From Oscillospiraceae bacterium (lineage in GTDB: Bacteria > Bacillota > Clostridia > Oscillospirales > JAAYXM01): DNA of 64,000 bases. This document shows, piece by piece, positions 1 through 64,000 of this stretch (positions are counted from its first letter, which is position 1; the number at the start of each line of letters is the position of its first letter). The position numbers and the translations under genes are program-made. Where the stretch lies: contig SVLF01000001.1 of NCBI GenBank assembly GCA_015068085.1, positions 1 through 64,000 on the forward strand, written 5' to 3'. The notes beneath the pieces are model-generated. The model had not been told where the DNA came from. It saw only the letters and a program-made list of their open reading frames with translations, and did no database searches.

Positions 1-128
1 ATATTATGATATATCCGAGGCATACAAGTCTTTGCACTCAATATGATTGAACCGCCGTGTACCGAACGGTACGCACGGTGGTGTGAGAGGTCGGCTAATC
101 AATTAATGGTTAGCCTCCTACTCGATTA
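1..128 (+). mobile_element. 3' end of a group II intron (domains V and VI)
   Basis: Positions 49-83 fold as a domain V hairpin: ACCGCCGTG pairs with CACGGTGGT, then a 2-nt CG bulge, then TACC/GGTA closing a GAAC loop. Positions 84-127 fold as domain VI: GAGAGG and GGCTAA pair with TTAGCC and CCTACTC, leaving a bulged A in CCTACTC as the likely branch point. The intron would end at about 127-128 (CTCGATT). A reverse transcriptase/maturase gene would be expected just outside the left edge; bases 1-48 show no recognisable part of it. The exact boundary is inferred from the fold. Confidence 0.8.
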
Positions 129-301
129 TTTTTGCAAGTTTTGTCGTTTCCATTTTGTATCTTCGCAACGCTCTCTTGTTGCAGTGGATGAAAATATCAA
201 TAACGCCATGAGCCGGATAGGAGTTGCTCTCACCTCCCGCTGGGATGCGCACAAAATGATTGAGCTTGAAAACGGCAAGGCCGGTAAGGAAAAACGGTGC
301 A
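129..301. other. Intergenic stretch with no recognised gene
   Basis: This is the sequence between the intron end and the first regulatory element. Short open frames exist on both strands but they lack ribosome sites and resemble nothing I know. It may hold the interrupted end of whatever the intron inserted into or beside. Confidence 0.4.
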
Positions 302-360
302 AATTTGATACTTTTCTGCAATGTCATTTTCTTTACTTTTTACTTGCGGGAGATTATACT
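302..360 (+). promoter_or_regulatory. Promoter with putative AraC operator for the solute-binding protein
   Basis: The element AATTTGATACTTTTCTGCA (302-320) lies upstream of a TATACT -10 box at 355-360. The -35 position is poor (TTTACT). The same element, 18 of 19 bases identical, recurs at 3042-3060 with exactly the same 51-base distance from TTTGATAC to the -10 box. This fixed geometry and weak -35 suggest an activator site, most simply for the AraC protein encoded at 2001-2951. Confidence 0.6.
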
Positions 361-396
361 TAAAGTATACAAATAAGTGAAAGGATAGAACAAAAA

Positions 397-1947
397 ATGA
401 AAAAGATCACAACGTTTTTTCTTGCAGCAATAATGATGCTCGCGCTTTGCGCGTGTGGAGAAAGTAATGGTGCCGATGCACCGGGGGTAAAGATAGAGGC
501 AGGAAAGGCTCTTCCTGCAGATGCCGTGCTTGATGTAATGATAGCAAGCCATCCGAGCTGGCCGTATGAAGAGGATTTTGAAGTCTGGAAATACATAAAG
601 GACGGAGTGGGCGGAACGATCAACATTACCGCTGTTCCAACATCTGATTTCAAAACAAAGTTCCCGCTTGTTATGGCATCGCCGGACACCCTTCCGGATC
701 TTATCGGATTTCAAAACCAACCTGCTACGTATTCAGGATTCTGTGAGCAAGGTGCTTTTGTTGCGCTTGATGACAGATTAGACCTTCTTCCGGATTACGT
801 CGAATTCTGGAATAATGTTCCTGAGAATGAGCAATGGCTTCGTGACACGCGAAAAGGTGTGGATGGAAAGGTATATTTTGCACCGATTTACGGAATGTCG
901 CGTAGCACAAACGTGCGCACATGGTTATACCGTAAGGATGTTTTTGAAAAGCACAATCTGAAAACGCCGGAAACGATGGACGAGCTGTATGATGTATGCG
1001 TAAAGTTAAAAGCGCTTTATCCGGAGTCATATCCGTTCTGCGTGCGTCAGGGTTTTGATAACATTGACCTTATCGGTTCATCGTGGAAGCCCGGCTTATG
1101 CTTAGGCGTTTATTACGATTTTGAAAATGAAAAATGGTGCTATGGTGCAACCGAGGATGAGATATATGATATGGTTGTTTTCCTCAACAAGATGGTTGCA
1201 AACAAGCTTATGCCGGCAGATTTCTTTACAATCAATACATCCACATGGCAGGAGCTTGTCACCACCGATAAAGGCTTCGTTATGCCTGAATATCAGACAA
1301 GAATAGACTTTTTCCAGAACATTGTGAGAGAGAAGAACCCTGAGTTTACTCTTACTGCAATGAAACCGCCTGTCGCAGGAGAAAATGGAATCCCTATGGT
1401 CAATAAATATAACGTTGACACAATGGGATACTCTATTTGCAACACGGGTGATGAAAAAAGCATCGAAAATGCATTTCGTTACGTAAACTGGATGTATTCA
1501 GATGCCGGAGAGCTTGCCGTAAGCTGGGGTAAAGAGGGAGAAACCTATGAGGTGGTTGACGGTAAGAAAAAATTCATTCTCCCCGCAGAGGGCGATAGCG
1601 CACGCTCGCTTTACGGTTTTACCACAATAGGCACATATCTCCGCATAGACCCCGCAGCTGCAGATGCGTTTGCGTCGGAAGAGCAAGCAGCAACAACAGA
1701 TATGGTTCTTGAATATACCTATCCAAACCTTAATCCGGGAAGATGGCTTTCTTTCACTGCGCAGGAATCCAAAGAAATGGCAGACTTCACAACGTCCATC
1801 ACAACTTTTGTTGAGGAGAGTATTCAGAAGTTCGTTCTCGGTCAAAAACCGCTGAGTGAATGGGATGAATTTGAAAAAGAGCTTTCCGAGCTTGATGTGG
1901 ATGGCTTGCTTAAATACTATGAAACAGCATATAACAGAGTAAAATAA
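397..1947 (+). CDS. Extracellular solute-binding lipoprotein (ABC sugar uptake, family 1, LplA-like)
   Basis: A 516-residue exported lipoprotein. Residues 1-20 form a signal peptide ending in the lipobox LCAC, so the mature protein is lipid-anchored at the diacylated cysteine. The rest matches the large (about 500 aa) solute-binding proteins that serve CUT1/LplB-YtcP-type oligosaccharide transporters, with Trp-rich segments typical of carbohydrate sites. No permease or ATPase gene adjoins it, so its partners lie elsewhere. The window carries a close paralogue at 34615-36177, colinear over the whole length (shared YGMSRSTN/YGMDRSTN and EEQAATTD segments). It is the first gene after the putative AraC-controlled promoter and ends at a convergent terminator. 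The substrate is inferred from context to be a polysaccharide fragment. Confidence 0.9.
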   Translation: MKKITTFFLAAIMMLALCACGESNGADAPGVKIEAGKALPADAVLDVMIASHPSWPYEEDFEVWKYIKDGVGGTINITAVPTSDFKTKFPLVMASPDTLPDLIGFQNQPATYSGFCEQGAFVALDDRLDLLPDYVEFWNNVPENEQWLRDTRKGVDGKVYFAPIYGMSRSTNVRTWLYRKDVFEKHNLKTPETMDELYDVCVKLKALYPESYPFCVRQGFDNIDLIGSSWKPGLCLGVYYDFENEKWCYGATEDEIYDMVVFLNKMVANKLMPADFFTINTSTWQELVTTDKGFVMPEYQTRIDFFQNIVREKNPEFTLTAMKPPVAGENGIPMVNKYNVDTMGYSICNTGDEKSIENAFRYVNWMYSDAGELAVSWGKEGETYEVVDGKKKFILPAEGDSARSLYGFTTIGTYLRIDPAAADAFASEEQAATTDMVLEYTYPNLNPGRWLSFTAQESKEMADFTTSITTFVEESIQKFVLGQKPLSEWDEFEKELSELDVDGLLKYYETAYNRVK

Positions 1948-1955
1948 AAAAAGTT

Positions 1956-1994
1956 TCACCGAAAACGCATTTATGCGTTTTCGGTGAGTTTTTT
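1956..1994. terminator. Bidirectional intrinsic terminator
   Basis: A 15-bp perfect stem (TCACCGAAAACGCAT with its complement) has a 2-nt loop and is followed by GTTTTTTC on the plus strand and AAAAAAA (T-run on minus) on the other side. It separates the convergent solute-binding protein and AraC genes. Confidence 0.85.
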
Positions 1995-2000
1995 CGTAAT

Positions 2001-2951
2001 TCAGTTCTCGTCTGTGCTTTCTCGCGACTTATATTTTCGTAAGAACTCAGGGCGATATTTCTGATACCAGTCTCTTGAAAGAACTTTGTATTCTGTTGGT
2101 GTGTGTGAAGTGCTTTTCTTAAAGGTGTGAATCATATGGCTCTGGTGCGTGAATCCGCATTCCGAAGCGATTGAATCAAGCTTTGTATCAGTATGAACAA
2201 GATGATGCTGAGCCTGTCTTACCCTGAAGGAATTGAGAAAAGTAACAAACGTGACACCTGTTATCATCTGGAAAGAACGAAAGAATACGGAGCGCGACAT
2301 CATTGCCATTTTATACATATCGTCAGAATTTATCTGCTTTGAGAAATTGTCGAAAATATAGGTCACAACATCTGTTATCGCGTCAAATTTTTCAAGGAAC
2401 AAGGAAAGCTTGTTTATTGTAAGCTTGGGAGCATCGCATTTCGGGAGAAAAGAGAAAATACTGCTTATCAGCCGCAGCATTGTTTCTTTTGAAATATCCT
2501 CGTTTTGCATTTTAACAAGATCACCCAAAAGAATGTCTGCCTTTTTAATATCTTCATCAACAAGCTGCGTCGCTATTGTGCGGGGCTCTCCGTTGACATA
2601 CAAGCCAAAATCGTTGAAGGACAATATGGGAATGGGAATCTCTTTCGTTGCACATATATCATTGTATTCCTTGATGTTTATGGTACAGCACACAAGCTTT
2701 TTATCGGGAAAATCAAGTGTGTTTATAAAGTGCGGCGCATACGGCGGAATGAAAAGCAGCGAGCCGCGCGGAAGGGTATAGACGGTGTCGTTAACGCTGA
2801 ATTGATAGCACCCTTCAAGTGTGTACCAAAGCTGGGCTTCGGAATGGTAATGGGGGGAATCTATTCTTGAATGTGTGCATAAATCGACAATTCGTGTCCG
2901 TAGCTCACGGTGTGGCAGATTATGCGCAAGCAGTTGATTCGGAGTTTCCAT
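2001..2951 (-). CDS. AraC family transcriptional regulator of cluster I
   Basis: A 316-residue regulator. The N-terminal half is a cupin-like sensor: H-x-H-S-E-x-Q-x-W near residues 34-43, then a PRGSLLFIPP segment. The C-terminal ~100 residues hold the two helix-turn-helix motifs of AraC/XylS proteins, with the characteristic SIASECGFTHQSHMIHTFKK second helix region. The start is supported by GGGAGGTG about nine bases upstream. It sits between and convergent/divergent to two genes that share the repeated element at 302-320 and 3042-3060, so it probably activates both in response to a sugar ligand. It resembles the second AraC protein at 27110-28126 in architecture, but the two have different putative operators. 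Confidence 0.92.
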   Translation of the reverse strand: METPNQLLAHNLPHRELRTRIVDLCTHSRIDSPHYHSEAQLWYTLEGCYQFSVNDTVYTLPRGSLLFIPPYAPHFINTLDFPDKKLVCCTINIKEYNDICATKEIPIPILSFNDFGLYVNGEPRTIATQLVDEDIKKADILLGDLVKMQNEDISKETMLRLISSIFSFLPKCDAPKLTINKLSLFLEKFDAITDVVTYIFDNFSKQINSDDMYKMAMMSRSVFFRSFQMITGVTFVTFLNSFRVRQAQHHLVHTDTKLDSIASECGFTHQSHMIHTFKKSTSHTPTEYKVLSRDWYQKYRPEFLRKYKSRESTDEN

Positions 2952-3041
2952 ACATCAGCACCTCCCTACCTATAAAGTTTATCATATTTTCATCGGTGTG
3001 TCAATTTTATATAGTCTATTCCTGATATGTAAAATCTTCTT

Positions 3042-3100
3042 AATTTGATACTTTTATGCAGTCTAAATTAATTGATTTGGCGCCTGTTGTACGCTATAAT
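3042..3100 (+). promoter_or_regulatory. Promoter with putative AraC operator for the module protein/lyase genes
   Basis: AATTTGATACTTTTATGCA (3042-3060) precedes a good sigma-A promoter: TTGATT (3072-3077), 17-bp spacer, TATAAT (3095-3100). The upstream element repeats that at 302-320 with the same spacing to the -10 box. Transcription would start near 3107, upstream of the gene at 3138, and the divergent AraC gene lies just to the left. Confidence 0.65.
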
Positions 3101-3137
3101 AAAATTAAAGGATTTTACGAAAAAGGAGAAATGTACT

Positions 3138-5537
3138 ATGAAAAAAATAATATCTGTTGCACTGCTGCTTATTATGGTTCTCAGCATGGCATTGCAGCCG
3201 GCGTTTGCCTCAGAGGAGGTTACTGCCGATTATGTATTTGGAGGTGTTGCCGCCGCCGGTACCTCAGCAGACACGATTGAAAAATACGACGATACGGACT
3301 CCGGGAATTGGAAATGGTATGGAAGTACATGGACTTCTTCAAACGCCGTCGCAAAAATAAGAAATTGGAGTAAGGATTCCGATGATCGAATTCACGTATA
3401 TGGCACATTAAAAGATGAATGGTTTGCTTTTGACATTAAAGCTCAGCCTACAGGAATATATGCTGCGGAGATTGACTATTTTGGATACAATCCGACTTCC
3501 GGAACAGCCGGTGCTTGCGATATTTATGTTATTGAAAGACCTGCCGGTGAAGAAGTCAATACGGATGCTGTAAATGCAGCGCTCGCTGCATCTTCACCGA
3601 TTGGAGCTTTAAATTTTAAAGATACTACCTTGAGTTCCGGTGCGACTGCCAACAAGAAAAAAGAACTCAGAAGTGTAGCTTTTGAAGGTGACAAAAACTA
3701 TCTGCTTGTGTTTAAAACGACAGCTGATGGTGAAATGTTGATTAAGAATCTGCATGTGGAAAAGCTGGGAGAACTCTCTGAATTCAGCGCAACTGCAACA
3801 AAAACGACAATTTTGACTGGTGACAAATCAGAAATTTCAGTTGCAGCAACTGACAGCAACGGCAGAGAACTGAAAGCAAATAACTTTGAAGTGATAAGCT
3901 ATTCCTCGTCCGATAGTGATGTGGCAACTGTCGTTGACGGTGTTATAACGGCTGTTGCAAGCGGTACGGCAAAAATTACTGTGACCGCAACTCTCGGAGA
4001 TGTAACAAAGACGGCAGAGTTAAACGTTATCGTTGTAAGTACCGAAAAATATCTCTTTAGCGGAGTTAAAGACACCTGGGAGAAAATGCAGGGAAGTTCA
4101 AGCTATAAAACAGTTGAGGGCATTCCGTACGATCAGACGATGACCGGAAATTGGGCATGGCACAGCAAGAATACAACAAGTGATAACTTTAAGGTTTTTG
4201 CATTATCAACAGATTCCCGCTTGCAGATTGCCGGTATGGTTGAGAAAGATTGGTTTGCCCTCAAGATAAAGTCACCCGGAACGGGAAAATGGTCTGCAAG
4301 CCTTGAATACGTTGCATATGGTGGGGATGCAGGGAAAAGTGATATTTACATAATTCCGTTTTGTGATGAAAATAGGGTTGAGTCCTCTCTTGTTGAAAAG
4401 TATCGCGCAGGCAATGTGAATTATTCAGATTCTTCGCTTACAAGCGGGACTACAAAAACAAAAATACAGGAGCTGAAGAATTTCACGCTTTATGAAAACA
4501 GGGAATATATCGTTGTGTTCAAGGTGACGGCTACCGGAAATCTTCGTCCGAATCAGCTTGTCCTGACCGAAATCCCCGGTGCACAAATCGAGAAAGAGCC
4601 GGAGTGGGCTCAAGAAACCGTTTCATTTGCACAGACAACTAATATTGACGGATTTAATGATATTTCAATTGACACTGTTGACCGCGGCGATTCGGTTACA
4701 TTAACAGTGCATGAGCAGAACATCCCCGGCTACAAGTTCGTTGGCTGGAAGCGCGGCGCAGATACTTCCGATGACAATGCATGGGTGGATATCACGGGCG
4801 ACACTTACCGAGTCTGGACAAACACATATCTTACTGCGGTTTATGAGCCGATTGCAGAAGAAACCGCAAAGGTTGTAGAGTTCTGGAATCAGAACGGCAC
4901 GTACCTTGGCAAGGCTACGGAAGCTACTTATGCAACAGACGTGACAAGAGTTCCGACTCTTACGGGCTTTGGCACTTTCCTCGGCTGGTTTACGGACGGC
5001 AATTTGTTGCTCACACCTGATACAGAGCTTAAAGCAGGAACAACAAACGCAGTAGCACAGTATAAAGACGGAGATGTTTCTGGAGTAACGCATAATGGTG
5101 GTGCAGTCTCCGATGCGGATGTTTACAACGCACCGGTAGAACTTAATGCGACTTCCGATGCAACAACGTGTTGGAAACGTGATGGAGAAATTATAGCATA
5201 CGGCGACACATACAAATTCAATGTATGGGATTCAACTAATATAACTGAAGGAACAGAAGAAATTACAGACAAAGTTCCGGTTGCAATTCTTGATTACAGC
5301 GCAAATCATAAGGCATATATGCTTGAATATGATGCAGGTGCTTACGAAATCGTAGAAGCAGGTATCATCTTCGGCAAGGATACGGTAAATGTGAAAACAT
5401 ATACCTCGCAGAGAAAGGTTGCTCATAACCAGTTCACCGTTCCGGCAGAAGGTGGGTTGGATGCAACAGGATACATTATTTACACCTTGGACGACGGAGT
5501 GACATATGAGGTGAAATACGTAGACATAACAGAATAA
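3138..5537 (+). CDS. Secreted modular carbohydrate-binding-like protein (two beta modules, BIG2, InlB-type repeats)
   Basis: A 799-residue exported protein using the ATG at 3138, which follows AAAAGGAGAA. The signal peptide ends near AFA-SEE (about residue 26). It then has an unrecognised ~180-residue beta-rich module with invariant Trp and Gly-Tyr positions (residues ~30-215), a BIG2 Ig-like domain (~216-308), a second copy of the module (~310-480), Bacterial_repeat/InlB B-type strands with GYKFVGWK and FLGWFTDG (~500-640), and a C-terminal domain shared with the protein at 31800. No catalytic domain and no SLH anchor are visible. The same module occurs three times in the lyase encoded next, so I infer a glycan-binding or accessory role at the cell surface. 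Confidence 0.75.
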   Translation: MKKIISVALLLIMVLSMALQPAFASEEVTADYVFGGVAAAGTSADTIEKYDDTDSGNWKWYGSTWTSSNAVAKIRNWSKDSDDRIHVYGTLKDEWFAFDIKAQPTGIYAAEIDYFGYNPTSGTAGACDIYVIERPAGEEVNTDAVNAALAASSPIGALNFKDTTLSSGATANKKKELRSVAFEGDKNYLLVFKTTADGEMLIKNLHVEKLGELSEFSATATKTTILTGDKSEISVAATDSNGRELKANNFEVISYSSSDSDVATVVDGVITAVASGTAKITVTATLGDVTKTAELNVIVVSTEKYLFSGVKDTWEKMQGSSSYKTVEGIPYDQTMTGNWAWHSKNTTSDNFKVFALSTDSRLQIAGMVEKDWFALKIKSPGTGKWSASLEYVAYGGDAGKSDIYIIPFCDENRVESSLVEKYRAGNVNYSDSSLTSGTTKTKIQELKNFTLYENREYIVVFKVTATGNLRPNQLVLTEIPGAQIEKEPEWAQETVSFAQTTNIDGFNDISIDTVDRGDSVTLTVHEQNIPGYKFVGWKRGADTSDDNAWVDITGDTYRVWTNTYLTAVYEPIAEETAKVVEFWNQNGTYLGKATEATYATDVTRVPTLTGFGTFLGWFTDGNLLLTPDTELKAGTTNAVAQYKDGDVSGVTHNGGAVSDADVYNAPVELNATSDATTCWKRDGEIIAYGDTYKFNVWDSTNITEGTEEITDKVPVAILDYSANHKAYMLEYDAGAYEIVEAGIIFGKDTVNVKTYTSQRKVAHNQFTVPAEGGLDATGYIIYTLDDGVTYEVKYVDITE

Positions 5538-5558
5538 ATACACATACGCAATTTGAGA

Positions 5559-5585
5559 TATGGCAGAGTTGAACGCTCTGCCATA
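5559..5585 (+). other. Intercistronic hairpin
   Basis: TATGGCAGAG pairs perfectly with CTCTGCCATA over 10 bp with a 7-nt loop and no following T-run. It lies between the two cluster I surface-protein genes and could set mRNA stability or relative expression rather than ending transcription. Confidence 0.55.
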
Positions 5586-5605
5586 ATGAGACTAAGGAGG
5601 AAGTT

Positions 5606-8600
5606 ATGAAGAAAAAAATAATTTCAATTTTGCTTACGTTTTGTATGTTTGCAAGTTGTTTTACGCCGGGTATGGTATCGGCAGATGCTACAAATGACGA
5701 GTATGTGTTCAGTTCGATAAAAGACAGCTGGCCGGAAAAAATCGGGACACGACCGAATGCTGTGGATATAACATATGAATATACAACTTATGAAAATTGG
5801 GAGTGGTTCGGGACGACTTCAGAAACCATCACAGCGAGAGCTTTTTCGTACAAGGCTGGCGTTACCTGTCGCTTGCAGGTTGACGGCATGGCAGTTGGAG
5901 AATGGTTTGCTCTGTCGTTGAAAGTGTCGGAAAGCGGAAAGCACCTTGCAAGACTCGGTATGTGTGCTTACGGCACGGATTCCGGCACCGGCAAGTGTGA
6001 TGTCTATATTATTCCTCGCGTGGAGAAAGAAGAGGATGTAGCGGCGTTGCTTACTGACGAAACCCTTGTTGCAAGCGTAGATTTTTATAAAGAGCTTCCA
6101 AATGCCGGCGATATTGTTGATTGCGAAATACCGTTAAAGGGAGTGGATCTTGATAGCACGAAGGAATATCTAATCGTATTCAAGCAAACCGAAGAGGGGA
6201 TTTTGCGTCCGAATAAGTTAAGCTTTGTAAACAATATCGGAGAGCTGGCTGAGATAAATTGCAGCGTAAGTGAGAATGAGTTGCTTGTTGATAATACAAT
6301 GAAGATAGCATTTTCAGCCGAGGATACAAATGGAAATTTTCTTTTTGCAGAGGATTTAGACTATGTAAGCTATTCTTCAAGCGACGATAATATAGCAATT
6401 GTTTCTGAGCAAGGTGTGATATGCGGAGTAGCAAAGGGTAATGCGATTATCACGGTAACAGCATCAATTGGCAATGTTACAAAGACTCAAGATATTAGTG
6501 TTACTGTTATTGAAGGATTTGCGGGAATTGACGCAGAATACGTATTCAGCAAGGTTACGGATGCATGGACTACGAAAAATGGTTCAAAGCCCACGGTTAT
6601 AGATATTACTTATGCCGACACAACGGACGGCAACTGGGAATGGTTTGGAACGAATTCGGATACAGTAAGAGCTCGAGCGTTTTGGTACAATTCTGGAAAT
6701 TGCCGTATGCAGGTTGACAGCATGTCTGTCGGAGAATGGTTTGCGCTGACGTTCAAAGCTCCGAAAAGCGGCAAGTATCTTGCGAGACTCGGTATTTGCA
6801 CCTACGGGACAGATTCCGGAACGGGTGAAAGCGATGTATATATTCTTCCCAAACCGCAAAGCAAGGACATAACATCTCTTCTCACTTCTGATGCTCTTGT
6901 AGCAAGCCTGAATTTCTACGAATCTCTTCCTAATGCAGGAGATACGGCAGACCGAGTTGTTCCGATAGACGATCTTGAACTTAAAAAGGATGAAGAATAC
7001 ATAATTGTATTTAAGCAGACAGAAGAGGGCATTTTGCGCCCGAACAAGCTTGTTCTTATAGGAAATCTTGGAGAGCTTAAGAGCGTTGAGTGCACAACAG
7101 AGATTGATGCGTTTGATATCGGTGAATCGGTAAAGATTAATTTTCTTGCAAAAGATAGCAAAGGAAATACTTTGTATGAAAATAATATAGACAGCATTTC
7201 ATACAAATCAGGTGATGAGAATATTGCAGTTGTATCGGAAGATGGAGTGATTACCGGCAAGGATGACGGGGCCGCGACAATTACCATTTCCGCAAAATTT
7301 GGTGAAAAGGAAATAACACAGGACTTAATTGTATACGTGGGAAAAGAGCACATTAAATATGTAACCTCAACGCTTGATCGTCAGATAATTGATGTGAACG
7401 ACAGTGCAAAAATAACTTTTTCTGCAGAAAGCACATTCGGAAAAAAGCTTACTGCAGACGATGTGGATAAGATAACTTATTCTACAGAAGATACAGAAAT
7501 AATATCTGTGTCGGAAGACGGAGTTATCACAGGTTTGTCATACGGAACAGCGACTGTAAAAATAGAAGCCGAGCTTGAAAATATAAGCCGGGTACAAACG
7601 CTTGAAATCCTTGTTTCCGCTCCCATTGATTATTCACGAAGCTATGCGGAATATACGTTTAAAGATGTTTTAAGCACATGGGATCCTACTCTTCCTGATA
7701 TGGGATTTGCAGATAATCAGGGAAGAAAAGAGGATATCCGGGGAATAACGTATGAACACACGGTATCAGGCAACTGGGAATGGTATGGTACGGGACCTGA
7801 TTGGTCAACAAAGCCGTCCGGTGCGTACGCTTATTCCGGTACCGGAGATCCCCAGTGGAGACTAAGACTCAACATAGCAAAAGATAAGTGGGTAGGACTC
7901 ACAATCAAAGTTCCGGCGGCCGGAAAGTATAATGCAACGCTCCGGTATGCTGCTTACGGAATGCGAGCGAGTGCCGGAACAAGTGATATTTATATTGTGC
8001 CGAAGGATGCCGGAAACCCGGATAATATGCTCACGGAAAACTATTACCTCGGCAATGTAGATTACTATAGCGCTGCGCTTGACGGACAGAATGCGTTTGA
8101 GTATGGCGTTGCAGAATTAAAAGGTGCTGAATTTGCAAAACCGGGCGAATATATCGTCATATTCAAACAGACAAACGATAACAATGGTTACATAACTGTA
8201 CAGTCACTTGAACTTGAAGGACGGCGCCTTAAAGGACTGGAGTGTAGCTTGCCGGAGAAAATTGATGTTGGTACAACTGTGCCTGTTTCATTTGTTGCAC
8301 GTCATATAGACGGAAGTGGGCTTGGTGCAGACGAAATGCAGTTTGTAATATACGACACATCTAATCCCGATGTTGCTACGGTAGATATAAACGGCAATGT
8401 GAATGGTGTTGCTGACGGAAAAGCGATAATAAGTATAACTGCAAAAATGGACAATTTATCGGTTTCGCAGGATGTTCCTGTGACGATTGTAGACACGAGT
8501 GAGGTTCTCGGAATAGAGGTTGATGTTCCGGAGCGCATATATTTAAGTAGCTTTGGAACTCGTCCGGTTGCAACCTATGCAAAAATGGGAAGCGGAGCCA

Positions 8601-11600
8601 GAATAAAGATAGACAACGCAGATGTTGTTTACACGATTACCGGCGAGGAATTTGCAAAGCTTAATGATGATTTCACGTTTACCGCTTTGTCTGAGGGAAC
8701 AGTGACAATCAGTGCAGAAACTATGTTCAGAGGAGAGTTGTGGACAAGCGAGGTTGTCGAGTTTGTGGTAGCTGACGGAATATCAAAAAGCGAACCGACC
8801 ATGTATACATATGAAAAAAGAGCGATAGCGCAGAAAAACATACAGAAATATTCATGGGCAAAATCGGAAGAAAAAGTAGCAACACAAGCAGCGGATAAAT
8901 ATGTTAACGCTGTTGACAAGCTCGTCAATGTTATGATTGGCGAAGGAATTCCGCGTGCGATAAGACACGGCGAAATCAATGATACCGAATATGCTTACTG
9001 CAAATACTGCGGAGCAGATGTCGTGGGAACATACGGCCACACAGGCGCCGGAGGATGGGATCTTGATCCCATAAATCGTCCGTGGAAGGTTCAATGCCCG
9101 GATTGCAAGAGATTATTCCCGTCAAATGATTTTGAAAGCTTTATGAAGCTGGGTCTTGATGAGAACGGTCGCTTTGATGTTGAGGAAGCGCACAGAAAGC
9201 ATAAAGAGCTGTTTGCGGAAGAGTATGCAAAAGCGGGAAGCGACTACGGATACGGATATTTGAAAAATGATTTGTATCCGGAAGTAGCGGAAGTGAAAAC
9301 GCTTAATGTAAATCGTGGTTTGCGCGACGGTGAAACCGTTGAAGGCTGGGGCGTCGATGACGGATATGGATATATCCCGAGAGATGCCAAAGGACGCAGA
9401 TTTATAAATGGAGGAATAGCCGAGCGCCATTCTCCGATCGCTATTTACCACCTCTATTTCTGGGAATGGATTCGTAAGGATGTTTTCCCGAATCTTATTA
9501 ATGCATATGTTTACACAGGCGACGAAAAGTACGGCAGAGCCGGTGCGATTATGATTGACCGTGTGGCAGATATAATGCCCGATTATCATATGGATAAATA
9601 CCGCGGTGATTTCTACTTTGTGGGCGGAGGATTGGCTGAAGGACAGGAAGGAAAAGTCGTAGGAAGAATAAACGACTGTAATGTTTTCGAAGTATTTGCA
9701 AGAGCAACGGATGCCTTCTTCCCGATGATTTATGACAATCAGGTTCAGGCAAAGCTTCAGGAAACAGCGCGTAAATTCAATCTTCCCAACGATAAGTCCA
9801 CACCCGAGCAGATATGGCAAAACTGGGTAGATGGTATTCTCATTGAGAGCTTTGAGTCGGCAAAGAAAGGCGAGATATGGGGCAACTTCGGAATGATGCA
9901 GGAAGCTCTCACGATTGCGGCAGTATCCCTTGATGATGAAGCAAAGACAGATGAGATACTTGATTTTGTATTCCAAAGCGGAGAGCACGTTTTTGAAAGC
10001 ACAACTGGAGGAAATCTTGCTCCGCAGCTTATAAACGTCGTAAACCGTGATGGCTTTGGTAATGAGGTAGGTCCGAACTACAACGTAGAGTGGCTGAAAA
10101 ATCTGCTTGGAGTAGCAGAAACTCTTGAGGATTATAGCGGAACAAGAAACTATAAGCTGTTTGATAATCCTAAGTATGCACAGATGTTTGCTGCATTCGA
10201 TTCGGTTGTGCTTGCCGATAGCTTTTCTGTTCAAATAGGAGACTCCTCTGCGGTAGCAAGTCGAGAGTTAGCAACAACCCTGTCTCCATTGACAACGGGG
10301 ATGCAGTATTTAAAGGATACTGTTTTTGCTAAAAGAATTGCAGAACAAATATATCGAATGAATGGTAATGCAACAAAAGACTTACATTACAGCATTTATT
10401 CAGAGAATCCCGAGGAGATTCAGCAAGACGTTATGAAATATGTTTCAGATATGCCGGAACAGCGAAGTGAAATTCTTACGGGATATGGTTTTGCGGTGCT
10501 CAGAGATGGAACAAAATCCAACAATACCACTGCGGTAAGTCACACGAATACTCTTCGTGATTTCTGGATAAATTTTGGCAATAATGTTGAATCTCATGCT
10601 CATAGAGATAATCTTTCAATCGGAATGGAAGCGTATGGACTTAACTTCTCACCTGACTTGGGTTATCCCACAACCGCGACCGGATTTGGAGAAACAAATG
10701 ACTGGACGAAAGCAACGCTTTCTCATAACACGGTTGTTGTAAATGGAGCAAAACAATACAAGCTTGTCCAGCAGCATGGTTACCCAAAACACTTCGACGA
10801 TAGTGGAATTGTTAAATTATTCGATGTTGATTCTCCGATAGCGTACAGCACAGCTCCTATATACAGACGAACACTGCTCATGATAAAAGTTGATGATGAA
10901 TCGTCTTATGGTGTGGATTTCTTCCGAGTTAAAGGTGGCAACAGGCATGAGTACAGCTTCCATGCACAGTCTGATAATATCCACGATACAGAAGGACTTG
11001 AGATTACCAAGCAGGTCGACGAAAACGGAAATTATATCGGAACTCTTGCAGGTCCCGATACTGAGTTTGGGGTTGATAAAGAAGCTAAATATCAGGTAGG
11101 ATACACATGGTTCAAGAACATCCGTTACGATATGAATCCGCAGAATCAATTTTCTGTTGACTTTAACATAACAGATTTCCGTAAAGCGATTAAAGACAGT
11201 AAGAACCTTCACCTTAAGCTTACAATGCTCAATGATTTCGACTTGAGCAAGGTCACTATTGCAAGTGGTCATGTCCCACAGAAGAAGGAAAATCTCCAGA
11301 TGCCGAAGACGCTTGAATATGTTATAGCAGAGCATTCGGGAGCAAACGGACTTGACAGCTTGTTCACCACTGTACTTGAACCGTATAAGAACGAGAGATA
11401 TCTTTCTGAGATGTCAACCATTCCGATAACGGTAAAAGAAGGCGAAGAAGGACTAGATGATACGGCTCATGCAATCAAGGTCACTTATGTAAACGGAAAT
11501 ACAGACTATATTGTTTATGCTACAAATAAAAATGTGGTATATACAGTAAGTGATGAGAATGCAACATTTGATTTCTCAGGTTTTGTGGGCGTATATCGCA

Positions 11601-13027
11601 TCAATTCAGAAGGAAAAAACATCTATCGCTACGTACAGGATGGAACAATAATTGGTCAGGAGATACCGAAGCCTTCCGCATACACAGGTCAGATACTAGG
11701 GTTCACACGCGAACTTGAATGGGAAAACTTTATAAACGTAAAGTTTTCCGGTGACGTTGATGTGAATGATCTTATAGGCAGATGTATTTTTGTTGATAAC
11801 GATAAGGTGCAGAACGGAGCTTACAGAATTGTTGATGCCAAATTGTTGGAGGACGGAACCGTAAATCTCAGTACAGGAGCCGTATCCGTTATTCGCAGTT
11901 ATAAGGATAATAACAATATATACGCCGGATATAACTACAACATTGAAAAGGGGCAAACTTTTGAAATTCCTACGTCATATTCGGAGGATGAATCTCCGGT
12001 GTTTAAAGAAGTGCAGGAAAATGTTTCGACAAGTGCGGGAAGCACAGTTGAGGTGAAAATCAATGCAGCAACTACAATGGAAGGTGTGGATATTACTTAC
12101 ACACCGGAAAACCTTCCCAGAGGAGCTTCACTCAATTCGGAAACGGGTGTACTAACATGGAAACCGGACAACTCACAGGTAGGAGAAAACCATGTAGCTG
12201 TAAATGCTGTCGATTCGGAAGGAAGAATAAGCACGCTTCACTTCATCATAACAGTTTACGGCTCTACGACAGGCAAGCCGGAAACTCCGCAGACAGGCAA
12301 CACCAACGCACCTGCAGGCGGAGGCGGTGGAGGCGGCGGTGGCGGTGCCGCACCGACCGATGAGAAGAATAATGTTGGGGATTCCTCTGACGATGTAGGT
12401 AACAGCGGTTCCGACGTTCCAAACGATGAGGACTCCGCTAAATCAGATGAAACCGAAAAATCACCCGAGGCCTCGGGTGAAACGGATGATATCCGTTTCA
12501 CAGACCTTTCTAACTACGCATGGGCGGCGGAGGCAATCAGCGTGCTTGCAGAAGATGGAATAATAAAGGGCACGTCTGCAAGCACGTTCAGCCCGGCAAG
12601 CAACATCACCCGCGCTGATTTCGCTATTCTTCTTGTTCGCGCATTCAACCTTGAAAGTGACAACACCGAGAATTTTGCGGATGTATCTGCAAATGATTAT
12701 TTCGCGAAAGAGCTTGCAATTGCACGCAACAGCGGTATTGTTGGCGGAATCGGAGAAAACAAGTATGCTCCGAAAAATACGATAACCCGTCAGGATATGA
12801 TGGTGATTGTACACCGCGCACTTTCAAAAATGGGTGTAAATCTTGAGGTGGCAGATGTTGATTATGCAGACTTTGAGGATGTTTCAAACTATGCAAAGGA
12901 TGCGGTTAAGGCTCTTATAACGAGCGGACTTGTAAACGGCAAGAGTGGCAAAATTGCACCTGCTGATTACACCACCCGCGCAGAAGTTGCAGTACTTCTC
13001 AAAAGAGTTATATCATTAGAAAAGTAA
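5606..13027 (+). CDS. Giant SLH-anchored heparinase II/III-like polysaccharide lyase (cluster I)
   Basis: A 2473-residue surface protein preceded by AAGGAGG. Order of parts: signal peptide (1-27); beta modules at ~31-205, 310-486 and 680-872, alternating with BIG2-like domains (~211-301, 487-580, 582-672, 875-963) and a further Ig-like domain (~967-1060); an alpha/alpha-toroid region with a Cys4 zinc-type site (YCKYC near 1131, CPDCKRLFPSNDF near 1163); a heparinase II/III beta-sandwich containing ESHAHRDNLS near 1662 and SHNTVVVNG; a He_PIG-type Ig domain (~2131-2217); a poly-Gly linker; and three SLH repeats (~2298-2472). SLH repeats bind pyruvylated wall polymer, so the enzyme should sit on the cell surface. 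Heparinase II/III relatives cleave uronate-containing glycans by beta-elimination. The exact family and substrate cannot be told from the sequence alone. A paralogue is at 37157. Confidence 0.85.
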   Translation: MKKKIISILLTFCMFASCFTPGMVSADATNDEYVFSSIKDSWPEKIGTRPNAVDITYEYTTYENWEWFGTTSETITARAFSYKAGVTCRLQVDGMAVGEWFALSLKVSESGKHLARLGMCAYGTDSGTGKCDVYIIPRVEKEEDVAALLTDETLVASVDFYKELPNAGDIVDCEIPLKGVDLDSTKEYLIVFKQTEEGILRPNKLSFVNNIGELAEINCSVSENELLVDNTMKIAFSAEDTNGNFLFAEDLDYVSYSSSDDNIAIVSEQGVICGVAKGNAIITVTASIGNVTKTQDISVTVIEGFAGIDAEYVFSKVTDAWTTKNGSKPTVIDITYADTTDGNWEWFGTNSDTVRARAFWYNSGNCRMQVDSMSVGEWFALTFKAPKSGKYLARLGICTYGTDSGTGESDVYILPKPQSKDITSLLTSDALVASLNFYESLPNAGDTADRVVPIDDLELKKDEEYIIVFKQTEEGILRPNKLVLIGNLGELKSVECTTEIDAFDIGESVKINFLAKDSKGNTLYENNIDSISYKSGDENIAVVSEDGVITGKDDGAATITISAKFGEKEITQDLIVYVGKEHIKYVTSTLDRQIIDVNDSAKITFSAESTFGKKLTADDVDKITYSTEDTEIISVSEDGVITGLSYGTATVKIEAELENISRVQTLEILVSAPIDYSRSYAEYTFKDVLSTWDPTLPDMGFADNQGRKEDIRGITYEHTVSGNWEWYGTGPDWSTKPSGAYAYSGTGDPQWRLRLNIAKDKWVGLTIKVPAAGKYNATLRYAAYGMRASAGTSDIYIVPKDAGNPDNMLTENYYLGNVDYYSAALDGQNAFEYGVAELKGAEFAKPGEYIVIFKQTNDNNGYITVQSLELEGRRLKGLECSLPEKIDVGTTVPVSFVARHIDGSGLGADEMQFVIYDTSNPDVATVDINGNVNGVADGKAIISITAKMDNLSVSQDVPVTIVDTSEVLGIEVDVPERIYLSSFGTRPVATYAKMGSGARIKIDNADVVYTITGEEFAKLNDDFTFTALSEGTVTISAETMFRGELWTSEVVEFVVADGISKSEPTMYTYEKRAIAQKNIQKYSWAKSEEKVATQAADKYVNAVDKLVNVMIGEGIPRAIRHGEINDTEYAYCKYCGADVVGTYGHTGAGGWDLDPINRPWKVQCPDCKRLFPSNDFESFMKLGLDENGRFDVEEAHRKHKELFAEEYAKAGSDYGYGYLKNDLYPEVAEVKTLNVNRGLRDGETVEGWGVDDGYGYIPRDAKGRRFINGGIAERHSPIAIYHLYFWEWIRKDVFPNLINAYVYTGDEKYGRAGAIMIDRVADIMPDYHMDKYRGDFYFVGGGLAEGQEGKVVGRINDCNVFEVFARATDAFFPMIYDNQVQAKLQETARKFNLPNDKSTPEQIWQNWVDGILIESFESAKKGEIWGNFGMMQEALTIAAVSLDDEAKTDEILDFVFQSGEHVFESTTGGNLAPQLINVVNRDGFGNEVGPNYNVEWLKNLLGVAETLEDYSGTRNYKLFDNPKYAQMFAAFDSVVLADSFSVQIGDSSAVASRELATTLSPLTTGMQYLKDTVFAKRIAEQIYRMNGNATKDLHYSIYSENPEEIQQDVMKYVSDMPEQRSEILTGYGFAVLRDGTKSNNTTAVSHTNTLRDFWINFGNNVESHAHRDNLSIGMEAYGLNFSPDLGYPTTATGFGETNDWTKATLSHNTVVVNGAKQYKLVQQHGYPKHFDDSGIVKLFDVDSPIAYSTAPIYRRTLLMIKVDDESSYGVDFFRVKGGNRHEYSFHAQSDNIHDTEGLEITKQVDENGNYIGTLAGPDTEFGVDKEAKYQVGYTWFKNIRYDMNPQNQFSVDFNITDFRKAIKDSKNLHLKLTMLNDFDLSKVTIASGHVPQKKENLQMPKTLEYVIAEHSGANGLDSLFTTVLEPYKNERYLSEMSTIPITVKEGEEGLDDTAHAIKVTYVNGNTDYIVYATNKNVVYTVSDENATFDFSGFVGVYRINSEGKNIYRYVQDGTIIGQEIPKPSAYTGQILGFTRELEWENFINVKFSGDVDVNDLIGRCIFVDNDKVQNGAYRIVDAKLLEDGTVNLSTGAVSVIRSYKDNNNIYAGYNYNIEKGQTFEIPTSYSEDESPVFKEVQENVSTSAGSTVEVKINAATTMEGVDITYTPENLPRGASLNSETGVLTWKPDNSQVGENHVAVNAVDSEGRISTLHFIITVYGSTTGKPETPQTGNTNAPAGGGGGGGGGGAAPTDEKNNVGDSSDDVGNSGSDVPNDEDSAKSDETEKSPEASGETDDIRFTDLSNYAWAAEAISVLAEDGIIKGTSASTFSPASNITRADFAILLVRAFNLESDNTENFADVSANDYFAKELAIARNSGIVGGIGENKYAPKNTITRQDMMVIVHRALSKMGVNLEVADVDYADFEDVSNYAKDAVKALITSGLVNGKSGKIAPADYTTRAEVAVLLKRVISLEK

Positions 13028-13047
13028 AAGCTGGTTCAAACGCAGTT

Positions 13048-13084
13048 AAAGCGGAGAAAAAGTTTTACCTTTTCTCCGCTTTAT
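13048..13084 (+). terminator. Intrinsic terminator after the cluster I lyase gene
   Basis: AAAGCGGAGAAAA pairs with TTTTCTCCGCTTT over 13 bp. The T-run is short, so read-through into the methyltransferase genes at 13124 is possible; no clear sigma-A promoter is visible between them. Confidence 0.7.
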
Positions 13085-13123
13085 TAAATATCAAGAGTCT
13101 AAAGTGAAGAGTGTGACAACGAA

Positions 13124-14128
13124 ATGAAATATAATACAAGACAATGGTTGCAGCAGACAGCCATGGATAAAAAGGCAATGCCGATACTGTCATTTCCATG
13201 CATATCGCTTCTTGGGGTAACTGTGAAGGAACTGATTTCCGACAGCACAAAGCAAGCAGAAGGCATGATAAAAATTGCAGAGGAAGTGCCGTCGGCGGCA
13301 TCGGTCAGTCTTATGGATCTGTCGGTCGAAGCGGAATGCTTTGGTGCTCAGGTTCAATTTTCAGACAGTGAAGTACCTGCGATAACGGGCAGACTGATTA
13401 ACACTCCGGATGAGGCCGAAGAATTGAAAGTGCCTCCGGTTGGCGCGGCAAGGTCCGGAATATATATTGATGCAATTAAAAAAGCCAAAAGTTCGATTGC
13501 GGACCGTCCGGTTTTTGCAGGGATAATAGGTCCGTTTTCTTTAGCGGCGCGCTTATTTGATGTTACGCAGGTTATGTTTGATTGTTATGACGAGCCTGAT
13601 ATGGTGCATGCCGTAACAGAAAAGGCAACTGATTTTTTAATCGAATACGCCATGAGCTATAAGAGCGCGGGGGCTGACGGAATTGTAATGGCCGAGCCTG
13701 TGGCAGGTCTTCTCTCTCCGTCGTTGGAGGAAGAATTTTCATCTCCGTATGTTAAAAAAATAGTGGATGCGGTTCAGGATGAAAGCTTTGCTGTCATATA
13801 TCATAATTGCGGCGATAATGTTTTGTATATGTTGGATTCAATTTTAAAAACCGGGGCATCGGCATATCATTTCGGAAACTCGATAGATATGAAAGAAGCC
13901 TTAAGTAAGCTTCCTGATGAAACTTTTGTTATGGGAAACCTTGATCCCGTTGGCGTGTTGAGATTTGGCACACCCGAAGCAGTTCGTTCTGCCACAGAAG
14001 AACTTCTCAAATTAGTAGCAGAGAAGGATAATTTCATAATCTCATCCGGATGTGATATTCCACCGGAGACCCCCTGGGAAAATATCAGAGTATTTTTTGA
14101 GACGATTAAAAACTATGGAGACAAATGA
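13124..14128 (+). CDS. UroD-superfamily zinc methyltransferase, MtaA/MtbA-like
   Basis: A 334-residue TIM-barrel protein of the uroporphyrinogen decarboxylase superfamily. The zinc-binding pattern of MtaA/MtbA-type corrinoid methyltransferases is present: H227-N-C229 (in YHNCGDN) and C310 (in SSGCDIPPETP), 81 residues apart. True heme-pathway UroD lacks this, so a methyl-transfer role is much more likely. In methanogens this class moves methyl groups from a corrinoid protein to coenzyme M; the acceptor in this bacterium is unknown, with a thiol or folate as candidates. It is the first of five tightly linked genes; the next gene starts inside its last codons. It begins at ATG 13124 with only a weak ribosome site. 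Confidence 0.85.
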   Translation: MKYNTRQWLQQTAMDKKAMPILSFPCISLLGVTVKELISDSTKQAEGMIKIAEEVPSAASVSLMDLSVEAECFGAQVQFSDSEVPAITGRLINTPDEAEELKVPPVGAARSGIYIDAIKKAKSSIADRPVFAGIIGPFSLAARLFDVTQVMFDCYDEPDMVHAVTEKATDFLIEYAMSYKSAGADGIVMAEPVAGLLSPSLEEEFSSPYVKKIVDAVQDESFAVIYHNCGDNVLYMLDSILKTGASAYHFGNSIDMKEALSKLPDETFVMGNLDPVGVLRFGTPEAVRSATEELLKLVAEKDNFIISSGCDIPPETPWENIRVFFETIKNYGDK

Positions 14129-14681
14129 AAAGTATTTTCTGCAAAAAATAGTTGATTTGGGAGCAACCCGTGCAGAAGTAGTTAATGTAGAAGATATTGA
14201 GCTGGATGCTTCTTTTAGAAAGCTATGTCACTCCAATGAATGCGGAATGTACGGTAAATGCTGGATGTGTCCTCCTGATATAGGTGAAATTGATGAATTG
14301 ATGAAGGCTCTTAGAAAATTCAGTTTATGTTTTGTGTATCAGACTGTGGGAACATTGGCGGATAGCTTCGATTTCGAAGGAATGATGAAGGCAAAAAAAC
14401 AGCATTTTGCCATTACGCAGAAAGTGCAACAGCTTTTCCGTTCTGAAAAAAGCAGTGAATTTCTTCTCCTGAGCACAGGCGGTTGCGGAGTATGCAATGT
14501 TTGCGCAAAAGAGAGCGGTTCTCCGTGCCGATATCCGCAGAGTGCAGTTTCGTCATTGGAGGCATATGGTGTAAATGTATCGCAGTTGGCAAAACTGGCA
14601 GGAATTCCTTATTCCAATGGGAAAAACACAGTAATTTACTTTGGTGTTGTATTGGTGAAAAAATATGAATTGCTCAGGTAA
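14115..14681 (+). CDS. DUF2284 predicted metal-binding protein
   Basis: A 188-residue protein starting at ATG 14115, overlapping the upstream stop codon by 14 bases. It is cysteine-rich: CGMYGKCWMCPP near residue 40 and GGCGVCNVCAKESGSPC near residue 125. This pattern fits the DUF2284 family, which is predicted to bind a metal or an Fe-S cluster and often accompanies corrinoid methyltransferase genes. Its biochemical role is not established. Translational coupling on both sides (the next gene also overlaps) argues that it works with the methyltransferase set, perhaps in electron delivery to the corrinoid activator. That role is inference. Confidence 0.8.
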   Translation: METNEKYFLQKIVDLGATRAEVVNVEDIELDASFRKLCHSNECGMYGKCWMCPPDIGEIDELMKALRKFSLCFVYQTVGTLADSFDFEGMMKAKKQHFAITQKVQQLFRSEKSSEFLLLSTGGCGVCNVCAKESGSPCRYPQSAVSSLEAYGVNVSQLAKLAGIPYSNGKNTVIYFGVVLVKKYELLR

Positions 14682-16176
14682 AACGGTATCGCTGAAGATA
14701 AACGGAAAACTCATAGAAGCCCTGCACGGAGCAAAATTGTCTGAATATATAAATGCCCATCTGTATTGTGGCGGTACGGGAAATTGCGGAAAATGCAAAA
14801 TAGTGGCAAGAGGAGAGCTTTCCGAAATGACCTCTGCTGAGAAAAAGCATTTGACGCCGTCGGAAATACGTTTGGGAATACGCCTTGCATGTCAGATCCG
14901 TATATGCGGAGACTGCGAAATATACTATGATGCTTCCGAATCTGAAATGCAGATATGCGATGACGGAAAGTTGACGGCGTCGGCATCAAATCCTTTTTTC
15001 GAGAAATATGGTGTGGTAATAGATATAGGAACAACCACACTTGTCGCCGGATTATTTTCCGAAAACGGAGAGCTTGTGGTAACAAAGACAGCTTTGAATC
15101 CGCAGACGCGTTGGGGAAGTGATGTGGTTTCTCGAATTAATTCTGCAAACGAAGGAAAGAAAAGGGAAATTTGCTGTGTTCTCAGGGATAAGATAGATGA
15201 ACTGGTATCGGGACTTATCAGTGATGCAGGGATCAATTCGGCTGAAGCTGACGGATTGGTAATAACAGGAAACACGGTGATGCTACACTTTTTATGTGAT
15301 TTTTCGACCGAAACACTTTCCTGTTGGCCTTTCAAAGTAAAATCACTGTTTGGATACACAGTTTCGGCAGCAGACCTCGGGTTTTCAGCTCTTCCGGCGG
15401 AAACCAAAATGTATCTTCCGCCTTGCATTTCAGCTTTTGTGGGAGCTGATCTCGTCTGTGCCATGCTCTCGGTTGATTTCTGTAAAAAAGGCGGGACAAG
15501 GCTGCTTGCAGATATTGGAACGAATGGAGAGATTGCACTCTGGCACAATGATGAGCTGACTGTATGCTCAACTGCTGCGGGTCCGGCATTTGAAGGAGCC
15601 GGAATTTCGTCCGGTATGAGAGGTGAGCGAGGAGCAATTGATTCTGCGAAGATAAGCAACGGAAAGCTGATTGTTCATACTATTGGTAACGCGCCTCCAA
15701 AAGGTATCTGCGGAAGTGGACTAATTGATGCCATAGCCGGTTTGCTTGAACTCGGTTTAATTGATGAAAGCGGGTATATGGAAAACGATAGAGTTGAAAT
15801 TGCGGAAAACATATTCCTGACACAGGAAGATATTCGCGCGGTGCAGTTGGCAAAAAGCGCGATTTGTGCAGGAATTGAAACACTTCTTGCTACAAAAGGA
15901 ATTGAGATTGCGGATGTAGATGTGCTCTATATAGCAGGCGGATTTGGCAATTATCTGCACTTGGAGAGCGCGGAAAAAATTGGGCTGATTCCCAAAGGTA
16001 TGAGCGGGGTAACGAGGTGTGTCGGAAATGCGGCACTGAGCGGGGCCGGAATGCTATTGCTGCAAAGTGACTTACATCAAAATTGTCAGTATATTTCAGA
16101 AAAAGCGGATACTCTGCAGTTGGCCGCAAATCAGGTGTTCAGCGAATTATATATAAGGGGAATGTCTTTTGAATAA
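14665..16176 (+). CDS. Corrinoid activation protein (2Fe-2S ferredoxin domain plus ASKHA/DUF4445)
   Basis: A 503-residue protein. Residues 1-85 form a plant-type [2Fe-2S] domain with cysteines 35, 41 and 44 (C-x5-C-x2-C) and 76. The remainder is the ASKHA ATPase-like DUF4445 fold seen in RACo-type reductive activators, with DIGTTTLVAG, ADIGTNGEIAL, AGPAFEGAGI and IAGGFGNYLHLESAEKIG segments. Such proteins use ATP to re-reduce the inactive Co(II) corrinoid to Co(I). It lacks the C-terminal 4Fe-4S clusters of methanogen RamA. It overlaps the DUF2284 gene by 17 bases and precedes the corrinoid protein it should act on. Confidence 0.9.
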   Translation: MNCSGKTVSLKINGKLIEALHGAKLSEYINAHLYCGGTGNCGKCKIVARGELSEMTSAEKKHLTPSEIRLGIRLACQIRICGDCEIYYDASESEMQICDDGKLTASASNPFFEKYGVVIDIGTTTLVAGLFSENGELVVTKTALNPQTRWGSDVVSRINSANEGKKREICCVLRDKIDELVSGLISDAGINSAEADGLVITGNTVMLHFLCDFSTETLSCWPFKVKSLFGYTVSAADLGFSALPAETKMYLPPCISAFVGADLVCAMLSVDFCKKGGTRLLADIGTNGEIALWHNDELTVCSTAAGPAFEGAGISSGMRGERGAIDSAKISNGKLIVHTIGNAPPKGICGSGLIDAIAGLLELGLIDESGYMENDRVEIAENIFLTQEDIRAVQLAKSAICAGIETLLATKGIEIADVDVLYIAGGFGNYLHLESAEKIGLIPKGMSGVTRCVGNAALSGAGMLLLQSDLHQNCQYISEKADTLQLAANQVFSELYIRGMSFE

Positions 16177-16236
16177 AGCAGTCCTGTTTCAGGCAATAAA
16201 GATTGAAATTCAATAAAAAAGAATCGAGGAACAAAA

Positions 16237-16872
16237 ATGAGTATTTTAAATGAAATTTCAGAGCTTTTGCAAAAAGGAAGAGCGAAGCAAGTACAGCAGC
16301 TTGTCCAAAATGCAATTGACGAAGGTATCGAAGCAACACTGATTTTGAACGAAGGTTTGCTTGGTGGGATGAGTATTATCGGAGAAAAATTTAAAAACAA
16401 CGAGGTTTTTGTACCGGATGTACTGATGGCGGCAAGAGCTATGAATATGGGATCCCAGATACTGAAGCCACACTTAGCTGAAGAAGGTATTCAATCAAAA
16501 GGAAAAGTGTGCCTTGGTACTGTGCATGGAGATTTGCACGATATAGGCAAAAATCTTGTGAAGATGATGATGGAAGGAAAAGGGCTGGAAGTTGTGGATC
16601 TTGGTACCGATGTACTTCCGGAAAAATATGTAGAGGTTGCAATCAAAGAGAATTGCCAGGTAATCTGTTGCTCTGCACTTCTGACAACAACGATGGAAGT
16701 AATGAAAGATGTGGTTAAAGCGGCAGAGAATGCAGGAATACGCGACAAAGTCAAGATTATGGTAGGCGGAGCACCGGTTACGGAAGATTTTTGTCGTGAA
16801 ATCGGAGCTGATGCGTATACTGTTGATGCGGCAAGCGCGGCAGACGTAGCGGTTGAGCTTTGTAAGGGGTAA
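16237..16872 (+). CDS. Methyltransferase cognate corrinoid protein
   Basis: A 211-residue protein of the MtaC/MtbC/MttC type. Residues 1-85 are the helical cap domain (methionine-synthase B12-binding 1) and ~88-210 the Rossmann cobalamin domain. The B12 signature is complete: D99-x-H101-x-x-G104 (DLHDIG) with His101 the lower cobalt ligand, then SALLTTT and the GGAPV loop. It carries the methyl group between the two UroD-fold enzymes encoded on either side. It lies between the activator gene and the second methyltransferase (6-bp gap), so the operon contains all parts expected of a three-component methyl-transfer system. Confidence 0.93.
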   Translation: MSILNEISELLQKGRAKQVQQLVQNAIDEGIEATLILNEGLLGGMSIIGEKFKNNEVFVPDVLMAARAMNMGSQILKPHLAEEGIQSKGKVCLGTVHGDLHDIGKNLVKMMMEGKGLEVVDLGTDVLPEKYVEVAIKENCQVICCSALLTTTMEVMKDVVKAAENAGIRDKVKIMVGGAPVTEDFCREIGADAYTVDAASAADVAVELCKG

Positions 16873-16877
16873 AGAGT

Positions 16878-17960
16878 ATGAAAATAAAAACCTTTGATTG
16901 TTATTCAGTCAATCATGCAGAAAATTTTACAAAAGCAGTCAGATTTGAGAAACCTGATTTTATTCCCGTAAACTTTGTGATAAACGATGCTTGTTGGCAT
17001 CATTACCCCAAGGATGCGCTTTGGAATCTGATGGAAGAACATAAATATCTGTTCCCGGATTTTGTTCGTCCCGATAATGATTGGATGCCGGAATGCTTGT
17101 TGGTTGCGCGAAAAGATTTTCCATATACCGACCCTATGGGATGTACTTGGGTAACTTCTGATGACGGAATAACAGGGACGGTTAAGGAACACCCTCTTGC
17201 GGATTGGAGTGCATTTGGCACTTCCTGGACTATTCCGGATCCAGAGAAAAGCGACGGACTGTATATGGTGGACTGGGCAGAAAAGGAAAAGGAATGGACG
17301 GAGCTCAAGAAATCCGGAAAGGATTTTCATGCTAAATTACGACATGGACACACTTTTTTACAACTGTGTGACTTGCGTGGATATGAAAATTTAATGTTTG
17401 ATATGATGGATGAGGAACCCTTGTTGATGGAATTGATTGATAAACTTGAAACTTTCAATATGGAAATCGTCAAAAGATTTGTAAAAAGCGGATGTGATTC
17501 CATCGGTTATCCCGAAGATTTGGGAATGCAGGTTGGACCTATGATTCCGCCGGACTTGTTTGAGCAGTACATAAAACCTTCTTACACACGTTTGATGAAG
17601 CCTGCAAGAGATGCAGGAATCCCGATACGAATGCATTCGGACGGTGACATTCGCAGCTTGGCTGACCATTTGGTTGAGAGCGGCGTCGAAGTAATAAATA
17701 TACAAGATTTGGTAAATGGTATAGATTGGATAGCAGATCGCTTCCGCGGAAAAACTTGTGTTGAGCTTGATATTGACAGACAATCAATTACTCCTTACGG
17801 AACTCCGGAAGAAATTGATGATTTGATAAAGAATGCAGTAAAGAAAATTGCAACGCCTCAAGGTGGTTTGTGTCTGTGTTACGGATTGTATCCGGGTGTT
17901 CCACTGGAAAATGCAAAAGCTGTTATGGATGCGATGGAAAGATATGCTACGAATATCTAA
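16878..17960 (+). CDS. UroD-superfamily methyltransferase, probable substrate:corrinoid (MT1) component
   Basis: A 360-residue UroD-fold protein, distinct from the one at 13124. Where MtaA-type enzymes have the zinc H-x-C, this one has H253-S-D255-G-D257 (MHSDGD), and no matching downstream C. This fits a substrate-specific enzyme rather than the CoM/folate-side enzyme, so I infer that it demethylates the incoming substrate and methylates the corrinoid protein encoded 6 bp upstream. The substrate is not evident: a methoxy-aromatic, a methylated sugar or a methylated amine are all possible. Its position behind a surface lyase favours a plant- or glycan-derived O-methyl compound. Confidence 0.8.
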   Translation: MKIKTFDCYSVNHAENFTKAVRFEKPDFIPVNFVINDACWHHYPKDALWNLMEEHKYLFPDFVRPDNDWMPECLLVARKDFPYTDPMGCTWVTSDDGITGTVKEHPLADWSAFGTSWTIPDPEKSDGLYMVDWAEKEKEWTELKKSGKDFHAKLRHGHTFLQLCDLRGYENLMFDMMDEEPLLMELIDKLETFNMEIVKRFVKSGCDSIGYPEDLGMQVGPMIPPDLFEQYIKPSYTRLMKPARDAGIPIRMHSDGDIRSLADHLVESGVEVINIQDLVNGIDWIADRFRGKTCVELDIDRQSITPYGTPEEIDDLIKNAVKKIATPQGGLCLCYGLYPGVPLENAKAVMDAMERYATNI

Positions 17961-18044
17961 TGAATATCCGTAACTTCCGGGCATTGACATAGTCGGAAAT
18001 GTTCAGCACATTCATGTCTTTGTTTGAAAAGTAAATATTGAGAC

Positions 18045-18080
18045 AATCGAGTAGGGTGGTTAATTTCGCCCTACTCGATT
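18045..18080. repeat. Perfect 12-bp inverted repeat
   Basis: AATCGAGTAGGG pairs with CCCTACTCGATT around a 12-nt loop, followed by AAAACG. The right arm shares CCTACTCGATT with the group II intron end at 118-128. It could be a terminator for the methyltransferase operon or a relic of an intron 3' end. Confidence 0.5.
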
Positions 18081-18231
18081 AAAACGAAAACCACGCGATG
18101 CGGGTGGATTATTATATTTGGTCCTTTTTCGTACTTATTTCTTTTTTTGAGGTATAAAATATAAAAAAATGTTGCATCGTACCTTGGGGTACGGTGTATA
18201 ATTATATAAAAATCTTGTGGATTGAATTTCA

Positions 18232-18405
18232 GGTAAAGAGGCGGATGCGCTGACATCGCTTCTCGACCTTACAAAGGGCTATGCAGAGCACGAGTATAAA
18301 ACCATTTCGGACACAATAAAAATGCGCACTTCCGTTATGGCAAAGTCATCTGCCGCTGAAGTGAATGCGCAGGAAAATATGCTCACAAGAACTGCGATGC
18401 CGTAA
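18232..18405 (+). pseudogene. lemA family gene remnant
   Basis: This stretch reads in one frame for 57 codons to a stop at 18403-18405, with no start codon. The translation contains LLDLTKGYAEHEYKTISDTI, then MRTSV, AEVNAQENMLT. That is the LemA core pattern (N-L-V-x-x-V-K-G-Y-A-x-H-E, then A-R-x-x-V, then A-E-N-x-L-T). The N-terminal membrane helix and the C-terminal half are missing. It is a decayed fragment 50 bp upstream of a small lipoprotein gene. Confidence 0.7.
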
Positions 18406-18458
18406 AGGAAATTATTTGCCGCCACAAAATAAATCATTATAGTATGGAGATGTTTATC

Positions 18459-18938
18459 ATGAAAAAAATCATTACTCTCGCTCTTGCTCTCGTTATGGTT
18501 CTTGCACTCTTCACAGCTTGTGCAGATCCGGTTGAAACAGAGCTCACAAATTTCCTCAACGTTGAGATGGTTGATGTAAACGCAAATTACGAAAAAATCA
18601 AGGAAGAAGTCGGAAAATGGGAAAGCATGGCAAGCGATGCTGATTTCGGAAAGAGCCTTGACGAAGTTCTCATCCCGCTTTGCGATGATTCTCTTGCAAA
18701 AGTAAATGCTATTGTTCTTGAAACAGAAGAAGTCAAGGATGTTCAGGCAAAGTATGTTAAGGTTATGGAAACCTACAAGGAAGGCTTCAAGATGATGTCT
18801 GATGCTGTTGTAGCAGGCGATGAAGCAAAGGTTACTGAAGGAACGGAAAAGCTCGGCGAAGCCGTTGCATTCCTTGATGAGTACAACGCAGCTCTTGAAG
18901 CACTTGCTGCACAGTTCGGCTCTGAAATTGAGTACTAA
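18459..18938 (+). CDS. Small lipoprotein of unknown function
   Basis: A 159-residue protein with a signal peptide ending in the lipobox FTAC (cysteine near residue 21), so probably membrane-anchored outside the cell. The start at 18459 fits GGAG ten bases upstream; ATGs at 18444 and 18450 lie within or before that site. The mature part is predicted to be mostly helical and acidic, with no recognised domain (pattern: EVGKWESMASDADF, KYVKVMETYKEGFKMM). It stands alone and ends at a strong terminator. No function can be assigned. Confidence 0.75.
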   Translation: MKKIITLALALVMVLALFTACADPVETELTNFLNVEMVDVNANYEKIKEEVGKWESMASDADFGKSLDEVLIPLCDDSLAKVNAIVLETEEVKDVQAKYVKVMETYKEGFKMMSDAVVAGDEAKVTEGTEKLGEAVAFLDEYNAALEALAAQFGSEIEY

Positions 18939-18986
18939 TATACAAGCTACATAGCGAAAAACTTTAAAATTTAATCGGCGGCATAG

Positions 18987-19015
18987 AAAAAAGACATCCC
19001 TCGGATGTCTTTTTT
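18987..19015 (+). terminator. Intrinsic terminator
   Basis: AAAAAAGACATCC pairs with GGATGTCTTTTTT around a CTC loop. It ends the small lipoprotein gene and may also serve proB on the other strand. Confidence 0.9.
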
Positions 19016-19108
19016 CAGTTATATTTACTTTTCGATAAGTTATAAATTGACTTTGTCAATGTCTGTGTTACAGATAGCAACATATCATGATTGCAAACGC
19101 CGCTTGCA

Positions 19109-19894
19109 TCAGTCCTTCATAAACAGTGTGCCGGAAATATGACCTGCAAGGATATCATATGCGTTTTCAATGCGGCTGCCGTTTGTAATAACCATCGGGA
19201 TGCCGCTTTCAAAGCAGACCTCTGCTGCGTGGATTTTAGTGACCATTCCGCCCGTGCCGAGCTTTGTACCAGCACCGCCCGCAAGAGAGCGTATATCGGC
19301 GTTTATTTCCGTCACACGCGGTATAATGCGCGCGTTTTCGTTAGCGTGTGGGTCACAGTCATACAAACCGTCGATATCGGAAAAGATGATAAGCAAATCG
19401 GCGTTTACAAGCGCGGCAACTTCGGCGGAAAGCGTGTCATTGTCGCCGAAGAGGATTTCATCAACGCCCGTGGTGTCGTTTTCGTTTACGACCGGTATTG
19501 CGCCGAGCTCAAACAACGCTTCGAAGGTGCTTTCAACCTTCTCACGCCGCGTTTCCTCGATGATATCGCTCTTTGTGATAAGAATCTGCCCCACAACCTG
19601 TGAATAGTCAAGGAAGAACTTGTCGTAAATGTGCATAAGCTCACACTGACCTACGGATGCAGCTGCCTGCTTATAGCGAAGCTCCTTCGGCCGAACGGTC
19701 ATACCGAGCTTTGACATACCCACGCCGATTGCACCGGAGGTGACGAGAACAACATCAAGCCCCATATTTTTTATGTCGGAAAGAACTCGCGCAAGCGTTT
19801 CAAGATGGCGCAGATCAAGCCTTCCCGTGCTGTGCGTCAGCGTGGAGGTACCTACTTTTATAACAACTCTCTTTATCCCTTCGGGAGAAAACAT
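19109..19894 (-). CDS. proB: Glutamate 5-kinase
   Basis: A 261-residue amino-acid kinase that phosphorylates glutamate for proline synthesis. Family motifs are visible: VVIKVGTSTL at the N terminus, LVTSGAIGVGMSKLG, NENDTTGVDEILFGDND, DIDGLYD and GTGGMVTKIHAA. The length fits the short form without the C-terminal PUA domain. The partner genes proA and proC are not in the window, so it is an isolated gene. The upstream region has a possible TAGAAT -10 box near 19930. Confidence 0.95.
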   Translation of the reverse strand: MFSPEGIKRVVIKVGTSTLTHSTGRLDLRHLETLARVLSDIKNMGLDVVLVTSGAIGVGMSKLGMTVRPKELRYKQAAASVGQCELMHIYDKFFLDYSQVVGQILITKSDIIEETRREKVESTFEALFELGAIPVVNENDTTGVDEILFGDNDTLSAEVAALVNADLLIIFSDIDGLYDCDPHANENARIIPRVTEINADIRSLAGGAGTKLGTGGMVTKIHAAEVCFESGIPMVITNGSRIENAYDILAGHISGTLFMKD

Positions 19895-19977
19895 AACAAA
19901 AACCTGCCCTTTTTCTTCTTTTGCTATATTCTACCACATATTACGGGATAATGCAAATAATATTGCTGTAATTGTTA

Positions 19978-20133
19978 TTATCCTATATTCCCGAAATCCA
20001 TTGAGCCTTGGTTTGTTGCGGTTTTATATTCGCCGTTTACAAGAATTATATTTGCCGGTGTACCGCTTGTTGTTATAACATCGTTTTTTAAGAGAGTAAT
20101 CACCGTTATCTCTGGCTTTTCGTACTTTTTCAT
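19978..20133 (-). CDS. Small protein of the MKKYEKPE...ITTSG type
   Basis: A 51-residue protein preceded by AAAGGAGATT. It begins MKKYEKPEITVITLLKNDV followed by ITTSGTPANI. Tiny proteins with this start and an I-T-T-S-G motif are scattered through uncultured clostridia, with no established role as far as I know. No signal peptide is evident. It begins 24 bp after the stop of the secreted protein at 20158-20718, on the same strand, so the two may form an operon. It could be a peptide precursor, but no modifying enzyme lies nearby. Confidence 0.65.
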   Translation of the reverse strand: MKKYEKPEITVITLLKNDVITTSGTPANIILVNGEYKTATNQGSMDFGNIG

Positions 20134-20157
20134 AATTTCGCAATCTCCTTTACGCTA

Positions 20158-20718
20158 TTATACTATATAATTTTCTGTGAATGAATAAATCTTTCCTATT
20201 TCTCCGTCGCTGTTTACATAAATGACTGAGTTGCCTTCGTCCCATGCACGCAGTTCATCTTCATTATCCGGAACACGTATAAGCTCTTCGCCTGCGTAAG
20301 TGTTATCATCAAGTCTGATAACCGCGCAGTCCTCAGCGCATTTATATGATAGCGCCGCCTCATCCGCTATAACAACATCACTGTCCGTATCATAGAAACT
20401 CAGAAAATTATTACGCAGTGACAGAGCGTTTACGAGGTAAAAACCTTCTTCTGTACTGAATTTAGTGTCTATATCGCGATAAAACGAAACAATTTCCATT
20501 TGGTTTATTCTTCCGGAAGTGTTTGTTTTATACTTGGCAAAATAGTAATACCACTCATCCGGTTCTCCGACATCTGCATTTTCGCCGAGCAGTGGCTCTC
20601 CGTCAATGTCGTAATACCCTGCATCTGTTGCGGTTGTCCATGTTACAGCCGCACTCGCGGAGAGGGAAAGTGCGAACAGTAAGAGGACGGAAATAAATAT
20701 TTTTTGCGCGTTTCTCAT
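20158..20718 (-). CDS. Secreted protein of unknown function
   Basis: A 186-residue protein with a classical signal peptide (cleavage near SASA-AVT, about residue 24). The mature part is acidic and aromatic-rich (DEWYYYFAKYKTN, DAGYYDIDGEPLL) and contains two cysteines (KCAEDCAV) that could pair. No domain is recognised. It is divergent from the RHH regulator gene at 20816, with an AT-rich palindromic region in between, and precedes the small ITTSG-type gene. Confidence 0.65.
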   Translation of the reverse strand: MRNAQKIFISVLLLFALSLSASAAVTWTTATDAGYYDIDGEPLLGENADVGEPDEWYYYFAKYKTNTSGRINQMEIVSFYRDIDTKFSTEEGFYLVNALSLRNNFLSFYDTDSDVVIADEAALSYKCAEDCAVIRLDDNTYAGEELIRVPDNEDELRAWDEGNSVIYVNSDGEIGKIYSFTENYIV

Positions 20719-20815
20719 TTTGATTTTACCTCCGTTTATGTTATTAATTATGTTATATATAATAACATATATTTATGATTTTTGTCAACATATAATATAT
20801 GTGAGGTGAGATGTT
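20719..20815. promoter_or_regulatory. Divergent intergenic region with palindromes
   Basis: It contains ATGTTAT-ATATA-ATAACAT (20750-20768), a perfect 7-bp inverted repeat, and CATATAATATATG nearby. Ribbon-helix-helix proteins bind such short palindromes, so this may be the operator for the adjacent RHH regulator and its divergent neighbour. This is an inference from layout. Confidence 0.45.
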
Positions 20816-21004
20816 ATGGAAGATAAACTTATTATAAATAAAAAGAATTTGAAAGGCGAAGATGGATATAAAACATTCTCTGTTCGTATAAAGGAAGAAA
20901 CTGTTATAAAACTGAATAAACTGTCAGAAGAAACAAATCGTTCAAGAAATGAATTGGTTAACATTTTATTGGATTATGCGATTGATAACAGCAAAGTGAG
21001 ATAA
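20816..21004 (+). CDS. Ribbon-helix-helix DNA-binding protein (CopG/Arc-like)
   Basis: A 62-residue protein preceded by GTGAGGTGAG. The pattern TFSVRIKEETVIKLNKLSEE then NRSRNELVNILLDYA is the beta strand-helix-helix of the RHH fold, whose strand residues contact DNA. Proteins of this size are often autorepressors or antitoxin-like regulators; no toxin-like gene follows on the same strand. The palindromes at 20750-20800 are the natural binding-site candidate. Confidence 0.8.
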   Translation: MEDKLIINKKNLKGEDGYKTFSVRIKEETVIKLNKLSEETNRSRNELVNILLDYAIDNSKVR

Positions 21005-21074
21005 TTGATTTACCAAAGTGAAAAGATATAGGTTATAGCATATCAGTTTGAAATGATTGTTTTACCTCCTTCAA

Positions 21075-21283
21075 AAATAAAAAGTGCGCAGCCCCCTTTG
21101 AAAGAAGAGCCGCGCACCAAAAAACGCAGGGACTCTGTTTCAAAAGGTTGCTACACACTTTCTAATTCATAACACAAACTTTTCGCTTATGAGTATGACG
21201 AAACAAGAGTGTACGCTTTTTACAATAGCGTACCTCATAAGCGAAGAAATATTAATTTGTATTTAAAATTAGAAAGTTGTAGC
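21075..21283 (-). ncRNA. Candidate structured small RNA (~209 nt)
   Basis: On the minus strand a good promoter (TTGTAA at 21313-21318, 17-bp spacer, extended -10 TATAAT at 21290-21295) would start a transcript near 21283. Its first bases (21267-21283) pair with 21150-21167 in a ~17-bp closing stem (GCTACAACTTTCTAATT with its near-complement). Inside lie a large internal loop, a 13-bp CTTCGCTTATGAG stem and a 7-bp GTACGCT hairpin. The RNA ends at a GC-rich terminator (21084-21117) followed by TTTTTATTTTT. No convincing gene is encoded; a 23-codon frame lies inside the stem without a ribosome site. The long bulged-rod shape is reminiscent of 6S RNA, but I cannot confirm that. Confidence 0.55.
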
Positions 21284-21385
21284 GTTCATATTATATCACA
21301 GTACTGCCACAATTACAATAAAAACTACTTATTTTATGCGATATATTTTTATTTTCTTATATAAAATAAAAAAATAAAATAAAAA

Positions 21386-21417
21386 ATGCGTAGCTCTTTG
21401 TAAGAAGAGCCACGCAC
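21386..21417 (-). terminator. Second minus-strand terminator, similar to the ncRNA terminator
   Basis: GTGCGTGGCTCTT and AAAGAGCTACGCAT pair on the minus strand, followed by TTTTTTATTTT. The hairpin closely resembles the one at 21084-21117, about 300 bp away. It would catch transcription that reads through the toxin-antitoxin module at 21480-21711. Confidence 0.65.
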
Positions 21418-21478
21418 TATACTGCAAAAGTTTTTCAAAATAGTTGACAAAACATATTTTATTAAGTATAATAAGTAT

Positions 21479-21566
21479 AGAAAAGGCAAGACCTCAAACG
21501 GTTATGCCAAAAAGAATGTTGTTATAAAAAATAACGCACTACTTGGCGGTGGGCGTTATTTTTTTA
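21479..21566 (+). ncRNA. Type I antitoxin RNA candidate (module 1, RNA II-like)
   Basis: A consensus promoter (TTGACA 21444-21449, 17 bp, TATAAT 21467-21472) drives a short plus-strand RNA starting near 21479. It has a 5' hairpin (GGCAAGACC 21485-21493 with GGTTATGCC 21500-21508) and ends at a terminator whose stem AATAACGC/GCGTTATT is shared with the convergent toxin mRNA. The 5' hairpin arms recur in the toxin RNA (21654-21663 and 21686-21693), so the RNAs can pair at their 5' regions and at the shared terminator. This is the layout of the Fst/par family. Confidence 0.7.
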
Positions 21567-21624
21567 TGGAAATTACTAAAAGTAACAGAATAATCATAAA
21601 TGAAATTATGTATTCACTATCCAT
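21556..21624 (-). CDS. Type I toxin-like hydrophobic peptide (module 1)
   Basis: A 22-residue peptide, MDSEYIISFMIILLLLVISI plus two lysines, preceded by GGGAGGTGATAGCT. It is a single membrane helix with a charged C terminus, as in holin-like/Fst-type toxins. Its mRNA would start near 21711, begin with an 8-bp stem-loop, and run into a terminator shared with the convergent antitoxin RNA. It is expected to damage the membrane when the antisense RNA is absent. Identification rests on size, hydrophobicity and architecture, not on residue identity. Confidence 0.7.
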   Translation of the reverse strand: MDSEYIISFMIILLLLVISIKK

Positions 21625-21693
21625 AGCTATCACCTCCCGATATAAGAGATGATGGCATAACCGCCCAGCTGTTACACTGTTTTCAGTCTTACC

Positions 21694-21746
21694 TTATCGG
21701 ATTGCTCCGATAAAGACATTATACTACATATGTCACATTATTTCAA
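21694..21746 (-). promoter_or_regulatory. Toxin promoter and 5' stem-loop (module 1)
   Basis: On the minus strand TTGAAA (21741-21746), a 17-bp spacer and TATAAT (21718-21723) form a near-consensus promoter. The transcript would open with TTATCGGA-GCAA-TCCGATAA (21694-21713), a perfect stem with a GNRA tetraloop, as in stable toxin mRNAs. The promoter overlaps the last codons of the LysM-GH18 gene. Confidence 0.7.
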
Positions 21747-22875
21747 CATTTTTTATATCAAACATCTCTGACAGAACTGCCCAGTTTTGAGGGAAAGGGC
21801 GCATCAGATTCCAATACCCCGCACCGAAAAGCGAGTATTCCGAAATAAGAGAAAGCTTTGCCGCAATGCTTCGGGCATCCTCAAAATGCACCTCATGGCG
21901 TGCTCCGTCGGATGCGGTGTAGTTAAAATACGGGCTTTGAGAACTTTCGTCAAAAAGGATTTCTACTCCGTTTTCCCGCGCGATATCAACTGCTTCTACA
22001 TTTGAAATTGACTGTGCGCGGCTCTCGCCCTGAACATACGGCAGAGTCCAGTCATAGCCGTAGTTCGGTATGCCGAGATAAATCTTTTCGGGCGGAATTT
22101 CCGTAAGCGCGTATTCTATGACTGCACGGACGTTTTCAATCGGCGCAACGGCAAGCGGAGGACCGTAAGTATATCCCCATTCATATGTCATAAGCAGAAC
22201 GTTATCCGCCGCCGCGCCGAGCAGTGCGTAATCGTGTCCCTCATATAAAAGCCCGGGTTGGTCCGCGCTTGTTTTCGGGGCAAGTGCTACGGCCACGGTT
22301 TTTCCGGTTGGGTTTAAAAGCTCGCGGAGCTCTGCAATAAAATCGGCATATGCCGCGGCGTTGCGTGCGGGGATAAACTCGAAATCTACATCAATTCCGG
22401 AATATCCCTTTTCTTCGATGACGGAAATGACGTTTTGTATCAGATTTTGCCGCGCGTCATCATTATTTAACACGATATCGGCAAGAGCAGAGTCAAACCC
22501 GCCCTCTTCGGTCAGCGTGGACAGATGCATAAGAGCGGAAGTGTCATACTCACGCGCGAGGGCAAGAAGGGTTTCGTCGTTTAAGTCCACGAGACCACCG
22601 GACGGCGTTATTCCGTATGTAAAGGGAATAAGGTATGTGTTAAACGGAAGAACGCTCCGCAAGAGCGGGACAGATATAAACGGATATGCATAACCGGAAA
22701 CGGTAATGCTCCGGAGCCGGGCTCTTTCTTCAGACGGAATGACCACCGTCTGCCCGACGACAAGACCTTGACTGAGCGGGATTTCGTTCACTGCAGACAG
22801 TGTGCGTGCGCTTATATTAAATATTTCGCCAATAGAGGTCAGCGTATCGCCTGCGCGGACAACATAAATTTCCAA
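21733..22875 (-). CDS. LysM-GH18 glycoside hydrolase (YaaH/SleL-like spore-cortex type)
   Basis: A 380-residue protein. Residues ~1-48 are one LysM peptidoglycan-binding repeat (YVVRAGDTLTSIGEIFNIS ... VVGQTVVIP). The rest is a GH18 TIM barrel with the catalytic D-x-D-x-E pattern in GIDVDFEFIP (glutamate near residue 166) and LMTYEWGYTYGPP. LysM-GH18 proteins such as YaaH/SleL are N-acetylglucosaminidases of the spore cortex and coat. There is no signal peptide, which fits a forespore or mother-cell product. AAAGGAG lies 7 bases before TTG 22875 (MEIYVVRAGD), which I prefer; a GTG at 22884 overlaps the ribosome site. Confidence 0.88.
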   Translation of the reverse strand: MEIYVVRAGDTLTSIGEIFNISARTLSAVNEIPLSQGLVVGQTVVIPSEERARLRSITVSGYAYPFISVPLLRSVLPFNTYLIPFTYGITPSGGLVDLNDETLLALAREYDTSALMHLSTLTEEGGFDSALADIVLNNDDARQNLIQNVISVIEEKGYSGIDVDFEFIPARNAAAYADFIAELRELLNPTGKTVAVALAPKTSADQPGLLYEGHDYALLGAAADNVLLMTYEWGYTYGPPLAVAPIENVRAVIEYALTEIPPEKIYLGIPNYGYDWTLPYVQGESRAQSISNVEAVDIARENGVEILFDESSQSPYFNYTASDGARHEVHFEDARSIAAKLSLISEYSLFGAGYWNLMRPFPQNWAVLSEMFDIKNVEIM

Positions 22876-22974
22876 AAATATCACTCCTTTTAATCAACAT
22901 ATGCCGACATAAAGTAAATAATAACCGCAGATTTAGTGTTTCTGTGTTTTTCTTTGAAAAAATGAAAAAAACTA

Positions 22975-23003
22975 TTGATTTTTGCGTGAAAATGTGATAT
23001 TAT
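22975..23003 (+). promoter_or_regulatory. Promoter of rpmE
   Basis: TTGATT (22975-22980), a 17-bp spacer and TATTAT (22998-23003) form a sigma-A-type promoter 50 bp upstream of the L31 start codon. Confidence 0.65.
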
Positions 23004-23058
23004 TTACTTTGCTATTTAATTGAGTAATAAAGAAGCATTACCGAAAGAGGTGAATTTC

Positions 23059-23265
23059 ATGAAGGCAGGAATCCATCCGGATTATAAGCAGACAACGATT
23101 ACCTGTGCATGCGGCGAGGTTATAGAGACGGGCTCCACAAAGGAGAACATTAAGGTTGAGATTTGCTCAAAGTGCCATCCGTTCTATACCGGCAAGCAGA
23201 AGCTTGTTGATACAGGCGGCCGTGTTGATAGGTTCAACAAAAAGTTTGGTTTGACAGATAAGTAA
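23059..23265 (+). CDS. rpmE: 50S ribosomal protein L31 (zinc type)
   Basis: A 68-residue ribosomal protein. The start MKAGIHPDY follows AAAGAGGTG; an in-frame upstream ATG at 23020 would add a non-conserved extension. The zinc ligands of the C+ form are present (TCACGEV near residue 16 and [10 protein letters not shown] near residue 37). It has its own promoter and terminator, so it is a single-gene unit. Confidence 0.97.
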
Positions 23266-23286
23266 TTATCAAAAATCCAAATATAA

Positions 23287-23315
23287 CCGAAGCTGATTTC
23301 CGGCTTCGGTTTTTG
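23287..23315 (+). terminator. Intrinsic terminator of rpmE
   Basis: CCGAAGC (23287-23293) pairs with GCTTCGG (23303-23309), followed by TTTTTG. Confidence 0.88.
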
Positions 23316-23380
23316 TTGTATTATGAGTGGATTTGTGGTAGAATTATCTTGATAAAGATTTCGTAAGAGGGTTAATACAT

Positions 23381-24208
23381 ATGCTTGGTGTTTTTAATCT
23401 GCGTAATTTTTTGAATACAGCTGTCTGCGGTTTTATAATCGGAGTTGCGGCGATAACCCCGGGGCTCAGCGGTTCGGTTCTTGCTATCTCCTTGGGGATA
23501 TATCCGAAGCTTCTCGGCTCTGTTATGAATTTGCGCAAGGATTTCAAACCGTCTGTGTGCTTTCTCGGCATATTCGCGATGGGAGCTTTGCTTGGGATGC
23601 TCGTTTTCGGCGTGGTGATGAAGCCGCTGCTGGAAAATTTTGAACGTAGCATAATATGGCTGTTTATGGGGCTTATTGCCGGCAGCATTCCTTCATTTAT
23701 GAAAGAAGCAACACAAAAAGGATTTAAAATGGCATATATAATACCTATGCTTGTTGCCTTCGCTGTTGGTGTGTTTTTCACAACGCTGACAGAGCACAGG
23801 CTTACTGCTGTTGCCGATTCTTCACCGGTTATGTTGTTTGCGGCAGGTGCAATACTCGCGATAGGTGCCATTGTTCCGGGGATAAGTTCGTCTTTTGTGC
23901 TTATGCAGATAGGAATGTATGATAAGCTTATATCATCATTTGTCTGTTTCAATATATTGGATATGTTCTGGATATCACTTGGGGCAGGAATCATTCTGCT
24001 GGCAACCATCAAGCTTATAAATCTGGCATTTGAAAAGCTGCACGGATATGCACATTTTGCAGCGTTTGGCTTTCTGCTTTCCTCGGTAGTTGGAGTATTT
24101 CCCGGCATAGAGCATATTACAGATATTATTCTTTTTGTTACAGGTGCTTTGCTGATATATGCTTTTGGCATTGTCACAAAAAGCAAGAACAAAAATTTCG
24201 GGCGGTGA
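23381..24208 (+). CDS. DUF368 membrane protein, undecaprenyl-phosphate translocase (PopT-like)
   Basis: A 275-residue polytopic membrane protein with about eight hydrophobic segments. The two inverted-repeat signatures of DUF368 are visible: [21 protein letters not shown] near residue 22 and [22 protein letters not shown] near residue 165. Members named PopT have been shown to recycle the lipid carrier undecaprenyl phosphate across the membrane for wall synthesis. It overlaps the GTG upstream of ung, so the two genes are probably co-transcribed. Confidence 0.88.
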
Positions 24209-24213
24209 TATTT

Positions 24214-24873
24214 ATGATAGATTTGGGAAATGACTGGACAGAGCTTCTTGCAGAAGAGTTTGACAAGGAATATTACACAACACTTCGTAATTTTCTTCGG
24301 GAAGAATACAAAACGTATACGGTTTATCCGAATATGCACGACATTTTCAATGCACTTCGCCTTACGGCGTACCGTGATGTGAAGGTTGTCATTCTCGGTC
24401 AGGACCCGTATCACGGTGAAGGTCAGGCGCACGGGCTTGCGTTTTCTGTTCGCGAGGGAGTTGCGCTTCCACCGTCCCTGAAAAACATTTATAAAGAGGT
24501 GCTTGAAGAGACGGGCAACGTTCAGCCGGGGTCGGGAGACCTCACGCGCTGGGCAGAGCAGGGGGTTCTGCTTCTGAACACTGCGCTGACCGTGCGTGCG
24601 GGAGAGGCAAATTCTCACAGCGGCAAGGGCTGGGAAGTTTTTACCGATTCAATTATAAAGCGGTTAAACGAGCGGGAAAAGCCGATTGTATTTCTTCTGT
24701 GGGGACGAAATGCGCGTACAAAGCAGGAGCTTATAACAAATCCTGTCCACAAGGTGTTCTGCGCACCGCATCCGAGCCCGCTTTCGGCATACAGCGGCTT
24801 TTTCGGCTGCAACCACTTTAATCTGGCAAACCGGGAGCTGATAATAAACGGCGAGATGCCGATTATATGGTAA
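24214..24873 (+). CDS. ung: Uracil-DNA glycosylase
   Basis: A 219-residue family 1 uracil-DNA glycosylase that removes uracil from DNA. The water-activating loop is G62-Q-D64-P-Y-H67, followed by [12 protein letters not shown], and the minor-groove/His motif is H186-P-S-P-L-S. [10 protein letters not shown] carries the uracil-binding Asn. I chose ATG 24214 (MIDLGNDW); a GTG at 24205 overlaps the previous stop codon. Length and motifs are complete. Confidence 0.97.
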
Positions 24874-24879
24874 AAAACA

Positions 24880-24908
24880 TTGCAAAGTTGTTGTATATGT
24901 GATAAAAT
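24880..24908 (+). promoter_or_regulatory. Toxin promoter (module 2)
   Basis: TTGCAA (24880-24885), a 17-bp spacer and TAAAAT (24903-24908). The transcript would begin near 24915 and carries a hairpin with arms GGAGTTACC (24932-24940) and CGGTTGCTTCC (24950-24960). Confidence 0.65.
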
Positions 24909-24994
24909 ATAGACGGTTTACAAAACCCGAAGGAGTTACCCTACGGTGGCGGTTGCTTCCTCATCCTATGAGGGGGTACATATCTTTTTATTTT

Positions 24995-25013
24995 CCTCCT
25001 CGTTGAGAGGAGG
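24995..25013 (+). promoter_or_regulatory. Hairpin hiding the toxin ribosome-binding site (module 2)
   Basis: CCTCCTC (24995-25001) pairs perfectly with GAGGAGG (25007-25013), which is the Shine-Dalgarno sequence of the toxin at 25021. This would keep translation low until the fold is opened, a known feature of Fst-like toxins. Confidence 0.7.
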
Positions 25014-25020
25014 TGATGTA

Positions 25021-25110
25021 GTGCAATATGTTTCTTGGCAGGATTTAATTCATGTTTTTGAAGTCATAATTCTTGTTATTACATTATTTTATGAAAATAA
25101 AAAGAGCTAA
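25021..25110 (+). CDS. Type I holin-like toxin peptide (module 2)
   Basis: A 29-residue peptide starting at GTG 25021, seven bases after GGAGG. It reads MQYVSWQDLIHVFEVIILVI then TLFYENKKS: one membrane helix with a charged tail, the pattern of Firmicute putative holin-like toxins. The mRNA ends at the terminator hairpin CTAACCG/CGGTTAG (25107-25138), which is shared with a convergent antisense RNA. It is the second such module in the window, after 21556-21624. Confidence 0.78.
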   Translation: MQYVSWQDLIHVFEVIILVITLFYENKKS

Positions 25111-25189
25111 CCGCCAATGCTACCAAACATTCGGTTAGTTCTTTTTAACTGAATATACAGGAGCAACCGTCATTCGGTAACTCCTTTGT
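25099..25189 (-). ncRNA. Type I antitoxin RNA candidate (module 2)
   Basis: On the minus strand TTGACA (25219-25224), 17 bp and TAAAAT (25196-25201) start an RNA near 25189. It carries a hairpin (25160-25184, GGAGTTACCG with CGGTTGCTCC) matching the 5' hairpin of the toxin mRNA. It ends in the shared terminator, followed by CTCTTTTT at 25099-25106. Both RNAs can therefore pair at the 5' hairpins and the terminator, as in par RNA I/RNA II. Confidence 0.72.
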
Positions 25190-25262
25190 AATTACATTTT
25201 ACCATATATATTTTTTAATGTCAATCTTTTATTATTATTTTACATATTAGGAGAGTAATGTC

Positions 25263-26300
25263 ATGAGTTTTGAAAAAGGAATGTACGGAAATCTTGAGCT
25301 TTTCACGCTCAAAAACAAAAACGGAATGCAGGCAGATATTATCTCGGCGGGGGCATCAATCGTTAATCTTCTTGTTCCGGATAAGGACGGCAAGGTGCGC
25401 GATGTTGTTCTCGGTTATGCAAACGGAGAGGACTACTTAAAGCCGGGGCCCAACCACGGCGCAGTGTGCGGCAGAGTTGCAAACCGCATCGAAAATGCAG
25501 AGTTTGAATTAAACGGCAAGACGATAAAGGTTCCCGCTAATATGAAGGGGATTCATATGCTCCACGGCGGTGCCGATGAGCCGCTTGCCCGCCGGATTTT
25601 TACCGAAAAGGAGCATACGGAAAATTCCGTCACGCTTACAGCGCTTCTTCCTGACGGAGAAAACGGCTTCCCCGGGAATATGACCGTAGATGTGAAGTAT
25701 ACGCTCTCCGATGAAAACGGACTTAAGCTTTCATACATTGCATCCTGTGATGCAGACACGGTTATCAATCTCACAAACCACGCATATTTTAATCTCCGCG
25801 GTCACGCATCGGGAAGCATCCATGACCATATTATGACGATGTATGCCGACACCTACGCACCGCAGGCACCGCACGGAATGGTTTACGGCGTGCTTCATCC
25901 GCTGCCGGAGGAATTTGATTTCCGCGCACCGAAAGCAATCGGCAAGGATATTGACAACGATCACGAGCAGCTTAAGCTTGCCGGAGGTTATGACCACGCA
26001 TGGACTGTAAGAAACAACGGCCGTGAGCTTGTTACCTGCACCGAGGTTTATTGCCCGGAATCCGGCATTAATATGACGGTAAAGACCAACAGCCCGACTG
26101 TTCTTCTCTACACCGGAAACTCACTTCCGGGTGTTGATTATCCGGCAAAGGACGGCGCAGCATATGAACGCCGCGGCGCATTGTGCTTAGAAACAGGATT
26201 CTATCCCAACTGCCTCAAGTTCCCGCAGTTTATGCAGGGATACCTTAAAAAGGATGAGGTTTTCGATTACGAAACAGAATACGTTTTTGATGTGAAATAA
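25263..26300 (+). CDS. galM: Aldose 1-epimerase (mutarotase)
   Basis: A 345-residue enzyme interconverting alpha and beta anomers of aldoses such as galactose. Family motifs present: GAVCGRVANRIENAEF, the catalytic His region TNHAYFNL, and the late catalytic Glu in ALCLETGFYPN. The start follows AGGAGAGT. It is not next to other galactose genes; the nearest sugar genes are the AraC/Gfo-Idh cluster beyond rnpB. Confidence 0.94.
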   Translation: MSFEKGMYGNLELFTLKNKNGMQADIISAGASIVNLLVPDKDGKVRDVVLGYANGEDYLKPGPNHGAVCGRVANRIENAEFELNGKTIKVPANMKGIHMLHGGADEPLARRIFTEKEHTENSVTLTALLPDGENGFPGNMTVDVKYTLSDENGLKLSYIASCDADTVINLTNHAYFNLRGHASGSIHDHIMTMYADTYAPQAPHGMVYGVLHPLPEEFDFRAPKAIGKDIDNDHEQLKLAGGYDHAWTVRNNGRELVTCTEVYCPESGINMTVKTNSPTVLLYTGNSLPGVDYPAKDGAAYERRGALCLETGFYPNCLKFPQFMQGYLKKDEVFDYETEYVFDVK

Positions 26301-26314
26301 TGTAGTTTTTTACT

Positions 26315-26343
26315 AAAGGGGACCTCTTGCGGTCCCCTTTAAA
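26315..26343 (+). terminator. Probable terminator of galM
   Basis: AAAGGGGACC pairs with GGTCCCCTTT around TCTTGC. The T-run is only three bases, so it may be partial. Confidence 0.65.
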
Positions 26344-26351
26344 ACCCCACG

Positions 26352-26493
26352 CTTTTGTCGCTGCCCGCGCAGCGGATAAATTAAGCGCTCATCACAGAGA
26401 CTTTCGCAAATGGCAAAATTTAAATTTTCCGCGCTCAGTCTTATCTGTGATTTTGCTGTAATTTATGTCCGCTTGGCGCGAAAGGCGACATTT
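26352..26493. repeat. ~140-bp imperfect inverted repeat
   Basis: The outer arms TTTTGTCGC (26353-26361) and GCGACA (26485-26490), then GCGGATAAATT with AATTTATGTCCGC and ATCACAGA (26391-26398) with TCTGTGAT (26444-26451), fold into one long hairpin between galM and rnpB. It looks like a MITE-like or REP-like element. I see no coding potential and no second copy in the window. Confidence 0.5.
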
Positions 26494-26523
26494 CTATCCC
26501 GTGATATGAGAGGTTTCTTACTC

Positions 26524-26552
26524 TTGCAATCAGGCTTTTTTTGTGGTACAAT
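26524..26552 (+). promoter_or_regulatory. Promoter of rnpB
   Basis: TTGCAA (26524-26529), a 17-bp spacer and an extended -10 TGGTACAAT ending at 26552, six bases before the 5' end of the RNase P RNA. Confidence 0.75.
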
Positions 26553-26557
26553 ATATC

Positions 26558-27042
26558 GTGCGAGTAAGACAGACAGCCGCGTGCGTCATATGCCGAAAGG
26601 CGGCGCATGAGGAAAGTCCGAGCTCCACAGGGCAAGGATAACGGGTAACGCCCGCCGAAGGCGACTTCAGGAAAAGTGCAACAGAGATATACCGCTGCGT
26701 CAAGGGTGAGCAAATTGTTGTTTGCTCATTTAAATCCGGGCCCCGCGAAAGCCTGCTTTCGTGGGAAAAGGAGAAGCAACGACAATAACGAGCTTTGCCG
26801 CTTGCGGCGAAGTGAGCAAATTGTTGTTTGCTTCGACGTAGTAAGGGTGGAAACGTGAGGTAAGAGCTCACGGGTGAGCAGGGAACTGTCTCATCCTGCA
26901 AACTCTATCCGGAGCAACACCGCATAGGAGGACTTAAGGCCGGCCCGGCTGTCCTCGGGAAGGTGGCTAAAGCGCCGTGGCAACACGTCGCGTAGATAGA
27001 TGGCTGTCCACGACAGAACTCGGCTTACAGGCTTGCTCGCAC
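26558..27042 (+). ncRNA. rnpB: RNase P RNA
   Basis: The catalytic RNA of RNase P, which trims tRNA 5' ends. Conserved core segments are plain: GAGGAAAGTCCGAGCTCC, CACAGGGCA, AGGGTGGAAACGTGAGGTAAGAGCTCACGG parts, and GTGGCTAAAGCGCCGTGGCAAC, with AGAACTCGGCTTACAG near the end. GTGCGAG (26558-26564) and CTCGCAC (27036-27042) form the closing P1 helix. At about 485 nt it is long. A 21-nt hairpin sequence occurs twice inside it (26706-26726 and 26812-26832). Confidence 0.96.
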
Positions 27043-27059
27043 CACTTTGAATAACGAAC

Positions 27060-27098
27060 GGACTGTAAAAAACATCTGTTTTTTACAGTCCATTTTTT
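27060..27098. terminator. Bidirectional terminator between rnpB and the AraC gene
   Basis: GGACTGTAAAAAA pairs with TTTTTTACAGTCC around CATCTG, followed by ATTTTTTG on the plus strand. It serves the convergent genes on both sides. Confidence 0.88.
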
Positions 27099-27109
27099 GT
27101 ATCCGGGTA

Positions 27110-28126
27110 TCAATAAAACGACATTGAGCAGTTGTACATATCCAGAAGCTTACCGTCATAATCAATCAGCCAACCATTTTCGCGCTTGTACAGATTAAAC
27201 AGATACTCACCGTTTTCCTGAGCTAATTTCCGGAATTCACGCCGGACAACAAGCGGCGACTCGTCGAAAGCCTTAATATACGAACGCGTCAGGTGGCTTG
27301 CATCGCAAAAACCGCATTCTTCGGCAATTTCTGAGAGTGTCTTTTTGGTTCGTCGAAGAAGATTGAGGGAATAATACACTCGCAGTGAAGTGATATAGTT
27401 GTGGCAGGTTTGCCCGACGGTTTCATTGAAATTAAGCGCCAGGACGCTTCTTGATGTCATTGCAGCGCTGCTGATGTCATCAAGCGTAATTTTCTTTGAT
27501 GAATTATCAACGATGAAGCCAATCGCGCTGTCCAGATACTCATGCTTTGCGCGGATTGCTGCAAGCTCGCGCTTTGATGCCGTCCTGTTGCAGTTTTTTA
27601 TGCAAAGCTCAAGCAAGCATGCGATCTTGCTTACCATTTTGGTTGTATGCATTGCGAATCTTTTGTCATACTCGCTCGCAAGCTCGGAGCATAAAATATC
27701 TGCTCGTTCCTTGTTGGCATTGTCCAGATGCACGTTTGGGCTCAAATAAAACGAGTCAAACGATGCGCTCATATAAGAGTGAGACAAAAAGGGAACACAA
27801 TGTTTTTCAAACAAATCTTTTTTCACTGAAATTTCATACACCTGAAGTGTTTCCAAATCGCTGTTTGATGCGTCTATGCTGTGAATCATATACGGAAAAA
27901 CAAGCATAGCATCTCCCGGCTTCTGGGTATAGGTAACACCGTTTACCGTGTGGGAATATTCACCGGACACCGTGTACCATATTTGAAGATAATCATGCCA
28001 ATGAGTTGAGCTGATGCGTTTGTCACGAATCTTCGAAACCGTTATCGGAAATACTTTTAAAACCGTATTTTCCTGTGACATATGCGGCATAACGTATGAA
28101 TACGGAAACATTATTACAGCATCCAT
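27110..28126 (-). CDS. AraC family transcriptional regulator of cluster II
   Basis: A 338-residue regulator starting at ATG 28126 (MDAVIMFPYSY), preceded by GAGGAGGG; the longer open frame upstream lacks support. The N-terminal half has cupin features (STHWHDYLQIWY, VFPYMIHSID). The C-terminal ~100 residues carry the AraC double helix-turn-helix (LDDISSAAMTSRSVL; SEIAEECGFCDASHLTRSYIKAF). It is divergent from the Gfo/Idh gene. Its best candidate operator is a 32-bp sequence that occurs identically upstream of the Gfo/Idh gene (28215) and the module-protein gene (31712), at the same distance from the -10 box. Confidence 0.92.
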   Translation of the reverse strand: MDAVIMFPYSYVMPHMSQENTVLKVFPITVSKIRDKRISSTHWHDYLQIWYTVSGEYSHTVNGVTYTQKPGDAMLVFPYMIHSIDASNSDLETLQVYEISVKKDLFEKHCVPFLSHSYMSASFDSFYLSPNVHLDNANKERADILCSELASEYDKRFAMHTTKMVSKIACLLELCIKNCNRTASKRELAAIRAKHEYLDSAIGFIVDNSSKKITLDDISSAAMTSRSVLALNFNETVGQTCHNYITSLRVYYSLNLLRRTKKTLSEIAEECGFCDASHLTRSYIKAFDESPLVVRREFRKLAQENGEYLFNLYKRENGWLIDYDGKLLDMYNCSMSFY

Positions 28127-28214
28127 CAAATATCCCTCCTCACGCGTTTTTTCTGTAACTATATAATACAACACTTTCGTGATTATTGCAAGTGGTATTT
28201 TTATCACAAAAACT

Positions 28215-28269
28215 CAGGACGATTATCCAAATTTTGAGGTTGTTGTATTTTTGCAGAAAATGTTATCAT
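28215..28269 (+). promoter_or_regulatory. Promoter with 32-bp operator, copy 1
   Basis: A 32-bp sequence (28215-28246, beginning CAGGACGATTATCC and ending TGAGGTTGTTGT) is followed 17 bp later by the -10 box TATCAT (28264-28269). Bases 28241-28246 would sit where the -35 box belongs. An identical copy with identical spacing is at 31712. The natural reading is a class II activator site overlapping -35, used by the divergent AraC regulator. Confidence 0.75.
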
Positions 28270-28337
28270 TAAATTGAAAAACAAAAGTAATAACGGAGAG
28301 CAGATAATATCTGCCAACGGAATGAAGGATGAAGAAT

Positions 28338-29282
28338 ATGACCAAAGTAGGAGTTATCGGATGCGGCAAGATAAGTGTTTCCCACGTAAATGTCTTTTCT
28401 GATATTAAAGATTCAAAAATCGTTGCGGCATGCGACATAAACGGCGAAAATCTCAAAACGGTTTGTGAACAAACCGGCGCGAAGGGCTATTCTGACTATA
28501 AGGAAATGCTGGAGTGTGAACAGCTTGATCTTGCGGTAATAGCGCTTCCGCATGCTCTTCACAACGAGGCGGTTGTCGCTTGTGCAGAGCATGGAATAGA
28601 CATCTTTCTTGAAAAGCCGATGGGAATAAGCACAGACGATTGCCGTAAGATGATTGATGTATGCCAAGAAAACGACGTTATGCTGTGGGTGGGGCATCCG
28701 TTCCGCTACGTCCCTGCATATGTTTTTGCAAAGGAGCTTATAGCTTCCGGCAAGCTTGGAAAGCTTGTAAGCTTTGCAGAAACGAGAAATATAAATTATT
28801 TTTCAGATGACCGTCCGCGATGGTTTCTCACAAAGAAAATGTCCGGCGGAGGAATTATGATGAATCTCGGTGCACATTCTCTCGATAAGCTGAAGTTTTT
28901 TTCTGACTCTGAGATTTCTGAGATTTCGGGAAATATTCATATGCGCGAAGGGTATGACTGCGAAGACAGTGCCCAGGCATTTGTGAGGATGAAAAACGGC
29001 GTTACGGGGCTTCTCAACCTTATAGGTCATACAAATGCAAAGAAGAATACCATATCCATATACCTTACTGAGGGAGAAATACGCATAGAGGGTAATAAAG
29101 TATGGTATTGCGGTAAAGACGGAGTGTTTGAGGAAAAGATATGCGAATATGAGATTATGAAATACCAGATGCGCAGAGTTGTGGAAGTATTAAGAAATGG
29201 CACTAAGAAGCCTGACGTGGACGGAGAATACGGACTTGATATTGTCCGTGCCATAAAGAAATTATATGGAGAAGAAAAATGA
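28338..29282 (+). CDS. Gfo/Idh/MocA family NAD(P)-dependent oxidoreductase
   Basis: A 314-residue cytoplasmic oxidoreductase of the sugar/inositol dehydrogenase type. The N-terminal Rossmann domain has VGVIGCGKIS (G-x-G-x-x-S variant), and LEKPMGIS carries the conserved EKP lysine. The C-terminal domain has GGGIMMNLGAHSLD. I prefer ATG 28338, eight bases after GAAGGA; ATG 28329 is possible. It overlaps the next gene by four bases (ATGA). In the cluster it may oxidise or epimerise a sugar released by the lyases. The substrate is unknown. Confidence 0.9.
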   Translation: MTKVGVIGCGKISVSHVNVFSDIKDSKIVAACDINGENLKTVCEQTGAKGYSDYKEMLECEQLDLAVIALPHALHNEAVVACAEHGIDIFLEKPMGISTDDCRKMIDVCQENDVMLWVGHPFRYVPAYVFAKELIASGKLGKLVSFAETRNINYFSDDRPRWFLTKKMSGGGIMMNLGAHSLDKLKFFSDSEISEISGNIHMREGYDCEDSAQAFVRMKNGVTGLLNLIGHTNAKKNTISIYLTEGEIRIEGNKVWYCGKDGVFEEKICEYEIMKYQMRRVVEVLRNGTKKPDVDGEYGLDIVRAIKKLYGEEK

Positions 29283-31666
29283 AGTACACAAATCCTGCAC
29301 CGTTGAAAAGTGAAGGCTTCCAAACCCCTGAGATGAAGCGGATATACACAATGATGCTAAAATACATAAAGCTTCCGTGTAAAACCTTTCATGACTGGGA
29401 TGTTCGTTCGCGTTGCGGATATCTGTTCGGAGGTGACGGTTATTACGGCTCGGATCAAAACCGTACCTTGGGGCTTTTGGCGTTTCTGTCAAAATACGGC
29501 GACTTTGATGAAGTTTTAGCAGAGTTTTCACGCAGTGAAATAAAAGAGATGGCGATACGTATACTCCGCTATTCGTGCTTTACGCACGACACCGGTCCGT
29601 CCGACTGCGTGCGTCCGGATAACGGTGGCCCAACCGCAGGGCTGAAGTGGGGAGAAAACGACCTTGTCCTTCCTCCGAATCCAAAGCATAGGTTTTTTGA
29701 AGGGACTCAGGTTGGCTCGGGCATTGTATATTTCGCTCTTGCTGCATGGTTTTTGTGGGACGACCTTGACGAAGAAACGCGGCAGATGTCATATGACGTG
29801 ATTACCGATTATGCAGAGCGCTGGTGTGACTGTGAATCCCGCAGCGGCACTTATTACGATACTCAGGCAGATGAAAACTCATGGACAGCAAACGGCATAT
29901 ATGCGGCGGCAGCGATATTCAAGGATGACCCGCGTGCAGAAAAGTGGCGTGAAAGTGCGATTCGCTGGATGCTTGATGCCGCTACCGTATCACTTGATAT
30001 GCAATCGGATGAAAAGCTTTCCGACGGCGTACCTCTCCGTAAGAGAATCAATAATATTACATTCCATCCGGATTACACAACCGAAAATCATGCCATCGTG
30101 CACCCGGATTATATGATAATACCGCTTCAGTTCCGCGTTATGATGAATACATTTTCAATGTTATCGGGAGCGGACGAGCTTCCGGGACTTCGCCACAACT
30201 GGCAGAACTTGTATAACAATGTTTTTTTACCATGCTCGACGGAGGACGGTTATTTCGTTCCGGTTCAGACTCAGGATTGGTTTTATTATAAGCTTTATGC
30301 ATTCATATGCGTTCATGCGGCAACACGCTTTCTGTTTGATGATGAAAAGGCCGCATATCTTGAAGAATTATGTATAAATACTCTCGAAAAGACGCAGGCA
30401 GGCCACCCCGAAGGAAGCTTTACGGTTGAAGACCCTGAAAAATTCAATGTTGACGGCGTGCAGTCCATGCTCAGCTTTGAACGCGACATGTGCCCGTATA
30501 TGATTTGGGTATATATGTGGCACTTCTGCCTTGGAGAGGGTGTAAAGCCTGTCAGTCGAAAAACGTATGAAGAACAAAATGCCACTGTGCGGCATTATCC
30601 GTTTGGCGGCTCTGTTATACAGCGCACGCCGGATGCTTTTTCCGTGTTTTCATACCGTAATTCCGCAAATGCCGCAGTGTTCCCCGATGATAAGGTGTGG
30701 ACGGTAACCGTTCCGCCATGCAGTACCTTTGGTGAGATGATTTTTTCTGACGGCTGTGAAGAAAATCCCGGTCTGTCAAATCAAACAGTGATTCGCAGCT
30801 GTGAAAATATATACACCCATGTTAAAACTGACAGCTACGCCTCGTCGGTATGTGTCGACCGAGGGCTCGGCTCGGTTTCTCAGGATGTCTCGTTTGTCAG
30901 TATGCCTGACGGAAGGTCGGTGTATTTTCAGCGTGTGCGTGCCAAAAAAGAGTGCAGTATAGAAAAATTCACCTCCGGTCTTGTTGGAATAAGAAACGAA
31001 TACTATAAGTATCTTCCGGAATATGCAAAAGGATATCGCATGCTGTATATCGACAGTGAGGCTCCGAGAAAGATGGTGGGGCAAATAGGCGGAGCAGACG
31101 TGATATACGATTATAAAAATGTACAGGTTGCCGCGATAGACGACAAAATGGCATACCTTCTGCACGGAAGCAACTCTGTACGGTACATATCTCACCGCGA
31201 TTATCCGAAATGGAAGGGCGTTGAGGACTTTCTTGTACTGAACAGCTATGAGAATATACGCATGAAAGCAGGAGAAAAGCTTCCGTTATTTGTAGCGGTA
31301 TATCTTCCGAATTGCAATATTGAAAAGGCTCACAGCATGAACGAAGCTTTTTGTGTTTCATGCTCGGGAAGTGCCGATGCGGTGATGTTGGAGGACAAGC
31401 TCATTTTCTCTTCGGGTATGGCTTGCGATGGGATAACAGATGCTTCGTTTGAATTACCACCCGGGAAGCTGCCGTTGTTTGAAGGCGTGGTGAGCTATAA
31501 AGACGGCTTGTATACATGGAGCTCGTCTGTCCGTGCCGGAGAATGCGGATATAAAACGGCGGTGACAACGATTTCTCCAAATCGTGATTTTGAAGCCGTA
31601 ATACTTCCCGACAAAATGGTGCTGATTCGCTACGACGGAGAAGCGGATTATAAGCCGCTTGCATGA
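29279..31666 (+). CDS. Cytoplasmic alpha/alpha-toroid carbohydrate-active enzyme candidate
   Basis: A 795-residue protein with no signal peptide. The first ~440 residues are helix- and Trp-rich with segments such as GPSDCVRPDNGGP, DENSWTANGIYAAAA and DYTTENHAIVHPDYM. These resemble alpha/alpha-toroid polysaccharide lyases (heparinase or chondroitin AC lyase types), where an Asn-His pair and Tyr act in the cleft. Residues ~450-795 look like a beta-sandwich. I cannot place it in a named family. It is translationally coupled to the oxidoreductase gene and could be an exo-lyase or a hydrolase acting on imported oligosaccharides. Confidence 0.55.
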   Translation: MKYTNPAPLKSEGFQTPEMKRIYTMMLKYIKLPCKTFHDWDVRSRCGYLFGGDGYYGSDQNRTLGLLAFLSKYGDFDEVLAEFSRSEIKEMAIRILRYSCFTHDTGPSDCVRPDNGGPTAGLKWGENDLVLPPNPKHRFFEGTQVGSGIVYFALAAWFLWDDLDEETRQMSYDVITDYAERWCDCESRSGTYYDTQADENSWTANGIYAAAAIFKDDPRAEKWRESAIRWMLDAATVSLDMQSDEKLSDGVPLRKRINNITFHPDYTTENHAIVHPDYMIIPLQFRVMMNTFSMLSGADELPGLRHNWQNLYNNVFLPCSTEDGYFVPVQTQDWFYYKLYAFICVHAATRFLFDDEKAAYLEELCINTLEKTQAGHPEGSFTVEDPEKFNVDGVQSMLSFERDMCPYMIWVYMWHFCLGEGVKPVSRKTYEEQNATVRHYPFGGSVIQRTPDAFSVFSYRNSANAAVFPDDKVWTVTVPPCSTFGEMIFSDGCEENPGLSNQTVIRSCENIYTHVKTDSYASSVCVDRGLGSVSQDVSFVSMPDGRSVYFQRVRAKKECSIEKFTSGLVGIRNEYYKYLPEYAKGYRMLYIDSEAPRKMVGQIGGADVIYDYKNVQVAAIDDKMAYLLHGSNSVRYISHRDYPKWKGVEDFLVLNSYENIRMKAGEKLPLFVAVYLPNCNIEKAHSMNEAFCVSCSGSADAVMLEDKLIFSSGMACDGITDASFELPPGKLPLFEGVVSYKDGLYTWSSSVRAGECGYKTAVTTISPNRDFEAVILPDKMVLIRYDGEADYKPLA

Positions 31667-31711
31667 GCTTACGGCTACGGCGTTTACAGGGTGTGCTTTC
31701 AGGCAAAATTA

Positions 31712-31766
31712 CAGGACGATTATCCAAATTTTGAGGTTGTTGTTTCTTCCGGAAAAATGTTATAAT
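31712..31766 (+). promoter_or_regulatory. Promoter with 32-bp operator, copy 2
   Basis: Bases 31712-31743 are identical to 28215-28246, and the -10 box TATAAT (31761-31766) again follows 17 bp later. Downstream bases also agree (GTTATNATTAAATT). The gene at 31800 would be transcribed from here, under the same regulator as the Gfo/Idh gene. Confidence 0.78.
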
Positions 31767-31799
31767 TAAATTACAAAAATAAGCAGGAGGAATGTTGCT

Positions 31800-34538
31800 A
31801 TGAAAAAGAAAATTTTATCCATTATTCTCGCGATAAGTATGATTGTGTCGCTCGTGCCGACAATTTCGGCAAGTGCGGCAGAAGAGACACCGTATCAGCT
31901 TGTGTATGATTTTAGAAATATAGACGGGTATAGTGGCAATGTTATTGAGGATTTGAATGATATTACCTACGCGAAGACGGAAGGAACATGGGCATTTGAT
32001 TCGAGCAGTGGAGATAACGTAGAACATAAGGTTAATTATGGAATAGAAATCAAGTCAAATAACGTAGGAGACTATTTCGCAGTTAAAATAAACGTTCCGT
32101 ATGACGGTGATTATGTTCCCACACTTAAATATATGGACTTTAACAGTAAAGATGACGAGGTTTATTCGAAGGCAGATGTGTATATATTGCCGGAGGGCAC
32201 AGATGTAAGCACTGCCGCAGATTCCGATAAGAAGATTATTGCAGAGGATTTGTATGTTAACCGAAACGGTGGAGCGAATGACGGAAGCAGCAAGTTTGAT
32301 GATTTGGCAGAGTATACACAGGATGGTTCGATCAGACTTTCTGCCGGAGAGAACATTCTTGTGTTTTATCTGACCGAAACAACTACAAGTAGAGACTATG
32401 CAAGAATGCGCCCCGGTGCTCTTACTCTCACAAGCGGCACACCTGCAGAGGAAGATTCATACGCAACGGTTCCAATGTATATGGAAGTGGTTGCAGATGC
32501 TACAGAGCTTAAAGTGGGAGATAGCACAGATCTCACGGTTTCAGGCTGGCTCAACGACGGCACGGTCTTAGGTGATGCTTTAGTTTCATTTAAGAGCAAG
32601 GCCGGCTACGTCAGTGTCGAAAACGGCGTTGTTACGGCTAAGGAAACAGGTACAGATGTCATAACCGCAACGGTAACCTACGGAGGAAAAACTCTTTCAA
32701 AGGATATTTCAATAGCCGTTCTTCCTGAGGTTTCCGCGCCGCCGTATCAGCTTGTATATGATTTTAGCAATTTGGATGAATCCGGATATACTTCGGACAA
32801 TAAAGCAACATTGATATATGATAAAGTTGTTTTTGGTGCAACGAACGGAACGTGGGCATATCACTCACGGCATGATCTGATGGATGACACAGTAACCTAT
32901 AAGCCGAATTACGGAATGGAAATCAAGTCAAACGGCGTGGGGGACTATTTCGCAGTTAAGATAAACGTGCCGTATGAAGGGGATTTTGTTCCGAGCCTTA
33001 CGTATTATGAGCAAGACACTAAGGACGATGCCAAATATGTTGTGGCAGATGTGTATATATTGCCGGAGAACTCGGACGTAAGCACTGCCGCAGAAGATAA
33101 TAAAAAGTTCATCGTGCACAACTTGTATTTTAACAGAAACGGCGGAAAAAACAGTCCTACTAATTTGGCAAAGTATGAAAAGGACACTTCGATTAAGCTT
33201 TCTGCAGGAGAGAATATTCTTGTTTTTTATGTAACTGATTGTGGTGGCGATCACAATTATACAAGGGTTCGTCCCGGTGCTCTTACCCTCACAAGCGGAA
33301 CTCTCGCAGACGGAGAAAGCTACGCAACAGTTCCGATGTACATAAGCGAAGCTAAGGCAAATGACGCAGAGCTTGAAACCGGCGACAGCACAACTATCGA
33401 GATTTCCGGCTGGATGAATGACGGAACAGCGTTTGATAAAAACTCCAATACTGTTTCATTTGACACCGAAAGCGAAAATATAAGCATAGACGGCAACACC
33501 GTTACGGCAAGCTCAGTAGGAACAGCAACCGTAACCGCGAGTGTTACAAGCGGAGAAAAGACACTTGCAAAGGATATTGACATTGCCGTTGTTCCGACTG
33601 CACAAGAAAAGGCAGATGCGGCGTTTAATGCAGCAGAGGCTACAACGCAATACAACGCACCGGAACTGACCGGATTAACCATAGGCGGAAAGGTAATTAA
33701 CGGAGTTCCGAACGGTGACGGCTCGTTTAACATCACAGCTCCTGCAGCAAAAGAAAACGGAAGCAAATTCCTATATTGGGCAAAAGGACTTGCAACACAG
33801 AAGACAATTTTGCTTTATAAGACGAATGAGCTTAAAAACTATTTCCCCGGAGAGAACGGGCGAGAGCTGCTTATAGCAGTGTACGAAGACGAGCTTCCGG
33901 TAGATGCTGAATACTACAACGCAAACGGACAGCTTATTCCGGATGCAAAGGACAGCGACCGACCGTATATGGCAGGCTACGGAACCGCAAGCGGCTGGAA
34001 GCAATACGGAGAGACCAACATCCGGGTTGCAGAGTATAACAACAAAACACAGCCGGATAATGTTACCGTAACCGTTGTGAACGGAACAGGCACAGCTACA
34101 CTTCCTTACGGCGAGAAGGTTACCTGCACTGCAAATGAAGCGGAAGAAGGCACATACTTCCGCTGGTGGCAGAAGGATGTAAACGGCGTTCCTGAGATAG
34201 TAAGCGTTGATAAGGAATATTCCTTCCTCGCATACGAGAACTGCACAGTAACGGCGGTTTACGGTGATACGGCTGTTAATGTTACAAATCCTGCAAAAAT
34301 CATAATCGACACCTTCGGAGAAAACAGCGTTATGGCAGAGTTTATCGGCTTTGGCAGCAACGTTGTTGAAAAGGGAATTATGTGGAATAATAACAAAATT
34401 GCAATGACCGCTCCGGGAAATCAGTTCACTGTTACGGCTGATAAGAACGGAACCTTTAAGGGCTATGCAATCGTAAAAGACGGAGATGCATATACCCTTA
34501 TAACCGACGGCGAAGTCACAATATCAAACGCAGAATAA
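31800..34538 (+). CDS. Secreted modular carbohydrate-binding-like protein, cluster II
   Basis: A 912-residue exported protein preceded by GGAGG. Signal peptide to about residue 24 (ISASA). It has two copies of the ~190-residue beta module (~30-215, ~318-505: YQLVYDF, EIKSN.VGDYFAVKINVPY, LSAGENILVFY), each followed by a BIG2-like domain (~225-312, ~515-600), then Gly/Trp repeats (FLYWAKG, GWKQYGETN, FRWWQKD) and a C-terminal domain (GIMWNNNKI, NQFTV) matching the end of the protein at 3138. No enzyme domain or SLH anchor is present. It is the cluster II counterpart of the 3138 gene. Confidence 0.75.
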   Translation: MKKKILSIILAISMIVSLVPTISASAAEETPYQLVYDFRNIDGYSGNVIEDLNDITYAKTEGTWAFDSSSGDNVEHKVNYGIEIKSNNVGDYFAVKINVPYDGDYVPTLKYMDFNSKDDEVYSKADVYILPEGTDVSTAADSDKKIIAEDLYVNRNGGANDGSSKFDDLAEYTQDGSIRLSAGENILVFYLTETTTSRDYARMRPGALTLTSGTPAEEDSYATVPMYMEVVADATELKVGDSTDLTVSGWLNDGTVLGDALVSFKSKAGYVSVENGVVTAKETGTDVITATVTYGGKTLSKDISIAVLPEVSAPPYQLVYDFSNLDESGYTSDNKATLIYDKVVFGATNGTWAYHSRHDLMDDTVTYKPNYGMEIKSNGVGDYFAVKINVPYEGDFVPSLTYYEQDTKDDAKYVVADVYILPENSDVSTAAEDNKKFIVHNLYFNRNGGKNSPTNLAKYEKDTSIKLSAGENILVFYVTDCGGDHNYTRVRPGALTLTSGTLADGESYATVPMYISEAKANDAELETGDSTTIEISGWMNDGTAFDKNSNTVSFDTESENISIDGNTVTASSVGTATVTASVTSGEKTLAKDIDIAVVPTAQEKADAAFNAAEATTQYNAPELTGLTIGGKVINGVPNGDGSFNITAPAAKENGSKFLYWAKGLATQKTILLYKTNELKNYFPGENGRELLIAVYEDELPVDAEYYNANGQLIPDAKDSDRPYMAGYGTASGWKQYGETNIRVAEYNNKTQPDNVTVTVVNGTGTATLPYGEKVTCTANEAEEGTYFRWWQKDVNGVPEIVSVDKEYSFLAYENCTVTAVYGDTAVNVTNPAKIIIDTFGENSVMAEFIGFGSNVVEKGIMWNNNKIAMTAPGNQFTVTADKNGTFKGYAIVKDGDAYTLITDGEVTISNAE

Positions 34539-34548
34539 ATCACACGCT

Positions 34549-34573
34549 GAGGGTGGGCGTCTCGCCCTCCCTC
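34549..34573 (+). other. Intercistronic GC-rich hairpin
   Basis: GAGGG-T-GGGCG pairs with CGCCC-T-CCCTC around TCT. Only AATATTTT follows, so it is more likely an mRNA-stability or partial-termination element between the module protein and the lipoprotein gene. Confidence 0.55.
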
Positions 34574-34614
34574 AATATTTTAAAGTGTACTCAAGCAGAG
34601 AGGAGAAAAAGAAA

Positions 34615-36177
34615 ATGAAAAAGCTTACAGCAATTATTTTAGCGGCAATAATGATGTTCGCACTTTGTGCGTGCGGAGGAAACAACCCGGGCAACTCCGA
34701 AGTTTCTTACGATATCCCCGAGGGAAAGCAGATTCCCGACGATGCGGTACTTGATGTAACTATTTCAAGCCACGCATCATGGCCGTATGACGAAAACTGG
34801 AAGGTCTGGGAATACATCAAAGAAGCAATCGGAGGCACCGTAAACGTAAATGCTGTTCCGGCATCTGATTTCGGAACAAAGGTTACCCTTCTTGTGGCGG
34901 ATCCGGACAGTCTTCCCGATGTTTTCGGTTTTCAGGTAAAGCATGGCAATTTCAATGATTATTGCGAACAGGGTGCATTCCTTCCGCTTGACGATTACGA
35001 TGAATTCCTTCCGGATTATAATGAGTTCTGGAACTCTCGGCCGGAGAATGAACAGTGGATGAAAAAGACACGCAAGGGAGCCGACGGTAAGATTTATTAT
35101 GCTCCTATTTACGGTATGGATCGCTCCACTAATATTATGGCATGGTTATACCGCAAGGATATCTTTGAAAAGCACAGTCTTAAAACACCCGAAACAATTG
35201 ATGAGCTTTATGAGGTTTGCAGGAAGCTTAAGGAAATATACCCCGATTCCTATCCATTCTGCATTCGCTCCGGTTTTTCAAACATAAATGTTATCGGCTC
35301 GTCCTGGAAGCCGAATTTCCGCTATGATGCATATTATGATTTTGAAAACGAGAAGTGGAGCTACGGAGCAACTGAGAGTGAAGTAATGCTCGATATTGTT
35401 ACATTTTTGAGAAAAATGGTTGACGAGAAGCTGATACCGCAGGATTTCTTCACAATAAATACAAATTCGTGGCAGGAGCTTGTTTCAACAGAACGCGGCT
35501 TCATTATGCCGGAATATCAGGTGCGCATAGACTTTTTCAACAACATCGCCCGCGGGAACAATCCCGAATTCACAATGGCGGCAATGAAGCCGCCGTATGC
35601 GGACAACGGAACAGGCGTTGCAATGGTAAATAAATGGAACTATGACCCTATGGGCTTCGCTGTTTCAAACACGGGCGATGCCGAAAGCATTGCAAATGCA
35701 TTCCGCTACCTCAACTGGTTCTATACTGATGAGGGAAGTGAAATCATAAGCTGGGGAAAAGAAGGCGAGACGTTTGAAGTAGTTGACGGAAAAAAGAGGT
35801 TTATTCTTCCGAATGAGGGTGACAGCGCGAAGCTTCTTTACGGCTTCCAGACAATAGGGACATATCTGCGTGTTGATTCGGAGGCTATAGATGCTTCCGT
35901 TTCCGAGGAGCAAGCGGCAACAACGGACTTTATTCTTGAGCATACATATCCGGAGTTTGACCCCACACGTTACTTAAGCTTTTCATCGGCAGAGGCAACA
36001 AAAATATCAGACTATAATACAACCATCAAGACTTTTGTTGAAGAAAATATCATGAAGTTTGTCATCGGTCAGCGCCCGCTTGCCGAGTGGGACAGCTTCC
36101 AGGAAGAGCTTAAATCTCTCCCTGTAGATGAGCTGCTGAATATCTATAAAGAAGCGCATGACAGAGTTAAGGACTAA
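34615..36177 (+). CDS. Extracellular solute-binding lipoprotein, cluster II paralogue
   Basis: A 520-residue lipoprotein starting at ATG 34615 after GAGAGGAG. The lipobox is LCAC, with the cysteine near residue 20. It aligns end to end with the protein at 397 (for instance YRKDIFEKHSLKTPET, SWQELVSTERGF, EEQAATTD), so it belongs to the same CUT1-type, LplA-like group. Again no permease genes are adjacent. It sits between the secreted module protein and the M55 peptidase gene and is probably in the AraC-controlled operon that starts near 31773. Confidence 0.9.
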   Translation: MKKLTAIILAAIMMFALCACGGNNPGNSEVSYDIPEGKQIPDDAVLDVTISSHASWPYDENWKVWEYIKEAIGGTVNVNAVPASDFGTKVTLLVADPDSLPDVFGFQVKHGNFNDYCEQGAFLPLDDYDEFLPDYNEFWNSRPENEQWMKKTRKGADGKIYYAPIYGMDRSTNIMAWLYRKDIFEKHSLKTPETIDELYEVCRKLKEIYPDSYPFCIRSGFSNINVIGSSWKPNFRYDAYYDFENEKWSYGATESEVMLDIVTFLRKMVDEKLIPQDFFTINTNSWQELVSTERGFIMPEYQVRIDFFNNIARGNNPEFTMAAMKPPYADNGTGVAMVNKWNYDPMGFAVSNTGDAESIANAFRYLNWFYTDEGSEIISWGKEGETFEVVDGKKRFILPNEGDSAKLLYGFQTIGTYLRVDSEAIDASVSEEQAATTDFILEHTYPEFDPTRYLSFSSAEATKISDYNTTIKTFVEENIMKFVIGQRPLAEWDSFQEELKSLPVDELLNIYKEAHDRVKD

Positions 36178-36214
36178 CGGGACAAAGAACAAAGCGAGAG
36201 AAAGGAATAGAGGA

Positions 36215-37000
36215 ATGAATTTGTATATTATGGTTGACCTTGAGGGTATCAGCGGCATTTTTTCGCGCGAACAGGTCATGGATGACGCCGCAAGGCGTCA
36301 GGAAGGCCGCGTGCTGATGACAGAGGATATCAATGCCTGCGTCGATGCGGCTAAGGAAGCAGGGGTTGAAAGGATTTATGTGCGTGACGCTCACGGAGGA
36401 AGCGATACCGTTATATATGAACGCCTTTCTGAAAATGCCGATTACTATATTTGCGGGCTTTTGGGCGAGAAGCGTTATATCGGTATGGAAGAATGCGATG
36501 CTGTTATTCTCCTCGGATATCACGCAATGGCGGGAACTGACGGCGGAGTTCTTGAGCATACCTTCAATTCAATGAGAGTACAGAACTACTGGCTCAACGG
36601 CATAAAATCCGGTGAGGCACGGTTTGATGCTCTTGCGGCAGGTGAGATGGGTAAGCCGGTTATAATGGTATCCGGCGACGATAAGCTTTGCGAAGAAGTG
36701 CGTGAGTTTTTGCCGGAAACCGTCACCTGCGAGGTTAAGAAAGGTGTGACATGGGGAGGGGCAATGCTGCTTCCGAAGAAAAAGGCGCACGCAAGAATTG
36801 CAGAATGTACAAAAGAGGCGATACGCCGCTTTAAGGAAATTCCGCCGTATACGATGGAAAGGCCGTACACGCTGCGTGCCGAGCTTATAGAACGTGCTGT
36901 TTTGCCATATGTTGCAGGAGATCCGCGCAAGAAGATTATTGACGGACGAATGTATGAGGTTACAGCTGACAGCATACCGGATATTTTAACCTTGCGATGA
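36215..37000 (+). CDS. M55 family D-aminopeptidase (DppA-like)
   Basis: A 261-residue zinc peptidase of the DppA type. The start at 36215 follows AAAGGAATAGAGG. D8 and E10 in VDLEGISG are metal ligands; DAHGGSDTV, LLGYHAMAG and LEHTFNS hold the remaining conserved His/Glu positions. DppA removes N-terminal D-amino acids from short peptides, such as those from peptidoglycan. Its place behind a solute-binding protein gene is unusual for a glycan locus and suggests that the imported material might include peptide-bearing or amino-acid-bearing sugars. That link is inference. Confidence 0.88.
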   Translation: MNLYIMVDLEGISGIFSREQVMDDAARRQEGRVLMTEDINACVDAAKEAGVERIYVRDAHGGSDTVIYERLSENADYYICGLLGEKRYIGMEECDAVILLGYHAMAGTDGGVLEHTFNSMRVQNYWLNGIKSGEARFDALAAGEMGKPVIMVSGDDKLCEEVREFLPETVTCEVKKGVTWGGAMLLPKKKAHARIAECTKEAIRRFKEIPPYTMERPYTLRAELIERAVLPYVAGDPRKKIIDGRMYEVTADSIPDILTLR

Positions 37001-37015
37001 ACTGAAAGTATATGC

Positions 37016-37042
37016 AAACAGCCGGAGAATGACGGCTGTTTG
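37016..37042 (+). terminator. Probable terminator after the M55 peptidase gene
   Basis: AAACAGCCG pairs with CGGCTGTTT around GAGAATGA. The T-run is short (TTTG), giving moderate confidence. Confidence 0.65.
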
Positions 37043-37069
37043 TTGACTCGGCATTTGCACGGTTATAAT
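37043..37069 (+). promoter_or_regulatory. Possible promoter of the cluster II lyase gene
   Basis: TTGACT (37043-37048) and TATAAT (37064-37069) are 15 bp apart, shorter than ideal. A second TATAAT at 37110-37115 lies in a GTTATAATTAAA context like the promoters at 28264 and 31761, but without the 32-bp element. Confidence 0.4.
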
Positions 37070-37156
37070 GGCAGCATATGCAGAATAACAAGTAAAGCTT
37101 TAAGGCTGTTATAATTAAACAGTAAAACAAGGTTGAACTACCGAAGGAGAAGGAGT

Positions 37157-40100
37157 ATGAAAAAGAAAATTTTAGCACTGTTCCTTGCAATGTGTATGAT
37201 GATATCTCTTCTGCCTCAATTTACAATATTTGCGGCAGCAGCTGCACCGTACCGGCTTGTATATGATTTTATCAATATAGATGGATATGCAAAGGACAAT
37301 AAGCTTAAACAGGATATTGGGTTTGCGCAGACAGACGGAACATGGGCGTTTCATTCGTGGAACGGACTTGACGGAGATACAGTTACCTATAAGCCGAATT
37401 ACGGAGTGGAAATCAAGTCAAACAGTGTAGGCGACTATTTCGCGGTTAAAATCAACGTCCCGTATGCAGGTGATTATGTTCCGACGCTGAAGTATATGGA
37501 GCTTAACACCGGAGCTGAAGAAACATATGCTAAGGCTGATGTGTATATATTGCCGGAGGGCTCAGATATTGACACCGCACCGGACAGCGATAAAAAAATT
37601 GTTGCCGAGAGGTTGTATTTTAACAAAAACGAAGGAAGAAATACCGGAAGCAGCAAATATGACGAGTTGGCAGAGCATACGCCGGGAAGTTCAATCAGCC
37701 TTTCGGCAGGAGAGCATATTCTTGTTTTCAAACTGATTGAATTTGGAGGACCAAGTAGGGATGCAAGAATGCGTCCGAGTATGCTTACCCTCACAAACGG
37801 CACACCTGCCGGGGGTGATGACTACGCAACGGTACCGATGTATATGGAGATTTCCGATGCAACAATCGAGGTCGGAGACGGTGAAAAACTTAAGGTTTCC
37901 GGCTGGATGAATGACGGCACTGCGTTTACTGCAGGTTCTGATGCAGTTTCATTTGAGAGTAAAAACGGCAAGGTCAGTATCGAAAACGGTGTTGCCACGG
38001 CAGAGGAGCTTGGTGAGGAGGTCATAACTGCAACGGTGACGAGTGGCGGAAAATCAATATCAAAAGACCTCACTGTGACAGTAATTCCTGCAGTTTACTC
38101 ACCGCCGTATCAGCTTAAGTATGATTTTAAAAACATAGACGGATATGTAAAGGATCAAAAGCTCACACAGGACATCGGCTTTGCACAAACAGACGGAACG
38201 TGGGCGTTTCATTCGTGGAACGGACTTGACGGAGATACAGTTACCTATAAGCCGAATTACGGAGTGGAAATCAAGTCGGACGGAGTGGGCGACTATTTCG
38301 CGGTTAAGATAAATGTCCCGTATGAGGATGATTTTGTCCCGAGCCTTACATATTATGAGCTTGACACAAAGGATGATGCAAAGTACGTTGCAGCCGATGT
38401 ATACGTGTTGCCCGAAAGCTTGGATGTAAGCACGGCATCGGAAAGCGATAAGACAGTGATTGCAAAGAATTTGTATTTTTGCAAAAACGGAGGAAAAAAC
38501 ACGGATAAGGATCTGGGCGAGTATGTATCGGAAACCCCGGTAACGTTGTCTGCTGGAGAGCATATTCTTGTTTTTTATGTAACCAGGTGCAACGGGACAT
38601 TATCGGCGGGAAACACGCGCCTTCGTCCCGGCGTGCTTACCCTTACAAGCGGCACACCGGAGACCGGTGAAGATTACGCAACAGTTCCGATGTGGCTGGA
38701 AGTATCCGATTCCGAAATTGATGCCGGAGAAAGCAAAATACTTTCGGCTTCCGGCTGGCTCAACGATGGGACTCCGTTCAGTGCCGTGTCAGATGTCGTT
38801 TCGTTTAAAAGTAAAAACGGAAATGTCAGTATCGAAAACGGTATTGCTGCAGCGGAGCTGATAGGAACGGATACAGTGACTGCAACGGTATCAAGCGGAG
38901 GAAAATCGCTTTCAAAGGATATTTCAATTGCCGTTGTTCGCCCAGCTGATGCACCCACGTATCAGCTTATGTATGATTTTACAAGCATTGATGAGCTTGG
39001 AGAGGGCGATGAGATTACCTCGGACAATGCCGCTTACGACACAACAAGAGGCACATGGTCGTATTCAGGAGCGAGTGATTCTGCGGTATATAAGTCAGAC
39101 TATATCGAAGCTGATGCTAAGTCTGTAGGAAGCTATTTTGCGGTTAAGGTAAATGTTCCGTATGCGGATGCATACACCGCAACGGTAGATTACATCGAAA
39201 ACAGCATCTCCGGTGATAACACGGAGATTCGCGGCGATGTGTATTTACTGAGCGGTGATGCTGATACAGAGGATATACAGACCGCAATACATAATAACAA
39301 GATATGCGATATCGCGACAAACGTTGTGTTCGGAAAAAGCGGAGGCAATGAAGAAGAAAAAACTACCGGGCCCGAAGATGTCGTGCTTGCGGCAGGTGAA
39401 TATTTCCTTGTTTTTTATGCTACCAATGCAAGTGATGCGAAAATGCTGCTTAAGTCTTTTACGCTCACAAGCGGAACGCTTGGAGCCGGCGAGGATTATG
39501 CCGTTGTTCCGATGTACATAAGCCGTGCATATGTCGACAAGTCGGAAATCGCAATAGGGGAAACTGCCAGGCTGACAGTTTTGGGATATATGTCTGACGG
39601 CAGTGAGTTTGACGCATATTCCGATGCCGTGTCGTGCATCGGGGAAAAGGGGTATGTCACTGTTTCCGGTAATACCGTAACAGCGAATTACACCGGCAAA
39701 GAAACGATAGCAGTCAGCGCAACGGTCGGAAAGAAAACGGTTACACGGGAAGTTCCGATAACCGTAAAACGCACTGATGAAGGTGTGTATGAGCTTGTCT
39801 GCGATTTCAAAAAGATAGACACCTTTGTCAATAATGCCCTTATGGACACGTCTAAGGTTACATACGACACAACCGCCGGAGCATTTGAATTTCATTCAAG
39901 CAGCGGTGAGGATATCACATATAAAAATGCGTACGGAATAGAAATAAAGACCAATGAAACGGGAGACTTTTTTGCCGTAAAAATCAATCTTAAGCACGAG
40001 GCAGAGTATTTTGCGGTTTTGAACTATTATCAGTACGGTACAAGCTTTGAAACTGTAGGCGGTGATACAACTGCAGATGTATATCTCGTATCGGAAAACA

Positions 40101-43100
40101 CTGTTGATATTAAAAATCCTGCAAAAAGCGAAAAAATAGCAGACATAGCAAAAAATGTTCCCTTCGGCACAGCAGGCGGAGCCAATGCTGTTGTCTCCAC
40201 GGAACCTGCAGAAATAACACTTCCGGCGGGTGAGCATATTCTTGTGTTTAAGGTGACAAGTTCTCTCGGCAACAGTTCTCAGAAGCGAATCCGCCCGAGC
40301 AAAATCACGTTGACCAGCAGAATGAATCCCATTGCCGGAATGCAAACCCCGACGCAGGCTGTTGCTGTGGGCGACACCATTATTATAACTAAGGATATAG
40401 TAAAGTGGAAGGACGGATATTCGGCTTTTGCCAAAGACTGCACGATTGAATATAAAAACAAGACCCCTGAAATTATAAGTCTTGATGAAAACGGCGTTGT
40501 CGTTGCCCGGAAAAACGGAATCGGAGCAATCGAAGTAACGGCAAAATGGAAAGAATATGAGCTGACCGTTGATTACACAATAGTTGTCGGAAGCGGAAAG
40601 ACCCGCCGAAGCTTCTATACAGAAGAAAAACTGAAAAATCTCAAAAACAATATCGCACGGTACGATTGGGCACAGGACGAGCGTGATGCATATGTTGAAA
40701 AGGCAGATAAGCTTCTGACACACGGCGTTGATGCATTGTATGATATGATAACGACCCAGGAGCTTCCGCGTGCAAGCAACATCGCTTACAGATTCTTTGA
40801 CAACGGTGCGCATCAGTGTCTGTATTGTGAAAAGGACCTGTATACTCAATACGGTGACCGCCCGTGGAAGACAGATGTGTTCACACGCCCGTGGAAGATC
40901 CAGTGCCCGGATTGTAAGCGGCTTTTCCCGAGTAACGATTTCGGTAAATTCTATGAGCTCGGAATAGATGAACACGGAAATTACCGCTTTGCTCTTGCCT
41001 TGCAGCGCCACCACGAAAAGTTTGTCTGTAAGAACGGAGAAAGCTGTGAATGTACGCCGCCGCAGGCCGAGCGCGGAAGCGAGGAATGGAACGCATATTA
41101 CGGCTACGGAGTTAAGGGCGGATATCTGCACAACGATGCCTTCGGAGACAAGAACGACCCGCTTTTCGCAGTTGACGACGGTTGGGGCTATGAATTTACA
41201 TATACCTATAAAAAGGCTGACGGTACGCCGGAGCTTAATGAAGACGGAAGTGTTAAAACAGAGCTTCGCTGCAAGCCGTATATTGCATGGTACAATGACT
41301 GGGGGCTCTGGTATACCGAGGTCAAGTCGTGGATAGAAAATCTCTCAATGGCGTATCTCTATACCGATGACGCAAAGTATGGAAGAGCGGCAGCTGTTCT
41401 TGTTGACCGTATTGCTGATTTGTATCCAGATTTTGATACACTTGAGTGCGGAGAAAAGTTCCTTGTCAATGACGGAAATACCATTAAGCTGCAGAATGGA
41501 CAAATAGTTGGAGAGAGCAGAGGTAAGATAGTCGGAAATATCCACGACACCCGCTTCTTAAAACCGATAATTCTTGCATATGATGCAGTTTTCCCGTTGC
41601 TTTCGGACTCTGAGGTAATATCCTTCCTCTCCGAAAAAGCGGAGAAATATAATCTGGATAATCCCAAAACAAGCTCTGCCGATATTGCGTTTAATATTGA
41701 GAACGGCATTCTCCGTGAAGCAAATATGCGTATCCGGGATTACAGGCTGCGCGATAATTTCGGAAGCCCGCAGACAATGCATCTTTATGCGGCGATAGTT
41801 CTTGACACCTTCCCCGAAACCGGCGAGTGGATTGATTTCGTCTTCCAATCCGGCGGAAAGCAGAGTATATATGAATATACCGGCGGAGAGGTTTATTCCA
41901 CCCTTATAAACACCATGGATCGCGACGGTCAAGGAGGCGAAGCGGCTCCGGGATATAACGTCATTTGGGTTGAAGGTTTAATGACTATTGCCGATGCAAT
42001 TAACGGATATGATAAGGCGGCAGGCGCTAATCTTTATGACAATCCGAAGTTTATCCGTGTGCTTACATCTCTGCTTGATATTGAAATGGTAAGTGCCGCG
42101 GCTCCGAATATCGGAAACCATGACCGAATGGGTTTACATTTGTCAGCTATAGGCTGTATCGCGGTTGAAAATCTTATTACTATATATAATGCGATTGAGG
42201 ATGAAGAAGCAAAGGAGAACATCGCACGCGTTATATACCGCGAAAACGGCAACACAACCGAAAATCTTCACGGAAGTATATTTGATGCAGAGCCCGAAGC
42301 TGTTGTAGCTGCGGTAGAAGCTGCAGTTGCAGACAGTATTGAAATTAAGCTTCCGAGCAGGATGCTCTCAGGCTACGGACTGTCAATTCTCCGTGACGGC
42401 GACTGGTTCAACTCGACTGATGAATTGAGGAATGTTAACACTCAGCGCGTTTTCTATCTCTGGTACGGAAGCAGCAACGGACACGGTGATGCGAGTAAGC
42501 TAACACTCGGTTTTTACGCCTACGGGCTTGATGTCGGTGCAGATATCGGTGAGGTGGCAATCAAGGATTCATCGGATCCTCATGCTACTGAAATGGCGAA
42601 GGTAACACACAGCCATAATACCGTAACTGTAAACAACGTTAGCCAGGCGTTGGCGCTTGATGCAAACGTGGAGCACTTTGAGGATTCCGGACGCGTCAAG
42701 ATAATGGATGCCGAAGCTCCGGAGATATATGCAGAGCAGGGTGTTGAGACATATAAAAGAACAATCGTTTCAGTTGATGCAAACGATGATATTTCATATG
42801 CAGTTGACTTCTTCCACGTTGTTGGCGGTGAGGATCATCTCTATTCCTTCCATGCCCTTTCTAAGGAAGCAGAGCTTTCCGATAATGTTGCTGTGCAGAG
42901 CCAGAAGGATGAAAGCGGAAATTACATCGGCTCATATCAGGGTATAGACAAAAAGTGGGGAGGCAGTATTGAGAGAGGCGACGGTGACGGTCTCGGAACC
43001 TACAGCTGGTTTGGTGAGGTTGACCGTGCGACCGACCCTGCAGGTGTGGATATATTCAGTATGGACTGGAAGATTGTCGACAACGACAAGGAATTAAAGC

Positions 43101-44980
43101 CTGCACAGAATAATCTGCGTGTCCGCCTGACAATGCTAAACTCGTTTAAGCTTGATGAGATAACAAAAACCTCCGGTATTCCGCCGCAGGTACGTATTGC
43201 GCTGCCAAAGGTCCCGTTCCTTTTTGCCCGCCATACCGGTGAAAATGACGGCAAGGCGGCAGATGCGAAGCTTGATACGCTCTTCACCTCGGTTGTTGAG
43301 CCATATAATAAGACGCGCTATATTTCGAATATCGAAAAAGTGAACATAACCCGTGCAGACGGCGAAAGCTTTACAATGGACGAAGCAAAAGCCGTTAAGG
43401 TAACGCTTACAAACGGACGTGTTGACTACATTGTCTATGCAAAGGACAAAACAATTCCGTATAAAGTTCATTATAGTGAGAATGAAAGCTTCGACTTTTG
43501 TGGATATGTCGGCGTTGTTTCAATGGTGAATGATGAAATTACATATACGTATGTAAACGACGGAACAACGATTGCCGATAACACAGGCTTACTTCCTGCA
43601 CACAACGGTGAAGTCACCGGATTCCAGCGCGACCTTTCCGCAAATAACTGGATGGATATTGACTTTGAGGGTGACGTCGCTCCCGAAACACTTGCCGGAA
43701 AGTACATCTATGTGGATAACGGACTGAGCGACAATGCGGCATATCTTATCGAAAGTGCGGCACCTTCACCGGATATTGACGGAAGCACCCGCCTGTATCT
43801 CGGAAACACAACGCTTATAACAAGCTACGTTGACGATTACAACTTTGATAAAGGCTACAACTACAACATCAAGATTACCGACAAAGCGCGCATTCCGCTG
43901 TCGCATGTTGATGATACAGCGCCTGTATTTGAAGCGATAAGCAACAGTCTCACAACGAGTGCAGGAAGCTCAATAAAGGTGGCGCTTAAGGCAAACAGTG
44001 AGCACGGTGCGGTAACGTACAGCTCGGTAACTCTTCCGCGCGGCGCAAGCCTCAATAGCGATACAGGCGTTATCACGTGGAAGCCGGATGCGTCACAGGT
44101 AGGCGAAAACCTTGTTCAGGTTGATGCAGTTGACGTTTTCGGGCGCGTTACCCGCGCAAACTTCACGATAACCGTTTACGGCTCAACCACAGGATCCGGA
44201 AACAAGAACGAAGATAGCACGGAAGACAATTCCGGAACCTCAGGCGAAAACGCCGGAGCCGCCGGCGGTGGCGGAGGAGGAGGCGGTGCCGCGCCGACAC
44301 CTGATACCGAAACAACTCCGGACAATGCAGAAAACATTGATGAAGAGGATAAGAACGAAGATAATGGCGAAAACGCACCCGACGCGTCGGGTGAAACGGA
44401 TAACATCCGTTTCACAGACCTCGGTAATCACGTGTGGGCAGAAAATGCAATAAACGAGCTTGCAGAAGCCGGAATAATAAAGGGCACGACTGCAAGCACG
44501 TTCTCCCCGGCGGCTAACATCACCCGTGCAGACTTCGCACTGCTTCTTGTCCGCGCATTCAAGCTGAGCAGTGACAACACGGAAAACTTCGCGGATGTAT
44601 CTGCAAGCGACTACTTCGCACCGGAGCTTGCGATTGCACGAAATACCGGAATTGTCGGTGGAATAGGCGATAATAAGTACGCGCCGCGTGACAACATAAC
44701 CCGCCAGGATATGATGGTAATCGTCTACCGCGCGTTAAATAGCCTTGGCAATGAGCCTCCCTTGCCTAAAGGGAGGGGGACCGTCGAAGACGGTGGAGGG
44801 ATTTCTCCCTCACAATACTCCGACTTCACCTCCGTCGCACCTTATGCCCGCGACGCCGTCTCCACTCTCATCAATGCAGAGCTTGTCAACGGTAAGTCCG
44901 GTTGCATCGCCCCGACTGATTATACCACAAGAGCTGAAGTTGCAGTTCTGCTGAAACGCGTGCTTGACTATATAAAATAA
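37157..44980 (+). CDS. Giant SLH-anchored heparinase II/III-like polysaccharide lyase (cluster II)
   Basis: A 2607-residue protein starting at ATG 37157 after GAAGGAG. Parts: signal peptide (1-29); four beta modules (~31-215, 314-500, 600-775, 876-1055), each with a BIG2-like domain after it; an alpha/alpha-toroid with a Cys4 site (QCLYC near 1219, CPDCKRLFPSNDF near 1248); a heparinase II/III beta-sandwich with GHGDASKLTLGFYAYG near 1772 and HSHNTVTVNN near 1817; a He_PIG Ig domain (~2253-2341); a Gly-rich linker; and three SLH repeats (~2415-2607). Compared with the paralogue at 5606, the HAHRD segment is replaced by GHGDAS, so the active site differs. The third SLH repeat contains an in-frame palindromic insertion (44754-44812). 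A surface uronate-glycan lyase is the likeliest role. Confidence 0.85.
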   Translation: MKKKILALFLAMCMMISLLPQFTIFAAAAAPYRLVYDFINIDGYAKDNKLKQDIGFAQTDGTWAFHSWNGLDGDTVTYKPNYGVEIKSNSVGDYFAVKINVPYAGDYVPTLKYMELNTGAEETYAKADVYILPEGSDIDTAPDSDKKIVAERLYFNKNEGRNTGSSKYDELAEHTPGSSISLSAGEHILVFKLIEFGGPSRDARMRPSMLTLTNGTPAGGDDYATVPMYMEISDATIEVGDGEKLKVSGWMNDGTAFTAGSDAVSFESKNGKVSIENGVATAEELGEEVITATVTSGGKSISKDLTVTVIPAVYSPPYQLKYDFKNIDGYVKDQKLTQDIGFAQTDGTWAFHSWNGLDGDTVTYKPNYGVEIKSDGVGDYFAVKINVPYEDDFVPSLTYYELDTKDDAKYVAADVYVLPESLDVSTASESDKTVIAKNLYFCKNGGKNTDKDLGEYVSETPVTLSAGEHILVFYVTRCNGTLSAGNTRLRPGVLTLTSGTPETGEDYATVPMWLEVSDSEIDAGESKILSASGWLNDGTPFSAVSDVVSFKSKNGNVSIENGIAAAELIGTDTVTATVSSGGKSLSKDISIAVVRPADAPTYQLMYDFTSIDELGEGDEITSDNAAYDTTRGTWSYSGASDSAVYKSDYIEADAKSVGSYFAVKVNVPYADAYTATVDYIENSISGDNTEIRGDVYLLSGDADTEDIQTAIHNNKICDIATNVVFGKSGGNEEEKTTGPEDVVLAAGEYFLVFYATNASDAKMLLKSFTLTSGTLGAGEDYAVVPMYISRAYVDKSEIAIGETARLTVLGYMSDGSEFDAYSDAVSCIGEKGYVTVSGNTVTANYTGKETIAVSATVGKKTVTREVPITVKRTDEGVYELVCDFKKIDTFVNNALMDTSKVTYDTTAGAFEFHSSSGEDITYKNAYGIEIKTNETGDFFAVKINLKHEAEYFAVLNYYQYGTSFETVGGDTTADVYLVSENTVDIKNPAKSEKIADIAKNVPFGTAGGANAVVSTEPAEITLPAGEHILVFKVTSSLGNSSQKRIRPSKITLTSRMNPIAGMQTPTQAVAVGDTIIITKDIVKWKDGYSAFAKDCTIEYKNKTPEIISLDENGVVVARKNGIGAIEVTAKWKEYELTVDYTIVVGSGKTRRSFYTEEKLKNLKNNIARYDWAQDERDAYVEKADKLLTHGVDALYDMITTQELPRASNIAYRFFDNGAHQCLYCEKDLYTQYGDRPWKTDVFTRPWKIQCPDCKRLFPSNDFGKFYELGIDEHGNYRFALALQRHHEKFVCKNGESCECTPPQAERGSEEWNAYYGYGVKGGYLHNDAFGDKNDPLFAVDDGWGYEFTYTYKKADGTPELNEDGSVKTELRCKPYIAWYNDWGLWYTEVKSWIENLSMAYLYTDDAKYGRAAAVLVDRIADLYPDFDTLECGEKFLVNDGNTIKLQNGQIVGESRGKIVGNIHDTRFLKPIILAYDAVFPLLSDSEVISFLSEKAEKYNLDNPKTSSADIAFNIENGILREANMRIRDYRLRDNFGSPQTMHLYAAIVLDTFPETGEWIDFVFQSGGKQSIYEYTGGEVYSTLINTMDRDGQGGEAAPGYNVIWVEGLMTIADAINGYDKAAGANLYDNPKFIRVLTSLLDIEMVSAAAPNIGNHDRMGLHLSAIGCIAVENLITIYNAIEDEEAKENIARVIYRENGNTTENLHGSIFDAEPEAVVAAVEAAVADSIEIKLPSRMLSGYGLSILRDGDWFNSTDELRNVNTQRVFYLWYGSSNGHGDASKLTLGFYAYGLDVGADIGEVAIKDSSDPHATEMAKVTHSHNTVTVNNVSQALALDANVEHFEDSGRVKIMDAEAPEIYAEQGVETYKRTIVSVDANDDISYAVDFFHVVGGEDHLYSFHALSKEAELSDNVAVQSQKDESGNYIGSYQGIDKKWGGSIERGDGDGLGTYSWFGEVDRATDPAGVDIFSMDWKIVDNDKELKPAQNNLRVRLTMLNSFKLDEITKTSGIPPQVRIALPKVPFLFARHTGENDGKAADAKLDTLFTSVVEPYNKTRYISNIEKVNITRADGESFTMDEAKAVKVTLTNGRVDYIVYAKDKTIPYKVHYSENESFDFCGYVGVVSMVNDEITYTYVNDGTTIADNTGLLPAHNGEVTGFQRDLSANNWMDIDFEGDVAPETLAGKYIYVDNGLSDNAAYLIESAAPSPDIDGSTRLYLGNTTLITSYVDDYNFDKGYNYNIKITDKARIPLSHVDDTAPVFEAISNSLTTSAGSSIKVALKANSEHGAVTYSSVTLPRGASLNSDTGVITWKPDASQVGENLVQVDAVDVFGRVTRANFTITVYGSTTGSGNKNEDSTEDNSGTSGENAGAAGGGGGGGGAAPTPDTETTPDNAENIDEEDKNEDNGENAPDASGETDNIRFTDLGNHVWAENAINELAEAGIIKGTTASTFSPAANITRADFALLLVRAFKLSSDNTENFADVSASDYFAPELAIARNTGIVGGIGDNKYAPRDNITRQDMMVIVYRALNSLGNEPPLPKGRGTVEDGGGISPSQYSDFTSVAPYARDAVSTLINAELVNGKSGCIAPTDYTTRAEVAVLLKRVLDYIK
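44754..44812 (+). repeat. Palindromic repeat inserted in frame into an SLH-coding segment
   Basis: The stretch contains CCTCCCTTGCCTAAAGGGAGG, GACCGTCGAAGACGGT and GGAGGGATTTCTCCCTC-type inverted repeats. It adds about 20 residues (NEPPLPKGRGTVEDGGGISP) between SLH repeats 2 and 3, at a point where the paralogue at 5606 has a short spacer. It resembles the CTCCCTT...AAGGGAG dispersed elements common between genes in clostridia. The reading frame is kept. Confidence 0.7.
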
Positions 44981-45017
44981 TTTTGCACTTTGCATTGTGC
45001 GGCAACGCCGCACGAAG

Positions 45018-45062
45018 GTAGCAGTTCTTCTCAAGCGTATTTTGGATTACACAAGCAAATAA
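45018..45062 (+). pseudogene. Duplicated 3' tail of an SLH domain
   Basis: Bases 45018-45062 read VAVLLKRILDYTSK followed by a stop, matching the last residues of the SLH lyase just upstream (VAVLLKRVLDYIK, stop at 44980). Between them lies GC-rich sequence with GTGCGGCAACGCCGCAC (44997-45013). This is a partial duplication or the displaced original gene end. Confidence 0.7.
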
Positions 45063-45070
45063 ATAACAAC

Positions 45071-45102
45071 CACCGGACAGATGACGCGTCATCTGTCCGG
45101 TG
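45071..45102. terminator. Convergent terminator with perfect 32-bp palindrome
   Basis: CACCGGACAGATGACG is followed directly by its exact complement, with TGTTTAT on the plus side and GGTTGTTATTT on the minus side. It lies between the convergent lyase and FUSC-like genes. Confidence 0.7.
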
Positions 45103-45127
45103 TGTTTATGTATTCGTTATTGTATTT

Positions 45128-45688
45128 TTACTTCGATATGTCTTCTTTGACCTTTTCAGGCTTACGCAGATGCAGAGCACAGAGGATTTTCACAAGGCGC
45201 TCTCTCGGGAAGAAGTGGTTTATGAGAAGTGCCACGATAACACCGATTGCCGTGTCGAGCATACGGTTGAGAGAGTACGGGATATATGCCGCGGCATCGT
45301 TCTGCGTGAAGAGAATGATGCTGAGGACAACTCCGCCCGGCTGAATGCCGCCCGGCCAGCGGAAAAACTGGCAGGCTACAATCAATGCAATAACGCCGAC
45401 AAAGAGAAACGGCATCATAAGAAGCCCGACTTCTCCGTCAGGACAGAAAACAAGGTACAGACGGAAGAGAAGCATACCGATAAAACCGCCTATAATCGTG
45501 CCGAAGAGGCGGTTGCCGCCGTTTAGCCACGAATCTCCCATATCATATCCGGTGCCGAATATTGCGCCGATGCAGGCAAAGGTCGGGTTACGGTCGATAA
45601 ACAGATACACAAAGGCGCAAAGCGTTGCGGCGATTGCTGTTTTTATGTTGCGCATACCTATGCGGAATTTGAAAGGTTTTTTACTCAT
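45128..45688 (-). CDS. FUSC/aromatic acid exporter-like membrane protein
   Basis: A 186-residue protein with about five membrane segments. The start RIGMRNIKTAIAATLCAF and the segment GNRLFGTIIGGFIG (the G-x-R-x-x-G-T-x-x-G pattern) are typical of the ArAE_1/FUSC N-terminal half found in small Firmicute proteins. Larger relatives export aromatic acids or other amphiphiles. The soluble C-terminal domain of full-length exporters is absent, which is usual for this short class. The transported compound is unknown. It is followed upstream (same strand) by tatD with an 11-bp gap. Confidence 0.75.
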   Translation of the reverse strand: MSKKPFKFRIGMRNIKTAIAATLCAFVYLFIDRNPTFACIGAIFGTGYDMGDSWLNGGNRLFGTIIGGFIGMLLFRLYLVFCPDGEVGLLMMPFLFVGVIALIVACQFFRWPGGIQPGGVVLSIILFTQNDAAAYIPYSLNRMLDTAIGVIVALLINHFFPRERLVKILCALHLRKPEKVKEDISK

Positions 45689-45699
45689 GATTTATCCTC

Positions 45700-46464
45700 T
45701 TATTCTTTGATGTTAAAAAATTCAAGTGCATTTTCGGTAGTTATTTTGCCAACATCTTCCGGTGTTACATTCCAGAGCTCTGCAATTTTTGCGGCGATAT
45801 GCGGAATGTATCCCGGATGATTGCGCTTTCCGCGGTACGGTACGGGTGCCATATACGGGCAGTCAGTTTCGAGCATTATCCTGTCGTGAGGAACGGAAAG
45901 CAAAACCTCGTGAGAGTGGCGCGCGTTTTTAAAAGTGACCGCGCCGCCGAATGAAAAGTAATAACCACGTTTCGTAAGCTCGCGCGCATATTCCGCACTG
46001 CCGGAAAAGCAGTGATAAACAACGCGCAGTGACGGAAATTCTTTAAGGATTTCCAATGTGTCGCGGTGAGCTTCTCTGTCGTGAACGACAAGAGGGAGAC
46101 AAAGCCTTTCGGCAAGAGCTGCCTGTTTGCGAAAGACATTTTTCTGGACTTCCCGCGGTACATCGTCCCAATAGTAGTCAAGTCCGACTTCGCCTATGGC
46201 AACGATGTTTTTCTCGCGTGACAGCTCTTCAATTTTTTTAAGATCTTCTTCACAAAAACAGTCTGCCGCTTCGGGATGAATACCCACAGCGCCGTAAATG
46301 AAGTCATATTTTTTGCAGAGCCTGACAGTCTCAAGGCAGGAGTCCATATCGCTTGATGCATTGAGAACTCGTGTTACGCCCGATTTTTTGAAAGAAGAAA
46401 TGAGCTCGTCCCGATCGGGAGAGAACTGCCCATCGTCAAGATGTGCATGCGTGTCAAAATACAT
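45700..46464 (-). CDS. tatD: TatD family metal-dependent DNase
   Basis: A 254-residue TIM-barrel hydrolase. The metal-site pattern is present: FDTHAHLDD at the start, GEVGLDYYWD, VVHDREAH, VYHCFSG and LETDCPYMAP. TatD proteins are 3'-5' nucleases that act in DNA repair or RNA quality control and act on D-aminoacyl substrates in some species. It follows the amidohydrolase gene on the same strand by 20 bp. Confidence 0.94.
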   Translation of the reverse strand: MYFDTHAHLDDGQFSPDRDELISSFKKSGVTRVLNASSDMDSCLETVRLCKKYDFIYGAVGIHPEAADCFCEEDLKKIEELSREKNIVAIGEVGLDYYWDDVPREVQKNVFRKQAALAERLCLPLVVHDREAHRDTLEILKEFPSLRVVYHCFSGSAEYARELTKRGYYFSFGGAVTFKNARHSHEVLLSVPHDRIMLETDCPYMAPVPYRGKRNHPGYIPHIAAKIAELWNVTPEDVGKITTENALEFFNIKE

Positions 46465-46484
46465 ATCGTAATATTCCTTATAAA

Positions 46485-47273
46485 TTATACTGTTCCAAAC
46501 AACGTTTCAAACGTTTTGCAGAGTATTTGCTCGTTCATTTCCTCTGTAAGCCCGAGGTTAAGGAACTTAGAAAGCTCCTCGGCAGGTGTCCACATCGGAA
46601 AGTCTGAGCCGAACATAAACTGCTCTGCACCGAATTTGTCGATAAAGGCGAGCGCCTCGTCCGGTTTCATCACCCAAAGCGAGCTTGATGTGTCGAAGTA
46701 CAGGTTTTTATGCTTCGGATACTCCCATGCGTGCTCCCATTCGGAATATCCGCCGAAATGTGCGGCGATGCATTTAAGGTCAGGGAATTTTTCAAGCACG
46801 CGGATGAGCCTGCGCGGACCGGAAAAGTCATAGCGTTTATCACCGGTATGGAAAAGAACCGGAATTTTTTTGCGTTCCAGAAGCGCGTATGTAGGAAACA
46901 TTTTTTCATCGTCTATTGCAAAGCGCTGAAAATCCGGATGATATTTTACGCCGTGCAGACCGAGCGCCTCTATTCGCTCTATTTCTTTCGCGCTGTCTTC
47001 TGTGTCCGGATGGAGAGTTGCAACTCCGAAAAACTCCGGATATTTTTTGCATTTTTCCGCGATGAAATCGTTTATAGACTCGACCTGATGCGGAGTTGTT
47101 GCAGGGGAGCAGACGAGCGCACGGGAGATACCGGCCTCAGAAAGCTTTTCCGAAAGGGTGTGAGCCATACCGTCGTGATGCATCTCGACGCCGTAGAACT
47201 CTCCTGTTGCACCGCTTGCCTTAAGTGCAATTTTCTGCGGAAATATATGTGCGTGGGAATCTGTTATTTTCAC
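46485..47273 (-). CDS. Amidohydrolase family protein (TIM-barrel, amidohydrolase 2 type)
   Basis: A 262-residue metal-dependent hydrolase. Segments DSHAHIFPQ, GVKYHPDFQ, PVLFHTGD, IAAHFGG and MFGSDFPMW carry the His/Asp ligands typical of the amidohydrolase 2/ACMSD-like group. The substrate cannot be told from the sequence. It lies between rpoD and tatD on the same strand, 33 bp after rpoD. Confidence 0.85.
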   Translation of the reverse strand: MKITDSHAHIFPQKIALKASGATGEFYGVEMHHDGMAHTLSEKLSEAGISRALVCSPATTPHQVESINDFIAEKCKKYPEFFGVATLHPDTEDSAKEIERIEALGLHGVKYHPDFQRFAIDDEKMFPTYALLERKKIPVLFHTGDKRYDFSGPRRLIRVLEKFPDLKCIAAHFGGYSEWEHAWEYPKHKNLYFDTSSSLWVMKPDEALAFIDKFGAEQFMFGSDFPMWTPAEELSKFLNLGLTEEMNEQILCKTFETLFGTV

Positions 47274-47306
47274 TTTGAATTCGACCTTTCGTAATAAAAA
47301 AACGGA

Positions 47307-48461
47307 TTAGCTGAGGAAATCCTTAAGCATTTTGGAGCGGCTGGGATGGCGGAGCTTACGCAATGCCTTTGCCTCAATCTGACGTATACGCTCACGCGTG
47401 ACGTTGAACTCCTTGCCCACTTCCTCAAGTGTGCGTGTTCTTCCGTCCTCGATGCCGAAGCGGAGCTTGAGCACCTTCTCCTCACGCGGAGTGAGCGTGC
47501 CGAGAACATCTACAAGCTGTTCGCGCAAAAGGGTGAAGGAGGCTGCTTCTGCCGGCTCCTGTGCATCCTCTGCCGGTATGAAATCGCCGAGATGTGAATC
47601 CTCCTCTTCACCGATAGGCGTTTCAAGAGATACCGGCTCCTGCGCAATTTTGAGTATGTCGCGGACTCTGTGTACGGGAATTTGCATTTCTCTTGCAATT
47701 TCTTCAGGCGATGGGTCGTGACCGAGCTCCTGGAGAAGCTGGCGCGATACGCGGATAACCTTGTTTATTGTTTCTACCATATGAACCGGGATGCGGATTG
47801 TACGCGCCTGGTCGGCAATAGCACGGGTGATAGCCTGGCGAATCCACCAGGTTGCGTATGTTGAGAATTTATAACCCTTTGTGTGGTCAAACTTTTCAAC
47901 AGCTTTAATAAGGCCGAGATTGCCCTCCTGAATAAGGTCAAGGAAAAGCATTCCGCGCCCTACATAGCGTTTTGCAATGGAAACAACAAGACGGAGATTT
48001 GCCTCTGCAAGGCGCACCTTTGCCTTTTCGTCGCCCTGTGCCATACGGTCGGCAAGCTCAACCTCTTCATCCGGGGAGAGAAGGTCAACCTTACCTATTT
48101 CCTTCAGATAAATACGGACGTGGTCATCAATTGAAAGACCTTCCATAAGCGCTGCGCTATCAACAAGCTCTTCCTCCGGAATTTCCTCGATATCGTCAAG
48201 ATCCTCGGGGATATCCTCAAGAAAATCATCTTCAGGAGGAAGATCCTGAATAAATTCCTCAAGCGGAAGCTCGATCCCAAGGTGTTCAAGCGTGTCGTAA
48301 AGCTTTTCAATCTGATCGGAGTTCATTTCAAGCTCTGCGGCAACATCCATAAGCTCTTTCTGTGAGAGCTTTCCGCGCTTTTTACCTGTTTCGATAAGCT
48401 CGCGGAGAATCTGCTTTTTTTCCTGTGCGGTTGTTACTTTTTCGTTATTTTCCTTATCCAT
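47307..48461 (-). CDS. rpoD: RNA polymerase primary sigma factor (sigma A)
   Basis: A 384-residue sigma-70 factor. It has region 1.1-like helices (1-70), an acidic linker ([21 protein letters not shown]), region 1.2-2.4 with [18 protein letters not shown] and [17 protein letters not shown], region 3, and region 4.2 with [21 protein letters not shown]. It directs polymerase to the TTGACA/TATAAT promoters seen through this window. It starts inside the end of dnaG (8-bp overlap), the classical macromolecular-synthesis pairing without rpsU. Confidence 0.98.
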
Positions 48462-50205
48462 TGTTTAACCCCTTCTTTTTTCTGTAGTATTCTGCGGCGG
48501 CGAGAATCGCCTCATCGCTTAGTTTTCCCTCGCTTTTTATGTTTTCGCCCTGTATTATGTCAATGTAGTCATCTGCCGCGTCTGCGCTTTTTTCTGCATT
48601 GCGGGCAAGGACGGCGGCGAGATGCGCGTTTTCGCTTTCTGAAAAGTTTTCGGAAAAAACGCTCATATCCGTTTCTGCTCCCTCGCGTGTGCGCGCACAG
48701 ACAATATCAAATGCACGGCCGAGCAGCGGCGAAGAAAACATGCTTCCTGAGATGCGTTCTGAAACTCCGGAGCAGAGCTTTGTGTCTGACATACACACAG
48801 TCAGCAGTGCTTCTTCCGCGATTGCCGAGTGCGGATTTGTATACCGCTCCGAGCGTTCGCGCGGCATAATTGAGCTTACGGGATCGAGAATTTTTCTTTC
48901 CGTTTCGCGCTTTTTCTCACGTATCAGCCGCTTTCGTTCGCGTTCTGCCTCCTGAAGGATAGCGTCACGTGTGACGTTAGTTTCCTGCGCAACGCGCCCT
49001 GCGTAAATTTCGCGCTCGATTGTGCTTTGCATTCGCGCAAGCTGACCGACCGCAGACTTGATATATGCAACCCTCTGTTTATCATCGGAGAGATCCAGCT
49101 CCTGACGCGCCGCTGCAAGGCGGTATTCTGCGGAAGAAAGCGCGTTTTCTATAAGCTTTGCATACTTTTCCCGCCCGAATTTTTTTATAAACTCGTCCGG
49201 GTCTTTAGCACCGGTCATAACGATTACACGGACATCCAACCCCGCTTTTTTCAGAATGTCAATTGCACGCTCTGTTGCGGAGCGGCCGGCTTTGTCAGAG
49301 TCATATGCTATGACAACACGGCTTTTATATTTTGAAATAAGATGAGCCTGTTCATCCGTAAGTGCGGTGCCGAGCGATGCAACGGCGCTGTCAAAGCCCG
49401 CCTGATGCAGGGCAATAACGTCCATATATCCTTCGGCAAGAATCATATAATCCGCACGGCTTGACTTAGCTATGTTCAAAGCATACAGATTTTTTCTTTT
49501 ATTAAAAACGGAGGATTCGGGAGAATTTAAGTATTTCGGCTCGCCGTTGCCCATAATGCGTCCGCCGAAGCCGATAACCGTTCCGCGGACATTTATTATC
49601 GGGAACATCGCACGGTCCCTGAAGCGATCATACACTCTGCCTTTTTCATTGGTAATTATAAGTCCTGCCTCAAGAAGCTCTGCCTTTGTGTATCCCTTCG
49701 CGGTGAGCGCATCTAAAAGCCCGGTCCATGCATTGGGAGAATATCCGAGCCCAAAGCGCGTTATTGTTGCGGGAGAGAGACCGCGCCCGAGAAGATATCC
49801 TCTTGCATCTGCGCCTTTATCTTCGCGCAGCTTTTCGTGGAAAAAGCGCGCGGCATCGCGGCATGCCTCTTCCGCACGGCGGCGAAGGTTTCGCTCGCCT
49901 GCGCCGTAATCGGACTGCGGAATTTCCATTCCTGCCCATTCGGCAAGCTTTGCCACGGCATCCGGAAAATCCAGATTTTCTATTTTCATAACAAAGGAAA
50001 TAACATCTCCGCCTGCACCGCAGCCGAAGCAGTGAAAAAACTGCTTGTCCGACGACACATGAAACGACGGTGTTTTTTCGTTGTGGAACGGACACAGCCC
50101 GAGGTTTCCTGAGCCGCGCCGTGAGAGGGAAACATATCGTGACACAACAGAAACAATGTCACTTCGGGCGAGAAGCTCGTCCATAAATTCGCGCGGATAC
50201 GCCAC
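48454..50205 (-). CDS. dnaG: DNA primase
   Basis: A 583-residue primase that makes RNA primers for replication. The N-terminal zinc finger has C38, H41, C59 and C62 ([20 protein letters not shown]). The TOPRIM domain shows [15 protein letters not shown] and [12 protein letters not shown]. The last ~130 residues form a divergent helicase-binding region. It overlaps rpoD by 8 bp and is part of the same transcript; upstream lies dgt, 118 bp away. Confidence 0.97.
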
Positions 50206-50323
50206 AGTTTTTCACTTCCTTACTGATCGTTTTGCGATTTTATGTTAATTCGTTTTCGCAAGGCGAAAACACAATAGTTCTTCATTTTTCACTATTCACT
50301 GCAGAAGCCTGCAGGCTTTTGCA
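50206..50323. other. Intergenic repeat-like sequence between dnaG and dgt
   Basis: The gap holds short inverted repeats: TTTTCGCAAGGCGAAAA (50252-50268) and TGCAGAAGCCTGCAGGCTTTTGCA-type arms near 50298-50322. Nothing coding is visible. The arms look like those of small dispersed elements. Confidence 0.4.
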
Positions 50324-51328
50324 CTATATATGGCTCCAGGATATTGGCAGAAACAGCTCGCTGTATTTGTTCAGCGCATATCTGTCTGTCATACACGCGA
50401 TAAAGTCACAGACTGCCGCTTCTGTTCCGTCCTCCTCTGCGATGAAGCGATACTCCTCGGGAAGACGGTCGATATCACGGCTGTAATATTCATAAAGCTT
50501 GAAGATCATACCACGGACCTTTTCTTCCTGACGGAGTGCGTAATCTGCGCGGTAAACACGTTCAAACATAAACGTGCGAAGACCCATCATCGCCTTGTGA
50601 ACTTCATCGGACATGAGAATGTCGCCTTTGCCCTCGCTTGCTGAGATTGTATCGAGAACAAGCGTGTTAATGCGCTTGCTGTGGCGATGACCGAGAATAT
50701 CTTTAAACTCGCCGGGGATATCGCTTTCATGGAGCATCCCGCCGCGGCAGGCATCGTCAATGTCATGATTTATATATGCTATCCTGTCGGACAGCGCAAC
50801 AATTTTCCCTTCAAGCGTTTCGGCTGTTTTATCACCGCTGTGGCAGGCGATGCCGTTAAGAACCTCGTGCGTAAGATTCAGACCGCGGCCGTTGCGCTCA
50901 ATGCGCTCGGCAACGCGCACACTTTGCAGATTGTGTGAAAATCTTCCGTCTGTGATAGCAGAAAGCTCGCGTTCACCGCCGTGTCCGAAGGGGGTGTGAC
51001 CGAGATCATGTCCCATTGCAATTGCTTCGCACAGGTTCTCGTTAAGATGCAGCGCGCGTGCGATTGTCCGCGCAATGCCGGAAACCTCAAGCGTGTGAGT
51101 GAGACGTGTGCGGTAGTGGTCTCCTTCAGGGGAGATAAACACCTGCGTTTTATGCTTTAAGCGGCGGAAGGACTTGGAATGAATAATCCGGTCGCGGTCA
51201 CGCATAAAGCAGGTTCGGATATCGCACGGCTCCTCCGGGCGTTTTCTTCCGCGGCTGTTTTCAGACAGACACGCAAACCCGGAAAAGTCTCGCCTTTCGC
51301 GCTCTTCTTCAAGTTGGCGGATGTTCAT
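50324..51328 (-). CDS. dgt: Deoxyguanosinetriphosphate triphosphohydrolase-like HD protein
   Basis: A 334-residue HD-domain phosphohydrolase of the Dgt/dNTPase group, which splits dNTPs to nucleosides and triphosphate. Motifs: FRRLKHKTQVF, RTRLTHTLEVS (first His), AMGHDLGHTPFGHGGE (HD), and RIAYINHDIDDA (late Asp). The start follows GAGGTGATG. In Firmicutes this gene often lies just upstream of dnaG-rpoD, as it does here. Confidence 0.94.
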   Translation of the reverse strand: MNIRQLEEERERRDFSGFACLSENSRGRKRPEEPCDIRTCFMRDRDRIIHSKSFRRLKHKTQVFISPEGDHYRTRLTHTLEVSGIARTIARALHLNENLCEAIAMGHDLGHTPFGHGGERELSAITDGRFSHNLQSVRVAERIERNGRGLNLTHEVLNGIACHSGDKTAETLEGKIVALSDRIAYINHDIDDACRGGMLHESDIPGEFKDILGHRHSKRINTLVLDTISASEGKGDILMSDEVHKAMMGLRTFMFERVYRADYALRQEEKVRGMIFKLYEYYSRDIDRLPEEYRFIAEEDGTEAAVCDFIACMTDRYALNKYSELFLPISWSHI

Positions 51329-51461
51329 AATGTCATCACCTCATAAGAGAAAATATCAATACCTCTGTATAAGTATTATACGCCGAATATTTTATTTTTC
51401 CTCTTTTTTTACGAAAAATTTATGAAAAAACAAAAAACATTCCGTATAATTCGGAAAAATT

Positions 51462-51493
51462 GTATCGGGCGCAAACACGGGTGCGCCCGATAC
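51462..51493 (-). terminator. Terminator of the aromatic amino-acid operon
   Basis: GTATCGGGCGCA pairs with TGCGCCCGATAC over 12 bp, followed on the minus strand by AATTTTT. It lies just after pheA. Confidence 0.88.
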
Positions 51494-51499
51494 CCATTA

Positions 51500-52651
51500 T
51501 TACATAATTTCCGTGTAGCTTCCGAAGTATTTAAATCCGTCAAGGTCATCCTCAAGCTCGCATATAAGCTCAAAAAGCTCGGGAGAGTAAATGGAAGCGC
51601 CTATGTCAAAGTAGAACATGAATTCAAAATCAGAGCCGGGCTTCGGTCGGCTTTCAAGCTTCTCAAGGTTTATTCCGAGAGCATTGAAGCGCGCCATAAT
51701 GCGATAGAGAGAGCCGGGCTTATGCGGGATTTTCATCATAATGCTTGTCCTGTCTGCACCGGGATAAATTTCAAGGTTTTTCGAAATACAGATAAAGCGC
51801 GTGTAGTTTCCTATGTGGTCGCAAACGTTATCGTAAAGAGTTGCAAGGTCATAAAGCTCTGCGCATCCGGGAGAGGAGAGCGCCGCGATGTCATCTCTGC
51901 CGCTTTCTGAGACCATTCGCGCGGCGACCGCGGTGTTTTCACATACCGTAATCTTTATATCCTTATGCGCAGAAAGAAACTCACTGCACTGGTTTATAGC
52001 CTGCTCATGAGAAAAGATTTCTTTTATGTTGCTCATTTCCGTGCCTCGGCGTGCGAGAAGTGCGTGGCCTACCTGAATGCGGGCACTGCGAACTATATGG
52101 AACTTGAATTTTGCCATAAGGTCATAGATTTTATTGACCGAGCCGGCGGTACTGTTTTCAATCGGGAGTACGCCATAGCGGCAGAGCTTTTTGTCAACTG
52201 CACGGAAAACGTCTTCGAAGCTTCCGAAATACATTATGCTCGGGTTTTTGAAAAGCTTTTCGCACGCAAGCTGTGAATACGCGCCCTCAACGCCCTGACA
52301 GGCAACAACGCTGCCCTGCGGAAAGAGCTTATCCGTGCCGTCAATTGCCGCCTGCATACGCTCGGCAAGCCCGCTTTTTCTGCCCATAAGCTTGCGTTGA
52401 TACGAGCGCGAAATATCGGTCATTGTGGAGTAAAGCACGCGCGTGTAAGAGGAAAATTCCTCGCCCGCCATTTCTCCGACTTTTGAAAAAAGCTCGCGCT
52501 CGCGTGCCGGGTCGTAAACCGGTAAATTGTTTTCGCGCTTATACTGCCCGATCTTTGCTGCAGTTTCCATTCTCTCCCGGACAAGGGAAACAAGCTCTTT
52601 GTCTATTCTGTCTATATCCTTGCGCAGTTCATTGATATCCATTTCCATCAT
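51500..52651 (-). CDS. pheA: Chorismate mutase/prephenate dehydratase (bifunctional P-protein)
   Basis: A 383-residue enzyme that converts chorismate to prephenate and then to phenylpyruvate. Residues ~1-90 are an AroQ chorismate mutase (RKDIDRIDKELVSLVRERM). Residues ~110-290 are prephenate dehydratase with GVEGAYSQLA, LPIENSTAGSVN and the catalytic NYTRFICIS. Residues ~295-375 are an ACT domain with LEKLESRP, the phenylalanine-binding motif, so feedback inhibition by Phe is expected. Three ATGs lie at 52651, 52648 and 52642; AAAGGA suits the later ones. It is the last gene of the operon. Confidence 0.96.
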   Translation of the reverse strand: MMEMDINELRKDIDRIDKELVSLVRERMETAAKIGQYKRENNLPVYDPARERELFSKVGEMAGEEFSSYTRVLYSTMTDISRSYQRKLMGRKSGLAERMQAAIDGTDKLFPQGSVVACQGVEGAYSQLACEKLFKNPSIMYFGSFEDVFRAVDKKLCRYGVLPIENSTAGSVNKIYDLMAKFKFHIVRSARIQVGHALLARRGTEMSNIKEIFSHEQAINQCSEFLSAHKDIKITVCENTAVAARMVSESGRDDIAALSSPGCAELYDLATLYDNVCDHIGNYTRFICISKNLEIYPGADRTSIMMKIPHKPGSLYRIMARFNALGINLEKLESRPKPGSDFEFMFYFDIGASIYSPELFELICELEDDLDGFKYFGSYTEIM

Positions 52652-52679
52652 TTCCTTTCAAATCGTACTTTTGCATTTT

Positions 52680-53747
52680 TTACAATATCATATCACAGAT
52701 TGCAATCGCAGCTGCGGCTTCAATTACCGGTACAGCGCGCGGAACAATGCAGGGGTCGTGACGTCCGACTATCTCAAGCGGCGTGTCCTTTCGCTCCGTC
52801 AGAGAAACGCTCTCCTGCATTCTTGCAACGGACGGCGTAGGCTTTATTGCCGCGCGGAATATAACGGGCATTCCGGAGGTGATTCCACCAAGAGCACCGC
52901 CGTGGTTATTTGTTTTCGTTCTCACAGCATCCCCGTCCATAAAAAATGCATCGTTGCATTCGCTTCCGCGCATTCTTGCCGCGCTGAACCCCGCGCCGAA
53001 CTCAATACCTTTTACTGCGGGAATGCCGAATATAATACGTGACAGGATATTTTCAACTCCGTCAAACATCGGGTCCCCATACCCCGCGGGAACGCCACAT
53101 ATTGCACATTCAACGATGCCGCCGACGCTGTCAAGGTCACTTTTTGCTTTTATGATTTCCTCCATCATCCGCTCTCCTGCATTTTTATCAAGTACAGAAA
53201 TGGGCTCACTGTGCAGAACGGACGTGATTTCCGGTTTAACGGGAGAAAACGGACGATCGGAAACGCCGGCAATCTCCAGCGCGTGCGCCGCGATGTTTAT
53301 ACCGCGAGTTTTAAGATATTGAAGGCAGATTCCACCGGCAATGCAAAGGCACGCGGTGAGACGCCCTGAAAAATGCCCGCCGCCGCGGATGTCGTGGAAG
53401 TTACCGTATTTTACAAATGCAGTAAAATCAGCATGTCCGGGCCGTGGAATTTCACGCAGGTTTGAATAATCCTTCGAGCGCGTGTTGGTGTTTTCGATGA
53501 TTGCGCATACAGGGCTTCCGCAGGTGAAACCGTCTGCAACACCGGAAAGAAACCGAGGCTTGTCCGCCTCGCTTCTTGACGTAGTATGCGCACCGCGCCC
53601 GGGAGCGCGCCGCGTCATAAACGCGAGAAGCTCCTCCTCATCAATTGCAACTCCTGCAGGCAATCCGTCAATCACAACGCCGATTGCCTCGGAATGTGAC
53701 TGACCGAAGATTGAAATTCTTAATTTTTCACCGATAACCGAGGACAT
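52680..53747 (-). CDS. aroC: Chorismate synthase
   Basis: A 355-residue FMN-dependent enzyme forming chorismate from EPSP. Family signatures: GQSHSEAIGVVIDGLPAG at the N terminus, FTAFVKYGNFHDIRGGGHFSGR, and NHGGALGGITSG. Length and motifs are complete. It is separated from aroA by 3 bp and from pheA by 28 bp. Confidence 0.97.
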   Translation of the reverse strand: MSSVIGEKLRISIFGQSHSEAIGVVIDGLPAGVAIDEEELLAFMTRRAPGRGAHTTSRSEADKPRFLSGVADGFTCGSPVCAIIENTNTRSKDYSNLREIPRPGHADFTAFVKYGNFHDIRGGGHFSGRLTACLCIAGGICLQYLKTRGINIAAHALEIAGVSDRPFSPVKPEITSVLHSEPISVLDKNAGERMMEEIIKAKSDLDSVGGIVECAICGVPAGYGDPMFDGVENILSRIIFGIPAVKGIEFGAGFSAARMRGSECNDAFFMDGDAVRTKTNNHGGALGGITSGMPVIFRAAIKPTPSVARMQESVSLTERKDTPLEIVGRHDPCIVPRAVPVIEAAAAIAICDMIL

Positions 53748-53750
53748 TTT

Positions 53751-55016
53751 CTATTCCTCCTTTTTATTTATGACAGCGCCGAGGTGTGCGTATTTTTCAT
53801 AAAAATCGCCGTAGGATTTTCTCACTGCCTCCGCACCGTGTACCGTAACCGCACCGTCGCTTGCCGCGGCGGCGATTGCGGCGCTCATTGCTATTCTGTG
53901 GTCGTTTTCAGAATTAACTCGCCCTCCGGAAAGCTTCTTTTTGCCGAAAATGCGTATCCCATTCGGTTCGGCTTCTGCGTAGGCGCCGAGAGATAAAAGC
54001 ATATTTACGGTGGATTCAATCCTGTCGCTTTCTTTTATGCGAAGTCTTCCGGCACCCGTTATTCTGGTTTCGCCGTTTGAAACGGCAGCAACAACCGAAA
54101 GAACCGGGACAAGGTCAGGGATTTCGGATGCATCAATTCTTACAGCAGAAAGAGGCTTTTTTCTGACTGTGATACCGGCATCGCTACGCGTAACCTCTGC
54201 GCCGAAACGGGTGAGAATGTCAATGACGGCACGGTCACCCTGCACGCTGTCATACTTCAGCCCGTGCACCGTAATTCCTTCTTCAGACAGAGCGCCGAGG
54301 CAGAGCCAGAATGCGGCATTTGACCAGTCGCCTTCAACCGTAAGTCTTCCCGGTGAGATATATTTCTGATTTCCGGGGATTTTTATTTTATTGCCGTCCA
54401 TTTCGGCTTTTATCCCGAATGTATGAACCGCGTCAAGCGTCATTTTTATGTATGAAAGTGATTCGATTTTTCCTGTTATATCAATCTCGCTGTTCTCTTC
54501 AAGAAGCGGAAGAGCGAAGATGAGACCGGAAATAAACTGCGAGCTTATATTGCCCGGCAAAGTGAACCTGCCGCCGCGAAGTCCGCCGTGAGCAGTAAGC
54601 GGAAGAGTTCCGTTATAATCTATGGAAGCCCCGCGCAAGGAAAGACATTCAACCAGTGGAGAAACGGGTCTTTCGGGAAGGCGTCCCTCGCCTGTGAAAG
54701 TAACATCTCCCCCGAGTGCTGCGGCAACGGGAATGAGAAAACGGAGCGTAGAACCGCTTTCTCCGCAGGAGAGAAAAGCTTCAGTGCGTCTCTTTATCGG
54801 AGACACGGAATACACACCATCCTGATTTTTTATTTCTGCGCCGAGGGAGCTAAGGCATCGGGCGGTAGCGGCGATATCAAGGCTTTCGGCAGGGCAGACA
54901 ATTTCCGTGGGTTTATCGGAAAGGGCGGCACAGATGAGAAGTCTGTGTGCCACGGATTTTGAAGGAATTACCTCAATTTCGCCGGAGGGGGAAGGGCAGG
55001 TTATTTCTGCAATCAT
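53751..55016 (-). CDS. aroA: 3-phosphoshikimate 1-carboxyvinyltransferase (EPSP synthase)
   Basis: A 421-residue enzyme joining shikimate-3-phosphate with PEP. Visible motifs: SKSVAHRLLICAAL, the LSCGESGSTLRFLIPVAAALGG phosphate loop (part), GNISSQFISGLI, and KESDRIESTVNMLLSLGA, with ENDHRIAMSAAIAA near the end. The S-C-G-E-S-G-S-T form is a natural variant of the usual G-N-A-G-T loop, found in class II-like enzymes; that class call is inference. Confidence 0.95.
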   Translation of the reverse strand: MIAEITCPSPSGEIEVIPSKSVAHRLLICAALSDKPTEIVCPAESLDIAATARCLSSLGAEIKNQDGVYSVSPIKRRTEAFLSCGESGSTLRFLIPVAAALGGDVTFTGEGRLPERPVSPLVECLSLRGASIDYNGTLPLTAHGGLRGGRFTLPGNISSQFISGLIFALPLLEENSEIDITGKIESLSYIKMTLDAVHTFGIKAEMDGNKIKIPGNQKYISPGRLTVEGDWSNAAFWLCLGALSEEGITVHGLKYDSVQGDRAVIDILTRFGAEVTRSDAGITVRKKPLSAVRIDASEIPDLVPVLSVVAAVSNGETRITGAGRLRIKESDRIESTVNMLLSLGAYAEAEPNGIRIFGKKKLSGGRVNSENDHRIAMSAAIAAAASDGAVTVHGAEAVRKSYGDFYEKYAHLGAVINKKEE

Positions 55017-55050
55017 AAATTAATTCTTCTTTCCTGGAAAAATTCATAAG

Positions 55051-56124
55051 CTAAAACATCTCGGAGATTGCCGGGAGAAATCCTTTTTCAAAAATGCCGC
55101 GGAGTTCGTTGATATCAAATGTATGAAGCTCGCTTTTTCCGCGTACAAAAGGAAAAACAAGTGTTATCTTTCCGGAGCTTCGCTTTTTGTCGGACATTGC
55201 ATAGTGTGCAAGAGACTCTGCGTCATACATGCATTCCGTTGGCAGCGAATATTTTCTGCAAAGCTCCTCTATTTCTTCGGCAACGCCGGCAGCGCAAAGA
55301 AGAAGATGTTCTGCGGCGCGCGCCATAAGGCACATGCCGATTGCGACGGCACGACCGTGAGAAATTTCAAAGCCCGAGAGCTTCTCAATTGAATGAGCGG
55401 GAGTATGACCGAGATTGAGAAGCTGGCGAATTCCCAGATCAAATTCATCCTGAGCCACGATATCGCGTTTTATGCGGATGCACTCGGCGATAAGCTCTTC
55501 AAGATGCTCGTGTGCACCCATATGACAGAGGTTGAGAATCTGCCAGCTTCCGAGTGCTCCGTATTTTATAACCTCTGCCATCCCATCGGAGAAGATATCT
55601 TCCGGGAGATTTTTTATTATCTCCGTATCGCAGAGGACAAGGCTTGGCTGATAGAAGGCTCCGGCGAGATTTTTTCCTGCGCGGAGATTTATTGCAGTTT
55701 TTCCGCCGACGGAAGAGTCAACTGCAGAGAGAAGGGTTGTCGGTATCTGTACAAATGAAATTCCGCGCAAAAAGCTTGCGGCGGCAAACCCGGTAAGATC
55801 CCCCACAACTCCTCCGCCGAGAGCAACAACGCAGTCGGCACGCGTGAGCCCTTGGTCTGCGAGAAATTCGAGCAGCTTTATGTAGTTTTCCGTGCTTTTT
55901 GACTCTTCTCCGTGTGGGATAACAAAGTCAGAAACAGAAAAACCGGAATTTTCAAGCAGTTCACGCACGTCGTCAAAAAACAGGCGGTGAGTTGTATCGT
56001 CCGATACAACGGCGCACCGTCTTCCTTTTACAAGAGAAGCGGTAAGCTCGCCGATACGGGAGAGAACCCCTCCGCCTATAATGACATCATAACACCGTGA
56101 GGCATCTATTCTAATTCTCTCCAC
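55051..56124 (-). CDS. aroB: 3-dehydroquinate synthase
   Basis: A 357-residue NAD- and metal-dependent enzyme of the second shikimate step. Motifs: GGGVVGDLTGFAAASFLRGI, QIPTTLLSAVDSSVGGKTAIN, MAEVIKYG, and LNLGHTPAHSIE with ligand His. It overlaps the end of tyrA by 19 bp, so the genes are translationally coupled. Confidence 0.97.
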   Translation of the reverse strand: MERIRIDASRCYDVIIGGGVLSRIGELTASLVKGRRCAVVSDDTTHRLFFDDVRELLENSGFSVSDFVIPHGEESKSTENYIKLLEFLADQGLTRADCVVALGGGVVGDLTGFAAASFLRGISFVQIPTTLLSAVDSSVGGKTAINLRAGKNLAGAFYQPSLVLCDTEIIKNLPEDIFSDGMAEVIKYGALGSWQILNLCHMGAHEHLEELIAECIRIKRDIVAQDEFDLGIRQLLNLGHTPAHSIEKLSGFEISHGRAVAIGMCLMARAAEHLLLCAAGVAEEIEELCRKYSLPTECMYDAESLAHYAMSDKKRSSGKITLVFPFVRGKSELHTFDINELRGIFEKGFLPAISEMF

Positions 56125-56957
56125 TCTTCATCTATCCTTTCTTTCCGCATACGCCCCTCGCGGAGAAGGGACATAAGACGCTCTTCATCGTTTTCTGCGA
56201 GCGCGTCGCGGTATTCTGTAAGTGAATCTATAATAAAATCAAGCTCGGAAATAAGATTTCCGCGGTTTTCAAGAAAAAGCTCCGTCCACATTTTTTCCGA
56301 AAGCTTTGCAACACGCGTCAGGTCTTTATAGCTCCCTGCGGAAAAACCCTTGTGCGCTTCGGCACGGGGGGATTTCACATATGCGTTTGAAACAACGTGG
56401 GCGAGCTGGGAGGTGTATGCAATGATCTCATCATGTTGCTCTGCGCTTGTTACCGTGACATGGGCGAAGCCTGCGCGGACAAGGCACTTTTTAGCCTTTT
56501 CAAGAAGAGCAATATCCTCTCCGGGTTTAGGAACGAGAATCATACACGCTCCGCGGAAGAGGTTCACCTCGGCATAGCGGAAGCCGGAAAACTGGCGTCC
56601 TGCCATGGGGTGTCCGCCGATGTAGTGAAAGCCGTGTTTTTCCGCAAGTGCGAAAAGCGTCGGGCAAACAAACTCTTTTACGCCGCAACAGTCGATTACT
56701 ATTGCTTCTTTTTTTATAAGATGTGCGTGTTGCTTCATATAATCAAGGGTCGCCTGCGGGTAAAGAGCAACAAAGATAAAATCACACTCTGAAAGTGCTT
56801 CATCGGTGAGCTTGCCGTCAACTGCGTTTACAAGCACGGCGCGCTTGTATGAAACCTCGTCGATGTCATATGCATAGACGGTGTAATCGGTGTTGAACTT
56901 AAACGCTTTTGCAAGCGAGCCGCCGATGAGACCGAGCCCTACGACGCCTATCGTCAT
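56106..56957 (-). CDS. tyrA: Prephenate dehydrogenase
   Basis: A 283-residue NAD-dependent enzyme converting prephenate to 4-hydroxyphenylpyruvate for tyrosine. The nucleotide fold is GVVGLGLIGGSLAKAF, and GGHPMAGRQFSGF carries the catalytic His segment. No ACT domain follows, so it is the short, probably less feedback-regulated form. It overlaps the DAHP synthase gene by 4 bp (ATGA). Confidence 0.95.
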   Translation of the reverse strand: MTIGVVGLGLIGGSLAKAFKFNTDYTVYAYDIDEVSYKRAVLVNAVDGKLTDEALSECDFIFVALYPQATLDYMKQHAHLIKKEAIVIDCCGVKEFVCPTLFALAEKHGFHYIGGHPMAGRQFSGFRYAEVNLFRGACMILVPKPGEDIALLEKAKKCLVRAGFAHVTVTSAEQHDEIIAYTSQLAHVVSNAYVKSPRAEAHKGFSAGSYKDLTRVAKLSEKMWTELFLENRGNLISELDFIIDSLTEYRDALAENDEERLMSLLREGRMRKERIDEEWRELE

Positions 56958-57958
56958 AATTCCACCGCCTTGCGAACGGCAAAGACTGCTTTTGCAACAT
57001 CGTCAAACTGCTCGGGAGTGAGCGATTGCGCGCCGTCACACAGCGCGCGCTTGGGATCGTTGTGAACCTCTATCATAAGCCCGTCTGCACCGCACGCCGC
57101 CGCGGCAAGAGCCATTGGCTTTACAAGGCGTGAGATGCCGCTTGCGTGGCTTGGGTCAACAACAACCGGAAGATGCGAAAGCTCTTTGAGCATCGGAACG
57201 GCGGAAAGGTCAAGTGTGTTGCGGGTGTATGTTTCAAATGTGCGTATTCCGCGTTCGCAGAGGATGATATTTTCATTGCCGCCTGCCATTATATACTCCG
57301 CGCTCATAAGAAGCTCTTTTAACGTGTTTGCAAGTCCGCGCTTTAAAAGAATGGTTTTGTTTGTTTTCCCAAGCTCCTTTAAAAGCTCGAAATTCTGCAT
57401 ATTGCGCGCGCCGACCTGAATGACATCCACGTTTTCAAAAAGTGAAAGGTGGTTTGCGTTCATAATTTCCGTAACGATAGGCATTCCTGTTTCTTCTTTT
57501 GCTTCCAGAAGGAAGTCAATCCCCTCGGCTTTAAGTCCCTGGAAGTCATAAGGGCTTGTTCTCGGTTTGAATGCGCCGCCGCGGAGAAGTGTTGCGCCCG
57601 ATGCTTTTACTGCGTGGGCGATGCCGAGAATCTGCTCCTCGCTCTCGACGGAGCAGGGACCCGCGATAAGGGCGAAATTCCCACCGCCTATTTTCACACC
57701 GCCGATATCGACGACCGTGTTTTCCGGATGGAATTTGCGGTTTGCGCTTTTGAACGGTTCTGTTATACGTGTTACATTCTGAATGATGTCAAGCCCTTCA
57801 ATAAGCTCTATATCAATATTTGTTGTGTCTCCGATAAAGCCGAGGACCGTCTGATATTCGCCCTTCGACACGTGGACCTGTATATTTTGTTCATTGAGCC
57901 ACGCTATAAGATTATCCACCTGCGCCTGGGGAACATCGCGTCTGAGAACTGCTATCAT
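56954..57958 (-). CDS. aroF: 3-deoxy-7-phosphoheptulonate synthase (type I-beta, with N-terminal regulatory domain)
   Basis: The first enzyme of the shikimate pathway, condensing PEP and erythrose-4-phosphate. Residues 1-70 are a ferredoxin-like ACT/FL regulatory domain (MIAVLRRDVPQAQVDNLI). The catalytic barrel has LIAGPCSVESEEQI, LLRGGAFKPRTSPY, ILLKRGLANT and VVDPSHASG. I take ATG 57958, eight bases after GGAGG; ATG 57964 is too close to it. It is the first enzyme gene of the operon, directly behind the leader-peptide attenuator. Confidence 0.96.
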   Translation of the reverse strand: MIAVLRRDVPQAQVDNLIAWLNEQNIQVHVSKGEYQTVLGFIGDTTNIDIELIEGLDIIQNVTRITEPFKSANRKFHPENTVVDIGGVKIGGGNFALIAGPCSVESEEQILGIAHAVKASGATLLRGGAFKPRTSPYDFQGLKAEGIDFLLEAKEETGMPIVTEIMNANHLSLFENVDVIQVGARNMQNFELLKELGKTNKTILLKRGLANTLKELLMSAEYIMAGGNENIILCERGIRTFETYTRNTLDLSAVPMLKELSHLPVVVDPSHASGISRLVKPMALAAAACGADGLMIEVHNDPKRALCDGAQSLTPEQFDDVAKAVFAVRKAVEL

Positions 57959-57974
57959 TTTCATTACCTCCAAC

Positions 57975-58014
57975 AAAAAAAGCTTTGCAGTAGTGATATC
58001 TACTGCAAAGCTTT
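57975..58014 (-). terminator. Attenuator terminator of the aromatic operon
   Basis: AAAGCTTTGCAGTA (58001-58014) pairs with its complement (57979-57992) over 14 bp, followed by TTTTTTT on the minus strand, only ~17 bases before the DAHP synthase start. It lies between the leader peptide and the first gene, so transcription of the operon must read through it. Confidence 0.85.
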
Positions 58015-58050
58015 CAAATTCAAAAACTTTTTAAGCACCAGAAATCACTT

Positions 58051-58122
58051 TTACTTTTTAAAGTTAAAAAAGTAAAAGTAAAAGTAGTAAAATATTGCAG
58101 AAACGGATGCAGTGATTGCCAT
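58051..58122 (-). CDS. Phe/Tyr-rich leader peptide of the aromatic operon
   Basis: A 23-residue peptide, MAITASVSAIFYYFYFYFFN then FKK. Ten of its residues are Phe or Tyr, nine of them in a row of eleven positions. AAAAGGAAG lies eight bases before ATG 58122; an upstream in-frame ATG at 58143 is nearly at the transcript start. The Phe/Tyr codons overlap the 5' arm of a 13-bp hairpin (ACTTTTACTTTTT with its complement). Ribosome stalling for lack of charged tRNA-Phe or tRNA-Tyr would open this fold and should favour read-through of the terminator at 57975-58014. This is the classical attenuation layout. Confidence 0.85.
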   Translation of the reverse strand: MAITASVSAIFYYFYFYFFNFKK

Positions 58123-58154
58123 ATTAATTACTTCCTTTTTCATGGTTTTAAAAA

Positions 58155-58183
58155 ATTATACCACCGTAAAGTTCGTTTGTCAA
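58155..58183 (-). promoter_or_regulatory. Promoter of the aromatic operon
   Basis: On the minus strand TTGACA (58178-58183), a 17-bp spacer and TATAAT (58155-58160): a full consensus sigma-A promoter. Transcription would begin near 58148, upstream of the leader peptide. Confidence 0.88.
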
Positions 58184-58283
58184 TGATTTTTTGCGAAAAA
58201 AGCGCTTGATTTATCAATAATTTATTGTTTGGATGAATTTTGAAAAAAATTCGCCGTTTTTTTCTTAAATCTCCAAAAAAGTC

Positions 58284-58312
58284 TTGCAAAATTTGTAAAA
58301 ATGTCATAAAAT
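58284..58312 (+). promoter_or_regulatory. Promoter of trmL
   Basis: TTGCAA (58284-58289), a 17-bp spacer and TAAAAT (58307-58312). The transcript would start near 58319. The stretch between 58190 and 58284 is AT-rich and shows nothing else. Confidence 0.65.
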
Positions 58313-58378
58313 AATACGGTGTCGGACTCGCGGGAAAACCGCGTGGCGCGGCGCGTGAAATCTTACGGAGGTGCGCCT

Positions 58379-58870
58379 GTGTTCAATATTGTTCTTGTAG
58401 AGCCTGAGATTCCCGCGAATACGGGCAACATCTCGCGCACTTGTGCCGTTACGGGCGCGGCACTTCATCTTGTCCGCCCTCTTGGTTTTGACATTTCCGA
58501 CCGCCAGCTCAAACGTGCCGGACTTGACTACTGGAAACACCTTGACATTACGCTGTATGACAGCATTGACGATTTCTTTGAAAAGAATGCCGATGGTCGT
58601 TTCTTTTTTTGCACGACGAAGGCATCGCATACTTATACTGATTTTAAGTACTGCGAGGGGGATTATTTCATCTTCGGTAAGGAAACAAAAGGACTTCCCG
58701 AGCCTCTTCTCGCAAAAAACGCGGATACGTGTATCCGTATTCCGATGCTTCCGACGTTGCGGTCACTTAACCTGTCGAACTCCGTTGCTGTTATTATATA
58801 TGAAGCTTTGCGGTGTGTCGGCTTTGAAAATATGCAGATGACGGGGCAGCTTCACAACATCGTCGAATAA
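58379..58870 (+). CDS. trmL: tRNA (cytidine/uridine-34 2'-O)-methyltransferase
   Basis: A 163-residue SPOUT methyltransferase. The GTG start at 58379 follows ACGGAGGT; the longer open frame adds a non-family extension. Motifs: VLVEPEIPANTGNISRTCAV, LHLVRPLGF, FGKETKGLPEPLL and IPMLPTLRSLNLSNSVAVI, the knotted SAM site. It modifies the wobble base of leucine tRNAs. It is a single gene ahead of the glycolytic operon. Confidence 0.95.
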   Translation: MFNIVLVEPEIPANTGNISRTCAVTGAALHLVRPLGFDISDRQLKRAGLDYWKHLDITLYDSIDDFFEKNADGRFFFCTTKASHTYTDFKYCEGDYFIFGKETKGLPEPLLAKNADTCIRIPMLPTLRSLNLSNSVAVIIYEALRCVGFENMQMTGQLHNIVE

Positions 58871-58957
58871 TAAAGATTTTTGCAAAATCACAAAAAAATG
58901 TTATGAAAATACTTAAATATAGTTAAAATAACAGTGTAATACTCGTGTATTATGTGT

Positions 58958-58963
58958 TATAAT
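58958..58963 (+). promoter_or_regulatory. Extended -10 promoter of the glycolytic operon
   Basis: TG-T-TATAAT (TATAAT at 58958-58963) lies 52 bp before pgk. No strong -35 box is seen (TGTAAT at the right distance), so the extended -10 is the main signal. Confidence 0.55.
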
Positions 58964-59014
58964 ATATAGTATGACAATTAAATAACAATAAAATTAATTA
59001 CGGAGGTATATATT

Positions 59015-60205
59015 ATGAACTACAACAAAAAGACAATCGAAGACATAAACCCCCGCGGCAAGCGTGTCCTCGTCCGTTGTGACTTCAACGTCAAGCAGGA
59101 TGACACAGGTGCTATCACAGATGATAAGCGCATCGTTGCCGCACTTCCTACAATCAAATATCTTATCGAGAACGGCGCTCGCGTCATTCTTTGCTCTCAC
59201 CTCGGACGTCCGAAGGGTGAGGTCAATCCGAAGTTCTCCCTTGCTCCGGTTGCAGCTCGCCTTTCCGAGCATCTCGGCATCGAAGTGAAGATGGCTTCCG
59301 ATGTTATCGGCGAAAGCGCAAAGGCACTTGCGGCTTCTCTTTCCGACGGCGAAGTTATGCTTCTTGAAAATGTCCGTTACCACAAGGAAGAAGAAAAGAA
59401 CGATCCGGCTTTTGCAAAGGAGCTTGCATCCCTTGCAGAGCTTTATGTAAATGACGCATTCGGTACGGCTCACCGCGCGCATGCTTCCACTGCGGGTGTT
59501 GCAGATTACCTTCCGGCTGTTTGCGGATATCTTATCGGCAAGGAAATCGGAATTATGGGTCAGGCTCTTTCAAATCCGAAGCGTCCGTTTGTTGCAATCC
59601 TCGGCGGCGCAAAGGTTTCCGATAAGCTCGGCGTTATCAACAACCTCCTTGAAAAGGTTGACACTCTCATTATCGGCGGCGGTATGGCATATACCTTTGC
59701 AAAGGCTGCAGGCGGAAGCATCGGCACATCCCTCTGTGAGGATGACCGTCTCGATTATGCACGCGAGATGATTAAGAAGGCAGAAGAAAAGGGCGTAAAC
59801 TTCCTTCTCCCGACAGATACTGTCGTTGCAGAAAAGTTTGCTGCAGATGCAGAAAGCAAGGTTGTTCCGACAAAGGAAATTCCGGACGGATGGATGGGGC
59901 TTGACATCGGTCCCGATACTGTCAAGGCATTCTCCGATGCAATAAAGAGCGCAGGCACCGTTATCTGGAACGGTCCTATGGGTGTTTTTGAGTTTGAAAA
60001 GTTTGCTAAGGGAACAGAGGCAGTATGCTCTGCTGTTGCGGAAAGCGGCTCTATCTCCATCGTCGGCGGCGGTGACAGTGCAGCAGCTGTTAAGAAACTC
60101 GGCTTTGCCAAGAAGATGACACACATCTCTACAGGCGGCGGCGCAAGCCTTGAGTTCCTCGAGGGTATCGCACTTCCGGGTATTGCATGCCTCGAAGATA
60201 AGTAA
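59015..60205 (+). CDS. pgk: Phosphoglycerate kinase
   Basis: A 396-residue glycolytic kinase that makes ATP from 1,3-bisphosphoglycerate. Motifs: [50 protein letters not shown] and [13 protein letters not shown]. The start follows ACGGAGG. It heads the pgk-tpiA-gpmI-eno operon; gap is not in the window. Codon use is strongly biased, as expected for a highly expressed gene. Confidence 0.98.
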
Positions 60206-60251
60206 GTATTATTGACGTATAAGCGTTTGACATAGATTAAGGAGAAACACA

Positions 60252-61022
60252 ATGAACAGAAAATATCGCAAGACAATTATCGCAGGCAACTGGAAGATGA
60301 ACAAGACCCCTGCAGAGACGAAGAAAATGTTTGAAGAGCTCAAAGCTACCTGTGGAAAGCAGAAATGGTGTGACGTTGTTCTCTGCGTACCGTTTGTTGA
60401 CCTTCCTGTGGCATGCCGCTGCTCAAGAGATGCAAAGATCGGCGTTGCGGCACAGAATATGCACTATGAAGAAAAAGGCGCATTTACCGGTGAGGTATCC
60501 GCAGAAATGCTCCGCGAGCTCGGTGTAAAATATGTTGTTATCGGACACAGCGAACGCCGCGAATATTACGCTGAAACAGATAAGACCGTAAACCTCAAGG
60601 TTAAGAAGGCTCTTGAAACAGGTCTTCGTCCGATCGTATGCGTCGGTGAAACACTCGAGCAGCGCGAGTATGACGTTACGGATGAGCATATCGCAATGCA
60701 GGTGAAAATTGCCCTTGCAGATATCCCTGCCGAAAAGGTAAGGAAGATTATTTTCGCATATGAGCCCATCTGGGCTATAGGTACCGGTAAGACTGCAACT
60801 GCTGAGCAGGCAAATGAGGTTTGCGGCCTCATCCGCTCGGTTATCCGTGCAAAATACGGCGCAAGAGTTGCACGCTCGGTTACCATTCAGTACGGCGGCT
60901 CGATGAACCCGAAGAACGCAGCAGAGCTTCTCTCTATGCCTGACGTTGACGGCGGTCTCATCGGCGGTGCATCTCTTAAGACGGAGGATTTTGTCGCTGT
61001 AATCAATGCGGCAAATCAATAA
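60252..61022 (+). CDS. tpiA: Triosephosphate isomerase
   Basis: A 256-residue TIM-barrel enzyme interconverting dihydroxyacetone phosphate and glyceraldehyde-3-phosphate. Active-site segments: GNWKMNKT (Lys), VIGHSERREYY (His) and FAYEPIWAIGTGKTAT (Glu and loop 6), then QYGGSMNPKN. The start follows AAGGAGAAA. It is 46 bp after pgk and 5 bp before gpmI. Confidence 0.98.
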   Translation: MNRKYRKTIIAGNWKMNKTPAETKKMFEELKATCGKQKWCDVVLCVPFVDLPVACRCSRDAKIGVAAQNMHYEEKGAFTGEVSAEMLRELGVKYVVIGHSERREYYAETDKTVNLKVKKALETGLRPIVCVGETLEQREYDVTDEHIAMQVKIALADIPAEKVRKIIFAYEPIWAIGTGKTATAEQANEVCGLIRSVIRAKYGARVARSVTIQYGGSMNPKNAAELLSMPDVDGGLIGGASLKTEDFVAVINAANQ

Positions 61023-61027
61023 ATGAT

Positions 61028-63897
<2,870 letters not shown>

Positions 63898-63921
63898 GAA
63901 CCAACTGAATAATAAAACTTT

Positions 63922-63953
63922 ATCGCCTCCTGCAATTTGCAGGAGGCGATTTT
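63922..63953 (+). terminator. Intrinsic terminator of the glycolytic operon
   Basis: ATCGCCTCCTGCA pairs with TGCAGGAGGCGAT around ATT, followed by TTTTG. Confidence 0.9.
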
Positions 63954-64000
63954 GTGTGGTATGGAGGGGAGGACTTACAAAAAACTATATACAAATACAC

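Follow-up and report, generated by a model that had tools for sequence, protein, structure and literature searches.

Among the closest known counterparts of the locus described here are the corrinoid-dependent aromatic O-demethylase and chloromethane systems OdmABCD, VdmB, MtvB and CdmBCA, in which a UroD-fold substrate methyltransferase is joined by a corrinoid protein, an activator and a second methyltransferase (PMC13222342). The known UroD-family O-demethylases use aromatics (PMC13222342; PMC12915777), and their second methyltransferase (MTII) is of the pterin type. A different arrangement is found in the type 1 mlp gene clusters: these contain Mlp2 and Mlp3 as a minimum, and except for some Mlp1 proteins every Mlp has His-Cys-Cys as its zinc ligands (PMC10418091). 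Across the superfamily, O-methyltransferases have carboxylates in place of the zinc cysteines, whereas S-methyltransferases retain His-Cys-Cys (PMC10418091).

In the window (the whole stretch of DNA analyzed, 64,000 nt of an Oscillospiraceae bacterium with a Clostridia genome of the gut type), positions 397-17960 hold a surface lyase module (397-13027) and a corrinoid operon (13124-17960). The first-pass annotation had joined the two into one pathway. All genes and motifs that it named were recovered by ORF analysis, Pfam and residue checks, with profile matches too strong to be chance. We give an even chance to the reading that these are two independent units, the operon being a stand-alone system predicted to O-demethylate methylated sugars, possibly 4-O-methyl-glucuronate, and to pass the methyl group to a thiol.

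The Corrinoid Operon

The five genes, all on the + strand, carry the expected domains and residues; the operon is real, and its products constitute a predicted corrinoid-dependent methyl-transfer system. The first, MT2 (13124-14128), is an MtaA/MtbA-like methyltransferase of the URO-D fold (Pfam URO-D, 207 bits) in which the zinc ligands His227-x-Cys229...Cys310 are all present, while its scores stay under the curated NCBIfam cut-offs of PRK06252 (167 bits vs. 244) and TIGR01463 (145 bits vs. 235). Among MT2 relatives, the third Cys is replaced by Ser at locus L161 and falls outside the partial sequence of L164. Next come a Cys-rich DUF2284 protein (14115-14681; Pfam DUF2284), whose ORF opens at 14052 and whose start at 14115 overlaps the end of MT2, and a RACo/AcsV-type reductive activator (14665-16176) with the RACo middle and C-terminal (ASKHA) Pfam domains, N-terminal 2Fe-2S cysteines and a match to PDB 3zyy (E 3e-66). 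The MtgC/MtbC-like corrinoid protein (16237-16872) combines B12-binding and B12-binding_2 domains with the cobalt-ligand motif D99-x-H101-x-x-G104, and the last gene (16878-17960) encodes MT1, a URO-D methyltransferase (Pfam URO-D, 72 bits) from an unnamed family, predicted to act on the substrate. A 15-bp hairpin without a clear U tract (18045-18080, + strand; -24.8 kcal/mol, z -6.8) lies 3' of the operon. MT1, corrinoid protein, MT2 and activator are all encoded together by Pfam, and the earlier description of the system as complete is accurate for a set with a URO-D-type second methyltransferase; a pterin-type methyl-H4folate methyltransferase is not among the five genes, in which Pfam detects no pterin-binding domain, the feature that marks the aromatic clade.

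The proposed cycle is inferred throughout, from methyl transfer as such to the sugar donor, the thiol as acceptor and the direction of the reaction. MT1 would demethylate an O-methylated sugar, with methylated hexuronates such as 4-O-methyl-glucuronate as the likeliest candidates, and load the methyl group onto Co(I) of the corrinoid protein. MT2 would then hand the methyl from the corrinoid protein to a thiol at its His-Cys-Cys zinc site, the activator would reduce the cobalt again whenever it drops out of the cycle as Co(II), and DUF2284 may play an accessory role.

The MT1 Family and Its Metal Site

MT1 had been described as lacking the zinc motif. H-x-C...C is indeed absent; in its place MT1 has E213/H253-x-D255, invariant in an alignment of 45 MT1-family sequences from several phyla; H253 aligns with H227 of MT2, and D255 with C229. 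Judged from the alignment, E213, H253 and D255 are a putative oxygen-type variant of the zinc site, and the carboxylate-versus-cysteine rule (PMC10418091) agrees with MT1 acting on an O-methyl group and MT2 on sulfur. The role suggested for the type 1 mlp clusters, salvage of methyl-sulfur or methyl-selenium compounds, is very unlikely to be the function of the operon: the MtaA/MtbA-like His-Cys-Cys site of MT2 fits such a role, and the combination of more than one URO-D gene with a corrinoid protein and an activator recalls these clusters, but a type 1 cluster requires two or more Mlps with His-Cys-Cys and adjoins sulfur/selenium genes, whereas here His-Cys-Cys occurs in MT2 alone, MT1 being H253-x-D255, and no sulfur or selenium genes are adjacent to the operon.

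The MT1 family occurs in Clostridia, Spirochaetes, Planctomycetes and Verrucomicrobia-type bacteria. Some MT1 genes in relatives lie beneath longer antisense ORFs; genes in these loci were called with a codon-usage-based gene caller. The AlphaFold2 model of MT1 (pLDDT 93.5) adopts the UroD/MtaA fold (Z about 23), and the MT1 profile finds nothing in the PDB at 1e-5; a loose cut-off brings weak matches, to MtaA (2e-4) and to CdmB (E 1.7), the sole sequence of the OdmB/VdmB/MtvB/CdmB clade compared. The weaker match to CdmB counts against a rival reading, in which the operon works on methoxylated aromatics from lignin or flavonoids, as the OdmB, VdmB and MtvB systems do, and the sugar neighbors are incidental. 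Precedent in the UroD family and the herbivore-gut habitat of close relatives speak for aromatic donors, which are nonetheless improbable, given also that the pterin-type MTII of the known systems has no counterpart in 13124-17960 and that MT1 members are found in glucuronate and glycan gene sets.

Recurrence of the Cassette and Pairing With a Corrinoid Protein

The five-gene cassette recurs, without lyases and in a different gene order, in herbivore-gut Clostridia. At L160, identities to the window proteins are 74% (MT1), 52% (MT2), 46% (DUF2284), 33% (RACo) and 76% (corrinoid protein); at L168, where the contig stops at the expected RACo gene, they are 66% (MT1), 65% (MT2), 50% (DUF2284) and 76% (corrinoid protein).

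MT1 and the corrinoid protein are paired genome-wide. Of the genomes with MT1, 7/8 encode a corrinoid protein sharing 60% identity or more with the 16237 protein, vs. 1/20 of those without MT1 (Fisher p 5e-5), and 24 of 30 named MT1 genomes encode a homolog (45-77%), mostly not adjacent to MT1. The many MT1 homologs that have no adjacent corrinoid gene could be taken to mean that MT1 is not a methyltransferase, or that the donor is something else (methanol, a methylamine, a haloalkane); this is quite improbable in view of the genome-wide pairing, the membership of MT1 in operons of the window, L028, L160 and L168, and the absence of an MtaB- or MttB-type gene among the five.

Sugar Genes Around MT1

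MT1 usually stands alone and is often found beside sugar genes, including those for glucuronate isomerase, glucuronoyl esterase, GFO/IDH/MocA dehydrogenases, fucosidases and sulfatases. The gene orders range from Mannitol_dh-PfkB-6PGD-Lar_N-UxaC (glucuronate isomerase)-MT1 at L050 and glucuronoyl esterase-MT1-DUF2284-GFO/IDH/MocA at L026 to GH95-sulfatase-sulfatase-MT1-NAGLU (L046, from the culturable Pontiella sulfatireligans), GH78-like-MT1-nucleoside hydrolase-fucosidase-GH38 (L027) and GH38-GFO-amidohydrolase-MT1 (L060). GFO/IDH/MocA genes, the one group that the within-locus distance control covers, account for 16/159 genes within two genes of MT1 vs. 3/204 at four or more (p 5e-4). Against a sugar donor, some MT1 genes have housekeeping neighbors, polC and gcpE at L024 and clpX at L025, and many are monocistronic. 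Homologs in polysaccharide degraders would often be near sugar genes regardless.

Because MT1 relatives often occur in sugar-degradation gene sets, the operon enzyme probably removes sugar O-methyl groups; these gene sets are too varied to prove any one donor. The earlier proposal of a sugar-derived methyl donor thus draws its support from neighborhoods in other genomes and not from the adjoining lyase.

The Surface Lyase Module

The module opens with an SBP lipoprotein (SBP_bac_1; 397-1947, +), which belongs with the lyase and not with the corrinoid operon, followed by an AraC-family regulator (AraC/HTH_18; 2001-2951, -) and a secreted Ig-type surface/binding protein (Big_2; +). The ORF of the latter (3072-5537) opens at a TTG, and its signal peptide begins at ATG 3138, the probable start. 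The 2473-aa lyase (5606-13027, +) contains Ig repeats, a Hepar_II_III_C domain (about 10583-11014; 53 bits, above the Pfam cut-off of 24) and three SLH domains from about 12494 to the end. It is a predicted polysaccharide lyase of the heparinase II/III type, with a core resembling uronate lyases: PL17 alginate lyases and the ulvan lyase Uly1040 are matched by the core profile in the PDB.

A second lyase module (27110-44980, the copy proper at 31800-44980; + apart from its AraC gene) has no corrinoid genes. It comprises an AraC regulator (27110-28207, -), a GFO/IDH/MocA protein, a 795-aa protein, a 912-aa Ig protein (31800) that matches the secreted protein of the first module at 23%, an SBP (34585-36177) 63% identical to that at 397-1947, an M55 peptidase and a 2615-aa SLH heparinase-like lyase 40% identical to the 5606-13027 lyase. 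Of the AraC proteins compared with it, the 2001-2951 regulator best matches the one of this module (28% over 265 aa), whereas its match to AraC proteins adjoining corrinoid genes spans only about 100 aa of the HTH. Control of the corrinoid operon by this AraC was rejected, the regulators beside corrinoid genes in relatives being a different group. Simple alignment of the regions upstream of the lyase, the second lyase and the operon revealed no shared operator.

The lyase and the operon adjoin on the same strand, 96 bp apart, and the first-pass annotation called them joined. This is doubtful because the gap contains a hairpin (13047-13083, +; 14 bp, UUUAUU tail, -19.3 kcal/mol, z -6.6), a probable intrinsic terminator. 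No promoter for 13124 was found in the gap, so read-through from the lyase may occur.

Could the operon demethylate what the cell imports after the surface lyase has cut an acidic polysaccharide carrying methyl groups? Beyond the adjacency and the uronate-lyase-like core, the loci consistent with such a pathway are an SLH lyase 6 kb from the MT1 ortholog in G001 (same family), a heparinase-like gene near MT1 and the glucuronoyl esterase at L026, and a heparinase gene near an AraC-corrinoid fusion at L162. The hairpin, the second module and the lyase-free L160 and L168 cassettes all count against it. Moreover, the genome encodes 55 heparinase II/III-type proteins, the 5606-13027 lyase being one, so a nearby lyase is unremarkable (0.35 expected within 10 kb of any point). 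In 2/21 relatives a lyase lies within 10 kb of the methyltransferase vs. 0.62 expected (p 0.13); with no significant enrichment, lyase linkage was rejected as a conserved feature, and in relatives the methyltransferase is mostly away from lyase loci, the very outcome that the first-pass annotation had named as refuting its proposal; it applies to the linkage. A lyase-plus-demethylase locus is therefore unsupported, and a single pathway unlikely. The adjoining lyase is most likely a neighbor unrelated to the demethylase operon, and 397-13027 is best read as one of many surface lyase modules in a uronate-polysaccharide specialist.

Fate of the Methyl Group and Significance

Plant and algal polysaccharides commonly contain O-methyl sugars, which obstruct ordinary sugar catabolism. 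No CdhC was found in the window's genome, which is 88% complete, making the absence of CODH/ACS provisional; FTHFS is present. As no CODH/ACS gene was found, demethylation would probably unlock the sugar and not feed acetogenesis. Acetogenesis as the fate of the methyl was rejected; of six relatives tested, G036 alone has a CdhC.

A broader proposal, tentative and somewhat short of even, is that the cross-phylum family consists of corrinoid-dependent O-demethylases for methylated sugars (e.g., 4-O-methyl-glucuronate), that single "satellite" substrate enzymes in sugar gene sets use one common genome-wide corrinoid cassette, and that an AraC-corrinoid fusion present in some gut Clostridia senses methylation and switches genes, much as Ada does via a methylated cysteine. 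The literature searched, with incomplete coverage, contained no description of an anaerobic enzyme that removes sugar O-methyl groups and nothing relevant on corrinoid demethylation of sugars; for AraC-corrinoid fusions, the search likewise returned nothing relevant. If the family does remove such groups, many proteins of gut and sediment bacteria annotated as "uroporphyrinogen decarboxylase" would gain a function, and the entry of methylated glucuronoxylan sugars into anaerobic metabolism would be accounted for; L026, L050 and L160 form a short list of loci suited to direct tests.

Comparison With Known Systems

The lyase core shares its C-terminal domain and conserved His motifs with PL17 and Uly1040; the 5606-13027 protein differs in being giant and SLH-anchored. 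With MtaABC/MtbA (PDB 4ay7), the methanol/methylamine:CoM systems, the operon shares an MT2 that matches MtaA/MtbA (NCBIfam, PDB) and keeps His-Cys-Cys, and an MT1 model of the same fold; it differs in having no MtaB or MttB, in missing the NCBIfam cut-offs and in belonging to a bacterium without methanogenesis. Unlike in type 1 mlp clusters (PMC10418091), one of its two URO-D proteins is H-x-D, and sulfur/selenium genes do not accompany it. Finally, compared to OdmABCD, VdmB, MtvB and CdmBCA, MT1 is only weakly related to CdmB, MT2 is a URO-D protein with His-Cys-Cys instead of a pterin-type enzyme, and sugar genes form the context of the MT1 family.

Operon Layout and the Upstream Lyase

The five-gene corrinoid operon (13124-17960, forward strand) is tightly packed. 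The gene for MT2, a URO-D methyltransferase (13124..14128), overlaps that for the DUF2284 protein (14115..14681), which in turn overlaps that for the RACo/AcsV-type activator (14665..16176); 60 bp separate the latter from the gene for the corrinoid protein P0008 (16237..16872), followed after 5 bp by that for the substrate-side URO-D methyltransferase MT1 (16878..17960). All genes claimed in the first-pass annotation are present at their coordinates with the domains assigned to them, and its motif residues were borne out by a letter-by-letter check. Only two URO-D proteins were found in the genome, both inside the operon, and this genome is a minimal case of the corrinoid cassette.

The same annotation joined the operon and the 2473-aa SLH/heparinase II/III-type lyase upstream (5606..13027, forward strand) into one pathway, an association that is probably a neighbor effect. 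Within the 96 bp between them, at 13047-13083, lies a probable intrinsic terminator, a 14-bp stem followed by a U-rich tail (-19.3 kcal/mol, z -6.6); a simple scan overlooked it, a miss attributed to the loop limit of that scan. In the same gap no promoter was recognized, so read-through from the lyase into the operon is possible. The 3.17-Mb genome (88% complete) encodes 55 heparinase II/III_C proteins, most of them very large (2000-3300 aa), and 0.35 such genes are expected within 10 kb of a random point. Comparison of neighborhoods for repeated linkage placed a heparinase-type gene within 10 kb of MT1 in two (G001, G401) of 21 MT1-carrying relatives (p 0.13), against an expectation of 0.62 that ignores contig ends, so that the real excess could be somewhat larger. 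A second lyase module in the window (27110-44980), with a solute-binding protein 63% identical, an Ig protein related and a lyase 40% identical to those of the first, plus an M55 peptidase, a GFO/IDH/MocA protein and a 795-aa protein without a Pfam match, has no corrinoid genes. The lyase is thus probably not part of the demethylation system, its linkage to MT1 being unproven rather than excluded. The lyase expansion in this genome is extreme, and both copies read in the window are SLH-anchored.

The Methyl Donor

The idea of a sugar-derived donor survives on a basis independent of the lyase: in other genomes, the genes sharing an operon with MT1 suggest a sugar substrate. MT1 follows a hexuronate gene set ending in glucuronate isomerase in a Sphaerochaetaceae locus (L050); lies between a glucuronoyl esterase and DUF2284-like and GFO/IDH/MocA genes in a sheep colon locus (L026); between GH95 with two sulfatases and NAGLU in Pontiella (L046); between GH78-like and nucleoside hydrolase-like, fucosidase-like and GH38 genes in L027; and after GH38, GFO/IDH/MocA and amidohydrolase genes in L060. 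GFO/IDH/MocA genes are commoner near MT1 (16/159) than among farther genes of the same loci (3/204; p 5e-4). Glucuronoyl esterases (CE15) act on 4-O-methyl-glucuronate esters in glucuronoxylan; because of this specificity and the glucuronate isomerase operon, 4-O-methyl-glucuronate is the best single guess for the hypothesized MT1 substrate. Against it count the housekeeping genes that adjoin MT1 in L024 and L025 and the sugar sets, which differ between loci, so the family may span several methylated sugars. Upstream of MT1 in two loci lie genes for possibly undescribed glycan enzymes, L104:645-2891 (749 aa, 36 bp from MT1) and L116:2711-4759 (683 aa, 7 bp from MT1); neither protein matches a Pfam family.

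The zinc motif is absent from MT1, as first annotated, but the metal site is not simply lost: E213, H253 and D255 are invariant in an alignment of 45 relatives that span several phyla, and the latter two residues line up with the MT2 zinc ligands H227 and C229. The MT1 AlphaFold2 model (pLDDT 93.5) adopts the UroD/MtaA fold (Z about 23). In this superfamily, sulfur substrates go with His-Cys-Cys sites and oxygen substrates with carboxylate-substituted sites (Kountz and Balskus, PMC10418091).

A Recurring Corrinoid Cassette

The cassette recurs in further gut Clostridia. A water-deer cecum genome (L160) encodes, in an order unlike the window's, an AraC-corrinoid fusion, MT1 (74%), MT2 (52%), DUF2284 and RACo; L168 matches it as far as the contig end, and in the related cassettes of L161 and L164 other URO-D proteins hold the place of MT1. 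Most MT1 orthologs lie away from the cassette, yet a close P0008 ortholog occurs in 7/8 MT1 carriers, the window's own genome left out, vs. 1/20 non-carriers (Fisher p 5e-5), and a homolog (45-77% identity) in 24 of 30 further genomes selected for MT1 presence. Stand-alone MT1 with genome-wide P0008 pairing therefore suggests that a common cassette serves several substrate enzymes. Larger cassettes (L111:5730-13962, L113:6367-13915, L166:4909-13043) have four or five different URO-D proteins per corrinoid protein; their varied metal motifs (HSC, HSD, HWD, HTD, HNC) suggest several substrates per system.

Four genomes of gut Clostridia encode a cupin/AraC regulator followed, in the same ORF, by a corrinoid protein: L160:8489-10048 (-), L168:6621-8156 (-), L162:4384-5922 (+) and L163:7586-9151 (+). 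Pfam confirmed the domains for L160 and L162, the L162 junction has no internal Met and is therefore a real fusion, and the N-terminal halves share 36-50% mutual identity. The fusion could be a methyl-corrinoid-sensing regulator. A distinct group of AraC-type regulators of about 400 aa (L105, L107, L115, L117, L119, L164, L167), 33-80% identical across most of their length, has corrinoid or activator genes adjacent or nearby in relatives.

Fate of the Methyl Group

The least supported step concerns the acceptor: we infer that the methyl group would be passed to a thiol, and that demethylation would unlock the sugar rather than drive acetogenesis. This reading is drawn from the genome, in which no CODH/ACS beta subunit is detectable at 88% completeness and formate-tetrahydrofolate ligase is present, and from the operon. 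In characterized acetogen systems H4folate is loaded by a pterin-type methyltransferase (PMC13222342, PMC10418091); none is among the five operon genes, and MT2 has a His-Cys-Cys site, as in thiol methyltransferases.
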